Shown: positions 1-64,000 of the stretch, in pieces
Numbering within the stretch: position 1 is the first letter of the stretch
How the letters are laid out: each line of letters starts with the position of its first letter
Assembly: GCF_024172085.1 (NCBI RefSeq)
Contig: NZ_JAMZDZ010000001.1
Span: 6,882,001-6,946,000, forward strand
DNA: 64,000 nt
Origin: Hamadaea flava
GTDB taxonomy: Bacteria > Actinomycetota > Actinomycetes > Mycobacteriales > Micromonosporaceae
Direction of reading: 5' to 3'
Program-made: the position numbers and the translations under genes
Notes under the pieces: generated by a model
The model's input: the letters and a program-made list of their open reading frames with translations, nothing else
What the model was told of the DNA's origin: nothing
Database searches by the model: none

Positions 1-1073
1 ACAGGCGGTCACATCTACCCGCTGCTCGCCTTCGCCGACTGCCTGCGGCGGCACGACCCGGGGATCCGGATCACCTGCCTGGGCACCCCGAAGGGGCTGG
101 AAACCGAGCTGATCCCGCCGGCCGGCTACGACCTGCGGCACATCCCGGCCTATCAGCTGCCGCGGTCGATCAACATGAACCTGCTGCGTACGCCGGACCG
201 CATGTTCCGCTCGTCGCGGGCGGCGCGGGCGGTGCTCGACGAGGTCGACGCGCAGGTCGTCGTGGGCTTCGGCGGTTACGTCAGCGTCCCGGCGTACCTG
301 GCGGCCTGGCGGCGGCACACGCCGATCGTCATCCACGAGGTGAACGTCCCGCCGGGTGTGGCGAACAAGCTGGGCATGCGGTTCACGGAGAACGTCGCGG
401 TCGGCTTCCCGCACCAGGTGGTCCAGGCGGAGTCGCTGCAGGACGCGACCGTCGTCGGCGTACCGCTGCGCCGCTCGATCACCACGCTGGACCGCGCGGC
501 CACGCAGGCCGCCGCCCGCAAGCACTTCGGCCTCGACCTCGACCGGCCGACCCTGTTCGTCTTCGGCGCCTCGCAGGGCGCGCGCTCGATCAACCTGGCG
601 ATGGCCGGAGCCGCCCGCGCGATCACCAACGCCGGCATTCAGGTGCTGCACGTCATCGGGGCCCGCAACGACGACGTCGAGATCCCGGCCGGGCTGGCGG
701 CGCCCTACGTCACCGTCAAGTTCATCAACGAGATGGAACTCGGGTACGCCGCCGCCGACTTCGTGCTGTGCCGGGGCGGGGCGCTGACCTGCGCCGAGAC
801 CGCCGCGCTCGGGGTGCCGGCCGCGTACGTCCCGCTGCCCTACGGCAACGGCGAGCAGCGGCGTAACGCGCTGCCGGTCGTTGAGGCCGGTGGCGGCCTG
901 ATCGTCGACGACGCCGAGTTGAGTCCAGAGTGGATCGCGCGGACACTCGTCCCGCTCGTCACCGATCGCTACCGGGTGGCGGCGATGGGGGCGGCCGCGG
1001 CGGCGTACGGGCGGCGCGACGGCGACGAGGCCCTGCGGGAGTTCGTCCTGAAGGCGGCGGGAGTGAGGGGCTG

Positions 1074-1074
<1 letters not shown>
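1..1074 (+). CDS. murG: MurG, lipid II-forming N-acetylglucosaminyltransferase (5' partial)
   Basis: Transfers GlcNAc from UDP-GlcNAc to lipid I on the inner face of the membrane, giving lipid II. The window opens inside the gene: the first codons read TGGHIYPLLAF, the family's N-terminal glycine-rich acceptor-binding motif, so only a short 5' piece is missing. Further on are the GGYVSVPAYLA motif, FGASQGARSIN at the start of the second Rossmann half, and RGGALTCAE near the donor-binding site. The stop TGA at 1072-1074 overlaps the murC start (TGATG), so the two genes are probably translationally coupled within a dcw operon that continues upstream. Function is secure; only the true start is unseen. 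Confidence 0.97.
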
Positions 1075-2600
<1,526 letters not shown>

Positions 2601-2625
2601 CGGACGGATGGGGGACTGACGGGGG

Positions 2626-3399
2626 ATGTCGCAGACGCCGGACGGGCCACGCCGCTGGCGGCTGGTCCGGGCTTCCCGGGACGCGGTGCCGGCCTCGGTA
2701 CGCCGATTCATGGCTCGTGCCCGGCGTCGCCGGTTGCGGGCGGTCGCGCCGTGGGGGATCGGCGGGCTGATCCTGGTGCTGGGCGGGGCCTTGGTCTGGC
2801 TGGCGTTGCAGACCTCGGTGCTCGGCGTGGACCTGATCCGGGTCACCGGGGTGCAGATCCTGACGCCGGACGAGGTACGCGCCGCCGCCGAGGTGCCGAC
2901 GGGCACGCCGTTGGCCCGCGTGGACACGAAGTCGGTGGCCCGCCGGATCGGCGAGCTGGCTCCGGTCGAGTCCGTCGACATCGGCCGCAGCTGGCCTAAC
3001 ACCCTGACCATCCGGGTGGTGGAGCGTACGCCGGTCGCCGTGGTGCCGCAGGACAAGAAGTTCGCGATGGTCGACCGGTCCGGCGTCGTGTTTCTCACAG
3101 TGGACGACCGCCCCAGTGATCTGCCCGAGCTGAAGCTGGCTCGGCCCGGCCCGGACAGCCCGGAGACCGTCGCCGGGCTGCAAGTGCTGGCGGCCCTGAC
3201 GCCGCAACTGAAGGCGGAATTGGTGCGAGTAGTCGTGGACGCGCCCGCGCGCATCCGCCTGGAGCTGCGCAAAGGCCGTACCGTCATATGGGGCGACGCG
3301 ACTCAGGGCGAACTGAAGGCGCGCGTCGCGACCGCTCTGCTGACCCGATCGGGTAGGCAGATCGACGTGAGCGCGCCCGAGGTGGTGACGATCTCCTAG
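2626..3399 (+). CDS. ftsQ: Cell division protein FtsQ (POTRA domain)
   Basis: Bitopic divisome protein that links FtsZ-side assembly to septal wall synthesis through FtsB/FtsL. The 257-residue product has a basic cytoplasmic N-terminus (1-45), one transmembrane segment (about 46-65, GGLILVLGGALVWLAL) and then a POTRA domain beginning LGVDLIRVTGVQILT, with the typical SWPNTLTIRVVERTPVAVV stretch. The ATG at 2626 lies directly behind a GGGGG ribosome-binding run and 25 bases after the murC stop, so it belongs to the same operon. A 273-base gap with its own promoter separates it from ftsZ. Confidence 0.94.
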   Translation: MSQTPDGPRRWRLVRASRDAVPASVRRFMARARRRRLRAVAPWGIGGLILVLGGALVWLALQTSVLGVDLIRVTGVQILTPDEVRAAAEVPTGTPLARVDTKSVARRIGELAPVESVDIGRSWPNTLTIRVVERTPVAVVPQDKKFAMVDRSGVVFLTVDDRPSDLPELKLARPGPDSPETVAGLQVLAALTPQLKAELVRVVVDAPARIRLELRKGRTVIWGDATQGELKARVATALLTRSGRQIDVSAPEVVTIS

Positions 3400-3501
3400 C
3401 CCCGTCGGGGAGACAGTCCATAATGGAGCGCTTCCGACACGCCGTACCGGGTCCTTGGATCGCGGCGCGTAGACGCCTACTTTTTCGTCAGAGCCACATA
3501 G

Positions 3502-3530
3502 TTGACAAAACTGTAAGGCTCAACTAGAGG
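3502..3530 (+). promoter_or_regulatory. Probable ftsZ promoter
   Basis: A perfect -35 TTGACA (3502-3507) is followed after 17 bases by TAGAGG (3525-3530), about 140 bases before the ftsZ start. The stretch is unusually AT-rich for this chromosome. A TTGA/CAACT-type conserved element upstream of ftsZ is common in actinobacteria. It would let ftsZ be transcribed apart from the mur genes. No transcription start is known; the call rests on sequence and position. Confidence 0.6.
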
Positions 3531-3672
3531 GTGAGGGTTTGCCCGAGGAGCCTCCCGGGTGAGCCGCCGGAAGCGCGGTCGGACCTCGCCCTCGCCGCAC
3601 AGCAGGACCAGCACCACCGCCTTCGGGGAAACGGCCGGACCCGGGGCGATCCGACCTCGAAAGGAAGGCCCG

Positions 3673-4776
3673 ATGACACCTCCGCATAACTACCTCGCGG
3701 TCATCAAGGTCGTCGGCATCGGCGGCGGCGGTGTCAACGCCGTCAACCGAATGATCGAGGTGGGACTCAAGGGCGTCGAGTTCATCGCGATCAACACCGA
3801 CGCGCAGGCGCTGCTGATGAGCGACGCCGACGTCAAGCTCGACGTAGGCCGGGAACTGACCCGCGGCCTCGGCGCCGGGGCCAACCCCGAAGTCGGCAAG
3901 AACGCCGCCGAGGACCACCGGGACGAGATCGAGGAGGTCCTCAAGGGGGCCGACATGGTCTTCGTGACGTGTGGCGAGGGCGGCGGCACCGGCACCGGCG
4001 GCGCGCCCGTGGTCGCCAACATCGCCCGCAAGCTCGGCGCGCTCACCATCGGTGTGGTCACCCGGCCGTTCTCGTTCGAGGGCAAGCGCCGTCAGGTGCA
4101 GGCCGAGTCGGGCATCGAGGAGCTGCGCAACCAGTGCGACACGCTCATCGTGATCCCGAACGACCGGCTGCTGGCCCTGGGCGACCGCGGCATCACCATG
4201 ATGGACGCGTTCCGCCAGGCCGACCAGGTCCTGCTGTCCGGTGTTCAGGGCATCACCGACCTGATCACCACGCCGGGTCTGATCAACCTGGACTTCGCCG
4301 ACGTCAAGTCGGTCATGAGCGGGGCCGGCAGCGCGCTCATGGGCATCGGCAGCGCGCGCGGCGACAACCGGGCGGTCGAGGCGGCCGAGCGGGCCATCTC
4401 CAGCCCCCTGCTGGAGCAGAGCATGGACGGCGCGCGCGGCGTGCTGCTGTCCATCGCGGGCGGTTCCGACCTCGGTCTGTTCGAGATCAACGACGCTGCC
4501 CAGCTCGTCACGGACGCGGCCCATCCCGAGGCGAACATCATCTTCGGCGCGGTCATCGACGACGCGCTCGGCGACGAGGTCCGGGTGACCGTGATCGCGG
4601 CCGGGTTCGACGGCGGTACGCCGACCTACAAGCCGGCCGAGCTGAAGCGGCCGGTCCCGGTCACCGAGACGGTCATCCGCAACCCGGTGCCGACCACCGA
4701 ACCGCCGCGGCAGCCGCAGCGCAAGGTCCTCTTCGACGACGTCGACGTGCCGGACTTCTTGAAAAATGGGTCCTGA
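3673..4776 (+). CDS. ftsZ: Cell division GTPase FtsZ
   Basis: Tubulin-like GTPase that polymerises into the Z ring at the division site. The 367-residue product carries [14 protein letters not shown] near the N-terminus, the tubulin signature GGGTGTGG (103-110), the T7-loop NLDFAD (205-210) that completes the GTPase site of the next subunit, and a C-terminal tail ending [12 protein letters not shown], the usual docking peptide for SepF and other partners. The frame is open further upstream, but the ATG at 3673 is chosen because AAGGAAGG lies just before it (3661-3668) and the protein then begins like other actinobacterial FtsZ proteins. The end overlaps the following gene by 11 bases. Confidence 0.97.
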
Positions 4777-5500
4777 CCCAGAGGTCCGGCGGTCGGAGAT
4801 AGCGGCCAATCTGGCGGCGGTGCGCGAGCGCATCGCCGCCGCTTGCGCTGCCGCTGGGCGTACGCCGGACGAGATCACCCTCGTCGCCGTCACGAAGACC
4901 TATCCCGCGTCCGATGTGGTGCACCTGGCCGCGCTCGGCGTACGCGAGGTGGGGGAGAACCGGGATCAGGAAGCGGCCGGAAAGGCGGCTGAGGTCCGGG
5001 CGGCCGGTGCCGACGTGCATTGGCACTTCGTGGGCCAGCTTCAGCGGAACAAGGCCCGGTCGGTCGCGTCCTACGCGGACCTCGTCCATTCGGTGGACCG
5101 CCCGGCGTTGGCGGGCGCCTTGGCCGAGGCCGCGGCCAAGGTGCGCGACCGTCCGCTGGACGTCTTGATCCAGGTGAACCTGGATCCCGGCGCCCCCGAA
5201 CTGTCGGATCCGCTACACCGGGGCGGCGTGTCCCCGGCGTCGGTGGCTGCATTGGCCGAGCTGATCGGTAAAGATGAGGCGTTGCGACTGCGGGGCGTGA
5301 TGGCGGTGGCACCGGTGGACGACGCCGGAGCCGCGTTCGCACGGCTGGCCTTGGTCGCGGCAGGACTTCGGGCCGACCATCCGAACGCGACGGTCGTCTC
5401 GGCCGGGATGAGCGGTGACCTGGAAGAGGCGATCGCGCACGGCGCGACACACGTACGCGTCGGCACCGCGTTGCTCGGAAAGCGTGCGCTGCTCGGGTAG
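4766..5500 (+). CDS. YggS/PROSC family PLP-binding homeostasis protein
   Basis: Single-domain alanine-racemase-N-type barrel that binds pyridoxal 5'-phosphate and buffers it; enzymatic activity has not been shown for the family. The 244 residues include LVAVTKTYP with the presumed Schiff-base lysine K44, [44 protein letters not shown] and [27 protein letters not shown], all hallmarks of the family. The ATG at 4766 sits inside the last codons of ftsZ, so translation is probably coupled. In many actinobacteria a laccase-domain gene (pgeF/ylmD) stands between ftsZ and this gene; here it is absent. Confidence 0.93.
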
Positions 5501-5620
5501 CCTGACGGCGGGCGAAACTACATCTGTGTGGTTTGCCCGACCGGCACCCGCGGCGGGCGGAGGCCGCAGGGGTGACGCGCCGCGAACGCTCGCCCCGACG
5601 ACACAAGGGGGCGGTTGCTG

Positions 5621-6415
5621 ATGAGCGCATTGCGTAAGGCGGGTGTGTGGCTCGGCCTCGTCGAGGACGACGACGAGCGCGACTACGACGACCGCGGTTA
5701 CGGCTCGGCCAGCTACCGCGACCGGGGCGGCTACCGGGATTCCCGCCGGACCGCCACCCGTGACTCGGAGTACGACGAGTTCGACGACGAGGAGGACGAG
5801 GACGACCTCCCGGCGGTGCCGCGTTCGCGCTACTCGGAGCGCCTACGCGAGGACCGTGGCCGGGCGGACGACCGTGGCCGCGAGCCGCTGTCGCGCTCGG
5901 GTGAGTCCCGGTACGACACCGGCCGCTCGTCCGGTTCAGGTTCCACGGTCCGGCCGATCACTCGTCCGGTGAGTTCCGCCGCTCCGGCCCAGCCGGCCGC
6001 CCCGGCTACGCCGAGCAGCGGGTCCGGCCGTTCCGGCGGGCTCTTCGGTACGCGCGAGAACCTGGCGCTGGCGCCGGAGGCGGAGACCGCCGCTCAGGTC
6101 CAGCCGCGCTCAGCGGTGCCCGCGACCGAGGAGGACCGCCGGTACCAGATCACCACGCTGCACCCCACCACCTACAACGAGGCACGCACGATCGGGGAGC
6201 ACTTCCGCGACGGCACGCCGGTCATCATGAACCTCACCGAAATGGACGAGGCCGACGCCAAGCGGCTCGTGGACTTCGCAGCCGGTCTCGCGTTCGGGCT
6301 GCGCGGTACGATCGAGCGCGTTACCCACCGGGTGTTCCTCCTCTCTCCAGCCAACGTCCAGGTGACGGCGGAGGAGAAGGCGAAGATCGCCGAAGGTGGG
6401 TATCACCACACTTAA
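5621..6415 (+). CDS. sepF: Cell division protein SepF
   Basis: Membrane-binding FtsZ anchor. The start ATG at 5621 follows AAGGGGGCGG and gives the standard N-terminal amphipathic helix [19 protein letters not shown]; a TTG two codons earlier is less likely. After it comes a long acidic, arginine- and serine-rich disordered linker (about 20-165), much longer than in Bacillus but usual for high-GC actinobacteria. The DUF552 core then runs from [19 protein letters not shown] to the C-terminus, with [21 protein letters not shown] and VFLLSP. The product has 264 residues. Next come yggT and divIVA, the standard order. Confidence 0.95.
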
Positions 6416-6438
6416 CCCGCGCGAGGGATCCCACTGTC

Positions 6439-6732
6439 GTGTTTTCGATCGTCTGGCAAGTCGTATATCTCCTGCTGTACGCCTTCCTGTTGACCCTTTT
6501 AGCACGATTCGTGCTCGGGGTGATCCTCCAGTACGGGCGTTGGTGGCACCCCGGTCGAGGCTCGGCGGCGACGCTGGAACTTATCTGGAGCGTCACTGAT
6601 CCACCCCTCAAGGCGTTGAGGCGTGTGATCCCACCGTTGCGGATTGGTACCGTTAGCGTCGACCTGGCGGCGATGATTCTGTTGGTTATTCTGTGGGTTC
6701 TGATGCTGATCGCACAGAAGCTGTACCGATAG
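6439..6732 (+). CDS. YggT family membrane protein
   Basis: 97-residue integral membrane protein with two hydrophobic segments (about 3-28 and 72-93) around a cytoplasmic-type loop containing LIWSVTDPPLKALRRVIPP, the YggT family signature. It begins at a GTG 23 bases after sepF behind GCGAGGGA. Family members lie in division clusters in many Gram-positive bacteria and plastids, where they influence division or osmotic behaviour, but the molecular role is not settled. Location between sepF and divIVA supports a division-associated function. Confidence 0.9.
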   Translation: MFSIVWQVVYLLLYAFLLTLLARFVLGVILQYGRWWHPGRGSAATLELIWSVTDPPLKALRRVIPPLRIGTVSVDLAAMILLVILWVLMLIAQKLYR

Positions 6733-6791
6733 ATTCGTCAGACGCCGATGACCACCGCCCGACGCGGCCGCAACTGACCCGAGGAGTTTCG

Positions 6792-7565
6792 ATGCCGCTC
6801 ACCCCGGCCGACGTGCACAACGTGGCCTTCAAGAAGCCCCCGATCGGCAAGCGGGGGTACGACGAGGAGGAGGTCGACGCCTTCCTGGACGAGGTCGAGC
6901 GCGAACTCGCCCGTCTGATCGAGGAGAACAACGAGCTGCGCGCCCAGGCCGAGCGTGGCGGCGGCGGTCGTCCTCCGGCCGGCCCCGGCGCCGACCCGCG
7001 CCTCGCGGCCGAACTCAACGAGCTCAAGATGCAGCTCGACCGGAGCCAGCGGGAGAAGGGCGAAGCCGACCGCGCCGCGCGCGCGATGCAGGCCGAGCTC
7101 GACCAGGTGCGAGCCGGCGGCCCCGCCGGTGTCGGCCCGGTCGGCCCCGACGGCGAGCAGCAGGCGCTGCGCGTTCTCATGATGGCCCAGCGCACCGCGG
7201 ACGACCACGTCTCGGACGCTCGCCGGGAGGCCGACAAGGTCCTCTCCGAGGCGCGCGCCAAGGCGGAGGAGGTCACCCGCGACGCCCGGGCCAAGGCCGA
7301 CGCGCTCGAACGTGACGCGCGCCAGCGGCACCAGGAGGCGATGGGCGGGCTCGACGCCAAGCGCACCGCTCTCTCCAAGCACATCGAAGAACTCAAGCAG
7401 TTCGAGCGCGAGTACCGTACCCGGCTCAAGGCGTACCTGGAGAGCCAGCTGCGCGACCTCGAAGGTCGTGGGCAGGGTCTCGAGGCGGAGATCGCCCGGT
7501 CCGAGAACGGTCGCGCGGTCACGGCCGGAGTCACCTCCGGCGCTGGCTTCGGCGCCAGCCGCTAG
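6792..7565 (+). CDS. wag31: DivIVA/Wag31 polar growth scaffold
   Basis: Coiled-coil scaffold that binds curved membrane at cell poles and directs apical wall growth in actinobacteria. The start ATG at 6792 follows GAGGAG (6781-6786). The N-terminal lipid-binding domain is MPLTPADVHNVAFKKPPIGK then RGYDEEEVDAFLDEVE. A Gly/Pro-rich linker (about 55-65), a coiled coil, a second linker and a long Ala/Arg/Glu coiled coil (about 130-245) follow. The 257-residue length is within the usual range. A strong hairpin about 90 bases downstream probably ends the operon. Confidence 0.95.
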   Translation: MPLTPADVHNVAFKKPPIGKRGYDEEEVDAFLDEVERELARLIEENNELRAQAERGGGGRPPAGPGADPRLAAELNELKMQLDRSQREKGEADRAARAMQAELDQVRAGGPAGVGPVGPDGEQQALRVLMMAQRTADDHVSDARREADKVLSEARAKAEEVTRDARAKADALERDARQRHQEAMGGLDAKRTALSKHIEELKQFEREYRTRLKAYLESQLRDLEGRGQGLEAEIARSENGRAVTAGVTSGAGFGASR

Positions 7566-7654
7566 TCCCTCGCGAACTCCGGTGCGGACCCCCGTCCGCG
7601 TCGGCCCCTCTTGACGGCCGTGACCCCTCCTCGTGGCCGAGACCTCCTGGCGGC

Positions 7655-7688
7655 CGGTTCGCCGAAGACCCCCGTCTTCGGCGAGCCG
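7655..7688 (+). terminator. Intrinsic terminator-like hairpin after divIVA
   Basis: Stem 7655-7669 pairs with 7674-7688 around a CCCC loop. The inner 11 base pairs (TCGCCGAAGAC with its complement) are perfect, and four more pairs extend the outer end, including one G-U. No T tract follows, which is common in high-GC actinobacterial terminators. It lies between divIVA and a gene of different function. Confidence 0.6.
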
Positions 7689-7770
7689 CCGGAAGGAGCA
7701 CGCACCACCGAACCACCCCGACACCCTGTGAGAGACCCGGCGCGGGACCCCGTGCCGGGATGACACCTGG

Positions 7771-8430
7771 ATGCCGATATCGGCGGGGGTGAGCTGTGTG
7801 ATTGTCGCAAGTCTGCTGCTCATCGTCGTCGCGGTCGTACTGCTGGTCACTGGCCTGATCAACGGGTCGAGCGGAATGCTCGTCGGTTCGATCGGGACCA
7901 GCCTCCTGGCCGCGGTCGCCCTCGTGGTGGGCGCACGGCAGGCCGCCGCAGCCCGCGCTGAGGCGGACTACGACGAGGACGAGCAGGACGAGAGCGACGC
8001 GTACGAGGAGCCGGTCAGCCGGTCCCGGGCCACGCGAGACAGCGGTGGCAGGGAGACGACCCGGGAGCCGGAGCAGCCGGTTCGCGGCCGGGTCGCCGAC
8101 CGGACCGGCGAGCGTCTCGACCAGACCGGGGTCACGATCCCGGCCCAGTCGGGCGGGACCGCGCTCGGAGAGATCGACGACGACGAGGATCCACCGGACG
8201 AGCCGGTCGCGCAGCGGGTGCCGCCCGCCGACGCGGCCCGGATCGCCCGGATGAGCACCGAGGTGCTGGTCATCGACGGTCGGCCGCGTTATCACGTGGC
8301 GGGCTGCGTGCATCTGCTCGGCCGTCCACACGAGCCGCTGCCCGTGAACGAGGCGGTGGAACTCGGGTTCAGCCCGTGTGGACTCTGCGAGCCGGACAGC
8401 GCGTTGCTGGCCGACGCCCGTCGCGTCTGA
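7771..8430 (+). CDS. Membrane protein with C-terminal Ada-like Cys cluster
   Basis: Unnamed protein of up to 219 residues. The N-terminus has two hydrophobic segments (about 10-30 and 38-55), followed by an acidic and arginine-rich disordered region. The C-terminal 60 residues read RYHVAGCVHLLGR ... ELGFSPCGLCEPDS, an H-x4-C ... P-C-x2-C-x-P pattern like the zinc-binding module of Ada and ComEA-type C-termini. Metal binding is inferred, not shown. The start is uncertain: ATG 7771 gives the longest form, while GTG 7789 and GTG 7798 are also possible. A strong hairpin follows the stop. Its position after divIVA suggests an envelope role, but none is assigned. Confidence 0.7.
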   Translation: MPISAGVSCVIVASLLLIVVAVVLLVTGLINGSSGMLVGSIGTSLLAAVALVVGARQAAAARAEADYDEDEQDESDAYEEPVSRSRATRDSGGRETTREPEQPVRGRVADRTGERLDQTGVTIPAQSGGTALGEIDDDEDPPDEPVAQRVPPADAARIARMSTEVLVIDGRPRYHVAGCVHLLGRPHEPLPVNEAVELGFSPCGLCEPDSALLADARRV

Positions 8431-8440
8431 CGGACAGATT

Positions 8441-8478
8441 CAGTGTCAGGGGATCCCGGTCGGGGTCCCCTGACACTG
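8441..8478 (+). terminator. Strong 17-bp hairpin terminator
   Basis: Arms 8441-8453 and 8466-8478 (CAGTGTCAGGGGA and its exact complement) form a perfect 13-bp stem. Four more pairs, one a G-U, extend inward to a GGTC loop at 8458-8461. It lies 11 bases after the upstream stop codon, so it most likely ends that transcript. There is no T tract. Confidence 0.75.
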
Positions 8479-8514
8479 TGTCAGCTAGTTGATCACCCTG
8501 GCCTAGGATGAGGC

Positions 8515-8808
8515 ATGGCGCAGAGCGTGACGGTCGCGGTGCGAGTCAAGCCAGGCGCCTCGCGGGCCAAGGTCGGCGGGCGCTATGACGGCTCGCTCGG
8601 CCCCGCGCTCGTCGTCGCGGTCACGGCGCCGCCGGTCGACGGCCGGGCGACCGAGGCGGTACGCCGGGCGCTGGCGGTCGCGTTGGGCGTACCGGTGTCC
8701 TCGGTGAGCCTGCGCAGCGGAGCGACCGGCCGGGACAAACTCTTCGCCGTCGCCGATCCGCCCGAGGATCTGACCGTCCGCCTCGACACCCTGCGAGACG
8801 GCGCTTGA
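8515..8808 (+). CDS. DUF167/YggU family small protein
   Basis: 97-residue protein of the DUF167 fold. It shows VRVKPGASRAKVGG, VAVTAPPVDGRATEAVRRALA and VSLRSGATGRDKLFAV, all conserved in the family; its biochemical role is unknown. A TAGGAT -10-like hexamer ends only 7 bases before the ATG at 8515, so the message may be leaderless. Its stop overlaps the TTG start of the antiporter gene (TTGA), indicating one transcript. Confidence 0.88.
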   Translation: MAQSVTVAVRVKPGASRAKVGGRYDGSLGPALVVAVTAPPVDGRATEAVRRALAVALGVPVSSVSLRSGATGRDKLFAVADPPEDLTVRLDTLRDGA

Positions 8809-10349
8809 GCGGCGCGTACTCCTTCGAGGTGGCCCTGCTGATCGGCACGGGCGTGCTGCTCGCCGCCGTCGCCGCGGTCCGCTTCTCCAGTCGCATCGGC
8901 CTGCCCAGCCTGCTGGTCTATCTGGCGCTGGGCATGCTGATCGGCGAATCGGGCTTCGGCATCGAGTTCGAGAACGCCACCCTGACGCGTACGCTCGGCC
9001 TCTGCGCGCTCGTCCTGATCATCGCCGAGGGTGGGCTGAGCGCCCGGTGGAGCACGCTGAAGCCGGTTCTCCCGGCGGCGATCGCCTTGTCGACGGTGGG
9101 CGTCTTCGTCAGCACCGCCGTCGTCGGGCTGGTCGTCCATCTACTCCTCGGCGTCTCGTTGCACGCCGGGCTGCTGCTGGGCGCGGTGCTGTCGTCGACC
9201 GACGCCGCCGCCGTCTTCGCCACCCTGCGCTGGCTGCGGCTCAAGCCGAAACTCATGGCCACGCTGGAGGCCGAGTCCGGGATGAACGACGCCCCGGCCG
9301 TCATCCTGGTCGTCCTCCTGGCGACGCCCAGCCTCGCCGGCGTCCACTGGTCGACCGAGGCCGGCCTCATCGCGTACGAGTTGGTCGTGGGTGCGGCCCT
9401 GGGCCTGCTCGTGGGCCTGGCCGGAGCGTGGACCCTGCGGCGCGCGGCGTTGCCCGCGGCGGGTCTCTACCCGCTGGCGGCGGTCGGGTTGACGGTGCTC
9501 GCGTATGCCGCGGGTGTGGTGGTGCACGCCTCCGGCTTCCTTGCCGTGTATGTGGCGGGGGTGATCCTCGGCAATTCGCGGCTGCCGCACCGCCAGGCCA
9601 TCCTCGGCTTCGCCGACGGCCTGGCCTGGCTGGCCCAGATCGGCCTGTTCGTCATGCTGGGCCTGCTGGTGTCGCCCGCCCGGCTGACGGACGCGCTGAT
9701 TCCGGCGCTGGTGATCGGGCTGACCTTGTTGTTGCTGGCCCGGCCCATCTCGGTGGCCGTCTCGCTGCTGCCGTTCACCGGGCGCGGCCGCCGGAGGCGA
9801 TCGCGGTACGAGCGGTTCGGCCGCCGGGACCTGGCCTTCCTGAGCTGGGCGGGGCTGCGCGGCGCGGTCCCGATCGTGCTGGCCACCATCCCGTTGTCCG
9901 AGGCGGTCCCCGGGGCGACCGCCTTGTTCGACGCGGTCTTCGTCCTTGTGGTGATCTTCACGCTGGCCCAGACGGGCACGCTCGCGCCGGTGGCGCGCTG
10001 GCTTCGGGTGACCTCCCCGGCGGAGCCGACCGAGCTGCGCGTGGAGACCGCGCCGCTTGAGCGCATGCAGGCTGACCTGCTCCAACTGGAGATCCCGGTG
10101 GGCTCGCAGCTCGCCGGAGTCCACCTCGACGAGCTGCGGCTGCCGGTCGGGGCGGTGGTCACGCTGGTCCTGCGCGACGGCGAGGGCTTCGTCCCGCACG
10201 AGCAGACCCGGCTGCGCGCCGGGGACAGCATGTTGATCGTCGCGACCGACGAAGTACGCGATGCGACGTTAAGAAGGCTTCGCGAAGTGGGTAAGGCCGG
10301 AAGACTCGCACGTTGGATTGCCGGAAATTCGGGTAAGGCGGACGATTAG
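8805..10349 (+). CDS. CPA1-family cation/proton antiporter with C-terminal TrkA-C domain
   Basis: Monovalent cation/H+ exchanger of the inner membrane, probably K+/H+ or Na+/H+. About twelve hydrophobic segments fill residues 5-400, including LGAVLSSTDAAAVFATL and LEAESGMNDAPAVILVVLLA, which carry the family's exchange-site acidic residues, and LSWAGLRGAVPIVLA. Residues about 425-495 form a TrkA-C/RCK-C domain (LEIPVGSQLAGVHLDELRLP ... GDSMLIVATDEV), implying gating by a bound ligand, as in the NhaP2/CvrA group. The 514-residue product starts at TTG 8805, overlapping the stop of the DUF167 gene. A hairpin follows the stop. Confidence 0.9.
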   Translation: MSGAYSFEVALLIGTGVLLAAVAAVRFSSRIGLPSLLVYLALGMLIGESGFGIEFENATLTRTLGLCALVLIIAEGGLSARWSTLKPVLPAAIALSTVGVFVSTAVVGLVVHLLLGVSLHAGLLLGAVLSSTDAAAVFATLRWLRLKPKLMATLEAESGMNDAPAVILVVLLATPSLAGVHWSTEAGLIAYELVVGAALGLLVGLAGAWTLRRAALPAAGLYPLAAVGLTVLAYAAGVVVHASGFLAVYVAGVILGNSRLPHRQAILGFADGLAWLAQIGLFVMLGLLVSPARLTDALIPALVIGLTLLLLARPISVAVSLLPFTGRGRRRRSRYERFGRRDLAFLSWAGLRGAVPIVLATIPLSEAVPGATALFDAVFVLVVIFTLAQTGTLAPVARWLRVTSPAEPTELRVETAPLERMQADLLQLEIPVGSQLAGVHLDELRLPVGAVVTLVLRDGEGFVPHEQTRLRAGDSMLIVATDEVRDATLRRLREVGKAGRLARWIAGNSGKADD

Positions 10350-10374
10350 CGGCTAATGTCCGGTACTTGAGTGA

Positions 10375-10403
10375 CCGGCAGTGTTGAATCAGACACTGTC
10401 CGG
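10375..10403 (+). terminator. Terminator-like hairpin after the antiporter
   Basis: CCGGCAGTGT (10375-10384) pairs with ACACTG-T-CCGG (10393-10403), leaving one bulged T and an 8-base loop. A short TTT follows. It lies between the antiporter stop and the promoter of the DksA-like gene. Confidence 0.5.
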
Positions 10404-10427
10404 TTTCGGCAACCACGAGTGGCATGT

Positions 10428-10456
10428 TTGTCGGAAACCTGTGGCTTCCGTATTCT
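10428..10456 (+). promoter_or_regulatory. Probable promoter of the DksA-like gene
   Basis: TTGTCG (10428-10433) and TATTCT (10451-10456) are separated by exactly 17 bases, 63 bases before the chosen ATG. The area is AT-richer than its surroundings. The open frame extends through this promoter, which is one reason to prefer the later start codon. Confidence 0.5.
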
Positions 10457-10518
10457 TGCCAACCTACTCCGAGTGCGCGGCACCCGCCGCGCGCCCGTTT
10501 TGCATGTGGGGGTATCCC

Positions 10519-11700
10519 ATGGCCGAACCCGCAGGGCGCAAGGCGACCGCGAAGGCCACGGCGGGCGCCGCCGGAAGGACGACCGCGGCCCGGTCGGCGC
10601 GTACGCCGTCCACGGCCGCCGCGGCGAAGAAGGCCGCCTCCGCCCGGAAGGTTCCCACCCCGAAGCCCGCGCCCGCTCGTGCGAACGCGTCGTCCGCCCG
10701 ATCCGCCAAATCGGCAGGTCAGAAGGCGGCTCCAGCGAAGAAGACGGCCGCGGCCACGAAGGCGACGGCGGCGGAGAAGGCGGCTGAGCAGGCGGCGGTC
10801 GAGCAGGCCGAGCCGGCGAAGACGGCAGAGCCCGCCAAGGCGCCGAAGAAGACGACGAAGGCAGCCGCCGCGGCTAAGGCAACTCCGGCAGCCGAGAAGC
10901 CGGTCAGGAAGGTGGCGGCGAAGGCGACTTCAGCCGCTGAGCCGACGGCCGAGCCGGCTGCGGCCAAGAAGACAGCGCCTGCCAAGAAGACGGCGGCCAA
11001 GACGGCGCCGGCGAAGAAGACGGCGGCGGCCCAGACGACGGCGGCCCAGACGACGGCCAAGAAGACGACGGCGAAGAAGACAGCCGGGAAGGCGAGCGCG
11101 GCCGCTGAGGCGGAGCCGGTCGCGACGGAGAAGCCGGTCAGGTCGACGGCGAAGAAGGCGCCGGCCAAGGCCGCGCAGCAGCCGGTCACCGCGACGGCGC
11201 ACCCCCCTGTCCAGGAAGTTGAGACCGCCGCGGACTCCGCGGCCGAGGGAGCGATGATGGCGAAGCAGACCACACCCAAGACCGCCGCCGCAGGCACCGC
11301 CACCACCGCGAAGACCGCGACCGTGGTGAGGGGTACGCGGAGCGCCGCGGACACCGAGAAGATCCGTACCGCGTTGTCGGGGCGGCTGGATGAGTTGCGG
11401 ACGGAGTACGACCAGACCCTGGTCGACATCACCGAACTGCAGCGCGACCGGTTGACCGACTCGGCCGGCGACGACCAGGCCGACACCGGGACCAAGACGT
11501 TCGAGCGCGAGCAGGAGATCACCCTCGCGAACAACATCCTGGAGCGGATCAACCAGGTGGAGCGCGCATTGGAGCGTCTCGATGAGGGAAGCTATGGGTG
11601 GTGTGAGCGGTGCGGCAACCCGATCCCGGTCGAGCGGCTGGCCGCCTTCCCGTCCGCCACACTGTGCGTGACGTGTAAGCAACTGGAGGAGCGGCGCTGA
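10519..11700 (+). CDS. TraR/DksA-type zinc-finger protein with histone H1-like Lys/Ala tail
   Basis: 393-residue fusion. Residues 1 to about 255 are almost entirely Ala, Lys, Thr and Pro in repeated AAKKTA/APAKKT units, resembling eukaryotic H1 tails and the tails of actinobacterial HupB. The C-terminal 110 residues form a DksA/TraR domain: coiled coil [19 protein letters not shown], then the C4 zinc finger with Cys at 362, 365, 383 and 386 (CERCGNPI ... CVTCK). DksA proteins act at the RNA polymerase secondary channel. The basic tail should bind DNA, so a nucleoid-linked transcription factor is inferred. ATG 10519 follows GGGGG; the open frame upstream crosses a promoter and is not coding-like. 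lspA begins 2 bases later. Confidence 0.88.
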
Positions 11701-11702
11701 GC

Positions 11703-12335
11703 ATGAGCGAACTGGGGAGCGTGGCGGTGTCCGACGAAGACGGCGAGACGAGACCGCTCCCCGAGGCGGTTCCCGCGACCGCGATCAGCGTACGCCGCTC
11801 GGTGCTGACGCTGGTCGCGGTCGCTGTCGTGATCATCGGGCTCGACGCGGCGACGAAGGAGTGGGCGACCAACACCCTGGAGGGCGCCGATCCCATGCGC
11901 CTGCTCGGCGGTCTGGTCTACTTCTCCTTCACCCGCAACAGCGGGGCCGCCTGGAGCATGGGCAGCAACTACACCTTCGTCTTCCCGTTCATCGCGTTCG
12001 CGGTGGCGGCGTGGATCGGCTGGACCGCCCGCAAGCTGCGGTCGCTGCCCTGGGCGATCGCGCTGGGACTGGTCCTCGGGGGTGCCCTGGGCAACCTCGT
12101 CGACCGCGTCTTCCGCTATCCCGGGGGGATCTCCGGTCACGTCGTCGACTTCATCAGCCTCTTCGGGCCGTACGGCGAGCGTTTCCCGATCTTCAACATC
12201 GCCGACATGGCGCTGAGCTTCGGCGTATGCCTGGCGATCCTGCTGGAGTTCACCGGACGCCAGCGGGACGGCACCCGGCTGCGCCGCGAGTCGAAGGACG
12301 ACGCCGGCAAGGCGCAGCGCGAGGAAACGCGGTGA
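11703..12335 (+). CDS. lspA: Lipoprotein signal peptidase LspA
   Basis: Aspartic peptidase that removes signal peptides from diacylglyceryl prolipoproteins. The 210-residue product has four transmembrane segments (about 33-50, 90-107, 115-133, 165-183) and the conserved blocks [20 protein letters not shown] with catalytic Asp134, and [11 protein letters not shown] with catalytic Asp168. The hydrophilic 30-residue N-terminal extension and the charged C-terminus are usual in actinobacteria. The stop overlaps the GTG of the pseudouridine synthase gene, the common lspA-rluD arrangement. Confidence 0.96.
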
Positions 12336-13264
12336 GCCGGGAGCAACGCTCGATGCCAGTGCCGGACGGATTGGACGGGATGCGTCTCGACCAGGCCGTC
12401 TCGCGGCTGTTCGGGTTCTCCCGGACGCTCGCCGCCGATCTCGTCGAGTCCGGTGACGTCCTGATCGACGGGGCGGCCCGGGCCAAGTCCGAGAAGGTGT
12501 CCGGCGGCTCGTGGCTGGAGGTCACCATGCCGGCGCCGCCGACGGCGGTCGAGGTGGTCGCCGAGCCGGTCGACGGCCTCCAGATCCTCCACAGCGACGA
12601 CGACATCGTGGTGGTGGACAAGCCGGTCGGCGTCGCGGCCCACCCCAGCCCCGGCTGGACCGGGCCGACCGTGATCGGCGGGCTGGCCGCGATGGGCCAG
12701 CGGGTGGCCACCAGCGGCGCGGCCGAACGGCAAGGCGTCGTGCACCGGCTCGACGTCGGCACGACGGGCGTCATGGTCGTCGCGAAGAGCGAACACGCGT
12801 ACAGCTTCCTCAAGCGCGCCTTCAAGGCCCGGGAGGTGGACAAGCGCTACCACGCGGTGGTGCAGGGCCATCTCGATCCGCTGCGCGGCACGATCGACGC
12901 GCCGATCGATCGGCATCCGCATCACGACTACCGGTTCGCGGTCATGTCGAGCGGCAAGGCCAGCGTCACGCACTACGACACCGCCGAGGCGTTCCCAGCG
13001 GCCAGCCTGGTCGACGTGCGGCTGGAAACCGGGCGTACGCACCAGATCCGGGTGCACTTCTCGGCCATGCGGCACCCGTGCGTCGGCGACCTCACCTATG
13101 GCGCGGACCCGACCCTGGCGGCCCGGCTGGGGCTCACCCGGCAATGGCTGCACGCCCGGGAACTCAGCTTCGAACACCCGTCGACCGGCGAGGAGGTCCG
13201 GTTCGTCTCGGCGTACCCGGCCGACCTGGCCCACGCGCTCGAGGTGCTCCGGGCGGCCGGATGA
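12332..13264 (+). CDS. RluD/RluA-family ribosomal pseudouridine synthase
   Basis: Isomerises uridines to pseudouridine, probably in the 23S rRNA. GTG 12332 overlaps the lspA stop. The 310 residues contain an N-terminal S4 RNA-binding domain ([20 protein letters not shown], 17-36), then the catalytic domain with [13 protein letters not shown], the active-site block HRLDVGTTG (Asp141), KRYHAVVQG and [12 protein letters not shown]. The 23S site specificity cannot be read from sequence alone. Its stop overlaps the next ATG. Confidence 0.94.
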
Positions 13265-14064
13265 CCCGGTCGCTGGGCGAACGGCTCGGCGCGGTCGACG
13301 AACTGCTGCTCGCCCCGATCGCACGCGGCTACCGGCGGATCCTCGCCGGTCGCCGCCGCCCCAACTCGCTCACCGTCGCCGCCTGCCTGGTCGCGGGCGC
13401 GGTGCTCGCGGTCGCCGTCTGGCAGGCGGATCGTGCCGCGCCGGCCACCGACATGTCGGTCGGCCAGGTGGTCAAGGTGGGCGTCGAGCCCAACGGCTCC
13501 ATCCCCGGATACGCCGAAAGCAGCCGGGCGGAGCTGGACAAGCTGGCGGCCGAGGGTGCACCGGAGGCGTACGCCCTGGTGACGCTCACGGAGTATCTGC
13601 CGCCGGAGTCGCTGACCCCGATTCTGGCGGGCGTCGCGGTGTCGGCGGTCTACGTCCGGGTGCCGCTGGCCGGCGAGCAGACCGAGATCGTCCGCATCCC
13701 GGTGACGAAGGTGCCGGTCGACGTGGTGACCGGGATGGGACAGATCGCCGACCGGAAGAGCCGCGAGGCCGCCGAGTACGCCGCGAAGCTGACCGCGAGC
13801 CCCGCTGCCGACCTGGTCGCCGTGTACGAATCCGGGCAGCGGGTCGCCGCCGCCGAACGCGACGCGTACGCCCAGCACTGCGCTTGCGCGTACGCGGCGG
13901 TGGTCCGGGCGACCCCGGCGGCGCTGGAACCGCTCGCGCACCGCGCGGGCGTGCGAGTGGTGGACGTCGCCCCCGAGATCCGGCGGCTGGACCGGGCGGT
14001 CTTCTGGCCACCCCTGCCCGAACAGCGGACGATCGCGATCCCACCGGGGGATACCCAGGGCTGA
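13261..14064 (+). CDS. Single-pass membrane protein of unknown function
   Basis: 267 residues, starting at an ATG that overlaps the stop of the pseudouridine synthase gene. After 40 cytoplasmic residues there is one hydrophobic segment (about 41-58, [17 protein letters not shown]), so the remaining 200 residues should lie outside the cell. They form an Ala/Val/Arg-rich region without a recognised domain; [13 protein letters not shown] holds the only paired cysteines. Close coupling to the lspA-rluD genes suggests a conserved operon member. No function is assigned. Confidence 0.75.
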
Positions 14065-14238
14065 GGGCCGGTCGTTGTACCCGTGACGCGATGCCCGGCT
14101 TGCCAGATCGGCACGCAATCGGCCGACGGCGGGATGGCAGGTTGCTCCGTACCGCCTAAGGTTGATCCGGTATCCCGTAGGCGGCCCCGGCGATCGCCGA
14201 CAAGCCGGGGACCACGGGCGGCGCTGGGAGGTCGAAGC

Positions 14239-15210
14239 GTGGAGCGCACACCACCGCAGGAGGACCACAACCCGCGTTGGCGTGTCCTGCTCGACCGCGG
14301 CCGCGCGCCGCGGCAGGAACAACGCGAGTATCCCCAGCAACGGGGCGTCGCGCCGATGCCATCGAATCCGATCGAGTGGCGGCCCACGCCCACCGCCAAC
14401 AACTCCGCGGACGCGGAGGTCAACCTGCTGCGGCGGGATCTCGGCGGACCTCGGGTACTGGCGTTCGCCAACCCCAAGGGCGGCGTGCACAAGACGACCG
14501 CCACCGTGCTGGCCGCCGCCACGATCGGCAGCGTACGCGGCCGGGGCGTGCTGGCCTGGGACGACAACGAGCTGCGGGGCACCCTCGGCTTGCGGGCGGG
14601 CAGCGCCCGGCACGCCCGGACGATCCGGCATCTGCTGGCCGACCTGGTCACCATCGAGAACGCACCGTCTTACGAGATGGCCGACCTGCTCGACGGATAC
14701 CTGCGGCACGCCTCCGACGGCTCCTACGACGTGCTCGCCGGGGAGGAGAGCCCCCGGTTCGCCCAGCGCCTGGACTCGCACACGGTCCGGCGGGTGCTGG
14801 ACCTGCTGGGCCGGACCCACGACGTGATCTGCGTCGACACCGGCAACAACGTGGAGAGCGCCAACTGGCAGACCGTCCTGCAGGCGGCCGACCAGCTCGT
14901 GATCACGACCGTGCCCCGGGAGGACGCGGCGTTCACCGCCGACTGGATGATCGACCTGTTGCACGAGGTCGGCCTGGGCCGGCTCGCCGACAACGCGGTG
15001 ACGCTGCTGTCCTGCCCGACGCCGGGGCCGTCGGCCCTGCTGGAGGACCTGCGGGCGCACTTCGCCACGCGTACGCGGGCGGTGGCGGTCGTGCCCTATG
15101 ACGCCGCGCTGGAGCCGGGGTCGTCGATCGAGTACACGGCGTTGCAGCCGTCGACTCGGCGCGCCTGGCTGACCGCCACGGCGATGATGCTGGAGCCGTT
15201 CGCGCGCTGA
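14239..15210 (+). CDS. ParA/MinD-like P-loop ATPase with altered Walker A
   Basis: 323-residue protein with a 65-residue hydrophilic N-terminal region followed by a SIMIBI-class ATPase domain. The deviant Walker A loop reads NPKGGVHKTT, with signature lysines K80 and K85 but His where Gly is normal. LAWDDNELRGTLG takes the switch I position and DVICVDTGNNVES the Walker B/switch II position. LVITTVPREDAAFTADWMIDLL matches the C-terminal half of ParA folds. GTG 14239 is chosen because GGGAGG stands just before it and the upstream frame is non-coding in appearance. It stands alone, without a ParB partner. Role unknown; positioning or secretion-linked functions are typical of such orphans. Confidence 0.82.
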   Translation: MERTPPQEDHNPRWRVLLDRGRAPRQEQREYPQQRGVAPMPSNPIEWRPTPTANNSADAEVNLLRRDLGGPRVLAFANPKGGVHKTTATVLAAATIGSVRGRGVLAWDDNELRGTLGLRAGSARHARTIRHLLADLVTIENAPSYEMADLLDGYLRHASDGSYDVLAGEESPRFAQRLDSHTVRRVLDLLGRTHDVICVDTGNNVESANWQTVLQAADQLVITTVPREDAAFTADWMIDLLHEVGLGRLADNAVTLLSCPTPGPSALLEDLRAHFATRTRAVAVVPYDAALEPGSSIEYTALQPSTRRAWLTATAMMLEPFAR

Positions 15211-15251
15211 GTTGATCATGAGATGCCGGTCTCTCCGGGGGTGTCGGCAGA

Positions 15252-15280
15252 TGCTTGTTGTCCGCCCCGGGGACTAGGCT
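15252..15280 (+). promoter_or_regulatory. Possible dnaE promoter
   Basis: TGCTTG (15252-15257) and TAGGCT (15275-15280) are 17 bases apart, 35 bases before the dnaE GTG. The -10 fits actinobacterial housekeeping promoters; the -35 is weak. Confidence 0.3.
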
Positions 15281-15314
15281 GTCCCAGGCTGGCGATCGGT
15301 GGTTGGGGGTTCTG

Positions 15315-18848
<3,534 letters not shown>

Positions 18849-18996
18849 GCTGTCTGGAGGTCCGCTAGTAGCGGGTGACGTTTTACCGCATAGCCCGAAT
18901 TATCGATTTTATGATTTTGCCGCACGGGCGACACGCGAACGCCGGCGAATGACCCGTCCCCAGTCGGCGCTCAGACGGATCTGAGAGGATCACCCG

Positions 18997-19644
18997 GTGG
19001 TGGATGAGTCGGAGTACGCCTGGGTCCCCGAGCCCGCGCCGGAGCCCCGCCGGCCCGTGCTGGTCCTGCTCCAGTCCCTCGCCGTGCTGCTGGCCGGCGT
19101 ACTGGGGTTCCCGCTCGGGCTGCTCTGGCAGCAGCTGGCCCCGAACGTGCCGGTGCTGATCGTCCAGGACGGGGCCGTCTACAACGATCCGCAGCCCGAG
19201 CAGTTCATGTCCGGCGACGGCTGGTTCGCCGTGCTCGGCTTCTCGTTCGGCGTGGTTCTCGCCGTCGTCACCTGGATCCTCTTCCGGCGGCTGCGCGGTC
19301 CGTTGCTGATCGTGCTGCTCGCGGTGGCGGGCACGGTCGCGGCCGTGATCGCCTGGAAGTTCGGCCGCCAGCTCGGCCTCGACGCGTACCTCAAGGAGCT
19401 GCACTCCGCGCCCGCGGGCACGGAGCTGGGCAAGCCCAACGATCTGCGCGTTCAACTGCTGCGGTGGTGGCCGCCCGCCGTCGAGGGCGTGCTGTTGCTG
19501 CCCGCGCTCGGCTCCACGCTCACCGTCACCCTGCTCGCGGCCTGGTCACGATGGCCGTCCCTGCGGGCTCCCCGATCCACTGGTACGCCGGAAGCAGCGC
19601 CCGGGATCGGCCCGGAGGAGGCGGGCGGCCCCGCGTTCAGTTGA
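18997..19644 (+). CDS. DUF2567-like multi-pass membrane protein
   Basis: 215 residues with four hydrophobic segments (about 24-45, 71-90, 100-115, 160-180). The first extracellular loop carries PVLIVQDGAVYNDPQPEQFMSGDG. The pattern resembles actinobacterial DUF2567 proteins, whose function is unknown. GTG 18997 follows GAGAGG. The 148 bases between dnaE and this gene hold an AT-rich patch (18895-18920) and a small CCGCT/AGCGG hairpin, but no clear gene. The 3' end overlaps the convergent LON-domain gene by 8 bases. Confidence 0.7.
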   Translation: MVDESEYAWVPEPAPEPRRPVLVLLQSLAVLLAGVLGFPLGLLWQQLAPNVPVLIVQDGAVYNDPQPEQFMSGDGWFAVLGFSFGVVLAVVTWILFRRLRGPLLIVLLAVAGTVAAVIAWKFGRQLGLDAYLKELHSAPAGTELGKPNDLRVQLLRWWPPAVEGVLLLPALGSTLTVTLLAAWSRWPSLRAPRSTGTPEAAPGIGPEEAGGPAFS

Positions 19645-20317
19645 GCGACGGCGGCTTGTGCAGCTCCGACGGCGGCATCGGCACCGCCCGGACCTGCCGG
19701 AGCAGGGCCGATTCGCGGTGCAGGATCTTGATCTCCAGGCGCATCCGGGTAGTGGTGTCCGGCGCGGCGAGCAGGGCTTGCCGGTCGGCCACGGTCAGCG
19801 CTGTGCTGGCCGCCACCAGGTGGGAGAGCACCTTCGGATCGTCGGGCAGTTGGTCGTCGGGTCCGCCGCGCAGCGCCGACAGATAGTCCCGGAAGATGGA
19901 CAGCACTTGGGGGGCCAGTTCGTCGGCCTCCGCGTCGGCGTCCGGCTCCGGGTACCACTCGACGTGTGCGACGGGGTAGGGGGCGTCGTCGGCGGCGATT
20001 CCGGTGATCTTGAACCGGCGGTCGCCGACCGCGACGATGTCGAAGTGCCCGTCCGGATGTTCGGTGACCTGACGCAACTGCGCCACGCACCCGATGTCGT
20101 GCAGGCTGAGCTCGGTGACGTCCGAGCCCGGATTGGGCGGCAGAACCTCCAGCCCCTGATCGATGGCGACCACGCCGAACTCGCGCGGAGTCCCGTCGGG
20201 CAGGTCGATCAGCTGGCGGATCAGCTGGCGGTAGCGCTCCTCGAAGATGTGCAGGGGCAGAACCAGTCCCGGGAACAACACCGTCCCGAGCGGAAACAGC
20301 GGCAACCGAGGCGACAT
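19637..20317 (-). CDS. LON substrate-binding (N-terminal) domain protein
   Basis: 226-residue stand-alone LON-N domain without the AAA+ or protease parts of Lon. It begins LPLFPLGTVLFPGLVLPLHI then FEERYRQLI, the diagnostic motif, and continues with DIGCVAQLRQV and DIVAVGDRRFKI. Such proteins are widespread in actinobacteria; a role in binding unfolded protein is presumed from the domain, not proven. It points away from hisD, sharing a 173-base divergent region. Confidence 0.9.
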   Translation of the reverse strand: MSPRLPLFPLGTVLFPGLVLPLHIFEERYRQLIRQLIDLPDGTPREFGVVAIDQGLEVLPPNPGSDVTELSLHDIGCVAQLRQVTEHPDGHFDIVAVGDRRFKITGIAADDAPYPVAHVEWYPEPDADAEADELAPQVLSIFRDYLSALRGGPDDQLPDDPKVLSHLVAASTALTVADRQALLAAPDTTTRMRLEIKILHRESALLRQVRAVPMPPSELHKPPSLN

Positions 20318-20490
20318 CTGTCCACGGTACCCGCGGGATGTTACACATCAACCTTTCCGCACGGTTCGGCCCGCCGAGACGTCGCCGGGACACCCCTGGG
20401 CTCCTCGCGAGCAGGGGCGTGGGTCACAGTGATCCCATCCGGTGGTAACGCCGCGCGGTTCCGGACTTCCCGCTCGGTAGACTTGCCCGC

Positions 20491-21831
20491 GTGTTGACCC
20501 GTATCGACCTGCGCGGACGGGATGTCGACCCGCGCAGTCTCCTGCCTCGTGCCCAGCTCGACGTGTCTCAGGCCGTCGAGCAGATCCGTCCGGTCATCGA
20601 CGGGGTGCGACACCATGGGGTCGACGCGATCCAGGAGGCCACCGAACGCTTCGACGGTATCCGGCCCGCCCGTCTCCGCGTACCAGTGGAGGCTTTGAAG
20701 GAGGCCGAGGAGCGGCTCGACCCGGAGGTGCGCGCGGCCCTGCTGGAGGCGATCGCGCGGACCCGGAAGGTCCACGCGGACCAGCGGCGCACGGACGTGA
20801 CCACGCAGGTCGTGCCGGGCGGCACGGTGACCGAGCGCTGGCTGCCGGTCCGCCGGGTCGGCCTGTACGTGCCGGGCGGCCTCGCGATGTACCCGTCCAC
20901 GGTGGTGATGAACGTGGTTCCGGCTCAGGCGGCCGGGGTCGAGGCGCTGGTCGTGGCCAGCCCGCCGCAGAAGGAGGCCGGCGGCCTGCCGGACGAGCGG
21001 GTGCTGGCGGCGTGCTCGCTGCTGGGCGTCGACGAGGTGTACGCCGTCGGCGGCTCGCAGGCGATCGCGATGCTCGCCTATGGCAGCCGGGGCTCGGACC
21101 TGGAGCGGGAGCTGGACCCGGCGGACGACTGCGAGCCGGTCGACCTGATCACCGGGCCGGGCAACGTCTGGGTGACCGCGGCCAAGCGGCTCGTCCGGGG
21201 CGTCGTCGGGATCGACGCCGAGGCGGGCCCGACCGAGATCGCCGTCCTGGCCGACGACACCGCCGACCCGCGCCACGTGGCCGCCGACCTGATCAGTCAG
21301 GCCGAGCACGACCCGCTGGCAGCGAGCGTCCTGGTCACCACCTCGGCCGAGCTGGCCGACGCGGTGGACGCCGAACTGGTCCGGCAGGTCTCGCTCACCA
21401 AGCACATGGAGCGGATTCGCATCGCGCTGACCGGCGAGCAGTCCGGAGTGGTCCTCGTCGGCTCGTTGGACCAGGGGCTGCGCGTCGTCGACGCGTACGC
21501 CGCGGAGCACCTGGAGATCCAGACGCGGGACGCCCGTGACATCGCGATGCGCGTACGCAACGCCGGGGCGATCTTCGTCGGCCCCTGGGCGCCGGTGAGC
21601 CTCGGCGACTACTGCGCCGGCTCCAACCACGTGCTGCCCACCGGCGGCTGCGCCCGGCACTCCAGCGGACTGTCGGTGCAGTCGTTCCTTCGCGGCGTCC
21701 ACGTCGTGGAGTACACCGAGGAGGCACTGCGGGACGTGGCGCACCACGTCGTCACCCTCGCCACCGTCGAGGACCTGCCCGCACACGGCCAGGCCGTCAC
21801 GGCGCGCTTCCCCGGGGACGGTGCCGCGTGA
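20491..21831 (+). CDS. hisD: Histidinol dehydrogenase HisD
   Basis: Zinc enzyme that oxidises L-histidinol to L-histidine in two NAD-dependent steps. The 446 residues include [63 protein letters not shown] and [17 protein letters not shown], which together cover the NAD and zinc site motifs. GTG 20491 lies about 8 bases after a TAGACT -10-like hexamer (20478-20483), so the operon may start with a near-leaderless message. The stop overlaps the hisC GTG. Confidence 0.97.
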
Positions 21832-22955
21832 CCTCCGAGATCCGTGCGCTGCTTCGCGAGGAGCTGCAAGGGCTGTCGGCGTACGGGGCGCCACAGCTGG
21901 ACGTGGCCGTCCGGCTCAACGTCAACGAGAACTCCTACGCCCCGCCCACCGAAGTCGTCCGCGCGGTGGCACGGGCGCTCGAAGGCGAGATCGCGACGCT
22001 CAACCGCTACCCCGACCGGGACGCGCTCAAGCTGCGCGCCGATCTGGCGGCCTATCTGGGCCACGGGCTGACCGCCGAGCAGGTGTACGCCGCCAACGGC
22101 TCCAACGAGGTCCAGCAGCAACTGCTGCAGGCGTTCGGTGGCCCCGGGCGGACGGCGCTCGGCTTCGGCCCGGCGTACTCGATGCACCCGTTGCTCGCCG
22201 CGGGCACCGCGACCGGGTGGGTCGACGGCGGCCGGGGGCCGGACTTCGGGCTCACCGCTTCGCACGTCGAGGCGGTGCTTCGCGAGTACCGACCGGCCAT
22301 CACGTTCCTGTGCTCGCCGAACAACCCGACCGGCACCGCGCTCTCGCTGGACGTGGTCCGGGCGGCGCTGGCGGCCACCTCGGGGATCGTCGTCGTGGAC
22401 GAGGCGTACGCCGAATTCGCCCGCCCCGGTACGCCGAGCGCCCTGACCCTGCTGGAGGCGAACCCGCGCCTGGTCGTCACCCGCACGATGAGCAAGGCGT
22501 TCGCGTTCGCCGGAGCCCGGGTCGGCTATCTCGCCGCCGGCCCCGAGATCGTCGAAGCCGTGCAGCTCGTCCGGCTGCCGTACCACCTCTCGGCGCTGAC
22601 CCAGGCGGCCGCCCGCGCCGCGTTGGCCCACGCCGACGTGCTCCTCTCCACAGTGGAGCAGATCAAGATCCAGCGTGATCGGATCGTCGCCGAACTGCGG
22701 GAGCGGGGCCACCAGGTCGCCGACTCGGACGCGAACTTCGTGCTCTACCGCGTCGCGCGGGACGGCAGCGCGGACGAGACCGATCAGAAGGTCGTCTGGC
22801 GGCGGATCCTCGACGCCGGAGTGCTCGTCCGGGACGTCGGGCTGCCGGGGTGGCTGCGAGTGACCGCCGGTACGCCCGCCGAGACCTCCGCCTTCCTGGC
22901 CGCTGTCGAAACCTCGGACAGCCTCCCGGCCGCCGTCGAAACCTTGGAGAACTGA
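21828..22955 (+). CDS. hisC: Histidinol-phosphate aminotransferase HisC
   Basis: PLP-dependent class I/II aminotransferase converting imidazole-acetol phosphate to histidinol phosphate. The 375 residues show [18 protein letters not shown] (163-169), DEAYAEF (191-197) and [15 protein letters not shown] with the PLP lysine K223. GTG 21828 overlaps the hisD stop and its own stop overlaps the hisB ATG. Near the C-terminus two similar segments ([16 protein letters not shown]) form a short imperfect duplication. Confidence 0.96.
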
Positions 22956-23590
22956 TGGGTACCGCGACCGTTGAGCACAGTGCCCGCAGGGCACTCGTCG
23001 AGCGCATCACGGCCGAGACGAAGGTCGTCGTCGACCTGGACCTGGACGGCACCGGCCAGGCCGACATCGCGACCGGCGTCGGCTTCTTCGACCACATGCT
23101 GCACCAGATCGCCCGGCACGGCGGCTTCGACGTGCGGGTGAAGACCGACGGCGATCTGGTCATCGACGCGCACCACACCATCGAGGACACCGCGCTGGCC
23201 CTCGGCACGGCGCTCGACAAGGCGCTCGGCGACCGCAAGGGCATCCGCCGCTACGGCGACGCGACGGTGCCGATGGACGAGGTGCTCGTCCGCGCCGCGC
23301 TCGACCTGTCCGGCCGCCCGTACGTGGTGCACGACGAGCCCGAGCTGGCCCCGATGATCGGGCCGATCTACCCGACCAGCATGACCCGGCACATCTGGGA
23401 GTCGTTCGCGCAGACCGCCCGGATGACGCTGCACGTGGACGTGCTGCGCGCGGCCCGCCCCGGCGGCCGTCCCGACGCCCACCACGTGGTGGAGGGCCAG
23501 TTCAAGGCGGTTGCCCGCGCGCTGCGCGACGCCGTCGCCATCGACCCCCGGTTCGCCGGCGTCCTGCCGTCCACAAAGGAGGCACTCTGA
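22955..23590 (+). CDS. hisB: Imidazoleglycerol-phosphate dehydratase HisB
   Basis: Manganese-dependent dehydratase of step 6 of histidine synthesis, the monofunctional actinobacterial form without a phosphatase domain. The 211 residues include GFFDHMLHQ (43-51), DAHHTIED (71-78), RYGDATVPMDE, MTRHIWESF and DAHHVVEGQFKA, giving the metal-binding His/Glu pairs. ATG 22955 overlaps the hisC stop; the hisB stop overlaps the ATG of the following 56-codon gene. Confidence 0.97.
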   Translation: MGTATVEHSARRALVERITAETKVVVDLDLDGTGQADIATGVGFFDHMLHQIARHGGFDVRVKTDGDLVIDAHHTIEDTALALGTALDKALGDRKGIRRYGDATVPMDEVLVRAALDLSGRPYVVHDEPELAPMIGPIYPTSMTRHIWESFAQTARMTLHVDVLRAARPGGRPDAHHVVEGQFKAVARALRDAVAIDPRFAGVLPSTKEAL

Positions 23591-23760
23591 TGGGTGGCGT
23601 CGCTCCTATCCTGCTGTTCGCGGTCGCGGGCATCCTCCTGGGCGGCACCTGGTCGCTCTACAAGCAGGGCGCGCACAAGGGAGTGGTGATCGTCGCGGGC
23701 GTACTCGCGCTGCTGTCGGCGGCCGGCGGCGTGGCGTGGCTGATGCCCGGGGAGGCGTGA
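23590..23760 (+). CDS. 56-residue membrane protein inside the his operon
   Basis: A short gene fitted exactly between hisB and hisH: its ATG overlaps the hisB stop and its TGA overlaps the hisH ATG, so all three are translationally coupled. The product begins MGGVAPILLFAVAGILLGG, has a basic turn (SLYKQGAHKG) and a second hydrophobic segment (VVIVAGVLALLSAAGGVAWL), i.e. two membrane helices joined by a short loop. No known family is recognised. The strict coupling and clean hydrophobic pattern argue that it is a real gene. Confidence 0.72.
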   Translation: MGGVAPILLFAVAGILLGGTWSLYKQGAHKGVVIVAGVLALLSAAGGVAWLMPGEA

Positions 23761-24377
23761 TGGCCCCCTCGGTCACCATCCTCGACTACGGCTCCGGCAA
23801 CCTCCGCTCGGCCGAACGCGCGGTCGCGGCGACCGGCGCCCGGGTGACCGTCACCGACGACCTGACCGCGGCGGCGGACGCCGACGGCCTGGTGGTGCCC
23901 GGCGTCGGCGCGTTCGCCGCCTGCATGGCCGGGATCGAGGAGGCCAAGGCGGGGCCGGTGATCGCCGAGCGGGTCGCCGCCGGCCGCCCGGTCCTCGGCA
24001 TCTGCGTCGGCGCCCAGGTGATGTTCACCGAAGGCGACGAACACGGGGTCATCACCCCGGGGCTGGGCCTGCTGCCCGGCCGGGTCACCCGGCTGCCCGT
24101 ACGCCGAGTCCCGCACATCGGCTGGAACACGGTCTCGCCACCGGTCGGCTCGACGTTGTTCCCGTCGCCGGAGGAGCGCTTCTACTTCGTGCACTCGTTC
24201 GCCGCCTCGCCGGCCGACTTCGCCGACTCGGACGCGCTCGTCACGACGACCGAACACGAAGGCGCGGTCTTCGTCGCCGCGGTGGAGGCCGGGCCGCTCA
24301 GCGTCACCCAGTTCCACCCCGAGAAGTCCGGCGCGGCCGGGGCGGGCCTGCTGCGCGCCTGGGTCGCCACGCTATGA
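23760..24377 (+). CDS. hisH: Imidazole glycerol phosphate synthase glutaminase subunit HisH
   Basis: Class I glutamine amidotransferase that supplies ammonia to HisF. The 205 residues carry DYGSGNLRS, VVPGVGAF, the nucleophile loop GICVGAQ with Cys82, RVPHIGWN, YFVHSF and the His186/Glu188 pair in FHPEKS. The usual Met after GICVG is Ala here. Its partner hisF is in this window too, but 32 kb away (56778-57554). Confidence 0.96.
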   Translation: MAPSVTILDYGSGNLRSAERAVAATGARVTVTDDLTAAADADGLVVPGVGAFAACMAGIEEAKAGPVIAERVAAGRPVLGICVGAQVMFTEGDEHGVITPGLGLLPGRVTRLPVRRVPHIGWNTVSPPVGSTLFPSPEERFYFVHSFAASPADFADSDALVTTTEHEGAVFVAAVEAGPLSVTQFHPEKSGAAGAGLLRAWVATL

Positions 24378-24429
24378 ACGCCGGTCGCCACGCCGCGAGC
24401 GCCGGTCGTCGAGCCGTGCGGGTCGCCAG

Positions 24430-24744
24430 ATGAGCAAGGAACGGGCGCGGCGGCGGGCCGAGCGAGAGGCCGAGCAGCTCAAACAGCGCGAGAAGCGGGC
24501 GCGTACCGAGGCTCGCCGGGCGAAACGACGCCGGATCACCGCCCGGGTCCGGGAACTACGGCCGGGCCGGACCGGGCGGATCGCCCGCTGGAACCGGGGT
24601 CAGCGGTCGGTCATCGGGCTCGTGCTGGCGCTCGGCCTCGTCCTGATCTGGACGATGACCGGGTCGGTCGCGCTCAGCATCGCGCTGTCGCTGCTGCTGA
24701 TCCTGGTGCTGCCGGTGCTCGCCGTACTGGCCTTCGACAAGTGA
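24430..24744 (+). CDS. Small basic membrane protein between hisH and priA
   Basis: 104 residues. The first 58 are a strongly basic, Arg/Glu/Lys-rich helix (MSKERARRRAEREAEQ ...), followed by two hydrophobic segments (about 62-78 and 82-101) and a short end LAFDK. No enzymatic motif is seen. Similar small genes sit before priA in some Micromonosporaceae-like operons, so it is probably an operon member of unknown role. The 52 bases before it repeat the 11-mer GGTCGCCACGC (24362 and 24383). Confidence 0.7.
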   Translation: MSKERARRRAEREAEQLKQREKRARTEARRAKRRRITARVRELRPGRTGRIARWNRGQRSVIGLVLALGLVLIWTMTGSVALSIALSLLLILVLPVLAVLAFDK

Positions 24745-24756
24745 CCTCGTCCTGCG

Positions 24757-24809
24757 GATCACGGATGCGCAGGCTACAACCGCTCATGATCACATGCGTA
24801 TCCGTGATC
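24757..24809. repeat. 53-bp palindromic repeat, copy A (5' of priA)
   Basis: Runs from GATCACGGATGCGCA to TGCGTATCCGTGATC; the outer 15 bases pair with one mismatch, while the centre has decayed. It lies 29 bases before the priA ATG, between two same-strand genes, so it would form a hairpin in the priA leader. It belongs to a family of seven elements in this window, all 53 bases long. Confidence 0.85.
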
Positions 24810-24838
24810 TGCGGCGAATACCGGGAGAGTGAGAGAGC

Positions 24839-25564
24839 ATGACACTGGAGCTGCTGCCGGCCGTCGACGTCGCCGGGGGCCAGGCCGTACGCCTGGTGCA
24901 GGGCGCCGCGGGCACGGAGACGGCGTACGGCGATCCGCTGGAGGCGGCGCTGGACTTCGCCCGGCAGGGGGCGCAGTGGATTCATCTCGTCGACCTGGAC
25001 GCCGCGTTCGGCCGGGGCTCCAACGCCGAGCAGCTGGCCGCCGTCGTCCGTGCCTTGGACTGCAGGGTCGAGCTGTCCGGGGGCATTCGCGACGACGAGT
25101 CGCTGCGGCGGGCGCTGGGCACCGGGGCCGCCCGGGTCAACATCGGCACGGCGGCGCTGGAGGACCCGGAGTGGTGCGATCGCGTCGTCGGCGAGTACGC
25201 CGACCGCGTCGCCATCGGGTTGGACGTCCGTGGGCGTACCCTCTCGGCGAGAGGCTGGACCCGCGACGGCGGTGACCTGTTCGACGTGCTGGCGCGTCTG
25301 GAGCGCGCGGGCTGTGCCCGGTACGTCGTGACGGACGTGCACCGCGACGGCACGATGACCGGGCCGAACCTGCAGCTGCTGCGCGACGTCTGCGGCGCGA
25401 CCGACAAGCCGGTGGTGGCCAGCGGCGGTGTCTCCACTCTGGACGATCTGCGGGCGCTGGCGACGCTGGAGAAGGAGGGCGTCGAGGGCGTGATCGCCGG
25501 AAAGGCCCTGTACGCCGGGGCGTTCACGGTCGCCGAGGCGCTCGCCGCCCTGGAGGAAGCGTGA
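24839..25564 (+). CDS. priA: PriA: bifunctional HisA/TrpF phosphoribosyl isomerase
   Basis: (beta-alpha)8 barrel that isomerises ProFAR in histidine synthesis and, in actinobacteria, usually also PRA in tryptophan synthesis. The 241 residues begin [20 protein letters not shown] (catalytic Asp in the first strand) and include [58 protein letters not shown] (second catalytic Asp) and [11 protein letters not shown]. The dual role is family knowledge: actinobacteria usually lack trpF, but that cannot be checked here. Palindromic repeat A stands just before its ribosome-binding site (GAGAGTGAGAG). Confidence 0.93.
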
Positions 25565-26835
25565 CCGAGGTCGTGATCCCGGGGTCGAAGTCGGTGATGG
25601 CGCGCGCGCTGTTCCTGGCGGCGGCGGCGGACGGGGTGAGCACCCTGCGTCAGCCGCTCGCCTCCGACGACACCGAGGCGTTCGCCTACGGCCTGCGCGA
25701 TCTCGGATACGAGGTCGACCTGCGGCCGGACGTGTGGACGGTCACCGGGCTGCCGCACGGTCCGTCAGCCGGGGAGCGCTCGCGCGAGACGCCAGGAGTG
25801 CGGTCAGCCAGTGCGAGCGTCTACACGAGGGACGCCGGCACGGCCTCTCGCTTCCTGCCCGCGCTGGTCGCGGCCGGGCACGGCACGTTCCGTTTCGACG
25901 CCTCGGCGCAGATGCGCCGCCGTCCGGTCGCCCCGCTGGTCGACGCGCTGCGGCAGCTCGGCGTCGAGGTCTCGTGCGACGAGACCGAGGGGCACCTGCC
26001 GCTCACCGTCCACGCCGACGGCGTCAAGGGCGGCACGCTCACCCTCGACGCCTCGCTGTCCTCGCAGTTCCTCACCGCACTGCTCATGCTCGGTCCACTC
26101 ACGACGGACGGGCTCGTGATCCGCGTGGGCGAACTGGTCTCGGTGCCGTACATCGAGATCACGCTCGCGATGATGCGCCGCTTCGGCGCCACCGTCGACT
26201 GGTCCGGCGACACCTTCACCGTCGCGCCGGGCGGCTACCAGGCCCGCGACTACCTGATCGAACCCGACGCGTCCAGCGCCAGCTACTTCTTCGCCGCCGC
26301 CGCGGTCACCGGCCGCGAGGTCACGGTCCACGGCCTGGGCAGCGAAAGCTTGCAGGGTGACGTGCGGTTCGTCGACGTCCTGGCCCGGATGGGCGCGACG
26401 GTACGCGTAGCGCCCGAGTCGGTGACGGTGATCGGCCCCGAGAACGGGCGGCTCGACGGGGTGACCGTGAACATGCGCGACATCTCCGACACGATGCCGA
26501 CGCTGGCCGCGATCGCCCCGTACGCCTCGTCGCCGGTCCGCATCGAAGACGTCTACAACACCCGGGTCAAGGAGTGCGACCGGCTGGAGACGTCGGCCGT
26601 GAACCTGCGCCGTCTCGGGATCGCCGTCGAGACGGGCCGGGACTGGATCGAGATCCAGCCGGGGCAGCCGCAGGCCGCCGAGATCCTGACCGAACGGGAT
26701 CACCGGATCGCGATGAGCTTCAGCGTCACCGGACTGCGTACGCCGGGGATCACCCTGGACGACCCGGACTGCGTCAAGAAGACCTTCCCGACGTTCCACT
26801 CCGTCTTCCACTCCGCGTTCCCCGGGCTCCGTTGA
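25561..26835 (+). CDS. aroA: 3-phosphoshikimate 1-carboxyvinyltransferase-like (EPSP synthase)
   Basis: Joins shikimate 3-phosphate and phosphoenolpyruvate in the shikimate pathway. The 424 residues show [15 protein letters not shown] (Lys10 at the substrate site), [12 protein letters not shown] in place of the usual N-A-G-T-A-x-[32 protein letters not shown] and the end region [12 protein letters not shown]. These cover both halves of the EPSP/MurA fold. The GTG at 25561 overlaps the priA stop, so it is cotranscribed with histidine genes. It looks divergent, so a second paralogue elsewhere would be no surprise. Palindromic repeat B follows the stop by 6 bases. Confidence 0.88.
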
Positions 26836-26841
26836 GCGCTG

Positions 26842-26894
26842 GATCAGGGATCTGCCTGTGATCTTGGTCCAAGCTCGCAGGCATATCCCTGATC
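26842..26894. repeat. 53-bp palindromic repeat, copy B (between aroA and lysE)
   Basis: Begins GATCAGGGATCTGCCTG and ends CAGGCATATCCCTGATC; the arms pair over about 25 bases with only a few mismatches, and CTTGG pairs with CCAAG next to the loop. It starts 6 bases after the aroA stop and ends 26 bases before the lysE ATG, so it could act as terminator, leader hairpin or both. Confidence 0.9.
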
Positions 26895-26920
26895 TGCTGA
26901 AAGCAGTACGCTCAAGGTCC

Positions 26921-27556
26921 ATGGACTTCACCACAGCGGTCGTCTCGTTCGCCGTCGTCGCCGGACTGCTGACCATCATCCCGGGAGTGGACACCGCTCT
27001 CGTTCTGCGTACGGCGGTCGTGCAAGGACGCCGGCACGCCTTCGCCACCGCCTTCGGGATCTGCACCGGCGCGCTCGTCTGGGGCGCCGCGGCCGCGGCC
27101 GGAATCTCCGTGCTGTTGACGGCGTCGCGGACGGCGTACACCGTGATGCGGGTGGCGGGCGCGATCTATCTGATCTACCTCGGCGTCATGATGCTCCGGG
27201 ACGCCCGGCGGCCCAAGACCGCGGCCGACGTCGACGTCGCGCTGGTCTCACCGTGGCGCGCGTTCGCCCGGGGCCTGACCACGAACCTGCTCAACCCCAA
27301 GGTCGGCGTCTTCTACGTCGCCATGCTCCCGCAGTTCCTCCCGGCCGACGTCCCGGCGCTGCCGATGGGCGTACTGCTGGCGCTGGTGCACGACCTGGAG
27401 GCGATGGTGTGGTTCACCCTCATCATCGGCGGCGTCGGGCTGGCCCGCCGCTGGCTCACCGGCAGCGCGGCAGCCGCCGTCCGCATCCGCCGGGTGACCG
27501 ACGCGATCGCGGGAACGGCTCTGGTCGCGCTGGGGATCCGGCTGGCCGCCGACTGA
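26921..27556 (+). CDS. LysE/RhtB family amino-acid exporter
   Basis: 211-residue inner-membrane exporter with about six hydrophobic segments. Family motifs include LLTIIPGVDTALVLRTAVVQG (N-terminal), AFGICTGALVWGAAAAAG, GAIYLIYLGVMMLRDA and GLTTNLLNPKVGVFYVAMLPQF. The substrate is not deducible; the family exports lysine, threonine, homoserine and others. A longer frame runs through repeat B, so the ATG at 26921 is preferred. The stop overlaps the next ATG. Confidence 0.92.
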   Translation: MDFTTAVVSFAVVAGLLTIIPGVDTALVLRTAVVQGRRHAFATAFGICTGALVWGAAAAAGISVLLTASRTAYTVMRVAGAIYLIYLGVMMLRDARRPKTAADVDVALVSPWRAFARGLTTNLLNPKVGVFYVAMLPQFLPADVPALPMGVLLALVHDLEAMVWFTLIIGGVGLARRWLTGSAAAAVRIRRVTDAIAGTALVALGIRLAAD

Positions 27557-28638
27557 TGACCGAGTTCGCGAGGCGCGGGCCACTGCCGGTGTCGGCGGCA
27601 ACGCAGAAGTTGCTGGACCGGTACGCGGGCGCCTCGCACTCGGGGCGGTGGGATTCGGCAGCCGTCGGCGTGATCCTCCGGCACGGCTCACCCTCCGACG
27701 CAGACGCGCTCCTCCCGGTGTTCCTGGCGCAGCCCGATGCAGGCCGGCATCTGGTACCCGTGCTCGCCAAGCACGGCGATCAGTCGACTGCCGGGCGTCT
27801 GCTGGCGGAGTTGACGGATGACGGACGGCTGCGCGACGGCGTGCCGGCTGAGGTCTTGCACGCGGTCGGCTTGCTGGGCTACGAACCCGCCGAGCAGATG
27901 CTGTGGCAGTACGCCGAAGGTCCGTACGACGAGGCGATGAACGCGTCCCTGGGGCTGCTGCACCTGCCCTGCCGTGGCGTACGCGCGGAGGTCGCCGCGG
28001 CGCTCGAGCGTCACCAGGGCGCGGCGTTGTTCCCGGAGTTCCTGCCGGCGCTGGCGGCGAAGACTGGTGACCCGTCGTGGCTGGGCAGGCTCGCCGCATG
28101 GGGCGAGGACGCCGCCTCTACCGACTGCAATGGTGGACTGATCCTGGGCATCGCGCTCCACGGCGACCGGGCTCGCGCCACGTTCACGCGGTTGCTCTGG
28201 GACCCGAGGTGGGAGGCGAACGGCGGCGGAACCGGCTCCGATCGCTGGGCGTACGCGGGAGCCCGGGTGCTGGGCCTGACGATGTCGGACCTGTACACCG
28301 GCCTCCGCGCCCGCCTGGATGGCGACCTGGCCCAGGAGGAGATGCGGCACTGCCTGGAGACCTTCACCGCGCTTCTCGGCGGTTGGGTCGGCCGACCCTG
28401 GCTCGGCCTGACCAGCGCGCCTGATCCGGCCGAGACTCCTGACATGCTCCTTGACCTGTTGTTCGAATGGTCGACGCCAGATCGGGACGATTCGGTGATC
28501 GGATTGGCGAGCAGCGTCCTCGATCCCGATGACGGCGTGCTGGCCCGCCTCTACGAGCTGGAGAACGAACTGCGCGTGCGGGCTGAGCACGACCTGGAGA
28601 TCCAGACGCTCATGTCTCGACGCCTGCACGACCGGTGA
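27556..28638 (+). CDS. Alpha-helical repeat protein of unknown function
   Basis: 360 residues, starting at an ATG that overlaps the lysE stop. The sequence is a run of amphipathic helices with repeated Ala/Leu/Glu patterns (for example LLAELTDDGRLRDGVPAEV, VGLLGYEPAEQMLWQYAEG, GLLHLPCRGVRAEVAAALE), suggesting a HEAT-like solenoid. No catalytic motif, signal peptide or membrane segment is visible. Its last 29 bases overlap the convergent DUF4132 gene, whose family is also often found next to solenoid proteins. Confidence 0.7.
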   Translation: MTEFARRGPLPVSAATQKLLDRYAGASHSGRWDSAAVGVILRHGSPSDADALLPVFLAQPDAGRHLVPVLAKHGDQSTAGRLLAELTDDGRLRDGVPAEVLHAVGLLGYEPAEQMLWQYAEGPYDEAMNASLGLLHLPCRGVRAEVAAALERHQGAALFPEFLPALAAKTGDPSWLGRLAAWGEDAASTDCNGGLILGIALHGDRARATFTRLLWDPRWEANGGGTGSDRWAYAGARVLGLTMSDLYTGLRARLDGDLAQEEMRHCLETFTALLGGWVGRPWLGLTSAPDPAETPDMLLDLLFEWSTPDRDDSVIGLASSVLDPDDGVLARLYELENELRVRAEHDLEIQTLMSRRLHDR

Positions 28639-30985
28639 CGCCGATCTGCCGGAGGATCGACTGGTCGGTGATCTTGCCGTCGGCGGCGAGCAGGAACGCC
28701 TTGCTCAGGATGAGGGCCAGCCGATCGTCGGTGAACGGCAGATACACCTGATCCGCCTTCCCGCGGGCCGGCACGATGCACAGGTACGCGTCGTCCGGCT
28801 CCATGAGAATGTTGCCGCTGCCCAGGTGGATCTTGTAGGTGCGCAGACTGCCCCGCACGTACAGCCAGCGATCCCGAAGCTCGCAGCGGTCGGCGATGTT
28901 CAGCCGGGGCAGGACGCGGGCCAACGCGTCCCGGCGGCTCTGTGCGGTCTCGGTGAGATCGCCGAAACCCGTCTCCCACCAGTACGCGTGGTGCTGCTCC
29001 CGCCGTAGCGTCCACTCCGGATCAGCGGCGACCGAGGTGACGCCGACGAAGAGGTCGACGTCCCGCATGGCCTCGCTGAACAGCATCGGCGGCACCTCGG
29101 TCACGCCGGCGGACCGGAAACTGCCGTCGACCCGGCGATCGAACCGGATCCGGCCGGTGACCGCGCATTCGTTGTCGGCGTCGGCGTACTCCTGGTCCAG
29201 AACGACTCGCCACTGGCCGCCGGGCAGGACCCGTACGGCTTCGGCGAAGTCGCCTCCGTCCCAGGGGCCGAGCATCGGCGTACTCCAGCCGCGGCCCTTG
29301 ACCAGGGCGTAGAACTGCTTGTACCGCACGATGTGCGCGGCGAACCGGAGCGACTCGGTCCCGGCCTGCTCCTCGGCCGGGGTCAGCAGATAGATCTCGC
29401 GGAAGGCCTGCTTGAACGGCTGGCGGAGGCCGGCGGCGAGGAACCGCTCGCGCCAGGCCTGGATCTCGTCGACGGTCGACCGGATCGGATGCCACAGCCG
29501 GATGCCCGCGTCGCCGACCGGCTTGACCACGACCCCGTCCGGGCCGACGAAGTCGCCACCCTCGGGCATCACCGACTGCCATCGGCCGGGGGAGACCTCG
29601 ACCTCCCAGATCAGCCCGCGCGCCACGGCGAGGCCGAGCCCGGTGCCGCCCAGCTCGGCCCGCCATCGGTCCACGGTCTGCTCGGCCGGTGCCGCGATGC
29701 CGCTCTCCAACGCCCGGACGAGCGAACGATGGTGCGCCCTCGCCCGTTTGAGCAGATCCCGGGCCGCCGCCACGACCTCCTTGTGGTCGCGTTTGACCAC
29801 GGCGGACGGGGTCGCGGAGACCTTGCCGCCGTCGGCGCGCCAGCTGAGCGTGACCTCCTCGGCCGTCGCCACGAGCACCGCGGCCTGCGGCCCGGCCGCG
29901 ACCTCCAGCGTGCCGTCGGCCTCGAAACCCAGGTCGGGCAGCCTGGTCGCGACCTCCGGCCGATCGGCCAGTGCCAGCTCGATCATCTTCAGCTTTCGAT
30001 CCAGCTGCTTGGGTACGCCCTTGTGCCGTACGCGGGACCGTGCCTCCCGCAGGATGGTCAGCACCTCCGGCGTGGGGAAGTCGATGGCGGCGCGCGCGAT
30101 CTCGTAGAGCAGCGCCTGAGAGGGGAGCGTCTTGGCCGCTGTCGGCGCCACGCTGACCTGGAACACCAAGGGCCGCAGCAGCTCGGGCAGCTCCCGCTCG
30201 TCCAGCAGCAGCAGGACGCGGGCCGCCCGGCCGAGCGTGGCGACCTCCAGATGGTCGAACGCCTTGTCCGCGACGAACGGCAGCTCGCCACTGTGGATGC
30301 GAGCCGCCCGGTCGGCCGCCGTACGCAACGCGGCCCAGCAGTACGCCCGGTACTCCTCGGTGTCGGCCAGCCGTCGCCACTGACCCGACGACGGCGGTGG
30401 CAGGTCGTAACCGCGATCCGAGCTCAACTCGGCGATCGGCAGCAGGCTGGGCGGCCCGATCTTCGTCAGCACGGCTAGTTCCTCCTGGGCGATGGGCGGG
30501 AGGGTGTTCTTGAAGACCTGCCGGATGAGCACCCCGGTCAGACCACCGGAGACCGCAGCGAGCGCGACCATCGCGTACGGCGCGGTGAACCGAGCGTTCT
30601 TGATCAGCGACCGCAGCAGCGAACCGATGCTCTTGGCGGCGCTCGGCGGCCACGGGCCGTCACAGTGGAGCAGCGCGTTGACGGCGAGCGTCGGATGGCC
30701 GCCGAGGTCCCGTGCCGCCCGGCCCGCGACCGCGTCGAGGAAGTCGGCGCAGGTCTGCGTCGTGAACCTCGGCTGCCGCGTACGCAGCACCACGTCCAGC
30801 GAGTACATGAGCGTGGAATAGCCGAAGCCGGGCAGCCGCCGCTGCGCTGCGACCGCGAGCGCGCCGAGGTCGTGATCGGACAGCCGCGCCTCGTCCACCG
30901 ACCGGTGCGCGAGCGGGTCGTCTTGGGCCGCCATGGGATCGGAGACGACCCGCATGAGGTCGGCCGCGTACGCCGAAAGCTCCAC
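28610..30985 (-). CDS. DUF4132 domain (MolR-like) protein
   Basis: 791 residues starting at GTG. The first 400 are helical and contain an insert of Ala/Leu-rich repeats. The C-terminal third matches the DUF4132 pattern: RFAAHIVRYKQFYALVKGRGW, YKIHLGSGNILMEPDDAYLC and VYLPFTDDRLALILSKAFLL then ADGKITDQSILRQI. The family is widespread in actinobacteria and enterics (MolR-like); its biochemical role is unknown. There is no membrane segment. It overlaps the 3' end of the preceding plus-strand gene by 29 bases. Confidence 0.82.
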   Translation of the reverse strand: MELSAYAADLMRVVSDPMAAQDDPLAHRSVDEARLSDHDLGALAVAAQRRLPGFGYSTLMYSLDVVLRTRQPRFTTQTCADFLDAVAGRAARDLGGHPTLAVNALLHCDGPWPPSAAKSIGSLLRSLIKNARFTAPYAMVALAAVSGGLTGVLIRQVFKNTLPPIAQEELAVLTKIGPPSLLPIAELSSDRGYDLPPPSSGQWRRLADTEEYRAYCWAALRTAADRAARIHSGELPFVADKAFDHLEVATLGRAARVLLLLDERELPELLRPLVFQVSVAPTAAKTLPSQALLYEIARAAIDFPTPEVLTILREARSRVRHKGVPKQLDRKLKMIELALADRPEVATRLPDLGFEADGTLEVAAGPQAAVLVATAEEVTLSWRADGGKVSATPSAVVKRDHKEVVAAARDLLKRARAHHRSLVRALESGIAAPAEQTVDRWRAELGGTGLGLAVARGLIWEVEVSPGRWQSVMPEGGDFVGPDGVVVKPVGDAGIRLWHPIRSTVDEIQAWRERFLAAGLRQPFKQAFREIYLLTPAEEQAGTESLRFAAHIVRYKQFYALVKGRGWSTPMLGPWDGGDFAEAVRVLPGGQWRVVLDQEYADADNECAVTGRIRFDRRVDGSFRSAGVTEVPPMLFSEAMRDVDLFVGVTSVAADPEWTLRREQHHAYWWETGFGDLTETAQSRRDALARVLPRLNIADRCELRDRWLYVRGSLRTYKIHLGSGNILMEPDDAYLCIVPARGKADQVYLPFTDDRLALILSKAFLLAADGKITDQSILRQIGVTGRAGVET

Positions 30986-31028
30986 GCCGCCGGAGTCTAA
31001 ACACCCCCTCCGACACCCACCAGGTGCG

Positions 31029-31937
31029 TCAGGGGAGGAGCGGGGCGAGGTCGTGCTGGATGACGTCCAGGTGGTCCAGGTCGGACAGGTCCAGTACCTG
31101 CAGGAACATCCGGGTCGCGCCCACCTCGGCGAACCGCCCGATCTGCTCGGCGACCTGGGTGGGCGTACCGAACAGCGGCGGCTGCCGGCCGATGGCGTCG
31201 GCCCGCTCGCGGGCCTCGGCTTCGGTCCGGCCGACCGCGATCGTCTGCGCCGCCGAGAACACCGGCGCTTCCCGGCCCGCCGCCGCGCAGGCTTCGCGCA
31301 CCCGGGCGTACGCCTCGCCGGTGCCCTCGACCGTGCCGAACGGAACGTTGAACTCGTCGGCGAAGCGGGCCGCGAGTTCCGGCGTACGCCGTTTGCCGTG
31401 CCCGCCGACGATGACGGGCGGCCGCGGCGACTGCGTCGGCTTGGGCAGCGCGGGGGAGTCCGTCAGCTCATAGTGCTTGCCCTGGAAGGAGAAGCGCTCG
31501 CCGTCCGGCGTCGTCCACAGTCCGGTGACGATCGCGAGCTGCTCCTCCAGCCGCTCGAACCGTTCCCGCACCGGGGGGAAGGGCACCCCGTACGCCGTGT
31601 GCTCCGCCTCGAACCAGCCGGCCCCGAGGCCCAGCTCGACCCGGCCGTGGCTCATCTGATCGACCTGCGCGACCGTGATCGCCAGCAGGCCCGGGAACCG
31701 GAAGGTCGCCGACGTCAGCAGCGTCCCCAGCCGAATCCGCGACGTCTGTACGGCGATCGCCGCGAGCGTCGCCCACGAGTCGGTCGGGCCGGGCACCCCG
31801 CTGTTGCTTCCCATGGTGAGAAAGTGGTCGGACCGGAAGAACGCCTCGAAGCCGAGTTCCTCGGCGTGCTGGGCGATCCGGAGCTGGTCGTCGTAGGAGG
31901 CCCCGAGCTGGGGTTCGATGAAGACAGCAAGCCGCAT
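31029..31937 (-). CDS. LLM-class F420-dependent oxidoreductase
   Basis: 302-residue luciferase-like (beta-alpha)8 monooxygenase/reductase. The N-terminus MRLAVFIEPQLGASYDDQLR, EELGFEAFFRSDHFLTMG, IRLGTLLTSATFRFPGLLA, GRVELGLGAGWFEAEHTAYG and PPVIVGGHGKRRTPELAARF fit the F420-binding actinobacterial subgroup. The substrate is unknown. The ATG at 31937 is chosen because GTGGGGG precedes it and the protein then starts directly with the first beta strand; an upstream extension in frame looks non-coding. Confidence 0.9.
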   Translation of the reverse strand: MRLAVFIEPQLGASYDDQLRIAQHAEELGFEAFFRSDHFLTMGSNSGVPGPTDSWATLAAIAVQTSRIRLGTLLTSATFRFPGLLAITVAQVDQMSHGRVELGLGAGWFEAEHTAYGVPFPPVRERFERLEEQLAIVTGLWTTPDGERFSFQGKHYELTDSPALPKPTQSPRPPVIVGGHGKRRTPELAARFADEFNVPFGTVEGTGEAYARVREACAAAGREAPVFSAAQTIAVGRTEAEARERADAIGRQPPLFGTPTQVAEQIGRFAEVGATRMFLQVLDLSDLDHLDVIQHDLAPLLP

Positions 31938-31980
31938 GCCCCCACCTTGCCACGCGAGATCGCCCACGGCACCGCCATCC

Positions 31981-32051
31981 CCCGCGGCTCGCGGCCACCC
32001 AGGCGTCGACCGTCCGGCCGCGCACCTCAGCGCACCACTGCGAGCCGCGGG
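31981..32051. repeat. 12-bp inverted repeat in a 190-bp intergenic region
   Basis: CCCGCGGCTCGC (31981-31992) and its exact complement (32040-32051) are separated by 47 bases; the right arm also forms a small GCGAGC/GCTCGC hairpin on its own. It lies between two minus-strand genes, so it may end the transcript of the upstream phosphotransferase gene. No gene is visible in this stretch. Confidence 0.45.
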
Positions 32052-32127
32052 CTCGCCTGCGCAGAATGCCATTGCAGCACGCCACAAATCCCGCGCGACA
32101 AATCGGCGAACCACAACCGAGCGGCGG

Positions 32128-33195
32128 TCAGTCGAGGGGAAGGTCGTCGGCCCAGCGCGCCAGCATCGTGACCAATCCGGTCAGCCTCGCCAATTCCTCT
32201 TCGGCCGTTCCGCGTACGCCATAGGAGGCATGCCCGACCGTTCCCTCGGCGATGCACCGGCCGAGCACGGCCGGGGCGAACCACGAGTATTTGGCCGCGC
32301 CGTACGCGCGGATGAATGAGGGAATCGAGGAGACCGGCCCGGTGTAGCCGCCGGCCCGCAGCCCGGTGATGTATCCGGAGGTGACCGCGGCGTCGATCTC
32401 GGGGAGCAGTGAGACGGGGAGGTAGCCGTCGGTGACGCTGTCGACGATGAGGTTCGCGGGGTCTTCGCCGAGGCCGCCTTCGCCGACGAACGCCCAGTCC
32501 AGCAGGGTGAACCCGGTGGGCGAGGAGAACAGGTTCATGATCCAGACGTCGAGGTGGGCCAGGGTGCGTGGGGCTGCGACCGCGCGGTCTACCTGCGACA
32601 GCCGGGCAGACCACAGCGCGGCGAGTCGGCGCCGGACGGCGACCGGCCAGACTTGGGCGAGCGGGTGGTCCCAGTCGACGTCCCACTTGGCCCAGATCGG
32701 CGTACGCTCCACATAGGAACGAAGCCAGCCGCGGGACAGCCAGGGCATCGGTGGGACACGTCCGACGAACGATCCCTGCGCCGCGCCCAGCCGCTCGGCG
32801 AAGGACTGGAAGTCGGCGGGCTTCCATGAGGTGCCGGGCGTACCGGTGACGACGTCGAGCCACAGGGCGACCGAGCCGTCCGGCAGCTCCGACGACGACA
32901 GCAGCGACGGGGCGGCCACTCCGAAGTCGGCGTACGAGTCGGAAATCCCGGAGCGGTAGGCGAACGGCTCGCGACGGTAGTAGTTCCAGTGTCCGGGGTC
33001 GTCGCTGGTCGGCCAGGCGGGATTACCCGACGGCGGGTCCGTCGGCGGGCGGGCGATCTTCAGGACCGCCGAACCGGCGGAGCCTTCGACGAGCCAGATC
33101 CCGCCCGTGGCCGCATTGCCCTGATTGTGGGTGGGCTGGACGGCTTCGACGACGGTGCCGAGGGCCTCGGGCACCGGGACCGGAAGATCACTCAC
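32128..33195 (-). CDS. Aminoglycoside-phosphotransferase-like kinase
   Basis: 355 residues with a protein-kinase-like fold. GGIWLVEGSAGSAVLKIAR fits the N-lobe sheet and its ATP-binding lysine, and HLDVWIMNLF and FTLLDWAFVGEGGLGEDPANL match the catalytic loop (H-x-D-x4-N) and metal-binding D of APH-type kinases. The substrate could be an antibiotic, a sugar or another small molecule; nothing here decides it. GTG 33195 is the plausible start. The message may be nearly leaderless. Confidence 0.78.
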   Translation of the reverse strand: MSDLPVPVPEALGTVVEAVQPTHNQGNAATGGIWLVEGSAGSAVLKIARPPTDPPSGNPAWPTSDDPGHWNYYRREPFAYRSGISDSYADFGVAAPSLLSSSELPDGSVALWLDVVTGTPGTSWKPADFQSFAERLGAAQGSFVGRVPPMPWLSRGWLRSYVERTPIWAKWDVDWDHPLAQVWPVAVRRRLAALWSARLSQVDRAVAAPRTLAHLDVWIMNLFSSPTGFTLLDWAFVGEGGLGEDPANLIVDSVTDGYLPVSLLPEIDAAVTSGYITGLRAGGYTGPVSSIPSFIRAYGAAKYSWFAPAVLGRCIAEGTVGHASYGVRGTAEEELARLTGLVTMLARWADDLPLD

Positions 33196-33290
33196 TGGGC
33201 AAGTATGCCCTCGTTAATGTGGTTCGACGGGTGCCCAGCCGCGAGTAGAGTCGGCGGCACCGCATGCGACTATGAGAGGGAGCGCGTTAG

Positions 33291-35357
33291 ATGCTGCCGG
33301 CCGATAATCCGTTCGCCACCCCCAGCGACCTGCCTTACGAGGTTCCGCCGTTCGACCGGATCGCCGAGGAGCACTACCTCCCGGCACTGCGGGCGGGCAT
33401 GGCCGAGCAGCGCGCCGAGGTCGAGGCCATCGCCGTCCAGGCCGACGAGCCGACCTTCGAGAACACGCTGGTCGCCTTGGAGCGGACGGGCCGGCTGTTG
33501 CAGCGGGTCTCGCTCGCCTTCTACAACGTCACCGGTGCCGACACCACGCCTGGCCTGCAGGAGATCGAGGCCGAGATCGCGCCTGAGACGGCGGCCCACA
33601 GCGACGCCATCTTCCTCGACAAGCGGCTCTACGCCCGGATCAGCTCGCTCTACGAGCGCCGTGACTCGCTCGGGCTCGACCCCGAGTCGGCGTGGCTGCT
33701 CGAGCGCTATCACACCGAGTTCGTCCGGGCGGGCGCGCAACTGTCCGATGAGGACGCAGAGCGGCTGCGGGCGTACAACGCCGAGCTGGCCACGCTGTGC
33801 ACGGCGTTCGGCAACCAGCTGCTGGCCGACACCAACGACAGCGCCGTCGTGGTCTCCGACGCCGCCGAGCTGGCCGGGCTCTCCGACGACGCGATCGCGT
33901 CGGCCCACGAGGCGGCCAAGGCCCGCGACCTCGACGGTTACGCGCTCACCCTCATCCTCCCGACCGCTCAGCCGCCGCTCGCGTCGCTCCACGACCGCGG
34001 CTTGCGCCAGCGGATCCATCAGACCTCGGTGGTACGCGGAGCGCAGAGCAACGACAACGACACGTCCGATCTCGTACGCCGGATCGTCAGGTTGCGCGCC
34101 GAACGGGCGCGACTGCTGGGGTATCCGCATCACGCGGCGTACCAGATCGAGGACAACACCGCGCGGACCGCGGACGCCGCGCTGGGCATGCTGGCGAAGC
34201 TGGCGCCGGCGGCGGTGGCCAACGCGGAGGCCGAGCTGGCCGACCTGCAGGCGGTCGTGGACGCGGAGGGCGGCGGCTTCGCGGTCGAGGCCTGGGACTG
34301 GGCCTATTACACCGAGAAGGTCCGCAAGCAGCGCTACGACATCGACGAGAGCGAGCTGCGGCCGTACTTCGAGTTGGAGCGCGTGCTGGTCGACGGGGTC
34401 TTCCACGCCGCCGGCAAGCTCTACGGCCTGGGCTTCAGCGAGCGCCACGACCTGCCCGGCTACCACCCGGACGTGCGCGTCTTCGAGGTGTTCAACTCCG
34501 ACGGGACGGCGCTCGGCCTGTTCTACGGCGACTTCTACACCCGCGACTCCAAGCGGGGCGGCGCCTGGATGAACAGCCTGGTGACCCAGTCGCACCTGTT
34601 CGGCTCCAAGCCGGTCGTGGTGAACAACCTCAACATCAGCAAGCCGCCGGCCGGTGAGCCGACGCTGCTCACGCTGGACGAGGTGCGGACGATGTTCCAC
34701 GAGTTCGGGCACGCGCTGCACGGGCTCTTCTCCAACGTCCGGTACCCCAAGTTCACCGGTACGCGTGTCCCGCGCGACTTCGTGGAGTTCCCCTCACAGG
34801 TGAACGAGGTCTGGATGCTGTGGCCGGAGGTGCTGAGCAACTACGCGACGCACTACCAGACCGGCGAGCGGCTGCCGCAGGAGATCGTCGACCGGTTGCA
34901 GGCTGCGGCGAAGTTCAATGAGGGCTTCGCCACGACCGAGTACCTCGCGGCGGCGTTGCTGGACTTGGCGTACCACACGCTGACCGTGGAGGACCTGGAA
35001 GCGCCGGGGCTGCTCGACGACGTGGTGGCGTTCGAGGCCGACGCGCTGACGAAGGCCGGAGTGAACGTGCCGGCGGTGCCGCCGCGCTACCGGACGACCT
35101 ACTTCGCGCACATCTTCACCGGGTCGGCGTACAGCGCCGGGTACTACTCCTACATCTGGAGCGAGGTGCTCGACGCCGACACCGTCGAGTGGTTCAAGGA
35201 GCAGGGCGGCCTGCTCCGGAGCAGCGGCGACACGTTCCGCACCGAGCTGCTGTCGCGGGGCGGCACGGCGGACGCGCTCAGCTTCTTCCGGGGCTTCCGG
35301 GGCCGTGATCCGCAGATCGAGCCGCTGCTGACGCGACGGGGCCTCGACCGCGCCTGA
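33291..35357 (+). CDS. M3 family zinc metallopeptidase (dipeptidyl carboxypeptidase-like)
   Basis: 688-residue cytoplasmic oligopeptidase. The zinc site is FHEFGHALHGLFS with HEFGH at 470-474 (catalytic Glu471); the third ligand should lie in FVEFPSQVNEVW, 25 residues on. Other family blocks are LPYEVPPFDRIAEEHYLPAL at the N-terminus, FYGDFYTRDSKRGGAWMNS, and GSAYSAGYYSYIWSEVLDAD then FRGRDPQIEPLLTRRG at the end, as in Dcp. ATG 33291 follows GAGAGGGAGC. Palindromic repeat C lies 37 bases after the stop. Confidence 0.94.
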   Translation: MLPADNPFATPSDLPYEVPPFDRIAEEHYLPALRAGMAEQRAEVEAIAVQADEPTFENTLVALERTGRLLQRVSLAFYNVTGADTTPGLQEIEAEIAPETAAHSDAIFLDKRLYARISSLYERRDSLGLDPESAWLLERYHTEFVRAGAQLSDEDAERLRAYNAELATLCTAFGNQLLADTNDSAVVVSDAAELAGLSDDAIASAHEAAKARDLDGYALTLILPTAQPPLASLHDRGLRQRIHQTSVVRGAQSNDNDTSDLVRRIVRLRAERARLLGYPHHAAYQIEDNTARTADAALGMLAKLAPAAVANAEAELADLQAVVDAEGGGFAVEAWDWAYYTEKVRKQRYDIDESELRPYFELERVLVDGVFHAAGKLYGLGFSERHDLPGYHPDVRVFEVFNSDGTALGLFYGDFYTRDSKRGGAWMNSLVTQSHLFGSKPVVVNNLNISKPPAGEPTLLTLDEVRTMFHEFGHALHGLFSNVRYPKFTGTRVPRDFVEFPSQVNEVWMLWPEVLSNYATHYQTGERLPQEIVDRLQAAAKFNEGFATTEYLAAALLDLAYHTLTVEDLEAPGLLDDVVAFEADALTKAGVNVPAVPPRYRTTYFAHIFTGSAYSAGYYSYIWSEVLDADTVEWFKEQGGLLRSSGDTFRTELLSRGGTADALSFFRGFRGRDPQIEPLLTRRGLDRA

Positions 35358-35394
35358 CGCGGACGCCCTCTCCCTACGCGTACGCCCTCTCTGG

Positions 35395-35453
35395 GCGGAT
35401 CAGGGTTCTGCATGCTTCCGAGGGACTCGGAAGCATGCAGAACCCTGATCCGC
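35395..35453. repeat. Palindromic repeat, copy C: perfect 28-bp hairpin
   Basis: Arms 35395-35422 and 35426-35453 are exactly complementary over 28 bases with a GGA loop; the GATC-to-GATC core is 35398-35450, again 53 bases. Against the other copies, positions 9-11 of the core are changed (GGTTCTGC against GGATATGC), and the opposite arm is changed to match (GCAGAACC). It lies between the M3 peptidase stop and the next gene, so it may also stop transcription. Confidence 0.95.
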
Positions 35454-35529
35454 ACCGGACGGTGACCGTTTATCCGGGTACGCCCACCGGGGGCAGCGCG
35501 AACCAGTGACCAGGCCCTAAGCTCCGCCG

Positions 35530-39799
<4,270 letters not shown>

Positions 39800-39828
39800 T
39801 TCGGAGGCGTACGCATTAGAATGCGCCA

Positions 39829-40371
39829 ATGCTTGAGTGGCTGCGGCGTAACGGCTTCTGGCTCCGGGTCGAGGCCGGGCTGACCGTCCTGGGGCTGCTC
39901 GCCGTGGGCGTGGCCGGGCCGTTGCGCGTACCGTCCGAACAGGACGTTCTGGCCGCGCTCGCGCCCCAGGTGGTCGCGGCGTTGGAACGGGTGTCGCCGG
40001 CTGAGCATCACAATCACGGGCACGAGGTGACCGCCGGTGACCGGGTGCTGTGCGCCGCCGAGCCGTTCGGCTTCGAACCTCCGGACGCCCAGAGCGTTTC
40101 CGAGGTGCGCGTGGCGTACGCGTATTACCTGTGCGCGGCCGCGCCACCCGGTACGCCGTGGGACCAGTCCGCGCGGATCTCCGGTCCGGTGGCCGTGCGG
40201 CTGAGCCAGCCGCCGGTGGTACGCATCGCGCAGGCCGGGGCGGGCTATCCCGAGCGGGTCAAGGCGCTGATCCCGGCGCGGTATCAGGCCCGGGTGAACG
40301 GGTTCGCCGACAGTGCGGTGCCGGCTCGGCTGCGGCAGCGCTACGAGGAGCAGGTGGCGGCTCAGGCCTGA
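39829..40371 (+). CDS. Membrane-anchored hypothetical protein
   Basis: 180 residues with one N-terminal hydrophobic segment (about 15-31, RVEAGLTVLGLLAVGVAG) and a soluble remainder predicted outside the cell. PAEHHNHGHEVTAGD is a conspicuous His cluster, and two cysteines (RVLCAAEPF and AYYLCAAAPP) could form a disulphide. No known family is recognised. Its end overlaps the convergent epimerase gene by 10 bases. Confidence 0.65.
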   Translation: MLEWLRRNGFWLRVEAGLTVLGLLAVGVAGPLRVPSEQDVLAALAPQVVAALERVSPAEHHNHGHEVTAGDRVLCAAEPFGFEPPDAQSVSEVRVAYAYYLCAAAPPGTPWDQSARISGPVAVRLSQPPVVRIAQAGAGYPERVKALIPARYQARVNGFADSAVPARLRQRYEEQVAAQA

Positions 40372-41216
40372 GTACGCCAGCTGTGCTCGGGTTCGTAGCC
40401 GAGCACCTTGCGAGCCTTGTCGATGCTGAGCAGCGTCTCGGTGCCGGCGACCTCCCGGGTCACCGTGACGTCGGGGAAGACCTCGGCGGCCAGCTCCGCT
40501 GACGCGCGGCTCATCACGGTGTCGGCGTTGGCGATGATGAAGACCTCCAGGCCGGGCGTGGTGTATTCGAGCGCCTTGCGGACCGCCTGGGCGCCGTCGC
40601 GGGCGTCGATGTAGCCCCAGAGGTTCCACTTGCGCAGCCGCGCGTCGGCGTCGAACCCGGGGAAGCGGGGGTAGTCGCCGGGCTCCATGACGTTGGAGAA
40701 CCGCAGCCCGATCATCTTCAGCCGGGGGTCCCAACGGCAGAACTGCCCCGCGATGGTCTCGTCGACGAGCTTGCCCAGCGAGTACGCCGACTCCGGCCGG
40801 GGCGGATGCGTCTCGTCGATGGGGATGGCGAGCGGCGGGGTGTCCAGCGGCAGGCCGAGCAACGTCTCGCTGGACGCCCAGACGATGTTGCGGATGCCGG
40901 CCACCCGCGCCGCCTCGAAGATGTTGTAGCTGGCCGTCACGTTGTTGTGGAAGATCACCGCGTTCGGGGCGACGCCGGGCGCGGGCAGGGCCGCCAGGTG
41001 CACCACCGCGTCGAGCTGGGCGTACCGGTCGTCGACGCCGCTCAGCGCGCCCGCGACCTGCCCGTAGTCGGTCAGGTCCACCCGGGTGAACCGGGCTCTG
41101 GGGTCGCTCGGCGGCACGATGTCCAGGACGTGTACCTCGTAGCCGTGGGCGAGCAGATCCGCCACGACTGCCCGGCCCAGCTTTCCGCTTCCTCCGGTTA
41201 CCGCCACATGCGTCAT
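40362..41216 (-). CDS. NAD-dependent epimerase/dehydratase (SDR)
   Basis: 284-residue extended short-chain dehydrogenase. It shows the nucleotide-binding MTHVAVTGGSGKLGRAVV, LDIVPPSDP after beta-2, VVHLAALPAPG, ASSETLLG, the catalytic YSLGK motif, and LRFSNVMEPGDY. The substrate is probably a sugar nucleotide or similar, not decidable here. The start is ATG 41216, because the Rossmann motif then begins at residue 8; upstream in-frame sequence belongs to a divergent promoter region. Confidence 0.88.
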   Translation of the reverse strand: MTHVAVTGGSGKLGRAVVADLLAHGYEVHVLDIVPPSDPRARFTRVDLTDYGQVAGALSGVDDRYAQLDAVVHLAALPAPGVAPNAVIFHNNVTASYNIFEAARVAGIRNIVWASSETLLGLPLDTPPLAIPIDETHPPRPESAYSLGKLVDETIAGQFCRWDPRLKMIGLRFSNVMEPGDYPRFPGFDADARLRKWNLWGYIDARDGAQAVRKALEYTTPGLEVFIIANADTVMSRASAELAAEVFPDVTVTREVAGTETLLSIDKARKVLGYEPEHSWRTQA

Positions 41217-41331
41217 GCCCTTATCCTGCCCGTACGCCGTCCGTGCCGACAAATCGCCGTTTTTCTGCGAACCGCCCAGAGTGGCCGCTAGGTTGATCCG
41301 CGGGACCAAGGGAGGATCTCGGGAAGGGGAC

Positions 41332-41586
41332 GTGCCCAAGATGCCCAGTAAGAAGACGTACATCGCGGCCGGCGTCATCGCCGCGGGTTCGGCGGCCGCA
41401 GTCACGGCGTACGCGGTGCGCCGTAAGCGCAGCCGGGACAAGGCTGTCGACGAAGAACTCGCCGTCCTGATCGACGAGGTCGAGGCCGAGCTGAGCGACT
41501 CGCCGCAGGCCGGCGACTCCGCGAAGAAGGCCGCCGCCACCGCGAAGGACGACTTGCTCGGCGCGAAGCCGTCCTTCGACGCCTGA
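41332..41586 (+). CDS. Small single-pass membrane protein
   Basis: 84 residues starting at GTG 41332 behind GGAAGGGG (an ATG three codons later is also possible). One hydrophobic segment (about 9-25, YIAAGVIAAGSAAAVTAYAV) is followed by a basic patch VRRKRSRDK and an acidic helical end. No known family. It is divergent from the epimerase, and convergent with the CIS operon, with palindromic repeat D between. Confidence 0.65.
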   Translation: MPKMPSKKTYIAAGVIAAGSAAAVTAYAVRRKRSRDKAVDEELAVLIDEVEAELSDSPQAGDSAKKAAATAKDDLLGAKPSFDA

Positions 41587-41610
41587 TCACCCGGCCGGGT
41601 GACACCGCTG

Positions 41611-41663
41611 GATCAGGGATGTGCGTGCTTGCGAGGCGCTCGGACAGCTGCATGTCCCTGATC
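41611..41663. repeat. 53-bp palindromic repeat, copy D (end of the CIS operon)
   Basis: Runs GATCAGGGATGTGCGTGC ... GCTGCATGTCCCTGATC. The outer nine bases pair perfectly; the middle has several changes. It lies between convergent genes, 9 bases past the stop of the last CIS gene on the minus strand, so it could be a bidirectional terminator. Confidence 0.88.
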
Positions 41664-41672
41664 TGCGGCGGA

Positions 41673-42428
41673 TCAGGTTTTCGTGAGGGCGGCGGTGACG
41701 CGTACCGCCTTGACGATGGCGGGGATCGAGCCGATGAGCAGCACGATGCCCCACACGATCCCGGTGACGGCGAAGATGATCGCGCCGATGTCGTCCAGGA
41801 TGCTGACGAAGATCAGCGGCAGCAGGCCGTGCAGGAACTCCAGGCACAGCGTGCAGACCAGCGAGGTCAGGATCAGCAGCACGAGCCCCTTGTTCTGCAG
41901 GAACCGCGGCTGGGCCAGGATCAGCAGGAGCGCCCAGGCCAGCTTGAGGAACATCAGCAGGCCGACGATGACCGAGGCCTTCGCGACCGGGAAGAATCCC
42001 CAGATCGCCAGGTACGCCATCGTCCCGAAGGGGAACGCGAAGACCAGCGAGATCATCACCATCAGCTCGATGAACGCGATGATGAGCATGACGATCGAGA
42101 CGATGATCAGGATGATCGAGCCGATCAGCGTCGCGATGCCCTGCACTCGGCCCTGCACCCGGTCGGGCACGACCAGGCTCAGGGTGAACAGGCCGGTCGT
42201 GTAGAGCGCGATGATGTCGATGAAGGCCAGGTACATGATTCCCCGGCCGGGCGGCTCCGAGACGTTGCCGATGTCGCCGAGGTCGACGTCCATGCCGTCG
42301 GCGGTGTGGGCCAGCGCGCCGGAGGCGTCGAGCCCGCCGAGCATGAGCCCGGAGCCGAGTTCGACCAGCACGACGAGCGTGACCGCCAGGAAGGCCAGGA
42401 GCAGGAACGGTTTGCGTAGTTCGCCCAT
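41673..42428 (-). CDS. Polytopic membrane protein at the end of the CIS operon
   Basis: 251 residues with about six hydrophobic segments (around 8-30, 65-83, 95-125, 130-150, 157-175, 195-240) and little else; the first extracellular loop holds HTADGMDVDLGDIGNVSEPP. It follows two other membrane proteins on the same strand in the CIS operon, starting behind GGGAGGAG. No transporter family is recognised. A role in membrane docking or release of the injection particle is suggested only by location. Confidence 0.7.
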   Translation of the reverse strand: MGELRKPFLLLAFLAVTLVVLVELGSGLMLGGLDASGALAHTADGMDVDLGDIGNVSEPPGRGIMYLAFIDIIALYTTGLFTLSLVVPDRVQGRVQGIATLIGSIILIIVSIVMLIIAFIELMVMISLVFAFPFGTMAYLAIWGFFPVAKASVIVGLLMFLKLAWALLLILAQPRFLQNKGLVLLILTSLVCTLCLEFLHGLLPLIFVSILDDIGAIIFAVTGIVWGIVLLIGSIPAIVKAVRVTAALTKT

Positions 42429-42440
42429 GTCTCCTCCCGG

Positions 42441-42926
42441 TCATCCGGCCGTCGCGACGACGGTGCACTGGGTGCCGAGACCCGGGCAGGTCAGCTCGAT
42501 CTCGGTTCGGGTGTCGACGGCGATCTGGGCGACCGCCTGATCGGGGGTCGGCGACGGCTGCGGGGACGGGTCGACGGTGTCCTTGACGCGTACGTCGGCT
42601 CCGCCGGGCGCAGGCGCCTTGACCGTGAACGTCTTCGAACTGCGCAGTGTCAGGGTCTTCAATCCGCCCGGGTCGGCGACGGTCAGCGTGCACGAGCCGG
42701 TGAACGTGAAGGTGGCGGGTCTGCCGTCGACCGCGCAGGGCGCGGTGACCGTCGTCGGGTCCACCGCGGACTGCTTGGCCCCGAACTTGCCGAGCCAGCT
42801 CAGGAAGTCGGGCGGATCGGCGGCGTCGCCGTCCCCGCGCCGGCCGCCGAGCCCGACAGCCAGCACGAAGAGGACGATCAGCACGACGGCGAGGCCGATC
42901 AGCAGCACCTTCTGCTTCGTGCTCAC
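42441..42926 (-). CDS. Membrane-anchored extracellular protein in the CIS operon
   Basis: 161 residues. After VSTKQK there is one hydrophobic anchor (about 7-26), then a beta-rich region with CAVDGRPATFTFTGSCTLTV and LTCPGLGTQCTVVAT holding four cysteines, presumably two disulphides, and a Pro-rich linker PSPQPSPTPD. GTG 42926 overlaps the stop of the upstream gene. No family is recognised. Likely works with the neighbouring anchored protein. Confidence 0.65.
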   Translation of the reverse strand: MSTKQKVLLIGLAVVLIVLFVLAVGLGGRRGDGDAADPPDFLSWLGKFGAKQSAVDPTTVTAPCAVDGRPATFTFTGSCTLTVADPGGLKTLTLRSSKTFTVKAPAPGGADVRVKDTVDPSPQPSPTPDQAVAQIAVDTRTEIELTCPGLGTQCTVVATAG

Positions 42927-43930
42927 GGCTTCAGCAACGGGATCTTCGTGATGAGCACGAGGTCTCCCGGATTGATGAAGATGCCGCTGGAGGTGATCAC
43001 GATCTGGTCGACACCGGCGAAGTAGCCGCCGCTCGCCGCGTTCTTGCCGACGATGCGCAGGGTTAGCGTGTGGTTGCCGGCGGCCAGTTTGAACGAGCCG
43101 ACGGTCAGCAGCCCGGTTTTGCGGACGTCCGCGGTGTAACCCGCGAACGTGCCGCCGACGAGCTGACCGTCCACCGTCCACACCGTGTCGGCGTAGTCGA
43201 ACGAGGTCGTGCGTACGGTGCGCAGGGCGAGCGTGGCCTCGTGGTCGGTCTGGAAGGTGACCGACAACGTCTCGTCCACGGCGTGCGCCTGGAACCACAG
43301 CTGCCGGTTGCCGCTCCAGGCGAAGCCGCAGCAGTTGTCCTGCACGACGACGGCGGTGGTGGCGTTCTTGCGGAACAGTTGCGCGCTGGGGACCAGGCTC
43401 TCGGCCTCCCAGGTGAGGTTGATCGGGGTGACCGGAGTGGGCGAGGCCGACGGCGACGGGCTGGTGCTCGGCAGCACCTCCGGCTTGCCCTTGTTCGACA
43501 CGATCAGCCAGGTCACGATGCTGCCGACGAGCAGCACGAGGGCCACCGCGGCGGCGATCCACGGCCACATCGGTTTGGGCTTCTCCTTCGGCTTCCACTC
43601 GAAGGCGACCCGGCCGCTGGTCCGCGACGACTCCTCCGGCGCGGTGTTCGCCGAGTACGCCAGCCCGACGACGTCGGCGCGGGCGGGCGCGGTGCCGGCC
43701 GGAACCTTGAGCTTGACCAGGAATTCGACGGATTCGTTGGGGCCGACCCGCCGTTGCGGCTCGGCGACGGAGAACCAGTCCCGCTGCGCGCCGTCACCGG
43801 GGATCACGTCGAAGACCACGGTGTCGGCGGCCGCGCCCGGATTGGTGACGCTGAACTTCAGTTCGCCGGCGTTCTCGGCGTTCAGAGTGAACTGCTCGGC
43901 GAGGGGGACCACGGCCCACTCGGTCGTCAT
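42923..43930 (-). CDS. Membrane protein with Ig-like N-domain and CBM-like C-domain
   Basis: 335 residues. The N-terminal 105 residues form an immunoglobulin-like beta-sandwich typical of actinobacterial FHA/Ig modules (FTLNAENAGELKFSVTNPGA ... VEFLVKLKVPAG). A hydrophobic segment (about 123-148, PWIAAAVALVLLVGSIVTWL) and a Ser/Pro/Thr linker follow. The C-terminal 160 residues look like a carbohydrate-binding beta-sandwich (WEAESLVPSA, FAGYTADVRKTG, LAAGNHTLTLRIVG). So one face is cytoplasmic, the other probably binds glycans or wall. ATG 43930 follows AGGAG, 10 bases after the tail-protein gene. Confidence 0.72.
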   Translation of the reverse strand: MTTEWAVVPLAEQFTLNAENAGELKFSVTNPGAAADTVVFDVIPGDGAQRDWFSVAEPQRRVGPNESVEFLVKLKVPAGTAPARADVVGLAYSANTAPEESSRTSGRVAFEWKPKEKPKPMWPWIAAAVALVLLVGSIVTWLIVSNKGKPEVLPSTSPSPSASPTPVTPINLTWEAESLVPSAQLFRKNATTAVVVQDNCCGFAWSGNRQLWFQAHAVDETLSVTFQTDHEATLALRTVRTTSFDYADTVWTVDGQLVGGTFAGYTADVRKTGLLTVGSFKLAAGNHTLTLRIVGKNAASGGYFAGVDQIVITSSGIFINPGDLVLITKIPLLKP

Positions 43931-43940
43931 GAGGGTGCTC

Positions 43941-44468
43941 CTAAGCGGTAGGAATGGGGGGCAGGGCAGGTTCGACGACCACCTCGAAGGTGGTGGCGGC
44001 CGGTTTCTCCACGGAGACCAGGCGGGTGACCAGGGCCAGCCGGTCGGCGGCGGCCGGGGGTACGCGGACGATCAGGTGGAAGGGACGATCGGCGGGCTCG
44101 ACCACGGTGAACCCCGGTACGCCGGTCGCGACCTCCAGGGCGCGGCGCATCCCGTAGGGCGTACCGCGCCATTGGGCCAGGTGTGCCCCGATGGCGACCA
44201 GGTTGCGCAGGTCGCCGGGGCGGATCGGCAGCCGGGCCCCGGACGGCGAGGTGATCACCTGATCCAGGGCGACCCACCGGGTGAGGTACGCGGCCAGCGC
44301 CTCCGACGTCCGGTACGCCGAGAAGAGCGAGTCGACGTCGGCGAGCAGCCGTTCGTCCGGCTCGTGCAGGGTCTCCATCGCGTCGAGCAGCGCGCTGAGC
44401 ACGCTGCCGGGGACGGCGGCCCGCTGATACGCGGCTGGGAGCAGCCGCTCAATCGCCGCTCGGCGCAT
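43941..44468 (-). CDS. Tail protein I-like baseplate component (Pvc12 position)
   Basis: 175 residues. The N-terminal half resembles phage P2 gpI/tail-protein-I modules: LLPAAYQRAAVPGSVLSALL, LHEPDERLLADVDSLFSAYR, YLTRWVALDQ, and NLVAIGAHLAQWRGTPYGM then RRALEVATGVPGFTVVE. In eCIS this gene normally follows the J-like baseplate gene and forms part of the baseplate wedge. It overlaps that gene by 20 bases. The C-terminal part is an extra beta-rich extension ending VVVEPALPPIPTA. Confidence 0.75.
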   Translation of the reverse strand: MRRAAIERLLPAAYQRAAVPGSVLSALLDAMETLHEPDERLLADVDSLFSAYRTSEALAAYLTRWVALDQVITSPSGARLPIRPGDLRNLVAIGAHLAQWRGTPYGMRRALEVATGVPGFTVVEPADRPFHLIVRVPPAAADRLALVTRLVSVEKPAATTFEVVVEPALPPIPTA

Positions 44469-47103
44469 CCTGCTGCACCACCTTGATGTCGTGCTCGCCG
44501 GAGCAGAGCAGCCAGGTGTCGGGGACGGTGACGACGTCGGCGGTGGACTGGTTGGCGCTGGGCGTCCACTCCACCGCGGTCGAGCTGCGGAAGACGCCGT
44601 TCGCGCCGCCCGCCAGGATCAGCCGTTCGACGGCGGAGGTGCCGCCGGTGCCGGCCGCGCCGACGGTGGCCCGGCCGACGGCGGGTGCTGCCGAGGTGGC
44701 CGGGACGACGGCCGCGGCGACCGCGTCGACCGGGACGAATCGCGTACGGTCGCGCAACGGCAGGCCGCAGTTCACCGACACGGTCTTCCAGCTGGGCTCG
44801 CTGGCCAGGGTGTCGAGGCTCAGCACGCCGCCGCTCTGGGTCGCCGCGACGGCCAGCCCGCCGGCGAAGTCGAGCCCCCGGCAGGTGCCGCCGGTCCACC
44901 CGTTCGCCAGGCCCTGCCATTTGACGTCGGTCTCGAACAGCCGGGTCCGGTAGCAGCCGTGCCCCGGTTTCTTCGGATCGGCCTCACCGGTGCCGGTCCA
45001 CAGCAGCGTCGCCGGTCCGTCGTACTGGACGGCCAGCACCCGGCAGTCGCTGTTGGCCAGCCCGACGTTGGCGTACGAGCCGCTGCGGCCGGCGTTGACC
45101 GACAGGTAGACGCCGAAGTTGGCCATCGACGCCAGTGCGACTCCGGCCACGCCGCGTTCGGAGACGAAGGTGCGTACGGAGTAGAAGCCGCGGTCGGCGT
45201 CGGTGGCGTCGACCTGGATCGGCAGCGGCACCGAGCCGGGCAGCAGCGGCACCTCGTAGAGCCCGGTGTCGGTCGCCACGAGCAGGATGCCGACGCCGTC
45301 CCGGTCGAGCCACGCCAGGTCCTGCGCCTGGGAGTCCAGCCCGGACAGCTGGGTCCAGGTCTCGCCCAGGTCGGTCGTCAGGTGCACCCGGGAACCGGTT
45401 TCGCGTTGGGTCAGCACCGCGACCGAACCGGGCCGGGGCACGATGCCGGGGCGGGCGGGCGCCGGGGCGGGCACGACGCGGACGACCGTCTCGTCGTCGA
45501 ACCGGCCGACCGCCTCCCAGCCCGCGCCGCCGTTGGTCGACCGGAACAGCACCCCGCCGGTCCCCGCATACCAGGTACGCGGCTGGTACTGGTCGGCCGC
45601 GAGGCAGCGTACGGTGGCGTCGGGGGCTTCGGCGACCACGAAGCGGACGTCGTCGACGTAACGCACACCCGGCTCGGCCTGCTCCAACATTCGGTACACA
45701 TTGGAGGCGCGGAGCGGTTCGCCGAACGCCCACCCGGTCGGGTTCAACGCCGTCGGCAATGGGCTGAGCGTCTGGTACAGCCGGTCGTGGATACGACGGG
45801 CCACCGCCTCGGCGTCCTCCTCTCGGCGTACCACCACGGTGGCCTGGATGGAGACGGCCTTGTAGCGCGCCCAGGTGGCCCGGCAGCTCGTGCCCAGGGA
45901 TCGGCGCCGTTCGAGGTCGGCCTCGGCGCGATCGCGCGCCTCCTCGACCTCGTGGTCGTGCAGCACCGCGACCGGCAGGCGACCGCCGGGCCGGGCCTCG
46001 TCCGGAACCGACGGGACCAGCACCACCTCGACCTCGCCGGGCCGCGCGAAGCTGTAGACGTCGGCGCGGGTGAAGGCCCGGGCGCGGGCGATCGCGCCGG
46101 ACTTGGCCGCCAGGATCTCGTAGTCGCGCGCGGTCACCGCGCGCTGCTGGGCGAAGAACTCGTACGGCCCGCGCAGCATCGCGGAGTCCATCGACTCCAT
46201 CGCCCGGCCGCCGCGCGCGGGCTGCGGGTTGGTCGTCTTCACCCCGGGCAGCGGGTCGCGCAGCCCGGTCAGGGTGTCCGCGGCGACGTTGCCCGCCGGG
46301 CCGCCGCCGGCGCGGTACCAGGCTCGCACCTGTCGGCCCGCGGGCGGCACCGCGCCGAGGGCGGCCAGGCCGGTGGAGTTCTCCGGGGTACGCAGATCGA
46401 CGGCGGGCGCGAAGGTGAAGGTGCCGGTGGAGCGGTCGACGACGTAGACCTTCGACGCCGGGCCCGCCTCGGCGAAGTTGGCGACCGGCCGCCAGATCTC
46501 GAAGGTACGCCCGTCGTGTTCGCGGGCGGCCGCACCGAGTTCCACCGAACCGGCGGGGACCTCGACCCCGAGCAGCAGGTCCAGCGACTCGGCGGTATGC
46601 GCCAGCGGTGCGCGCGCCGCTCGTAGGACCTGACCGGGTTCGCCGGTGCCGGTGCCGATGAGTTCGGCCTCGACCAGCTCGCAGTGGTGCATGCGGACGG
46701 TGACCTCGGCCTGGCCGGCGGCCAGCAGCGCGGGTTCGGTGGTGACGAAGACGACCGGCTGCGGGTCGGCGCCCCGGGCCGCCGCCACGCGGATGCCGGC
46801 CGGAATCCGGATCGTGCCCTGGTCGGACCCGGTACGCGTGAAGGTCACGTCGGCCCAGGCGGCGGCCGGGGCGTGTCGGCTGACGCCGAGCAGGTTCAGG
46901 AACGCCACGTACGCCTTCTCCGGCAACTGGTTCAGCCGGTAGACCATCACCTCGGTGAGGTGGGCGAACGCCTCGACGAGCGCGATGCCGGGATCGTGGA
47001 CCGACAGATCCCAGTCCGGGTGCGTACGCCGGATCCGGTCGCGCGCCTCGGTCACGAGGTCGAGGAAGGTGCGGTCGTCGAGGTTGGGCACGGGCAGGGT
47101 CAT
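44449..47103 (-). CDS. Baseplate J-like protein fused to a beta-propeller (Pvc11-like)
   Basis: 884 residues. Residues 1 to about 500 match eCIS/phage baseplate wedge proteins: LDDRTFLDLVTEARDRIRR, DPGIALVEAFAHLTEVMVYR, EKAYVAFLNLLGVSRHAP, ESMDSAMLRGPYEFFAQQRA then VTARDYEILAAKSG, and LYQTLSPLPTALNPTGWAFG. From about 505 the sequence changes to repeated blades with BNR/YCF48-like pieces (VLFRSTNGGAGWEAVGRF, VHLTTDLGETWTQLSGLD, YLSVNAGRSGSYANVGLA, VFRSSTAVEWTPS). The usual family member stops near 600-700 residues, so the 380-residue propeller is an addition. Its ATG overlaps the gp25-like stop. Confidence 0.85.
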   Translation of the reverse strand: MTLPVPNLDDRTFLDLVTEARDRIRRTHPDWDLSVHDPGIALVEAFAHLTEVMVYRLNQLPEKAYVAFLNLLGVSRHAPAAAWADVTFTRTGSDQGTIRIPAGIRVAAARGADPQPVVFVTTEPALLAAGQAEVTVRMHHCELVEAELIGTGTGEPGQVLRAARAPLAHTAESLDLLLGVEVPAGSVELGAAAREHDGRTFEIWRPVANFAEAGPASKVYVVDRSTGTFTFAPAVDLRTPENSTGLAALGAVPPAGRQVRAWYRAGGGPAGNVAADTLTGLRDPLPGVKTTNPQPARGGRAMESMDSAMLRGPYEFFAQQRAVTARDYEILAAKSGAIARARAFTRADVYSFARPGEVEVVLVPSVPDEARPGGRLPVAVLHDHEVEEARDRAEADLERRRSLGTSCRATWARYKAVSIQATVVVRREEDAEAVARRIHDRLYQTLSPLPTALNPTGWAFGEPLRASNVYRMLEQAEPGVRYVDDVRFVVAEAPDATVRCLAADQYQPRTWYAGTGGVLFRSTNGGAGWEAVGRFDDETVVRVVPAPAPARPGIVPRPGSVAVLTQRETGSRVHLTTDLGETWTQLSGLDSQAQDLAWLDRDGVGILLVATDTGLYEVPLLPGSVPLPIQVDATDADRGFYSVRTFVSERGVAGVALASMANFGVYLSVNAGRSGSYANVGLANSDCRVLAVQYDGPATLLWTGTGEADPKKPGHGCYRTRLFETDVKWQGLANGWTGGTCRGLDFAGGLAVAATQSGGVLSLDTLASEPSWKTVSVNCGLPLRDRTRFVPVDAVAAAVVPATSAAPAVGRATVGAAGTGGTSAVERLILAGGANGVFRSSTAVEWTPSANQSTADVVTVPDTWLLCSGEHDIKVVQQDAPSGD

Positions 47104-47543
47104 CGGAGGTCTCCCGCGTCTTCGGAGCCGGGCTGGGCATAGGGGTCGAGATCCACCGAGAAGGCCAGGACACCCGGCGACAGGCTCGCCTTCACCCGGT
47201 AGTCGAGCCGGATGAGCAGCCGCCACGGCGCGTCCGGATCCGGGTGGGCGTCGACGTCGAGCACGTCCACGCGCGGCTCCCAGCGGGCGATCGCCTGGCG
47301 TACGTAGTGGATGGCCAGCCCGGCGGTGGTGTCGTCGTTGGGCGCGAAGACCAGCCGGTGCAGCCGGGAGCCGTAGCCGGGGCGCATCAGCCGCTCGCCC
47401 GGCGTCGTCGACAACAGCAGGAACAGGGCCTGCCGCACGGTCTCGTCGCCCTCGGTCATCGCCAACGTCCCGGCCGAGGTCAGGCCGAGCCCGCCGGTGA
47501 CGGCCGCGTCGAACCCGGCGCCCAGGAACCGGATCGCCTTCAT
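47100..47543 (-). CDS. gp25-like baseplate protein (Pvc9-like)
   Basis: 147-residue GPW/gp25-family protein. Motifs: GDETVRQALFLLLSTTPGER, LMRPGYGSRLHRLVFAPND, AIHYVRQAIARWEPRVDVLD, the family's E-x-R core. In T4, T6SS and eCIS it connects the baseplate to the sheath initiator. ATG 47543 overlaps the stop of the spike-tip-like gene, and its own stop overlaps the J-like gene, so the group is tightly coupled. Confidence 0.88.
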   Translation of the reverse strand: MKAIRFLGAGFDAAVTGGLGLTSAGTLAMTEGDETVRQALFLLLSTTPGERLMRPGYGSRLHRLVFAPNDDTTAGLAIHYVRQAIARWEPRVDVLDVDAHPDPDAPWRLLIRLDYRVKASLSPGVLAFSVDLDPYAQPGSEDAGDLR

Positions 47544-47878
47544 AGGTCGGACCTCACGTACGTCTGCTTCGGATCACGGACCTTGTAGTGCACGAAACCG
47601 GGCGGAGTGCCGTCGGTCAGGCCGTCCAGGTGCGACAGCACGACCTGGTGGCCGTCGATCTTCAGGCGTTCGCTGTAGCCGACGGCGACCTTCAAGGTCT
47701 TGGCGCACGGCTTGACGGTGGGGCCGTAGTTGGGGCAGGCGACGATGTCGCGCCCCTCCGGATCGGTGGCGACCAGCACCGGAACACCGCCGATCGTGAC
47801 CCACTGTTGCGACGCCAGGTTGGTCACCCGGCCGTCGTGGTCGCACTTGATCACCGACTCGAGGTCGATCCACTCCAT
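47540..47878 (-). CDS. Small spike-tip-like protein (Pvc10/PAAR position)
   Basis: 112 residues in the place where eCIS clusters keep the PAAR-like spike tip. KCDHDGRVTN, QQWVTIGGVPVLVATDPEGR, IVACPNYGPTVKPCAKTLKV and GHQVVLSHLDGLTDGTPPGF suggest a small beta-prism with Cys/His that may bind metal (Cys at three positions). ATG 47878 follows GGGAGG, 15 bases after the VgrG-like stop. The fit to PAAR is by position and general pattern, not a clear domain match. Confidence 0.7.
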   Translation of the reverse strand: MEWIDLESVIKCDHDGRVTNLASQQWVTIGGVPVLVATDPEGRDIVACPNYGPTVKPCAKTLKVAVGYSERLKIDGHQVVLSHLDGLTDGTPPGFVHYKVRDPKQTYVRSDL

Positions 47879-47892
47879 CGCCGTGCCTCCCC

Positions 47893-49509
47893 TCAGCCGC
47901 TCTGCTTCGCTGCGGCGGCCGCCTGATCGGCCGCCGCCTGCGGGTCCTCGGGCGCGTCGGCGTGCTGGAAGTCGACGGTCCGGGCCCGGATGACCATCGC
48001 CTTGCCGGGCGCCTGGAGCACCATCGGCGTCGCGGCGTGCAGCGTGGTCAGGTCCGGGGTCAGCTCCAGGTAGCTGCCCACCTCGGTCTCCAGCCGGAGG
48101 CTGCGGCCACCGTCGTCGACCACGATCTTCTGCCCGTACGCCGTGCGCATCGACCAGCGCTGAGCCTTGCCGTCGTTGATCCCGGCGTCGTAAGGCTCGA
48201 CAGCGCCGAACAACGAGCCGAGCACGATCCCGGCCGCCGGTTCGCCGCCCGGCAACGCCACGAGCACGGTGTCCGCCGGGTCGGGCAGTGCCACGATGCC
48301 CTTGCCCCGGCCCGCGCCCGGCAGCGCGACGGCGAGCCAGCCCGCGTCGAGACCCCCGTACGCGGGCAGGTCGATCCGCACTCGGCCCAGCCGATCGGGA
48401 TCGTCCACATCGGTCACCGTGCCCAGGGTCAGCACCGCGGCCGACGACTGCGCGGGAACCGGTGGCGGCACGGTCGAGAACCGGGTCAGCTGTCCGGCGG
48501 CGTCCAGCGTGTGCACCACCTCGGTCAGCACGTACACCCCGCAGAACCGTTCGGCGACGCCGCCGACCGCGATCCGCCGCCCCGGCCGCAGCCGCCCGTC
48601 GCCGTCGGCCGTGCCGGTCGCGGTCGCCCAGGCGGCCGTCCGGGTGTCCAGCCAAGCCTGTGCGAGGGCGGCCAGCTCGTCGTCGCTGCGACCGGGCTGG
48701 TTGACCGCGGTACGCGTACCGTCGGCCCCGACGTCGCCGGGATCGGGGCGCAGTGGGATCTTGCGGCCCGACCGTGCCGAAGCGGCCGATTGCTCGATCA
48801 GTTCGGCCCGCTGCGGATGCCAGCCGAGCGCCGTGCTGTCGCCGGCCGCCTGGTCGAGATTGGCCTCGACGCGTACGCCGATCAGCGAGGAGCCGAGGTC
48901 CAGCGGCACCGGGACGCCGTAACCGTCCAAAGTGATCAGACGCAGGGTGCCGCCGTCGACCGCCAGGTGCAGCCCGGCCCGCCCGGCGACCTCGACGAGC
49001 AGTTCCAGATCGGTCTGCCGGTGTTGCAGCAGCCGCTCGATCCGGGGACCGTCGACTGACCGCACTCCTGGCGGCTCGCCCGAGAGGCTCCCCGGCGCCG
49101 CGTCGACGCTCAGACCGGCCTTCCCGGCCAGCTCACGGGCGAGGTCGGCGACCGTCACCGACTCGAAGACCCGCAGCTCCTGATGCTTGCGCAGGCGGTG
49201 CAACAGGTCGTACGCCCGCACTCGCAGCAGCGCCGCGCCGTCGGCTGCGTACTCGATCTCGACGGCCGTCACCTCACCGGAGAACAGGTCGTCGGTCGTG
49301 TCGTCCAGGCGTACGGCCAGCGCGGCGCCGAACGGGAACATCGCCGGGTCGGCGCCCGCACCGGGATCGGCGGTGAAGGTCAGCTCGCACTGACCGGGCT
49401 GGTCGAGCCGGGCCGAGACGCGTACGCCGACCAGCCGGGTCAGCGCCGACGGCGGCAACGGCATCCCCTTCACCTGCACCGACAGCGCCCGGGGGGTCAC
49501 GGCGGTCAC
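47893..49509 (-). CDS. VgrG-like spike protein (Pvc8-like)
   Basis: 538-residue central spike. The N-terminal 330 residues form the gp27/late-control-D-like part (VRVSARLDQPGQCELTF, DLFSGEVTAVEIEYAADG, LRVRAYDLLHRLRKHQELRV then FESVTVADLARELAGKAG), and a gp5-type OB-fold follows (VTDVDDPDRLGRVRIDLPAY, GWLAVALPGAGRGKGIVALP). After this come the beta-helix-like needle residues (EVGSYLELTPDLTTLHA) and an Ala/Gln-rich end. No effector domain is fused. GTG 49509 overlaps the stop of the preceding gene. Confidence 0.88.
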   Translation of the reverse strand: MTAVTPRALSVQVKGMPLPPSALTRLVGVRVSARLDQPGQCELTFTADPGAGADPAMFPFGAALAVRLDDTTDDLFSGEVTAVEIEYAADGAALLRVRAYDLLHRLRKHQELRVFESVTVADLARELAGKAGLSVDAAPGSLSGEPPGVRSVDGPRIERLLQHRQTDLELLVEVAGRAGLHLAVDGGTLRLITLDGYGVPVPLDLGSSLIGVRVEANLDQAAGDSTALGWHPQRAELIEQSAASARSGRKIPLRPDPGDVGADGTRTAVNQPGRSDDELAALAQAWLDTRTAAWATATGTADGDGRLRPGRRIAVGGVAERFCGVYVLTEVVHTLDAAGQLTRFSTVPPPVPAQSSAAVLTLGTVTDVDDPDRLGRVRIDLPAYGGLDAGWLAVALPGAGRGKGIVALPDPADTVLVALPGGEPAAGIVLGSLFGAVEPYDAGINDGKAQRWSMRTAYGQKIVVDDGGRSLRLETEVGSYLELTPDLTTLHAATPMVLQAPGKAMVIRARTVDFQHADAPEDPQAAADQAAAAAKQSG

Positions 49510-50252
49510 GGGACATCACCGGCCTTGCCCGTGATCGGCGGTACGGCCAGCGCGGTGCCCGCCTCGACCTCGAACGGATTGGTGATGCGGTTGTGCTCGG
49601 CCAGCAGCCGCCACCGCAGCGGCGACCCCAGCGCGTCGTGGGCCAGCAGGTCGAACCGCACCCCGGTGCCGCCCTGGACGCCGTTGTCGCCGGTGGCCCG
49701 GCCGTCGCCGGTCGCCACGATCGCTGTGCCGGGTGGGGCGGGCGTACTGGCCGCGGCCAGCTCCTCCTCGAAACCGGCCTGCGCCTGGTCGGCCGACTCC
49801 GCCACGCGGACCAGCTTCAACCGCAGCCAGGAGCGTTTGGGCGTACCGGTGAGGGTGAACGCGTCGAACCGCTCGGCGATGGCCACGATGATCCCGGGCA
49901 CCAGCCACGCTTTGCCCCACGCGAAGAACACCTTCGGTGGGCGTACCCAGCCGTGCTCGGTCGCCGAGTTCTCCGCGAGCATCCACAGCGGACGGGTCAG
50001 GGCGCGTACGTCGGAGGGACGGGTCTGCGACTCCACGAAGTCGATGTCGAACAACAGGTCCAGGGTCAGCTCGGTACGCCCCCCGCCGGTGAACACCAGC
50101 GGATCGTCGGCCAGCCCCTGCCCGGTGATCTGCCCGGCCGCCGACGACCGTGGGCGTACCCCGGCCAGCCGGGTGACCTGGACGGTCTCCGGATTGAGCA
50201 GGCAGTCCACGCGTACTCCGGTCTCGTCGATGAGGAAGGCGACCCGTTCCAT
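49506..50252 (-). CDS. CIS tube/LysM-type baseplate protein (Pvc7-like)
   Basis: 248 residues. The first 150 match the eCIS tube/gp53-like domain (FLIDETGVRVDCLLNPETVQ, GGGRTELTLDLLFDIDFV, KVFFAWGKAWLVPGIIVAIA then ERFDAFTLTGTPKR). The C-terminal 60 residues resemble a LysM-like ending (DLLAHDALGSPLRWRLLAEH ... VEAGTALAVPP). It caps the tube initiator and contacts the spike. ATG 50252 overlaps the stop of the proline-rich gene; a longer upstream frame is the shadow of that gene. Confidence 0.85.
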   Translation of the reverse strand: MERVAFLIDETGVRVDCLLNPETVQVTRLAGVRPRSSAAGQITGQGLADDPLVFTGGGRTELTLDLLFDIDFVESQTRPSDVRALTRPLWMLAENSATEHGWVRPPKVFFAWGKAWLVPGIIVAIAERFDAFTLTGTPKRSWLRLKLVRVAESADQAQAGFEEELAAASTPAPPGTAIVATGDGRATGDNGVQGGTGVRFDLLAHDALGSPLRWRLLAEHNRITNPFEVEAGTALAVPPITGKAGDVP

Positions 50253-51160
50253 CAGGCACCCGCCTGTTCCTTGTCGAGCCGGGCCAGCCGGTCGGTGGTG
50301 AACAACGGCGGCACGGCGCTCCACAGTTCGGTGTCGTCCGGCAACTGCGGCCACGGGTCCGCCACCGGCTCCGGCCCGCTCACCTCCGGCGGGTGGTACG
50401 CCCGCCACGCCGGCGCCACCGCCGCCCCCGGTCGGGTCGGCGTCACCACCGGATCAGGGATCTGGGTCGAATCTTGGGCCCGGGAAGCAGGCGTATCCGT
50501 GATCCGCTGCCCAAGGGGAGCGCGGGACGGTGGCCGGATCGGGGACGACGGTCGGATCGGGGGCGGCACCGGTAGCGGCGGTGTCGTCGTGACCCTTGCC
50601 GGCGGCACTTCGCCTGCGGCGCTGCCGGACCGCCGAGCCGGTGCGACGGGGGGCTCGCCCGGCAACGACGGCCACCGCGCTGGAGCCACCGGCGCGTCCC
50701 TCCCCGGCGTCACCACCGCAGCCGCCACCGGCGTCCCCGCTCGGGCCGCCGTTACCACCGGATCAGGGATATCCCTGGAATCTTGGGCACGGGAAGCATG
50801 CATATCCGTGATCTGCTGCCAACGACGGGATGGCGGGAGGACGGCGGGAGGGGCGGTGGGTGGGCGGGAGGCGGCGGTGGACGGCGGGTTCGAGGCGGGC
50901 GTCGGGGGGTCGGACGGAACCGGCGACTCCGGGTACGCCGTTGTGCGTATCCCTTCGTCTGGAGCGGGACCGTCGCGGAGCAGGCCGGGCGCATGTGCCG
51001 TGACCAGCGCGAGCCAGTGCTCGGGAGGCTGGCCGGGCCGACGCGGCGCGGGCGGCTGGACCGGCGGCTCCAGGGCCGACGCGGCCCGTTGCAGCCGCGT
51101 GGCCGCCGCCAGCAGCACCCGCGCGAGGCTGACTGCACTCCTGGCGGCTCCCGCGAGCAC
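50252..51160 (-). CDS. Proline-rich protein at the Pvc6 position, with two in-frame palindromic repeats
   Basis: 302 residues between tube and Pvc7 genes, starting at GTG 51160 behind GGGGA, 8 bases after the tube stop. The N-terminus (VSLARVLLAAATRLQRAASA, then PGQPPEHWLALVTAHAPGLL) looks like the small Afp6/Pvc6 proteins of other eCIS; the last 25 residues (DDTELWSAVPPLFTTDRLAR) are also ordered-looking. Between them is a Pro/Ala/Arg-rich disordered stretch. Repeats F and E fall here and are both read as ITD-x-x-ASRAQDS-x-x-IPDPVVT (about residues 117 and 220). The flanking peptide is similar in both, so one may be a duplication. The coding status of the middle part is less certain than its ends. 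Confidence 0.68.
   Translation of the reverse strand: MLAGAARSAVSLARVLLAAATRLQRAASALEPPVQPPAPRRPGQPPEHWLALVTAHAPGLLRDGPAPDEGIRTTAYPESPVPSDPPTPASNPPSTAASRPPTAPPAVLPPSRRWQQITDMHASRAQDSRDIPDPVVTAARAGTPVAAAVVTPGRDAPVAPARWPSLPGEPPVAPARRSGSAAGEVPPARVTTTPPLPVPPPIRPSSPIRPPSRAPLGQRITDTPASRAQDSTQIPDPVVTPTRPGAAVAPAWRAYHPPEVSGPEPVADPWPQLPDDTELWSAVPPLFTTDRLARLDKEQAGA
50452..50504. repeat. 53-bp palindromic repeat, copy E (inside the proline-rich CIS gene)
   Basis: Begins GATCAGGGATCTGGG and ends GCAGGCGTATCCGTGATC; outer arms pair, inner parts are partly decayed. It lies inside the Pvc6-position gene, and its minus strand encodes ITDTPASRAQDSTQIPD. The preceding bases GTCACCACCG are nearly the same as before copy F, 309 bases away, so a segment larger than the element has probably been duplicated. 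Confidence 0.85.
50761..50813. repeat. 53-bp palindromic repeat, copy F (inside the proline-rich CIS gene)
   Basis: Begins GATCAGGGATATCCC and ends GCATGCATATCCGTGATC. Its minus strand encodes ITDMHASRAQDSRDIPD in the same frame as copy E. The two differ at 11 of 53 positions, more alike than to the intergenic copies. Confidence 0.87.
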
Positions 51161-51167
51161 TCCCCGG

Positions 51168-51650
51168 CTAGGAAGTGGGCTTCGCCGCCGTGCCACTGCC
51201 GGTCTCCAGTTCCAGGCTTTCGTAGGCGAGGGCGATCGACTCGATCGCGATCTCCTGCGCGAGCGTGTTGAGGTGCGCCCCACGCCACCGGGTCGGCCAC
51301 GCGTTGATGACGTTCCAGCGCAGCACCTCGGTGGTGCCGGCCGCGTCGTACAGGGCGATGGACACGTTGCGGCGGCTGACCGTGCCCTTGGCCGCGCCGT
51401 TCACCCAGTCCCAGATCTCGCGAGACGACGTGAGTCCGAAGTGGAGAGTGATCGGCTCGTAGTCGACCTGGCCGGGCACGTAGCGGATGCGGTCGTTGCC
51501 CGCCTCCCGGTACGCCAGCCGCTGGATGGTGAACTCGAGCCCGGAGACCTCGGTGAAATGCCCGTTGGTGACGCCGTTGATGAGCAGCTTGAAGTTGTAC
51601 GCGCGGTAGGGGTCGACCGGCGCGCCCGGCTGCGGGGTGGCCTGTGCCAT
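51168..51650 (-). CDS. Inner tube protein (gp19/Pvc1-like)
   Basis: 160 residues with the phage tail-tube-like fold: DPYRAYNFKLLINGVTNGHF, EVSGLEFTIQRLAYREAGND, ITLHFGLTSSREIWDWVNGA and WNVINAWPTRWRGAHLNTLA then QEIAIESIALAYESLEL. It would stack to form the inner tube of the injection particle. ATG 51650, 2 bases before the sheath stop in reverse order, is preferred because it directly precedes this conserved start. Only one tube gene is seen in the locus, where Afp/PVC have two. Confidence 0.9.
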   Translation of the reverse strand: MAQATPQPGAPVDPYRAYNFKLLINGVTNGHFTEVSGLEFTIQRLAYREAGNDRIRYVPGQVDYEPITLHFGLTSSREIWDWVNGAAKGTVSRRNVSIALYDAAGTTEVLRWNVINAWPTRWRGAHLNTLAQEIAIESIALAYESLELETGSGTAAKPTS

Positions 51651-51652
51651 TG

Positions 51653-52879
51653 TCAGCTCCCAATCGTCTCGGTCTCGGTGCCGCCGGCCCACTGGCTCAG
51701 CTTGAACACCACGAACTCGGCCGGCTTGACCACCGCGATGCCGATGTGCGCGACCACCATGCCGGCGTCACGGACGTCGACCGGGTTGGTCTCCTCGTCG
51801 CACTTGACGAAGAACGCCTCTTCCGGCGTACGCCCCAGCAGCGCCCCGTCGCGCCAGACCCGGGTCAGGAAAGCGCCGATGTCTCGCCGGATCGACCGCC
51901 ACAGCGTGAAGTCGTTGGGCTCGAACACCATCCACCGGGTGCCGTTGGCGATGGCCTGCTCCAGCGAGATCGTCAGCCGGCGTACGTTGAGGTAGCGCCA
52001 CTCGCTCGCCTCGGCGGCCAGGGTCCGGGCGCCCCAGACGCGGATGCCCTCCCCGGCGAACGACCGGATGCAGTTGACCCCTTTGGGGTTGAGCACGTCC
52101 TGCTCCGAGCGGGTCAGCTGACGGGCGAGGTCGACCGCGCCCCGGACCGGCTCGTTGGCCGGCGCCTTGTGCACCCCGCGCAGCGCGTCGGTACGCGCCC
52201 AGACCCCGGCGATGTGCCCGGACGGTGGGGTGTCGACGAGTTCCCCGGTCAGCGGGTCGCGCACGGTGATCCACGGGTAGTAGAAGGTGCCGAACTCCGA
52301 CTGGCGCGGCCGGTTGCCGACGTCCTCCGGCGACGGAGCGGCCGGGGCGGGGTCGTCGGGCTTCGGCGGCTTGGCCGGCTTGTCGGTGGGCGTGCCGACC
52401 CGGGTCAGGCTGGCGATGTCGTCGACGTCCGGCGCGGGGTCGCAGATCGCGACCATGGTGCGCAGCCGCTCGGCCAGGCTCAGCAGGGCCTCGGTGGCGA
52501 CCGCGCCGTGGAACCCGGGCGCGGCCACGATCGACAGCTCGTCGACCGTCTCCAGCAGTTGCAGCCCGGCCCGCTTGCGGCCGGTGCCGCTGATCTGGCC
52601 GTTCGCTCCGACGTTGACCACCCAGCACCGGGTGCCCCCGTTGTCGAAGAAGCCGAAGACCGCCCGGGACAACGGGGTGCCCTGCGGGTTGTCCACACCC
52701 GAGGCGAAGACGTTCAGGAACTCGGTCCAGTTGTTGACCGGGACCGCGCGGTCGGAGACGGCGTTCGGGTCGGGGGCGACGCCGACGAAGCCCGCCGTGC
52801 TGGTGCCCACCGCGCCGATCGGCCGCGCGCCACTGGGCACCTCCTCGACGTAGATGCCGGGGGAGAAGTAGTTGGGCAT
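51653..52879 (-). CDS. Contractile sheath protein
   Basis: 408-residue sheath. The N-terminus NYFSPGIYVEEVPSGARPIG is the classic phage/eCIS sheath start, followed by TSTAGFVGVAPDPN, VNNWTEFLNVFASG, FGFFDNGGTRCWVVNVG, then the C-terminal conserved part ANGTRWMVFEPNDFTLWRSI, RRDIGAFLTRVWRDGALLG and EEAFFVKCDEETNPVDVRDA. The middle (about 150-200) is enriched in Pro and Asp and may be an exposed loop. ATG 52879 follows GAGGAG. Only one sheath gene is present. Confidence 0.93.
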   Translation of the reverse strand: MPNYFSPGIYVEEVPSGARPIGAVGTSTAGFVGVAPDPNAVSDRAVPVNNWTEFLNVFASGVDNPQGTPLSRAVFGFFDNGGTRCWVVNVGANGQISGTGRKRAGLQLLETVDELSIVAAPGFHGAVATEALLSLAERLRTMVAICDPAPDVDDIASLTRVGTPTDKPAKPPKPDDPAPAAPSPEDVGNRPRQSEFGTFYYPWITVRDPLTGELVDTPPSGHIAGVWARTDALRGVHKAPANEPVRGAVDLARQLTRSEQDVLNPKGVNCIRSFAGEGIRVWGARTLAAEASEWRYLNVRRLTISLEQAIANGTRWMVFEPNDFTLWRSIRRDIGAFLTRVWRDGALLGRTPEEAFFVKCDEETNPVDVRDAGMVVAHIGIAVVKPAEFVVFKLSQWAGGTETETIGS

Positions 52880-52902
52880 GTGAACTCCTCAGTCGTGAGG
52901 CT

Positions 52903-53652
52903 TTAGCGGGTAGGCAGGTCGCAGCGGAGGACGAGGTCCGGCTCGCCGGGATCGACGGCCGCGACGAAGATCCGGCCCCGGCCGACCAGGCGGAGGCGTA
53001 CCTCGCCGCTGTCGGGCACGCCCGCGACGGTGAACCGTCCCTGGGCGTCGGTGACGGTGGCGAGCGTCGTGCCGAGCACCTCGACGCGGACGGCCGCCAG
53101 CGGGACGTCGCCAGGACCGGCGACGGTTCCGGCCAGCGTCCGCCGGGCGACGTGCTCGATCTTCAACGGGTGGAGCACCGGCGGGGCCGGCTGCTCGGCG
53201 TACGCGACGATCGCCGGGAGGTCGACGAGCAGCGCCGGTCGCGGCGGTACGCCCAACGCCTGCCACAGGGCCGGATCGCCGGCCGTCAGCAGGATCTCGG
53301 GTTCCCCGGCGTGGACGGCGGCGGTCAGCACCCGGTCGAGGCTGCGTACGGCGTCGTTCCCGGACGCCGTCACGAGGAAGCGCACGGTGAACCGGTACGG
53401 CTCGCGGGGACCGGTGCCGCGCGTCTGGCGCGCCGGGCGTACTTCCAGGAGGTAGACGGTGACGCTGCCAGGCTTTGGGCTGCCGTGGTGATCGCCGCCG
53501 CCTGGAGCGCTGTCCACAATAGACACGATAGGAGCGGGCGCGTCCGGGTCGGACAGGCGCGCGGTAACACCGGCCGTCCGCCCCAGCCAGTCGAGCAGCC
53601 GGGCGGTGGCCGCCTCGATGGGGCCGGGCCCGGGGTCGGTCATGCGGAGCAT
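52903..53652 (-). CDS. DUF4255 (Pvc16-like) protein with Ig-like C-domain
   Basis: 249 residues, first gene of the CIS operon. Residues 1 to about 165 match DUF4255/Pvc16, the terminator or cap family (IEAATARLLDWLG, KPGSVTVYLLEVRPA, YRFTVRFLVTASGNDAVRSL, DRVLTAAVHAGEPEIL, PALLVDLPAIVAYAEQPAPP). The rest is a carboxypeptidase-regulatory-like domain (LAGTVAGPGDVPLAAVRVEV, DAQGRFTVAGVPDSGEVRLR). Pvc16 family members control tube and sheath length. ATG 53652 is the start; direct repeats stand just upstream. Confidence 0.82.
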   Translation of the reverse strand: MLRMTDPGPGPIEAATARLLDWLGRTAGVTARLSDPDAPAPIVSIVDSAPGGGDHHGSPKPGSVTVYLLEVRPARQTRGTGPREPYRFTVRFLVTASGNDAVRSLDRVLTAAVHAGEPEILLTAGDPALWQALGVPPRPALLVDLPAIVAYAEQPAPPVLHPLKIEHVARRTLAGTVAGPGDVPLAAVRVEVLGTTLATVTDAQGRFTVAGVPDSGEVRLRLVGRGRIFVAAVDPGEPDLVLRCDLPTR

Positions 53653-53679
53653 TCTGTGACGAGGCGATCACTATTCACA

Positions 53680-53711
53680 GTCGCCGATCCGTCACATGGG
53701 TGTCGCCGATC
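53680..53711. promoter_or_regulatory. Direct repeats upstream of the CIS operon
   Basis: GTCGCCGATC occurs at 53680-53689 and 53702-53711, spaced 22 bases apart, two helical turns, 28-59 bases before the first CIS start codon. This is a plausible operator for a regulator that binds side by side on one face of DNA. No convincing -35/-10 pair was found. Confidence 0.35.
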
Positions 53712-53760
53712 TAACGACAGCGAAGTCGCATTTGGGTGACGACATGTTGACGTTGTGTAG

Positions 53761-54807
53761 CTAGGCTGAGGGGTTGTCCTCAGTCAGGTGATCGTCCGTC
53801 AGTTCTTGGAGTTCGTGCTGCTTAGGCACGTCGCGCAGAGGCAGATACGGTTCGGCTCGCGGGGGCAGCCCGGCCGCGATCGCCCGCGCGCGGCCGAGTT
53901 CGGCATCGAACTCCGCGCCCAGCAGAACCGCCACATTGGTCAGCCACAGCCAGACGAGGAAGACGATCACCCCGCCGAGGGTTCCGTATGTCTTGTTGTA
54001 CGACCCGAAATGGGCGACGTAGAAGGCGAACCCGGCGGACACCGCGATCCACAGCACCACGGCGAACAGACTCCCCGGCGTGATCCAGCGGAAGCCGCCC
54101 TGCCGCGCATTCGGGGTAGCCCAGTAAAGCAAGGCGAGCATCATCGTCACGCCGAGGATCAGCGCGGGCCATTTCACCACGTCGAAGACGCGGATGCTCG
54201 CCTCCTCGAAGCCGAGCGCCTTGCCGGCCTGCGCGGCCAGCCGTCCGGTGAAGACGACGACCAGCGCGCTGACCGCGAGGAAGACGCCGGTGATCGCGGT
54301 GATGGCCAGCTGCACCGGCACCGTCTTCCAGAACGGACGGCCCTCGGGCACGTCGAAGATCCGGTTCGCCGCCCGCATGAACGATCCGATGTAGCCGGTC
54401 GCCGACCAGAACGCGATCACCAGACCGGCGACCGCCAGCAGCCCGGCGGTCTGGCGGCTCTCCCGCAGGTTGTCGATGCTGTCAGCGATGATCTGCTGGG
54501 CCGGTCCGGGCGTCAGCTCGCGGATGTTCGCCTCCACAGCGCTCGCGGTCGAGTCGCCCAGCAGGCCCACCGCGGCCACGAGGACCAGCAGACCCGGGAA
54601 GATCGACAGGATGCCGTAGTAGGTCAGGGCTGCGGCCATGTCGCCCAGGTCGTCGGCCACGAATTCGGCGATGGTACGCCGGAAGACGCGGACCCAGGCC
54701 CGGAAACCGAGGTCGGCGGGGCGACGCGGAGCGCGTTTGAGCAGCCGGAGCAGGCGGTCGCGATGCAGCCGGCCGGGTTCGGCGCTGCGCGGCGTCTTGG
54801 GGGCCAT
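53761..54807 (-). CDS. YihY/BrkB family membrane protein
   Basis: 348 residues with about six transmembrane segments. Family motifs: FVADDLGDMAAALTYYGILS then IFPGLLVLVAAVGLLG, IAFWSATGYIGSFMRAANRI and GSYNKTYGTLGGVIVFLVWL then WLTNVAVLLGAEFDAEL. Formerly called ribonuclease BN, but the family is a membrane protein of unknown transport or permeability role. ATG 54807 is chosen because the upstream frame runs through palindromic repeat G, which lies 23 bases before it. Confidence 0.9.
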   Translation of the reverse strand: MAPKTPRSAEPGRLHRDRLLRLLKRAPRRPADLGFRAWVRVFRRTIAEFVADDLGDMAAALTYYGILSIFPGLLVLVAAVGLLGDSTASAVEANIRELTPGPAQQIIADSIDNLRESRQTAGLLAVAGLVIAFWSATGYIGSFMRAANRIFDVPEGRPFWKTVPVQLAITAITGVFLAVSALVVVFTGRLAAQAGKALGFEEASIRVFDVVKWPALILGVTMMLALLYWATPNARQGGFRWITPGSLFAVVLWIAVSAGFAFYVAHFGSYNKTYGTLGGVIVFLVWLWLTNVAVLLGAEFDAELGRARAIAAGLPPRAEPYLPLRDVPKQHELQELTDDHLTEDNPSA

Positions 54808-54830
54808 GACCGTCCATATTCCCCGATGCA

Positions 54831-54883
54831 GATCACGGATATGCATGCTTTCCGACGCCTCGGAAGCGTGAATATCCGTGATC
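54831..54883. repeat. 53-bp palindromic repeat, copy G (leader of yihY-like gene)
   Basis: Begins GATCACGGATATGCATGC and ends GTGAATATCCGTGATC; CGGAAGC on the right arm faces GCTTTCCG on the left. It lies between the stop of the LysR gene and the start of the YihY gene, both on the minus strand, 23 bases before the ATG. Confidence 0.9.
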
Positions 54884-54895
54884 TGGTGCGAATGG

Positions 54896-55789
54896 CTAGG
54901 CGGTGGCGCGGTCGGACCACGCGGTACGCAGGGCCGCGACGGTCGCGCCGAGCGCTGGGCGTACCTCGGTCGCCTTGCGCCAGGCGACGACGACGCGCCG
55001 CGTCGGCACGGGGTCGACGGCGACGACGGCCGTGCCCGGGACGGTGTGCGTACGCGCCAGCCGGGGCACCAAGGCGACGCCGAGTCCCGCCGCGACCAGG
55101 GTCTGCTGGGTCTCGAACTCGCCGACGAGGAAGTCCGGGCGTACGCCGGGCAGCACCCGGAGCAGCCAGTCGTGGCAGATCGTGCCGGGCGGCGAGGCGA
55201 TCCAGCGTTCGCCGACCGCTCGGGCCAGCGGGCCGGCCGGTGCACCGGCCAACCGGTGTCCACTGGGGACGATGAGATCGGCGCGGTCGTGGCCGAGGGT
55301 CACGTGGGCCACGCCGTCGGGCAGGACCAGGCCGATCTCCGGCCAGTCGTCGGCCACCGCCACGTCGGCCCGGCCCCGGGTCAGCGCGTCCATCGCCTCG
55401 TACGGGTTGGTCTCGGCGATCCGCGTGGTCAGCTGCGGATGCTTGCCCGCCAGCTCGGCCAGCGCGCGGGGGAGCAGCCCCCGGCACGCGGTCGCGAACG
55501 CCGCGATGGTCACCGTGCCCGTGACGTCCTGGTGGTACGCCGCCAGCGCGGACTCGGCCTCGTCGACGGCGGCGAGCACCCGGGCGGCGTGGTCGGCGAG
55601 GATGTGCCCGGCGTCGGTCAGCCGCAGTCCGCGCCCGTCTCGTTCGAGCAGCCGGGTCCCGGTCTCGCGGTCGAGCTTGGCGAGCTGCTGGCTGACCGCC
55701 GACGGGGTGATGTGCAGGGCGTCGGCGGCGGCGAGCACGCTGCCGTAGGTCGCGACCGCGTCGAGCGCACGGAGCCGTCCCAGATCCAT
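54896..55789 (-). CDS. LysR-type transcriptional regulator
   Basis: 297 residues. N-terminal winged HTH (MDLGRLRALDAVATYGSVLA then AADALHITPSAVSQQLAKLD) and a coiled linker are followed by a periplasmic-binding-protein-like effector domain (VTIAAFATACRGLLPRALAE, LIVPSGHRLAG, TQQTLVAAGLGVALVPRL). It is divergently oriented from the EamA transporter gene with a 71-base gap, the classic layout for control of the neighbour. The effector is unknown, possibly a compound exported by the transporter. Confidence 0.92.
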   Translation of the reverse strand: MDLGRLRALDAVATYGSVLAAADALHITPSAVSQQLAKLDRETGTRLLERDGRGLRLTDAGHILADHAARVLAAVDEAESALAAYHQDVTGTVTIAAFATACRGLLPRALAELAGKHPQLTTRIAETNPYEAMDALTRGRADVAVADDWPEIGLVLPDGVAHVTLGHDRADLIVPSGHRLAGAPAGPLARAVGERWIASPPGTICHDWLLRVLPGVRPDFLVGEFETQQTLVAAGLGVALVPRLARTHTVPGTAVVAVDPVPTRRVVVAWRKATEVRPALGATVAALRTAWSDRATA

Positions 55790-55860
55790 GTAGCGCAGCT
55801 TAACTCAGCATGAAGAACAATTCGCTGGTGCTACATCGTGCGGTGAGCTGGGATAAGGCC

Positions 55861-56781
55861 ATGCGACCGCGCGACATTCTGCTGGCCGTCGGCATCGCCG
55901 CCGTCTGGGGCCTGAACTTCATCTCGATCAAACTCGGCCTCGACCGGATGCCCGCGCTGCTGTTCTGCGCGTTGCGGCTGCTCGCGGTCGGCCTGCCGCT
56001 ACTCGTACTGCGCCGCGGACCGGGCGTGCCGTGGCGCTGGGTGGCCGCCTCCGCGCTGACGTTGGGCGTACTGCACTTCTCGCTGTTCTTCTGGGGCATC
56101 GCCGAGGGCATGCCGGCCGGACTGACCTCGCTGGTCCTGCAGAGCCAGGCGATCTTCACCGTCCTGCTGGCCGTGCCCCTGCTACGGGAACGCCCCGGGC
56201 CCCGGCAGCTCGCCGGGCTGGCGCTGGCGACCGGTGGCATGGCGGTGGTCGCCGCCGGGGTGGGCGGAGAACGGCCGCCGCTCGCCTTCGCCCTGGTCCT
56301 CGGATCGGCGGTGTTCTGGGGGCTGAACAACGTCATCATGCGCCGGGCGGCCCCGCCCGACATGGCGCGCTTCATGATGTGGGTCGGCGCGGTCGGCGGC
56401 CTGCCGCTGCTCGGGATCTCCTTCGCCGTCGAAGGGTTCGACGCCGACCTCGCGGCGGTGCGCGGGATCGACGGCACCGCGATCGGGGCGATCGCGTACA
56501 CCAGCGCGTTGTCGACCATCGTGGGCTTCGGGCTGTGGGGCGTGCTCATCCGCCGGTACGGCGCGGCAACCGTCGCGCCGTTCTCGATGCTCGTCCCCTT
56601 CTTCGGGATGTCCAGCGCCGCGCTCTTCCTCGGCGAGCGGCTCGAACCCACCGACATCCTCGGCGGACTGCTCGTGGTCGGCGGCATCCTGCTCGGGGCG
56701 CTGCGGCGGATGACGCGTTCGTCTCAGCCGCCGGACTCGGACCGGGCCGCAGCGCCGGAGCCTGTACTTTCGAGGACATGA
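55861..56781 (+). CDS. EamA family (DMT) transporter
   Basis: 306-residue inner-membrane drug/metabolite transporter with ten transmembrane segments in two EamA repeats. [20 protein letters not shown] starts the first repeat, and [20 protein letters not shown] the second; [20 protein letters not shown] closes the last. ATG 55861 is preferred since it leads directly into the first helix; ATG 55810 is also in frame and would leave only 20 bases to the LysR start. Its stop overlaps the hisF ATG. Confidence 0.9.
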
Positions 56782-57554
56782 CGGTTGCCGTACGGGTCAT
56801 CCCCTGCCTCGACGTCGACGCCGGCCGGGTGGTGAAGGGCGTCAACTTCACCGACCTCCGGGACGCCGGCGACCCGGTCGAGCTGGCCGCCGCGTACGAC
56901 GCGGCCGGGGCCGACGAGGTGACCTTCCTCGACGTGAGCGCCAGCTCCGAGGGGCGCGGCACGATGCTGGAGGTCGTCCGGCGTACGGCGGAGACGGTGT
57001 TCATCCCACTCACCGTCGGCGGCGGCGTCCGCAGCGTCGCCGATGTCGACGTGCTGCTGCGCGCGGGCGCGGACAAGGTCGGCGTGAACACCGCGGCACT
57101 GGCCCGGCCGGAACTGATCGGCGAGATCGCCGAGCGGTTCGGCAACCAGGTGCTCGTGCTGTCCCTCGACGTCCGGCGTACGCTCGACCGCCTGCCGCAC
57201 GCGCCGAGCGGCTTCGAGGTCACCACCCACGGCGGGCGCAAACCGGCCGGGGTCGACGCCGTCGAGTGGGCGCGCCGGGCCGAGGAACTGGGTGCGGGGG
57301 AGATCCTGCTCAACTCGATGGACGCCGACGGCACCAAGGGCGGGTTCGATCTCGAACTGATCTCCGCCGTCCGGGCGGCGGTCGACATCCCGGTGATCGC
57401 CAGCGGCGGTGCCGGGCGCGCGGAGGACTTCCCGCCCGCGATCGACGCCGGCGCCGACGCCGTTCTCGCGGCGAGCGTCTTCCACTTCGGCGAGGTCACC
57501 ATCGCCGAGGTCAAGGGCGCGCTCACGGCGGCCGGACATCCGGTCAGAATCTGA
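56778..57554 (+). CDS. hisF: Imidazole glycerol phosphate synthase cyclase subunit HisF
   Basis: (beta-alpha)8 barrel that uses ammonia from HisH to form IGP and AICAR. The 258 residues include [18 protein letters not shown] with catalytic Asp, [74 protein letters not shown] with the second catalytic Asp, and [15 protein letters not shown] 56778 overlaps the EamA stop, so hisF is transcribed with a transporter and lies 32 kb from hisH. Confidence 0.97.
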
Positions 57555-57592
57555 CGTTCTCCGATCTCTCCTGGTGCGGTAGCGTCCCGGAC

Positions 57593-58351
57593 GTGACCCA
57601 GACGAACACCGTGCTGCGGCCACCGGCGCCCGGACCTCGCCCGCAGACGCTGCTGTGGGTGCTGCTGGGCGCGTTGCCCCTGCTGATCGCGGTCGGGTAC
57701 GCCGCTGGCGTACTGCTGGCCAAGCGGGCCAACGCGATCGACGCCGCGGCGCTGGTACGCCCGTCGGCCGCCGCGCTCGCCCCGTCGCCGTCGTCGTCGG
57801 CGTCGCGTACGCCGAGCCCCGCTCCCGCGCCGACCTGGCTCACCGCGACGAAGCAGCCCTCGTTGCGGCAGGTCGCCGGCAAGCCGGTGCTGGGACCGGT
57901 CTACGTCGCCCGGGACACCACCTACACGGCCGCCTTCCCCGGCTGGCCCTTCGCCTTCCGGCTGCCCGAGGGGTGGAACTGCGTCAACGGCGACACTCTC
58001 CCGGCCGCCCCTACGGCGTACCGCAAGGTGTGCGTGGACGAGAAGTCCGTGGCGAGCAAGCAGGCGGTGGTCCTGAGCCTGGTGCGCTGCGAGCGTGACT
58101 GCACCACGGCGCGGATGCGCGAGTGGGCCTTGAGCTGGCTCGCGCAGGCCGGCACCCCGGTACGCGACACCGCCCGGACCTGGCACGTCGAGACGCCCCA
58201 GGACGCGCGGGGCTTGTGGGTGCTCGACCTCGCGCACGTGTTCAGCCGGTCCGGCGAGGATTACCTCGTGGTCCTGTACGCCCAGTCCCCGTCGGCCGAC
58301 CGCGCCGTCCCCCTGAAGATCGTCAACGACATCGTCACCCAAGCGGGTTGA
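57593..58351 (+). CDS. Membrane-anchored hypothetical protein
   Basis: 252 residues from GTG 57593. After a short N-terminus there is one hydrophobic segment (about 19-38, LLWVLLGALPLLIAVGYAAG), a Ser/Pro/Thr linker (PSSSASRTPSPAPAP), and an extracellular domain with PFAFRLPEGWNCVNGDTLPA, YRKVCVDEKS and LVRCERDCTTARMREWALSW, four cysteines in all. No known family. It ends exactly where the convergent yczE-like gene ends. Confidence 0.7.
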   Translation: MTQTNTVLRPPAPGPRPQTLLWVLLGALPLLIAVGYAAGVLLAKRANAIDAAALVRPSAAALAPSPSSSASRTPSPAPAPTWLTATKQPSLRQVAGKPVLGPVYVARDTTYTAAFPGWPFAFRLPEGWNCVNGDTLPAAPTAYRKVCVDEKSVASKQAVVLSLVRCERDCTTARMREWALSWLAQAGTPVRDTARTWHVETPQDARGLWVLDLAHVFSRSGEDYLVVLYAQSPSADRAVPLKIVNDIVTQAG

Positions 58352-59008
58352 TCACGCCGCCGTGAGCGGAGCGGTGGCGGGTTCCGCAGCGGGCTCGGCA
58401 GGGGCTGCGACCGTGGGGGTGCTGCGGACGGCGAACAGCGGGATGAAGACCTGGGCGAGCGGCCCGATGGTGAGCGCGTAGAGCACCGTCCCGACGCCGA
58501 ACGTGCCGCCGAGCAGGAAACCGATCACCACGACCACGACCTCGATCGAGGTCCGGGCGACCCGGATGGACAGGCCGCGCTTGGCCAGGCCGGTCATCAG
58601 CCCGTCGCGCGGGCCGGGGCCGAAGTGGGCCCCGATGTAGAGGCCAGTCGCGACCGCGTTGAGCAGTACGCCCCCGAGCAGGTAGCCGATGCGTACCCAC
58701 ATCGCCCGGGGTTCGGGGAGCACGAGCGCGGTCAGGTCGACGAACGGCCCGATCAGCAGCATGTTGGCGATGGTGCCCAGACCGGGCTTCTGCCGGAGTG
58801 GGATCCAGCACAGCAGCACGACCGCCGCGACGAGGACGACGATGGTGCCGATCGTCAGCCCGGTCTTGGTGTGCAGGCCCTGGTCGAGGACGCTCCACGG
58901 CTGGTTGCCGAGGTGTGCCGCGATCATGAGCTGGATGCTCACGCCGTACAACGCCAGGCCGGTCACGAGGCGGATCAGCCGGCTGACGGTCTTGTCACCA
59001 AAGCGCAT
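58352..59008 (-). CDS. YczE-like membrane protein
   Basis: 218 residues with about five hydrophobic segments. LVTGLALYGVSIQLMIAAHL, GNQPWSVLDQGLHTKTGLTI, and VATGLYIGAHFGPGPRDGLM then TGLAKRGLSIRVARTSIEV match the YczE family, which in Bacillus and actinobacteria pairs with a MocR-type regulator. That pairing is present here (divergent neighbour at 59070). The transported substrate is unknown. ATG 59008 is chosen; the longer frame would run into the regulator's operators. Confidence 0.88.
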   Translation of the reverse strand: MRFGDKTVSRLIRLVTGLALYGVSIQLMIAAHLGNQPWSVLDQGLHTKTGLTIGTIVVLVAAVVLLCWIPLRQKPGLGTIANMLLIGPFVDLTALVLPEPRAMWVRIGYLLGGVLLNAVATGLYIGAHFGPGPRDGLMTGLAKRGLSIRVARTSIEVVVVVIGFLLGGTFGVGTVLYALTIGPLAQVFIPLFAVRSTPTVAAPAEPAAEPATAPLTAA

Positions 59009-59027
59009 GCGTGCAACTCTAGGGCCG

Positions 59028-59067
59028 AGTGGCCTGGCGTAAAGTGGCCAATTGGCGGGAGGTGGCC
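59028..59067. promoter_or_regulatory. Direct-repeat operator between yczE-like and mocR genes
   Basis: AGTGGCC occurs at 59028-59034 and 59043-59049, with a third, GGTGGCC, at 59061-59067. MocR regulators that pair with yczE are known to bind direct repeats of an AAAGTGG type, and AAAGTGGCC at 59041-59049 fits that pattern. The third copy overlaps the regulator's ribosome-binding site, which would allow autoregulation. Confidence 0.6.
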
Positions 59068-59069
59068 TC

Positions 59070-60539
59070 ATGAGTGGCTTGGTACGCGGTGGCCAGCTGG
59101 CTCGTCTGCTCGGCGAATGGCACGCGCTGCCGGCCCGTCGGCGCAGCCCCGACTACCTGGCGCTCGCCGGAGCCGTGCGCGGCCTGCTCACCGACGGCCG
59201 GCTGGCCCTGGGCGTACGCCTCCCGGCCGAGCGCGAACTGGCCGAAGCACTGGGGATCTCCCGGACCACGATCTCGGCCGCGTACCGGGAACTGCGTGAT
59301 TCCGGCCACCTCGCGAGCCGGCGCGGCTCGGGCAGCTGGACGACGCTCCCCGAAGGCATGCGCGTCGGGGCCAGCGGGCTCTGGGGACCGGCTCCCCAAG
59401 CCGAGGCGGGCATCATCGATCTGAGCTGCGCCGCCCCGTCCGCCCCGCCCGAGCTGGTGGAGGCGGCGCGGGCCGCCGTCGACGACCTGCCGGCGTACCT
59501 GGGTCAGGTCGGCTACTGGCCGTGCGGCCTCGACGTGCTGCGCGAGGTGGTCGCCGATCGGTACACCGCCCGCGGCCTGCCGACCCGGCCCGAACAGATC
59601 CTCATCACCAACGGCACCCAGCACGCGCTCGACCTGGTCATCCGGTTGCACGTACACCCCGGGGCAGCGGTGCTCACCGAGTCGCCGACCTACCCGGGGG
59701 CGCTCGCCGCGCTCGCCGGGGCCCGGGCGCGCATCGCGACGTACGGGCTCGGCCACGACGGCTGGGACGGCGAGCTGCTGCTCGACACCCTGCGGCAGAC
59801 CCGGCCGCGGCTGGCGTACCTGGTGCCCGAGTTCCAGAACCCGACCGGTCATCTGATGCCGGTCAAGCTGCGCGAACAGCTTCCCGCAGTGGCGCACAGC
59901 GCCGGGGTCGACCTCGTCATCGACGAGTCCTTCGTGGACATGCACCTGTTCGACGACGGCGCCACGATGCCCCCGCCGGTGGCCGCGTTCGACCGGCACA
60001 GCCGGGTGATGACGATCGGCGGACTGTCCAAACCGTACTGGGGCGGCATGCGGATCGGCTGGATCCGGGCGGCCGCGCCACTGGTTCAGCGGCTCGCCGC
60101 GGTCCGGGTCGGCGTCGACATGGCCAGCCCCGTGCTCGACCAGCTCGTGGCGGTGCGGCTCCTGGCGTACGGCCCGGAAGTGGTCGACGCCCGCCGGCCC
60201 GGTCTGCGCGCCCGGCGCGACACCCTGCTCAAGGCGCTCGCGGAGCGGCTGCCGGAATGGCGGGTCAGCGTCCCGGACGGCGGACTGACCCTGTGGGCCG
60301 AACTCGACGCGCCCGTCTCCAGCGCGTTGGCGCGCGCTGCCGAGAGCCATGGCGTACGCCTGGCGCCGGGGCCCCGGTTCGGCGTGGACGGCACGCTGGA
60401 GCGCTTCCTGCGCCTCCCGTTCACGCTGCCCGAACAGGATCTGGTGGACGCGGTGGACCGGATCGCCGCCGCGCGCTTCGACCTCGACCGCGCCCCGGAC
60501 CGGGTGATCTACGCCGCCGAACAGGCCCTCATCGCCTGA
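59070..60539 (+). CDS. MocR-type regulator: GntR HTH fused to a PLP aminotransferase-like domain
   Basis: 489 residues. The N-terminal GntR winged helix (YLALAGAVRGLLTDGRLALG, VRLPAERELAEALGISRTTI then SAAYRELRDSGHL) is linked to a class I aminotransferase-like domain (ILITNGTQHALDLVIRLHVH, YLVPEFQNPTGHLMP, TIGGLSKPYWGGMRIGWIRA with the PLP lysine in SKPYW). It pairs with the divergent yczE-like gene and with direct repeats, so it probably regulates that gene in response to a PLP-linked amine. ATG 59070 follows GGGAGGTGG. Confidence 0.92.
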   Translation: MSGLVRGGQLARLLGEWHALPARRRSPDYLALAGAVRGLLTDGRLALGVRLPAERELAEALGISRTTISAAYRELRDSGHLASRRGSGSWTTLPEGMRVGASGLWGPAPQAEAGIIDLSCAAPSAPPELVEAARAAVDDLPAYLGQVGYWPCGLDVLREVVADRYTARGLPTRPEQILITNGTQHALDLVIRLHVHPGAAVLTESPTYPGALAALAGARARIATYGLGHDGWDGELLLDTLRQTRPRLAYLVPEFQNPTGHLMPVKLREQLPAVAHSAGVDLVIDESFVDMHLFDDGATMPPPVAAFDRHSRVMTIGGLSKPYWGGMRIGWIRAAAPLVQRLAAVRVGVDMASPVLDQLVAVRLLAYGPEVVDARRPGLRARRDTLLKALAERLPEWRVSVPDGGLTLWAELDAPVSSALARAAESHGVRLAPGPRFGVDGTLERFLRLPFTLPEQDLVDAVDRIAAARFDLDRAPDRVIYAAEQALIA

Positions 60540-60664
60540 CCCCGCCCCGCGGCTCGCTACGCTCGCCCGCCCCCGCTCGCCGGCCTCGCTTCTGGGCGCG
60601 ATCATGAACTATCGGTCGTGATCGACCGGTGTGTCATGTCCGCAGCACCCTGATCAACTCCCCG

Positions 60665-60737
60665 GCGGCCTGATCACCACGGCCATCGCGGGGAACGTGG
60701 CGACGGGATCGAATCCCCCGCGGCCTGATCACCACGG
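60665..60737. repeat. 18-bp direct repeat before the fadD terminator
   Basis: GCGGCCTGATCACCACGG occurs at 60665-60682 and again at 60720-60737, 55 bases apart, in a 228-base intergenic stretch between convergent genes. The second copy is part of a stem-loop. No gene is visible in this stretch. Confidence 0.6.
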
Positions 60738-60741
60738 GGGA
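60714..60741 (-). terminator. Terminator-like hairpin after the acyl-CoA ligase gene
   Basis: On the minus strand CCCCCGTGG (60740-60732) pairs with CCGCGGGGG (60723-60715), closed by an extra A-T pair and one G-T wobble, around an 8-base loop. It lies 27 bases past the stop of the acyl-CoA ligase gene and could also end the convergent mocR transcript. Confidence 0.6.
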
Positions 60742-60767
60742 ATCGGCCACGGGGGAGTCGAGGGCTG

Positions 60768-62594
60768 TCAGACTTCGGCGAGGCTGCCGGCGTACATGGC
60801 CTCGATCTCGTCCTTGAAGTTGGCTTCGATCACCCGGCGCTTGAGCTTCAGCGACGGAGTGATCTCGCCGTCCTCGATGGTGAGGTCGCGCGGCAGGATC
60901 GTGAACTTCTTGATGGTCTCCCACCGGTTCAGCCGGCCGTTGAGGTCGGCGACAGCGGCCGCCACCACCTCGTTGGCCTCCTTCGACGCGACGATCTCGG
61001 CGTACCCCTTGCCTTCCAGCGGGCCGCCGTGCGACCAGGACGTGACCGCGTCCGGGTCGAGGGTGACGACCATCGTGCAGTAGTTGCGGGACTGGCCGAT
61101 GACGAGCACCTGGGAGACCAGCGGGCACAGCGCCTTGAACACGCCCTCGATGTGGCTGGGCGCGATGTACTTGCCGCCGGAGGTCTTGACGAGGTCCTTC
61201 TTCCGGTCGGTGATCTTCAGGAAGCCGGCCTCGTCGAGTTCGCCGATGTCGCCGGTCCGGAAGTAGCCGTCCTCGGTGAACGCGGCGGCGGTCTCGTCGG
61301 GCAGGTTGTGGTAGCCGCGCATGATCGGCGCGCCGCGCAGCAGCACCTCGCCGTCGGTGTCGATCTTGATCTCCAGGTCGCCGAGGGCCGGGCCGACCGT
61401 GCCGATCCGCAGCGCGCCGGGCCGGTTGACGCAGTTGCCCGCGCTCGACTCGGTCAGGCCGTAGCCCTCCGAGATGGGCAGGCTCGCGGCGGCGAAGAAC
61501 TCCGCGATCGGGACCGACAGCGGAGCCGAGCCGGAGACGAGGTAGCGGATCCGGCCGCCCAGCCGGGCCTGGAGCTTGCTGAAGACCAGCCGCTCGGCGA
61601 CCTTGTACTTCAGGGCCAGCCCACCGGGGACGGGCTTGCCCGCCTGCTCCAGTTCGACCTTCTGCTTGCCGACGCGGACGGCCCAGCCGAAGATCTTCAG
61701 CTTCGCGCCGCCGTCCTCCTGTACGCCGGTGACGACCCGGTTGTAGACCTTCTCGAAGATGCGGGGGGCGGCCGCCATCAGCGTCGGGCGGACGATGCCG
61801 AGGTTCTCGACGATCTTGTCGACCCGGCCGTCCACATAGGTCTTCACGCCGACGTGGATGATGCCGCAGATCAGCGTCTTGCCGAAGGAGTGCGACAGCG
61901 GCAGCCAGAGGAACTGGAGGTCCTCCGGGATCAGTACGCCGACCTCGCCCTGCACGACGCCTTCCCAGCACCAGCCGCGGTGCAGCAGTTCGACGCCCTT
62001 GGGCCGGCCGGTCGTGCCGGACGTGTAGATCAGCGTCGCGAGGTGATCGGGCTCGATGCCCGCGACGATGTCGTCGATGAGGCCGGGGTTCTCGGCGAGC
62101 GCCTGCGCGCCCTTGAGCTCCAGGTCGGCCAGGGTCAGTTGCGGTACGCCCGCCGCCGGGTCGGCTTCGCCGTCGATCAGCACGACGTGGGTGATCGACG
62201 GGGCCGGGGCGGCGGTGAGCTTCGCCGCCTGCGCCGGGTTCTCCGCGATCAGCACCTTCGAGCCGGAGTCGGCGATGATGTAGCAGGCGTCCTCCGCCTC
62301 GGTGGTGGGGTAGACCGTGGTGGTCGCGCCGCCGGCGCACATGATCCCGAGGTCGGCCAGGATCCACTCCAGCCGGGTGCCCGCCAGGATCGCGACCCGG
62401 TCCTCCTGCCCGATGCCGAGCGTGGTCAGGCCGGCCGCGATCTGCCGGGCCTGGTCGCCGACCTGGGCCCAGGTGAGGTAGTGCGGCTCGCCGTCGGGGC
62501 CGGGGCCGCCGAAGGCCTCCTTGTCCGGGGTGGCGGCCACCCGGCTCAAGAACATCTCCGGAATCGACCGGTAGGGAACCTGGGTCGTGGTCAT
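60768..62594 (-). CDS. Long-chain fatty-acid--CoA ligase, FadD15-like
   Basis: 608-residue adenylate-forming enzyme that activates fatty acids with ATP and CoA. The AMP-binding signature is LIYTSGTTGRPKG (188-200); further blocks are FLWLPLSHSFGKTLICGII, MAAAPRIFEKVYNRV, VSGSAPLSVPIAEFFAA, ISEGYGLTESSAGNCVNRP, YFRTGDIGELDEAGFLKITD and KKDLVKTSGGKYIAPSHIEG, which contains a hinge. C-terminal LTIEDGEITPSLKLKRRVIE carries the catalytic lysine. The family includes the mycobacterial FadD15. ATG 62594 follows GGAGG; a longer in-frame extension is not coding-like. Confidence 0.94.
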   Translation of the reverse strand: MTTTQVPYRSIPEMFLSRVAATPDKEAFGGPGPDGEPHYLTWAQVGDQARQIAAGLTTLGIGQEDRVAILAGTRLEWILADLGIMCAGGATTTVYPTTEAEDACYIIADSGSKVLIAENPAQAAKLTAAPAPSITHVVLIDGEADPAAGVPQLTLADLELKGAQALAENPGLIDDIVAGIEPDHLATLIYTSGTTGRPKGVELLHRGWCWEGVVQGEVGVLIPEDLQFLWLPLSHSFGKTLICGIIHVGVKTYVDGRVDKIVENLGIVRPTLMAAAPRIFEKVYNRVVTGVQEDGGAKLKIFGWAVRVGKQKVELEQAGKPVPGGLALKYKVAERLVFSKLQARLGGRIRYLVSGSAPLSVPIAEFFAAASLPISEGYGLTESSAGNCVNRPGALRIGTVGPALGDLEIKIDTDGEVLLRGAPIMRGYHNLPDETAAAFTEDGYFRTGDIGELDEAGFLKITDRKKDLVKTSGGKYIAPSHIEGVFKALCPLVSQVLVIGQSRNYCTMVVTLDPDAVTSWSHGGPLEGKGYAEIVASKEANEVVAAAVADLNGRLNRWETIKKFTILPRDLTIEDGEITPSLKLKRRVIEANFKDEIEAMYAGSLAEV

Positions 62595-62884
62595 GGCCGA
62601 GCTGCCCTCCGAAGCGCTATCGCTGCTGTGAATGTGTCGTTGCCCTGTTATTGCTGTGCCATCACGGGGTGACGTGCGCCACGTTTCTCTAGCGTTACCG
62701 AAGGGTAGCCGCACGCCTCCGGTGAAGCCATACCCGCCCGTATCGTTTCGGCTGCGTTGTGTGTTCGGAGGAGCCTTCTCTGGCCGGATTGTGACGGCAC
62801 CCACAGCGGATTCCGGATAGCTTCGGCGCGCACTCTCAGTAAGGATGAACACCGGGTTAGGAACTTACGAGGGACAAGCGGGGC
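62595..62884. other. Divergent intergenic region, 290 bp
   Basis: Spacer between fadD (leftward) and the ABC exporter (rightward). It must carry both promoters, but no hexamer pair stands out clearly on either strand. No repeat or further open frame with coding character was found. Confidence 0.5.
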
Positions 62885-64000
62885 GTGGTGGCCGAGAGCG
62901 CGGCAGGCAGAGGCACAACCGAGGATGGCCGAAAAGAGATCACAGGACGCGACGTCATCGGTCGTGGCCTGCGAGTTCTCTGGGCCGGCGTCCAGCATGA
63001 ACCGAAGATCTTCACGATCGCGACGATCGGGAGCGTGCTGTTCGGGCTGCTGACCATCGGGACGGCGTACGCCCTGGGCTACGTGGTCGGTCACGTGGTC
63101 GAGCCGGCCTTCGCCACCGAGCGTTACGAGTGGGGCACGCTCCTGCTCGCGGCGGGTCTCGTCCTCGCGGTCAGCGCCGGGAAGGTGATCGGCATCTTCG
63201 GCCGGCGGCTCGGCTCGGGGTTCATGCAGTTCCGGCTGCAGGCGCTGTATCGGCGCAAGGTGACCCGGCGCTACCTGGAGCTGCCGCCCGCCTGGCACGC
63301 CCGGCACTCGACCGGATCGCTGCTCTCCAACGCCAACTCCGACGTCGAGGCGACCTGGTGGCCGATCGCGCCGCTGCCGTTCGCCATCGGCAGCATCGTG
63401 ATGATGGTCGCGGCGGTCGTCGTCCTCTTCTTCACCGACTGGGTCCTCGCCCTGGTCGGGCTGGCCGTCTTCCCCGCGCTGTTCAGCCTCAACGTCGTCT
63501 ACTCCCGCCGGATGGCCCCTCGCCAGGCCAAGGCGCAGTCGCTGCGGGCCTCGGTCAGCGGGATCGCCCACGAGAGCTTCGACGGCGCGCTCGTCGTCAA
63601 GACGATGGGCCGGGAGCAGGCCGAGACCGAGCGGTTCGCGGCCAAGGCCGCCGAGCTGCGGGACGCGCTCATCCGGGTCGGCCGTCTGCGCGGCGTCTTC
63701 GACCCGTCGCTGGAGAGCCTGCCCAGCGTCGGCACCCTCGCCGTGCTCGTGGCCGGCGCCTGGCGGGTGCAGTCGGGGGCGATCTCGCTGCAGGACCTCA
63801 TCTCGGTCACCCTGCTGTTCACGGTCATGGCCTTCCCGGTCCGCTCGATCGGCTGGGTGCTCGGCGAACTTCCGCGTTCGGTCGCGGGCTGGGACCGGGT
63901 GCAGCGCGTGCTGACCGCTACCGGCGAGATGGCGTACGGGGAAAGCGGTGTCCCGGGCGACGGCCCGGCCGAGATCGCCTTCGACCGCGTCGACTTCTCC
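62885..64000 (+). CDS. ABC transporter, exporter type (3' partial)
   Basis: Runs off the right edge at codon 372. The visible part is a type IV exporter transmembrane domain: a cytoplasmic start (GTG 62885, with GTG 62888 as alternative, behind GAGGGA), LRVLWAGVQHEPKIFTIATI, then helices at about 49-70, 85-105, 160-183 and 188-205. RAEVSGIAHESFDG-type coupling-helix sequence appears as RASVSGIAHESFDGALVVKT then MGREQAETERF, and LITLLFTVMAFPVRSIGWVL-like helix 6 reads LISVTLLFTVMAFPVRSIGW. The last residues, AEIAFDRVDFS, begin the nucleotide-binding domain. Substrate unknown. Confidence 0.9.
   Translation, partial: MVAESAAGRGTTEDGRKEITGRDVIGRGLRVLWAGVQHEPKIFTIATIGSVLFGLLTIGTAYALGYVVGHVVEPAFATERYEWGTLLLAAGLVLAVSAGKVIGIFGRRLGSGFMQFRLQALYRRKVTRRYLELPPAWHARHSTGSLLSNANSDVEATWWPIAPLPFAIGSIVMMVAAVVVLFFTDWVLALVGLAVFPALFSLNVVYSRRMAPRQAKAQSLRASVSGIAHESFDGALVVKTMGREQAETERFAAKAAELRDALIRVGRLRGVFDPSLESLPSVGTLAVLVAGAWRVQSGAISLQDLISVTLLFTVMAFPVRSIGWVLGELPRSVAGWDRVQRVLTATGEMAYGESGVPGDGPAEIAFDRVDFS

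Follow-up and report, generated by a model that had tools for sequence, protein, structure and literature searches.

The stretch of DNA analysed here (64,000 nucleotides; hereafter the window) contains seven palindromes, each running from one GATC to another, and it raises the question of whether these sequences form a genuine repeat family and, if so, what kind of element that family represents. All seven coordinates and the 53-bp distance from GATC to GATC given in an initial annotation proved correct. Each of the seven lies in an intergenic position according to our gene calls which, like the arm classes referred to below, were produced with ad hoc scripts. The elements are the following:

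Element A, 24747..24819 (core 24757-24809 plus 10-bp symmetric flanks), no strand assigned: 13 bp past a stop codon and 29 bp ahead of a HisA/TrpF-like start.
Element B, 26832..26904 (core 26842-26894), no strand assigned: flanked by an EPSP-synthase-like gene (stop at 26835) and an efflux-transporter-like gene.
Element C, 35388..35460 (core 35398-35450), no strand assigned: 41 bp past a peptidase M3 (Dcp-like) gene; a near-perfect palindrome with ends GGGTT/AACCC.
Element D, 41601..41673 (core 41611-41663), no strand assigned: a minus-strand gene on each side.
Element E, 50442..50514 (core 50452-50504), no strand assigned: mixed arms, fold not better than that of shuffles.
Element F, 50751..50823 (core 50761-50813), no strand assigned: mixed arms, fold not better than that of shuffles.
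Element G, 54821..54893 (core 54831-54883), no strand assigned: minus-strand neighbours, a LysR regulator upstream and a YihY-like gene downstream.

The strict pattern GATCASGGA-N-TCCSTGATC matches six of these seven elements, the exception being element C (GGGTT...AACCC), and its six occurrences in the window compare with none in all 100 dinucleotide shuffles. Nor are the seven sites the sole copies, as the whole genome holds 88 strict matches at 53-55 bp and a reversed-pattern control yields 0. The four genomes of the genus that were searched all carry the repeat, with 36, 51 and 87 strict copies in the three other species. Outside the genus it was found in 3 of 296 genomes of the family (1, 1 and 2 copies) and had no match in the 395 other genomes of a phylum sample; G011 carries a related repeat in 13 copies, nine of which measure 55 bp. 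The earlier proposal of a dispersed, non-coding palindromic repeat family is thereby supported, at about 100 copies. No described family had been recognised at that time, and this still stands: Rfam gave no match in the window at gathering score, and a literature search, to which most subscription papers were out of reach, turned up no account of repeats like these in this group.

The claim of a fixed length holds in part. The predominant length is 53 bp, and in G001, a species of the genus, all 50 places listed (of 87) have it although 38-68 bp were allowed. Copies of other lengths nevertheless exist: at least four of 52 bp among 13 places listed in the own genome (G000), at least 25 of 52 bp in G003 (the difference between two pattern counts), and two own-genome copies of 90 and 91 bp that are lengthened by a central insert. 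The element is also larger than first reported, because a weaker symmetric consensus continues for about 10 bp outside each GATC of the 53-bp core, giving a whole element of about 73 bp. GATC stands at the start and end of a 53-base frame in 95 of 99 inspected copies, and the flank profile omits the four in which it does not (L062, L068, L071, L080). The base preceding GATC is A at 116 or G at 74 of 190 ends, and the conserved foot reads purine-GATCASGG. Two arms form the dyad of each copy, and every arm comprises a sequence-specific outer block (a weak TTNGCRSCR followed by GATCASGGWT), a short stretch of variable sequence and, innermost, a block drawn from a small set (CGAATCTTGG, GATCTTGG, TTCCGAGG and CCAAAAC). 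The two subgroups of elements originally described do exist as classes of arm sequence, but these classes belong to half-arms and not to whole elements; E and F, for instance, each combine one ATCTTGG-type arm with one CTTCC-type arm.

Copies sit 3' of genes. Among 92 loci, 45 are in co-directional gaps, 33 in convergent gaps and 3 in divergent gaps, with 11 in or overlapping ORF calls, which are thus avoided by 81 of the 92. From intergenic length, 12.5 loci would be expected in convergent and 22 in divergent gaps. Within co-directional gaps, 42 of 45 copies are closer to the upstream stop codon (median distance 35 vs 117 bp). On a larger scale, 77 of 100 listed places, a list that is not a random sample, lie in the chromosome half centred on dnaA. 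A role at the chromosome terminus was dropped, since dnaA lies in the enriched half and not opposite to it.

Comparison with related species reveals that many of these positions are kept. The own genome and G003, which are about 87% identical in nucleotide sequence, have 14 positions in common, including all seven window sites. In 69 orthologous 3' gaps of these two genomes, a GATC palindrome is present in both in 16 cases (one of them, at 29032 of region a, being like that at 71937 a weak call of another palindrome that may not be a repeat), in the own genome only in 7, in G003 only in 3 and in neither in 43 (p 8e-8); divergent orthologous gaps have one in 0 of 24. Positions are not kept everywhere, as a second collinear stretch has just 4 of 9 own elements in common with G003, and none of the six covered window sites is occupied in G001, C not being covered. 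The inner sequence turns over at the retained positions. Inner identity is 0.61 for 12 orthologous pairs (a test that omits element G, whose G003 ortholog is 52 bp, and four shared sites of the second collinear stretch) vs 0.55 for random own-genome pairs, while the nearest copy within the own genome reaches 0.86. Turnover is not seen at every site, two of the 12 pairs, A (0.83) and C (0.80), being well conserved. Site A has orthologous elements in both G003 and G002, and F has one in G003. At site B the G003 copy has inner arms of another class; the G003 ortholog of E retains the left arm class and has another class on the right; and that of G belongs to another arm class. In G002, site C carries the CGAATC arm class with GGGTT/AACCC retained. 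A different GATC-ended palindrome occupies some orthologous sites, such as the 71-bp one at site D in G002. These comparisons separate two parts of the initial suggestion of recent spread: copying within the genome is supported by the high identity to the nearest own-genome copy, whereas 'recent' is unsupported because 14 positions are common to two species at about 87% nucleotide identity.

We consider it probable (roughly 0.6) that all seven sites belong to one non-coding palindromic repeat, found across the genus and about 73 bp long around its 53-bp core, which behaves as a non-autonomous element of the REP/MITE type and persists at gene 3' ends. The best reading is that of a REP/MITE-like dyad repeat acting at the DNA level, neither made by a RAYT nor serving as a classical terminator. 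As its 3' place is often kept while the sequence changes between species, the family appears to be a REP-like repeat of an unusual kind. A putative protein may recognise the outer blocks as a pair in duplex DNA, and such recognition would fix the spacing of the arms. Copies would spread or replace each other, and favoured 3' sites would retain a palindrome, or gain one anew, because its presence there is tolerated, targeted or putatively useful, possibly by ending transcription in both directions or as a topological barrier, roles of the kind suggested for REP/BIME. Several observations count against this reading, namely that the searches set out below yielded neither a mover nor a cleanly empty site showing a target duplication, that positions are not always kept (4/9 in the second stretch, 0/6 in G001), that pairs A and C are well conserved, and that there is between-arm covariation in elements without CGAATC arms, which a pure protein site does not require.

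The alternative that the family is an ordinary MITE of a DDE transposon, consisting of 45-bp or 73-bp insertions with GATC as target, part of the target or duplication and with a transposase lost or unseen, is doubtful. It would account for the terminal inverted repeats, the copy number, presence and absence at orthologous sites, and the identity of some G001 copies to one another (the arm vocabulary of that species differing from that of the own genome). It would also fit the finding that most long palindromes of the genus are bounded by GATC on either side: 31 of 41 in two regions of the own genome, of which a few fall within coding sequence and may have arisen by chance, and 20 of 29 in G003. 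However, conservation continues symmetrically outside GATC, which is therefore more than a target duplication, and none of six aligned presence/absence sites, nor any of the further sites read, was cleanly empty with a target duplication. Insertion alone, moreover, does not predict 14 positions common to two species with mostly different content.

The search for a mover gave no candidate that survived. The RAYT suggested at the outset was rejected, as no Y1 transposase domain (PF01797) was detected in the own genome by a search that was positive in 5 of 14 control genomes, including E. coli. Nor was a transposase with these arms at its ends detected where unpaired arms were looked for, in 513 kb of DNA, and the sole transposase seen beside the repeats, that of an IS5-like element, is an invader of them: all three of its close copies are located inside these repeats. 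This element was rejected as the mover, there being only these three close copies here, besides a fourth homologue that is 30% identical, and no match in G001-G003 at E 1e-30 in a search run without a positive control. That search for unpaired arms recovered the IS5-like element flanked by GATCCCTGATC, which it is because that element sits in repeats, and three other solo arms. The IS5-like element may itself be a naturally site-targeted insertion tool.

A bolder view, which we regard as rather unlikely, is that gene 3' ends in this genus offer a limited number of addresses reserved for GATC-ended palindromes, at which a machinery recognising paired GATC blocks would swap in and out cassettes from unrelated families (50, 53, 56 and 71 bp), so that site and boundary would be inherited and the sequence between them replaced.

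It is unlikely that the repeats are bidirectional transcription terminators, that is, palindromes that form RNA hairpins ending transcripts from both sides and have spread by copying. Their placement close behind stop codons, their frequency in convergent gaps and their near absence from divergent ones are what terminators would show, and sites of the 53-bp family in one species often carry another palindrome in the second. Folding is more stable than in shuffles for five of the seven copies in the window (z -3.9 to -14.8), and one group of copies, those without CGAATC arms, covaries between the arms (positions 5, 8, 10-12, 14 and 15). E and F, by contrast, do not fold, and of the 22 copies inspected in G001 at least 18 have two middle arms unlike each other. 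Sense-strand mismatches exhibit no G-U excess, with 85 G-U vs 96 A-C in 51 elements (90 vs 99 in 52 when one out-of-register 52-bp copy is added), and in the 53-bp core alone the counts are 29 vs 54 (p 0.008), the opposite of what is expected of an RNA stem. The left flank reads TT and the right flank AA, without T enrichment on the 3' side, and conservation of the end sequence exceeds what a terminator needs. A classical hairpin was found in 3 of the 20 gaps that carry a GATC palindrome and in 19 of the 78 that do not, which gives no significant mutual exclusion (p 0.55, at low power). The structural constraint initially proposed, taken as a conserved hairpin, is hence weakened, with the covarying group remaining in its favour.

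Least probable is a set of immobile, operator-like sites for a nucleoid- or chromosome-organising DNA-binding protein, to which the pairing of conserved blocks with a less constrained spacer of constant length, the lack of covariation in the spacer of CGAATC-CGAATC elements (p 0.16) and the bias towards the dnaA half would be suited, but which is at odds with the copying of a small vocabulary inside each genome, a different one in G001, with other GATC-ended palindromes at the same sites and with the lack of a candidate protein.

Palindromic repeats of bacteria are usually explained by RAYT-driven spread or by terminator function. The family described here is abundant without a detectable Y1 transposase, is symmetric at the DNA level and occupies sites able to outlive their content. 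If confirmed, it would be a tractable system in which to ask if palindromes at gene 3' ends are selfish elements, structural ones or both, and it would point to a putative protein that reads two GATC-containing blocks at a fixed spacing. REPs are located at the 3' ends of genes, and the foot of their hairpin is a GTAG-type tetranucleotide. The foot of the present repeats, unlike that of REP/BIME, is GATC, no Y1/RAYT gene was found in this genome, and a near-fixed 53-bp spacing is combined with the keeping of many positions while content changes. REP/BIME and REPINs are described as species-specific extragenic palindromes with inverted units that serve as targets of insertion sequences (PMC1525189, PMC2817692). 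The roughly 100 extragenic palindromic copies found here resemble them in being species-specific, in their inverted units and as targets of an insertion sequence. With intrinsic terminators the repeats share a location right after stop codons, but they differ in having no U-tract, no G-U bias, sequence-specific ends and some unfolded copies. MITEs such as Correia, RUP and BOX are short, non-coding, dispersed and intergenic, with inverted-repeat ends, and the same is true of these repeats, although here no target duplication was seen, no parent transposon was found and the arms make up nearly the whole element. HIP1 (GCGATCGC) of cyanobacteria is a highly repeated 8-bp palindrome with a GATC core; the present repeats are likewise highly repeated, palindromic and GATC-containing but, unlike the armless 8-bp HIP1, they possess arms and a 53-bp spacing.

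The seven palindromes of the window (A to G, with cores starting at 24757, 26842, 35398, 41611, 50452, 50761 and 54831) had each been described in the initial annotation as measuring 53 bp from GATC to GATC, and both positions and length proved correct. A strict end pattern (GATCASGGA-N-TCCSTGATC) recovers six of the seven and nothing in 100 shuffles; the one missed, element C, ends in GGGTT/AACCC. At 53-55 bp this pattern occurs 88 times in the single-contig H. flava genome (8,864,410 bp; reversed control, 0), and relaxed ends add further copies, an end profile finding 14 in one 224-kb stretch and 0 in its shuffle. Genomes of the same genus hold 87, 51 and 36 strict copies. In a 300-genome family sample a 52-54-bp pattern matched 6 genomes, namely three of the four from the genus (G001 escapes it owing to its tenth base) and 3 of the 296 others. 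These three belong to a single genus, and their 1, 1 and 2 copies agree with the family at the ends, not in the interior. Among 396 genomes of a phylum sample only H. flava matched, and G011, from another genus, carries 13 copies, nine of them 55 bp long.

The symmetrised profile of 95 copies shows a conserved TTNGCRSCR extending about 10 bp outward from GATC, which is directly preceded by a purine at 190 of 190 ends; in G001 conservation reaches further out, with AAGATCCCGTTTG ahead of GATC. The two middle arms are unlike in at least 18 of 22 inspected G001 copies. Arms of the H. flava copies sort into classes, CGAATC-type arms being paired with one another 26 times against 8.9 expected, and the other classes mixing more freely. 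No spacer covariation between arms was found in CGAATC-CGAATC elements (p 0.16); the 65 elements lacking CGAATC arms covary at positions 5, 8, 10-12, 14 and 15. A covariation count over 40 copies gave 83.4% paired cells versus 73.2% in shuffles. Two identical 53-bp elements with similar flanks lie 236 bp apart at one locus (L121 ~6570-6950; G000:C1:7012590-7012920), apparently a tandem duplication. Solo arms (GATCACGGAT...) with no partner at 53 bp, at L002:2778, L044:1963 and L085:1678, may be elements in decay or may terminate some larger unit.

Relative to genes called with a simple codon-usage script, the 92 H. flava loci comprise 45 co-directional, 33 convergent and 3 divergent gaps, 8 loci inside and 3 overlapping an ORF call; intergenic length predicts 46, 12.5 and 22, respectively, for the 81 clear loci. 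In 42 of the 45 co-directional gaps the upstream stop is nearer than the next start (medians 35 and 117 bp). Among the matches listed, a non-random sample, 77 of 100 fall in the dnaA-centred chromosome half.

Neither the flanks nor the mismatch pattern supports terminator status. For an RNA hairpin, a surplus of G-U mismatches would be predicted; 51 elements between co-directional genes, oriented by transcription, showed none (85 G-U versus 96 A-C), and in the 53-bp core G-U was the rarer (29 versus 54, p 0.008). Single-strand folding beat shuffles for A, B, C, D and G (z -3.9 to -14.8) and was no better than shuffles for E and F. Because of the mismatch pattern and the folding of E and F, we favour a dyad in double-stranded DNA, each of its two arms recognised by sequence, rather than an RNA hairpin; the well-paired class may still form hairpins.

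G003 is collinear with H. flava across the window region, mostly at ~87% identity, and has all seven sites occupied. Contigs of G002 spanning sites A-D have a 53-bp element at A, B and C and a different palindrome at D; G001 has no element at the six sites that the stretches compared cover (A, B and D-G). Over the first collinear 198 kb, H. flava and G003 have 10 sites in common, 2 H. flava-only and 4 G003-only; counting a 91-bp copy, which stands opposite a different palindrome in G003, raises the H. flava-only number to 3. In a second stretch of ~70 kb, 4 of 9 H. flava elements are common to G003 and 5 are not. Across the 35 inner bp, identity was 0.61 for 12 orthologous pairs (nine with G003, three with G002), 0.55 for random H. 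flava pairs and 0.86 for nearest H. flava neighbours, with A (0.83) and C (0.80) well conserved; other versions therefore seem to have overwritten most of the sites compared, with a few spared.

GATC ends extend beyond this family. An unbiased search for palindromes of at least 45 bp found GATC near both ends in 18/27 and 13/14 (two H. flava regions), 20/29 (G003), 4/4 (G002) and 1/2 (G001), and in 1/10, 4/9, 0/3, 2/7 and 0/1 from other genera; shorter hairpins of the two H. flava regions, G003 and G002 gave 0/25. Unrelated families with such ends include a 56-bp GATCATGGAGTT/GATCATGAAC, a 50-bp GATCATGGTCAATTC, GATCGTCGGC and a 71-bp GATCATTGCGTCAGCC. The 56-bp family (GATCATGAAC...CGACACGCCGG...) is abundant, its matches in G002 and G003 numbering in the dozens, and one end frequently carries a 20-bp tandem GGAGTTGATCAGGGTGC. 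In G009, from another genus, 69-bp and 71-bp palindromes (GATCATTG...CAATGATC; joined L169-L172, 65740 and 75318) resemble the 71-bp family found in G002 at the site of element D, with interiors unlike that family's. A second dispersed repeat of ~40 bp, around GCCGGGGAGC...GCCGCCAGGAGTGCGGTCAG, gave 14 matches in 1.48 Mb of partly overlapping DNA; one copy lies within an EPSP-synthase-like ORF of the window, two sit at the centre of 53-bp-family elements, lengthening them to 90/91 bp, and in G001 it forms a tandem array with a ~39-bp unit.

Other repeats in the window and at a further locus, L139
Window 60600-60655, 56-bp GATC-ended family
L139 ~260-350 and 1820-1905, 56-bp GATC-ended family
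Window 25768-25807, + strand, ~40-bp repeat
Window ~49056-49096, - strand, ~40-bp repeat
Window ~51129-51169, - strand, ~40-bp repeat

At 69 orthologous 3' gaps, GATC palindromes occupied both H. flava and G003 in 16, H. flava only in 7, G003 only in 3 and neither in 43 (p 8e-8); divergent gaps had 0 of 24. Different families stood at the same gap in 4 of 16 cases with G003 and 2 of 6 with G002. Where H. flava has the 53-bp family and G003 does not, G003 carried another GATC palindrome at 3 of 6 sites, versus 2 of 45 sites empty in H. flava (p 0.009); pooled with G002, the figures are 5/9 versus 2/51, some sites being common to both species. On these counts, which are small, 3' sites might act as addresses kept for GATC palindromes of changing family.

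At three loci a 1,129-bp insertion sequence is flanked on both sides by GATCCCTGATC, the repeat end. Its 284-aa protein is a DDE_Tnp_4 transposase whose IS5-like assignment falls below the NCBIfam cut-off. All three close copies in H. flava lie in repeats; the genome also has one 30%-identical homologue, and G001-G003 gave no match at E 1e-30. The element is most simply read as parasitising the repeats rather than as having given rise to them; a passage of PMC1525189 gives REP elements as known IS targets.

No account of such repeats in this group appeared among the papers listed by literature searches. The 53-bp family may be a MITE: it has inverted ends, and neither a clean target duplication at the presence/absence sites compared nor a partner element in 513 kb of DNA searched for unpaired arms was found. 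REP/BIME elements are associated with RAYT, according to a passage of PMC2817692, and a search of the H. flava genome for it found no Y1 domain. We file the family with the REP/MITE kind, REP/BIME being the closest known relative in type.
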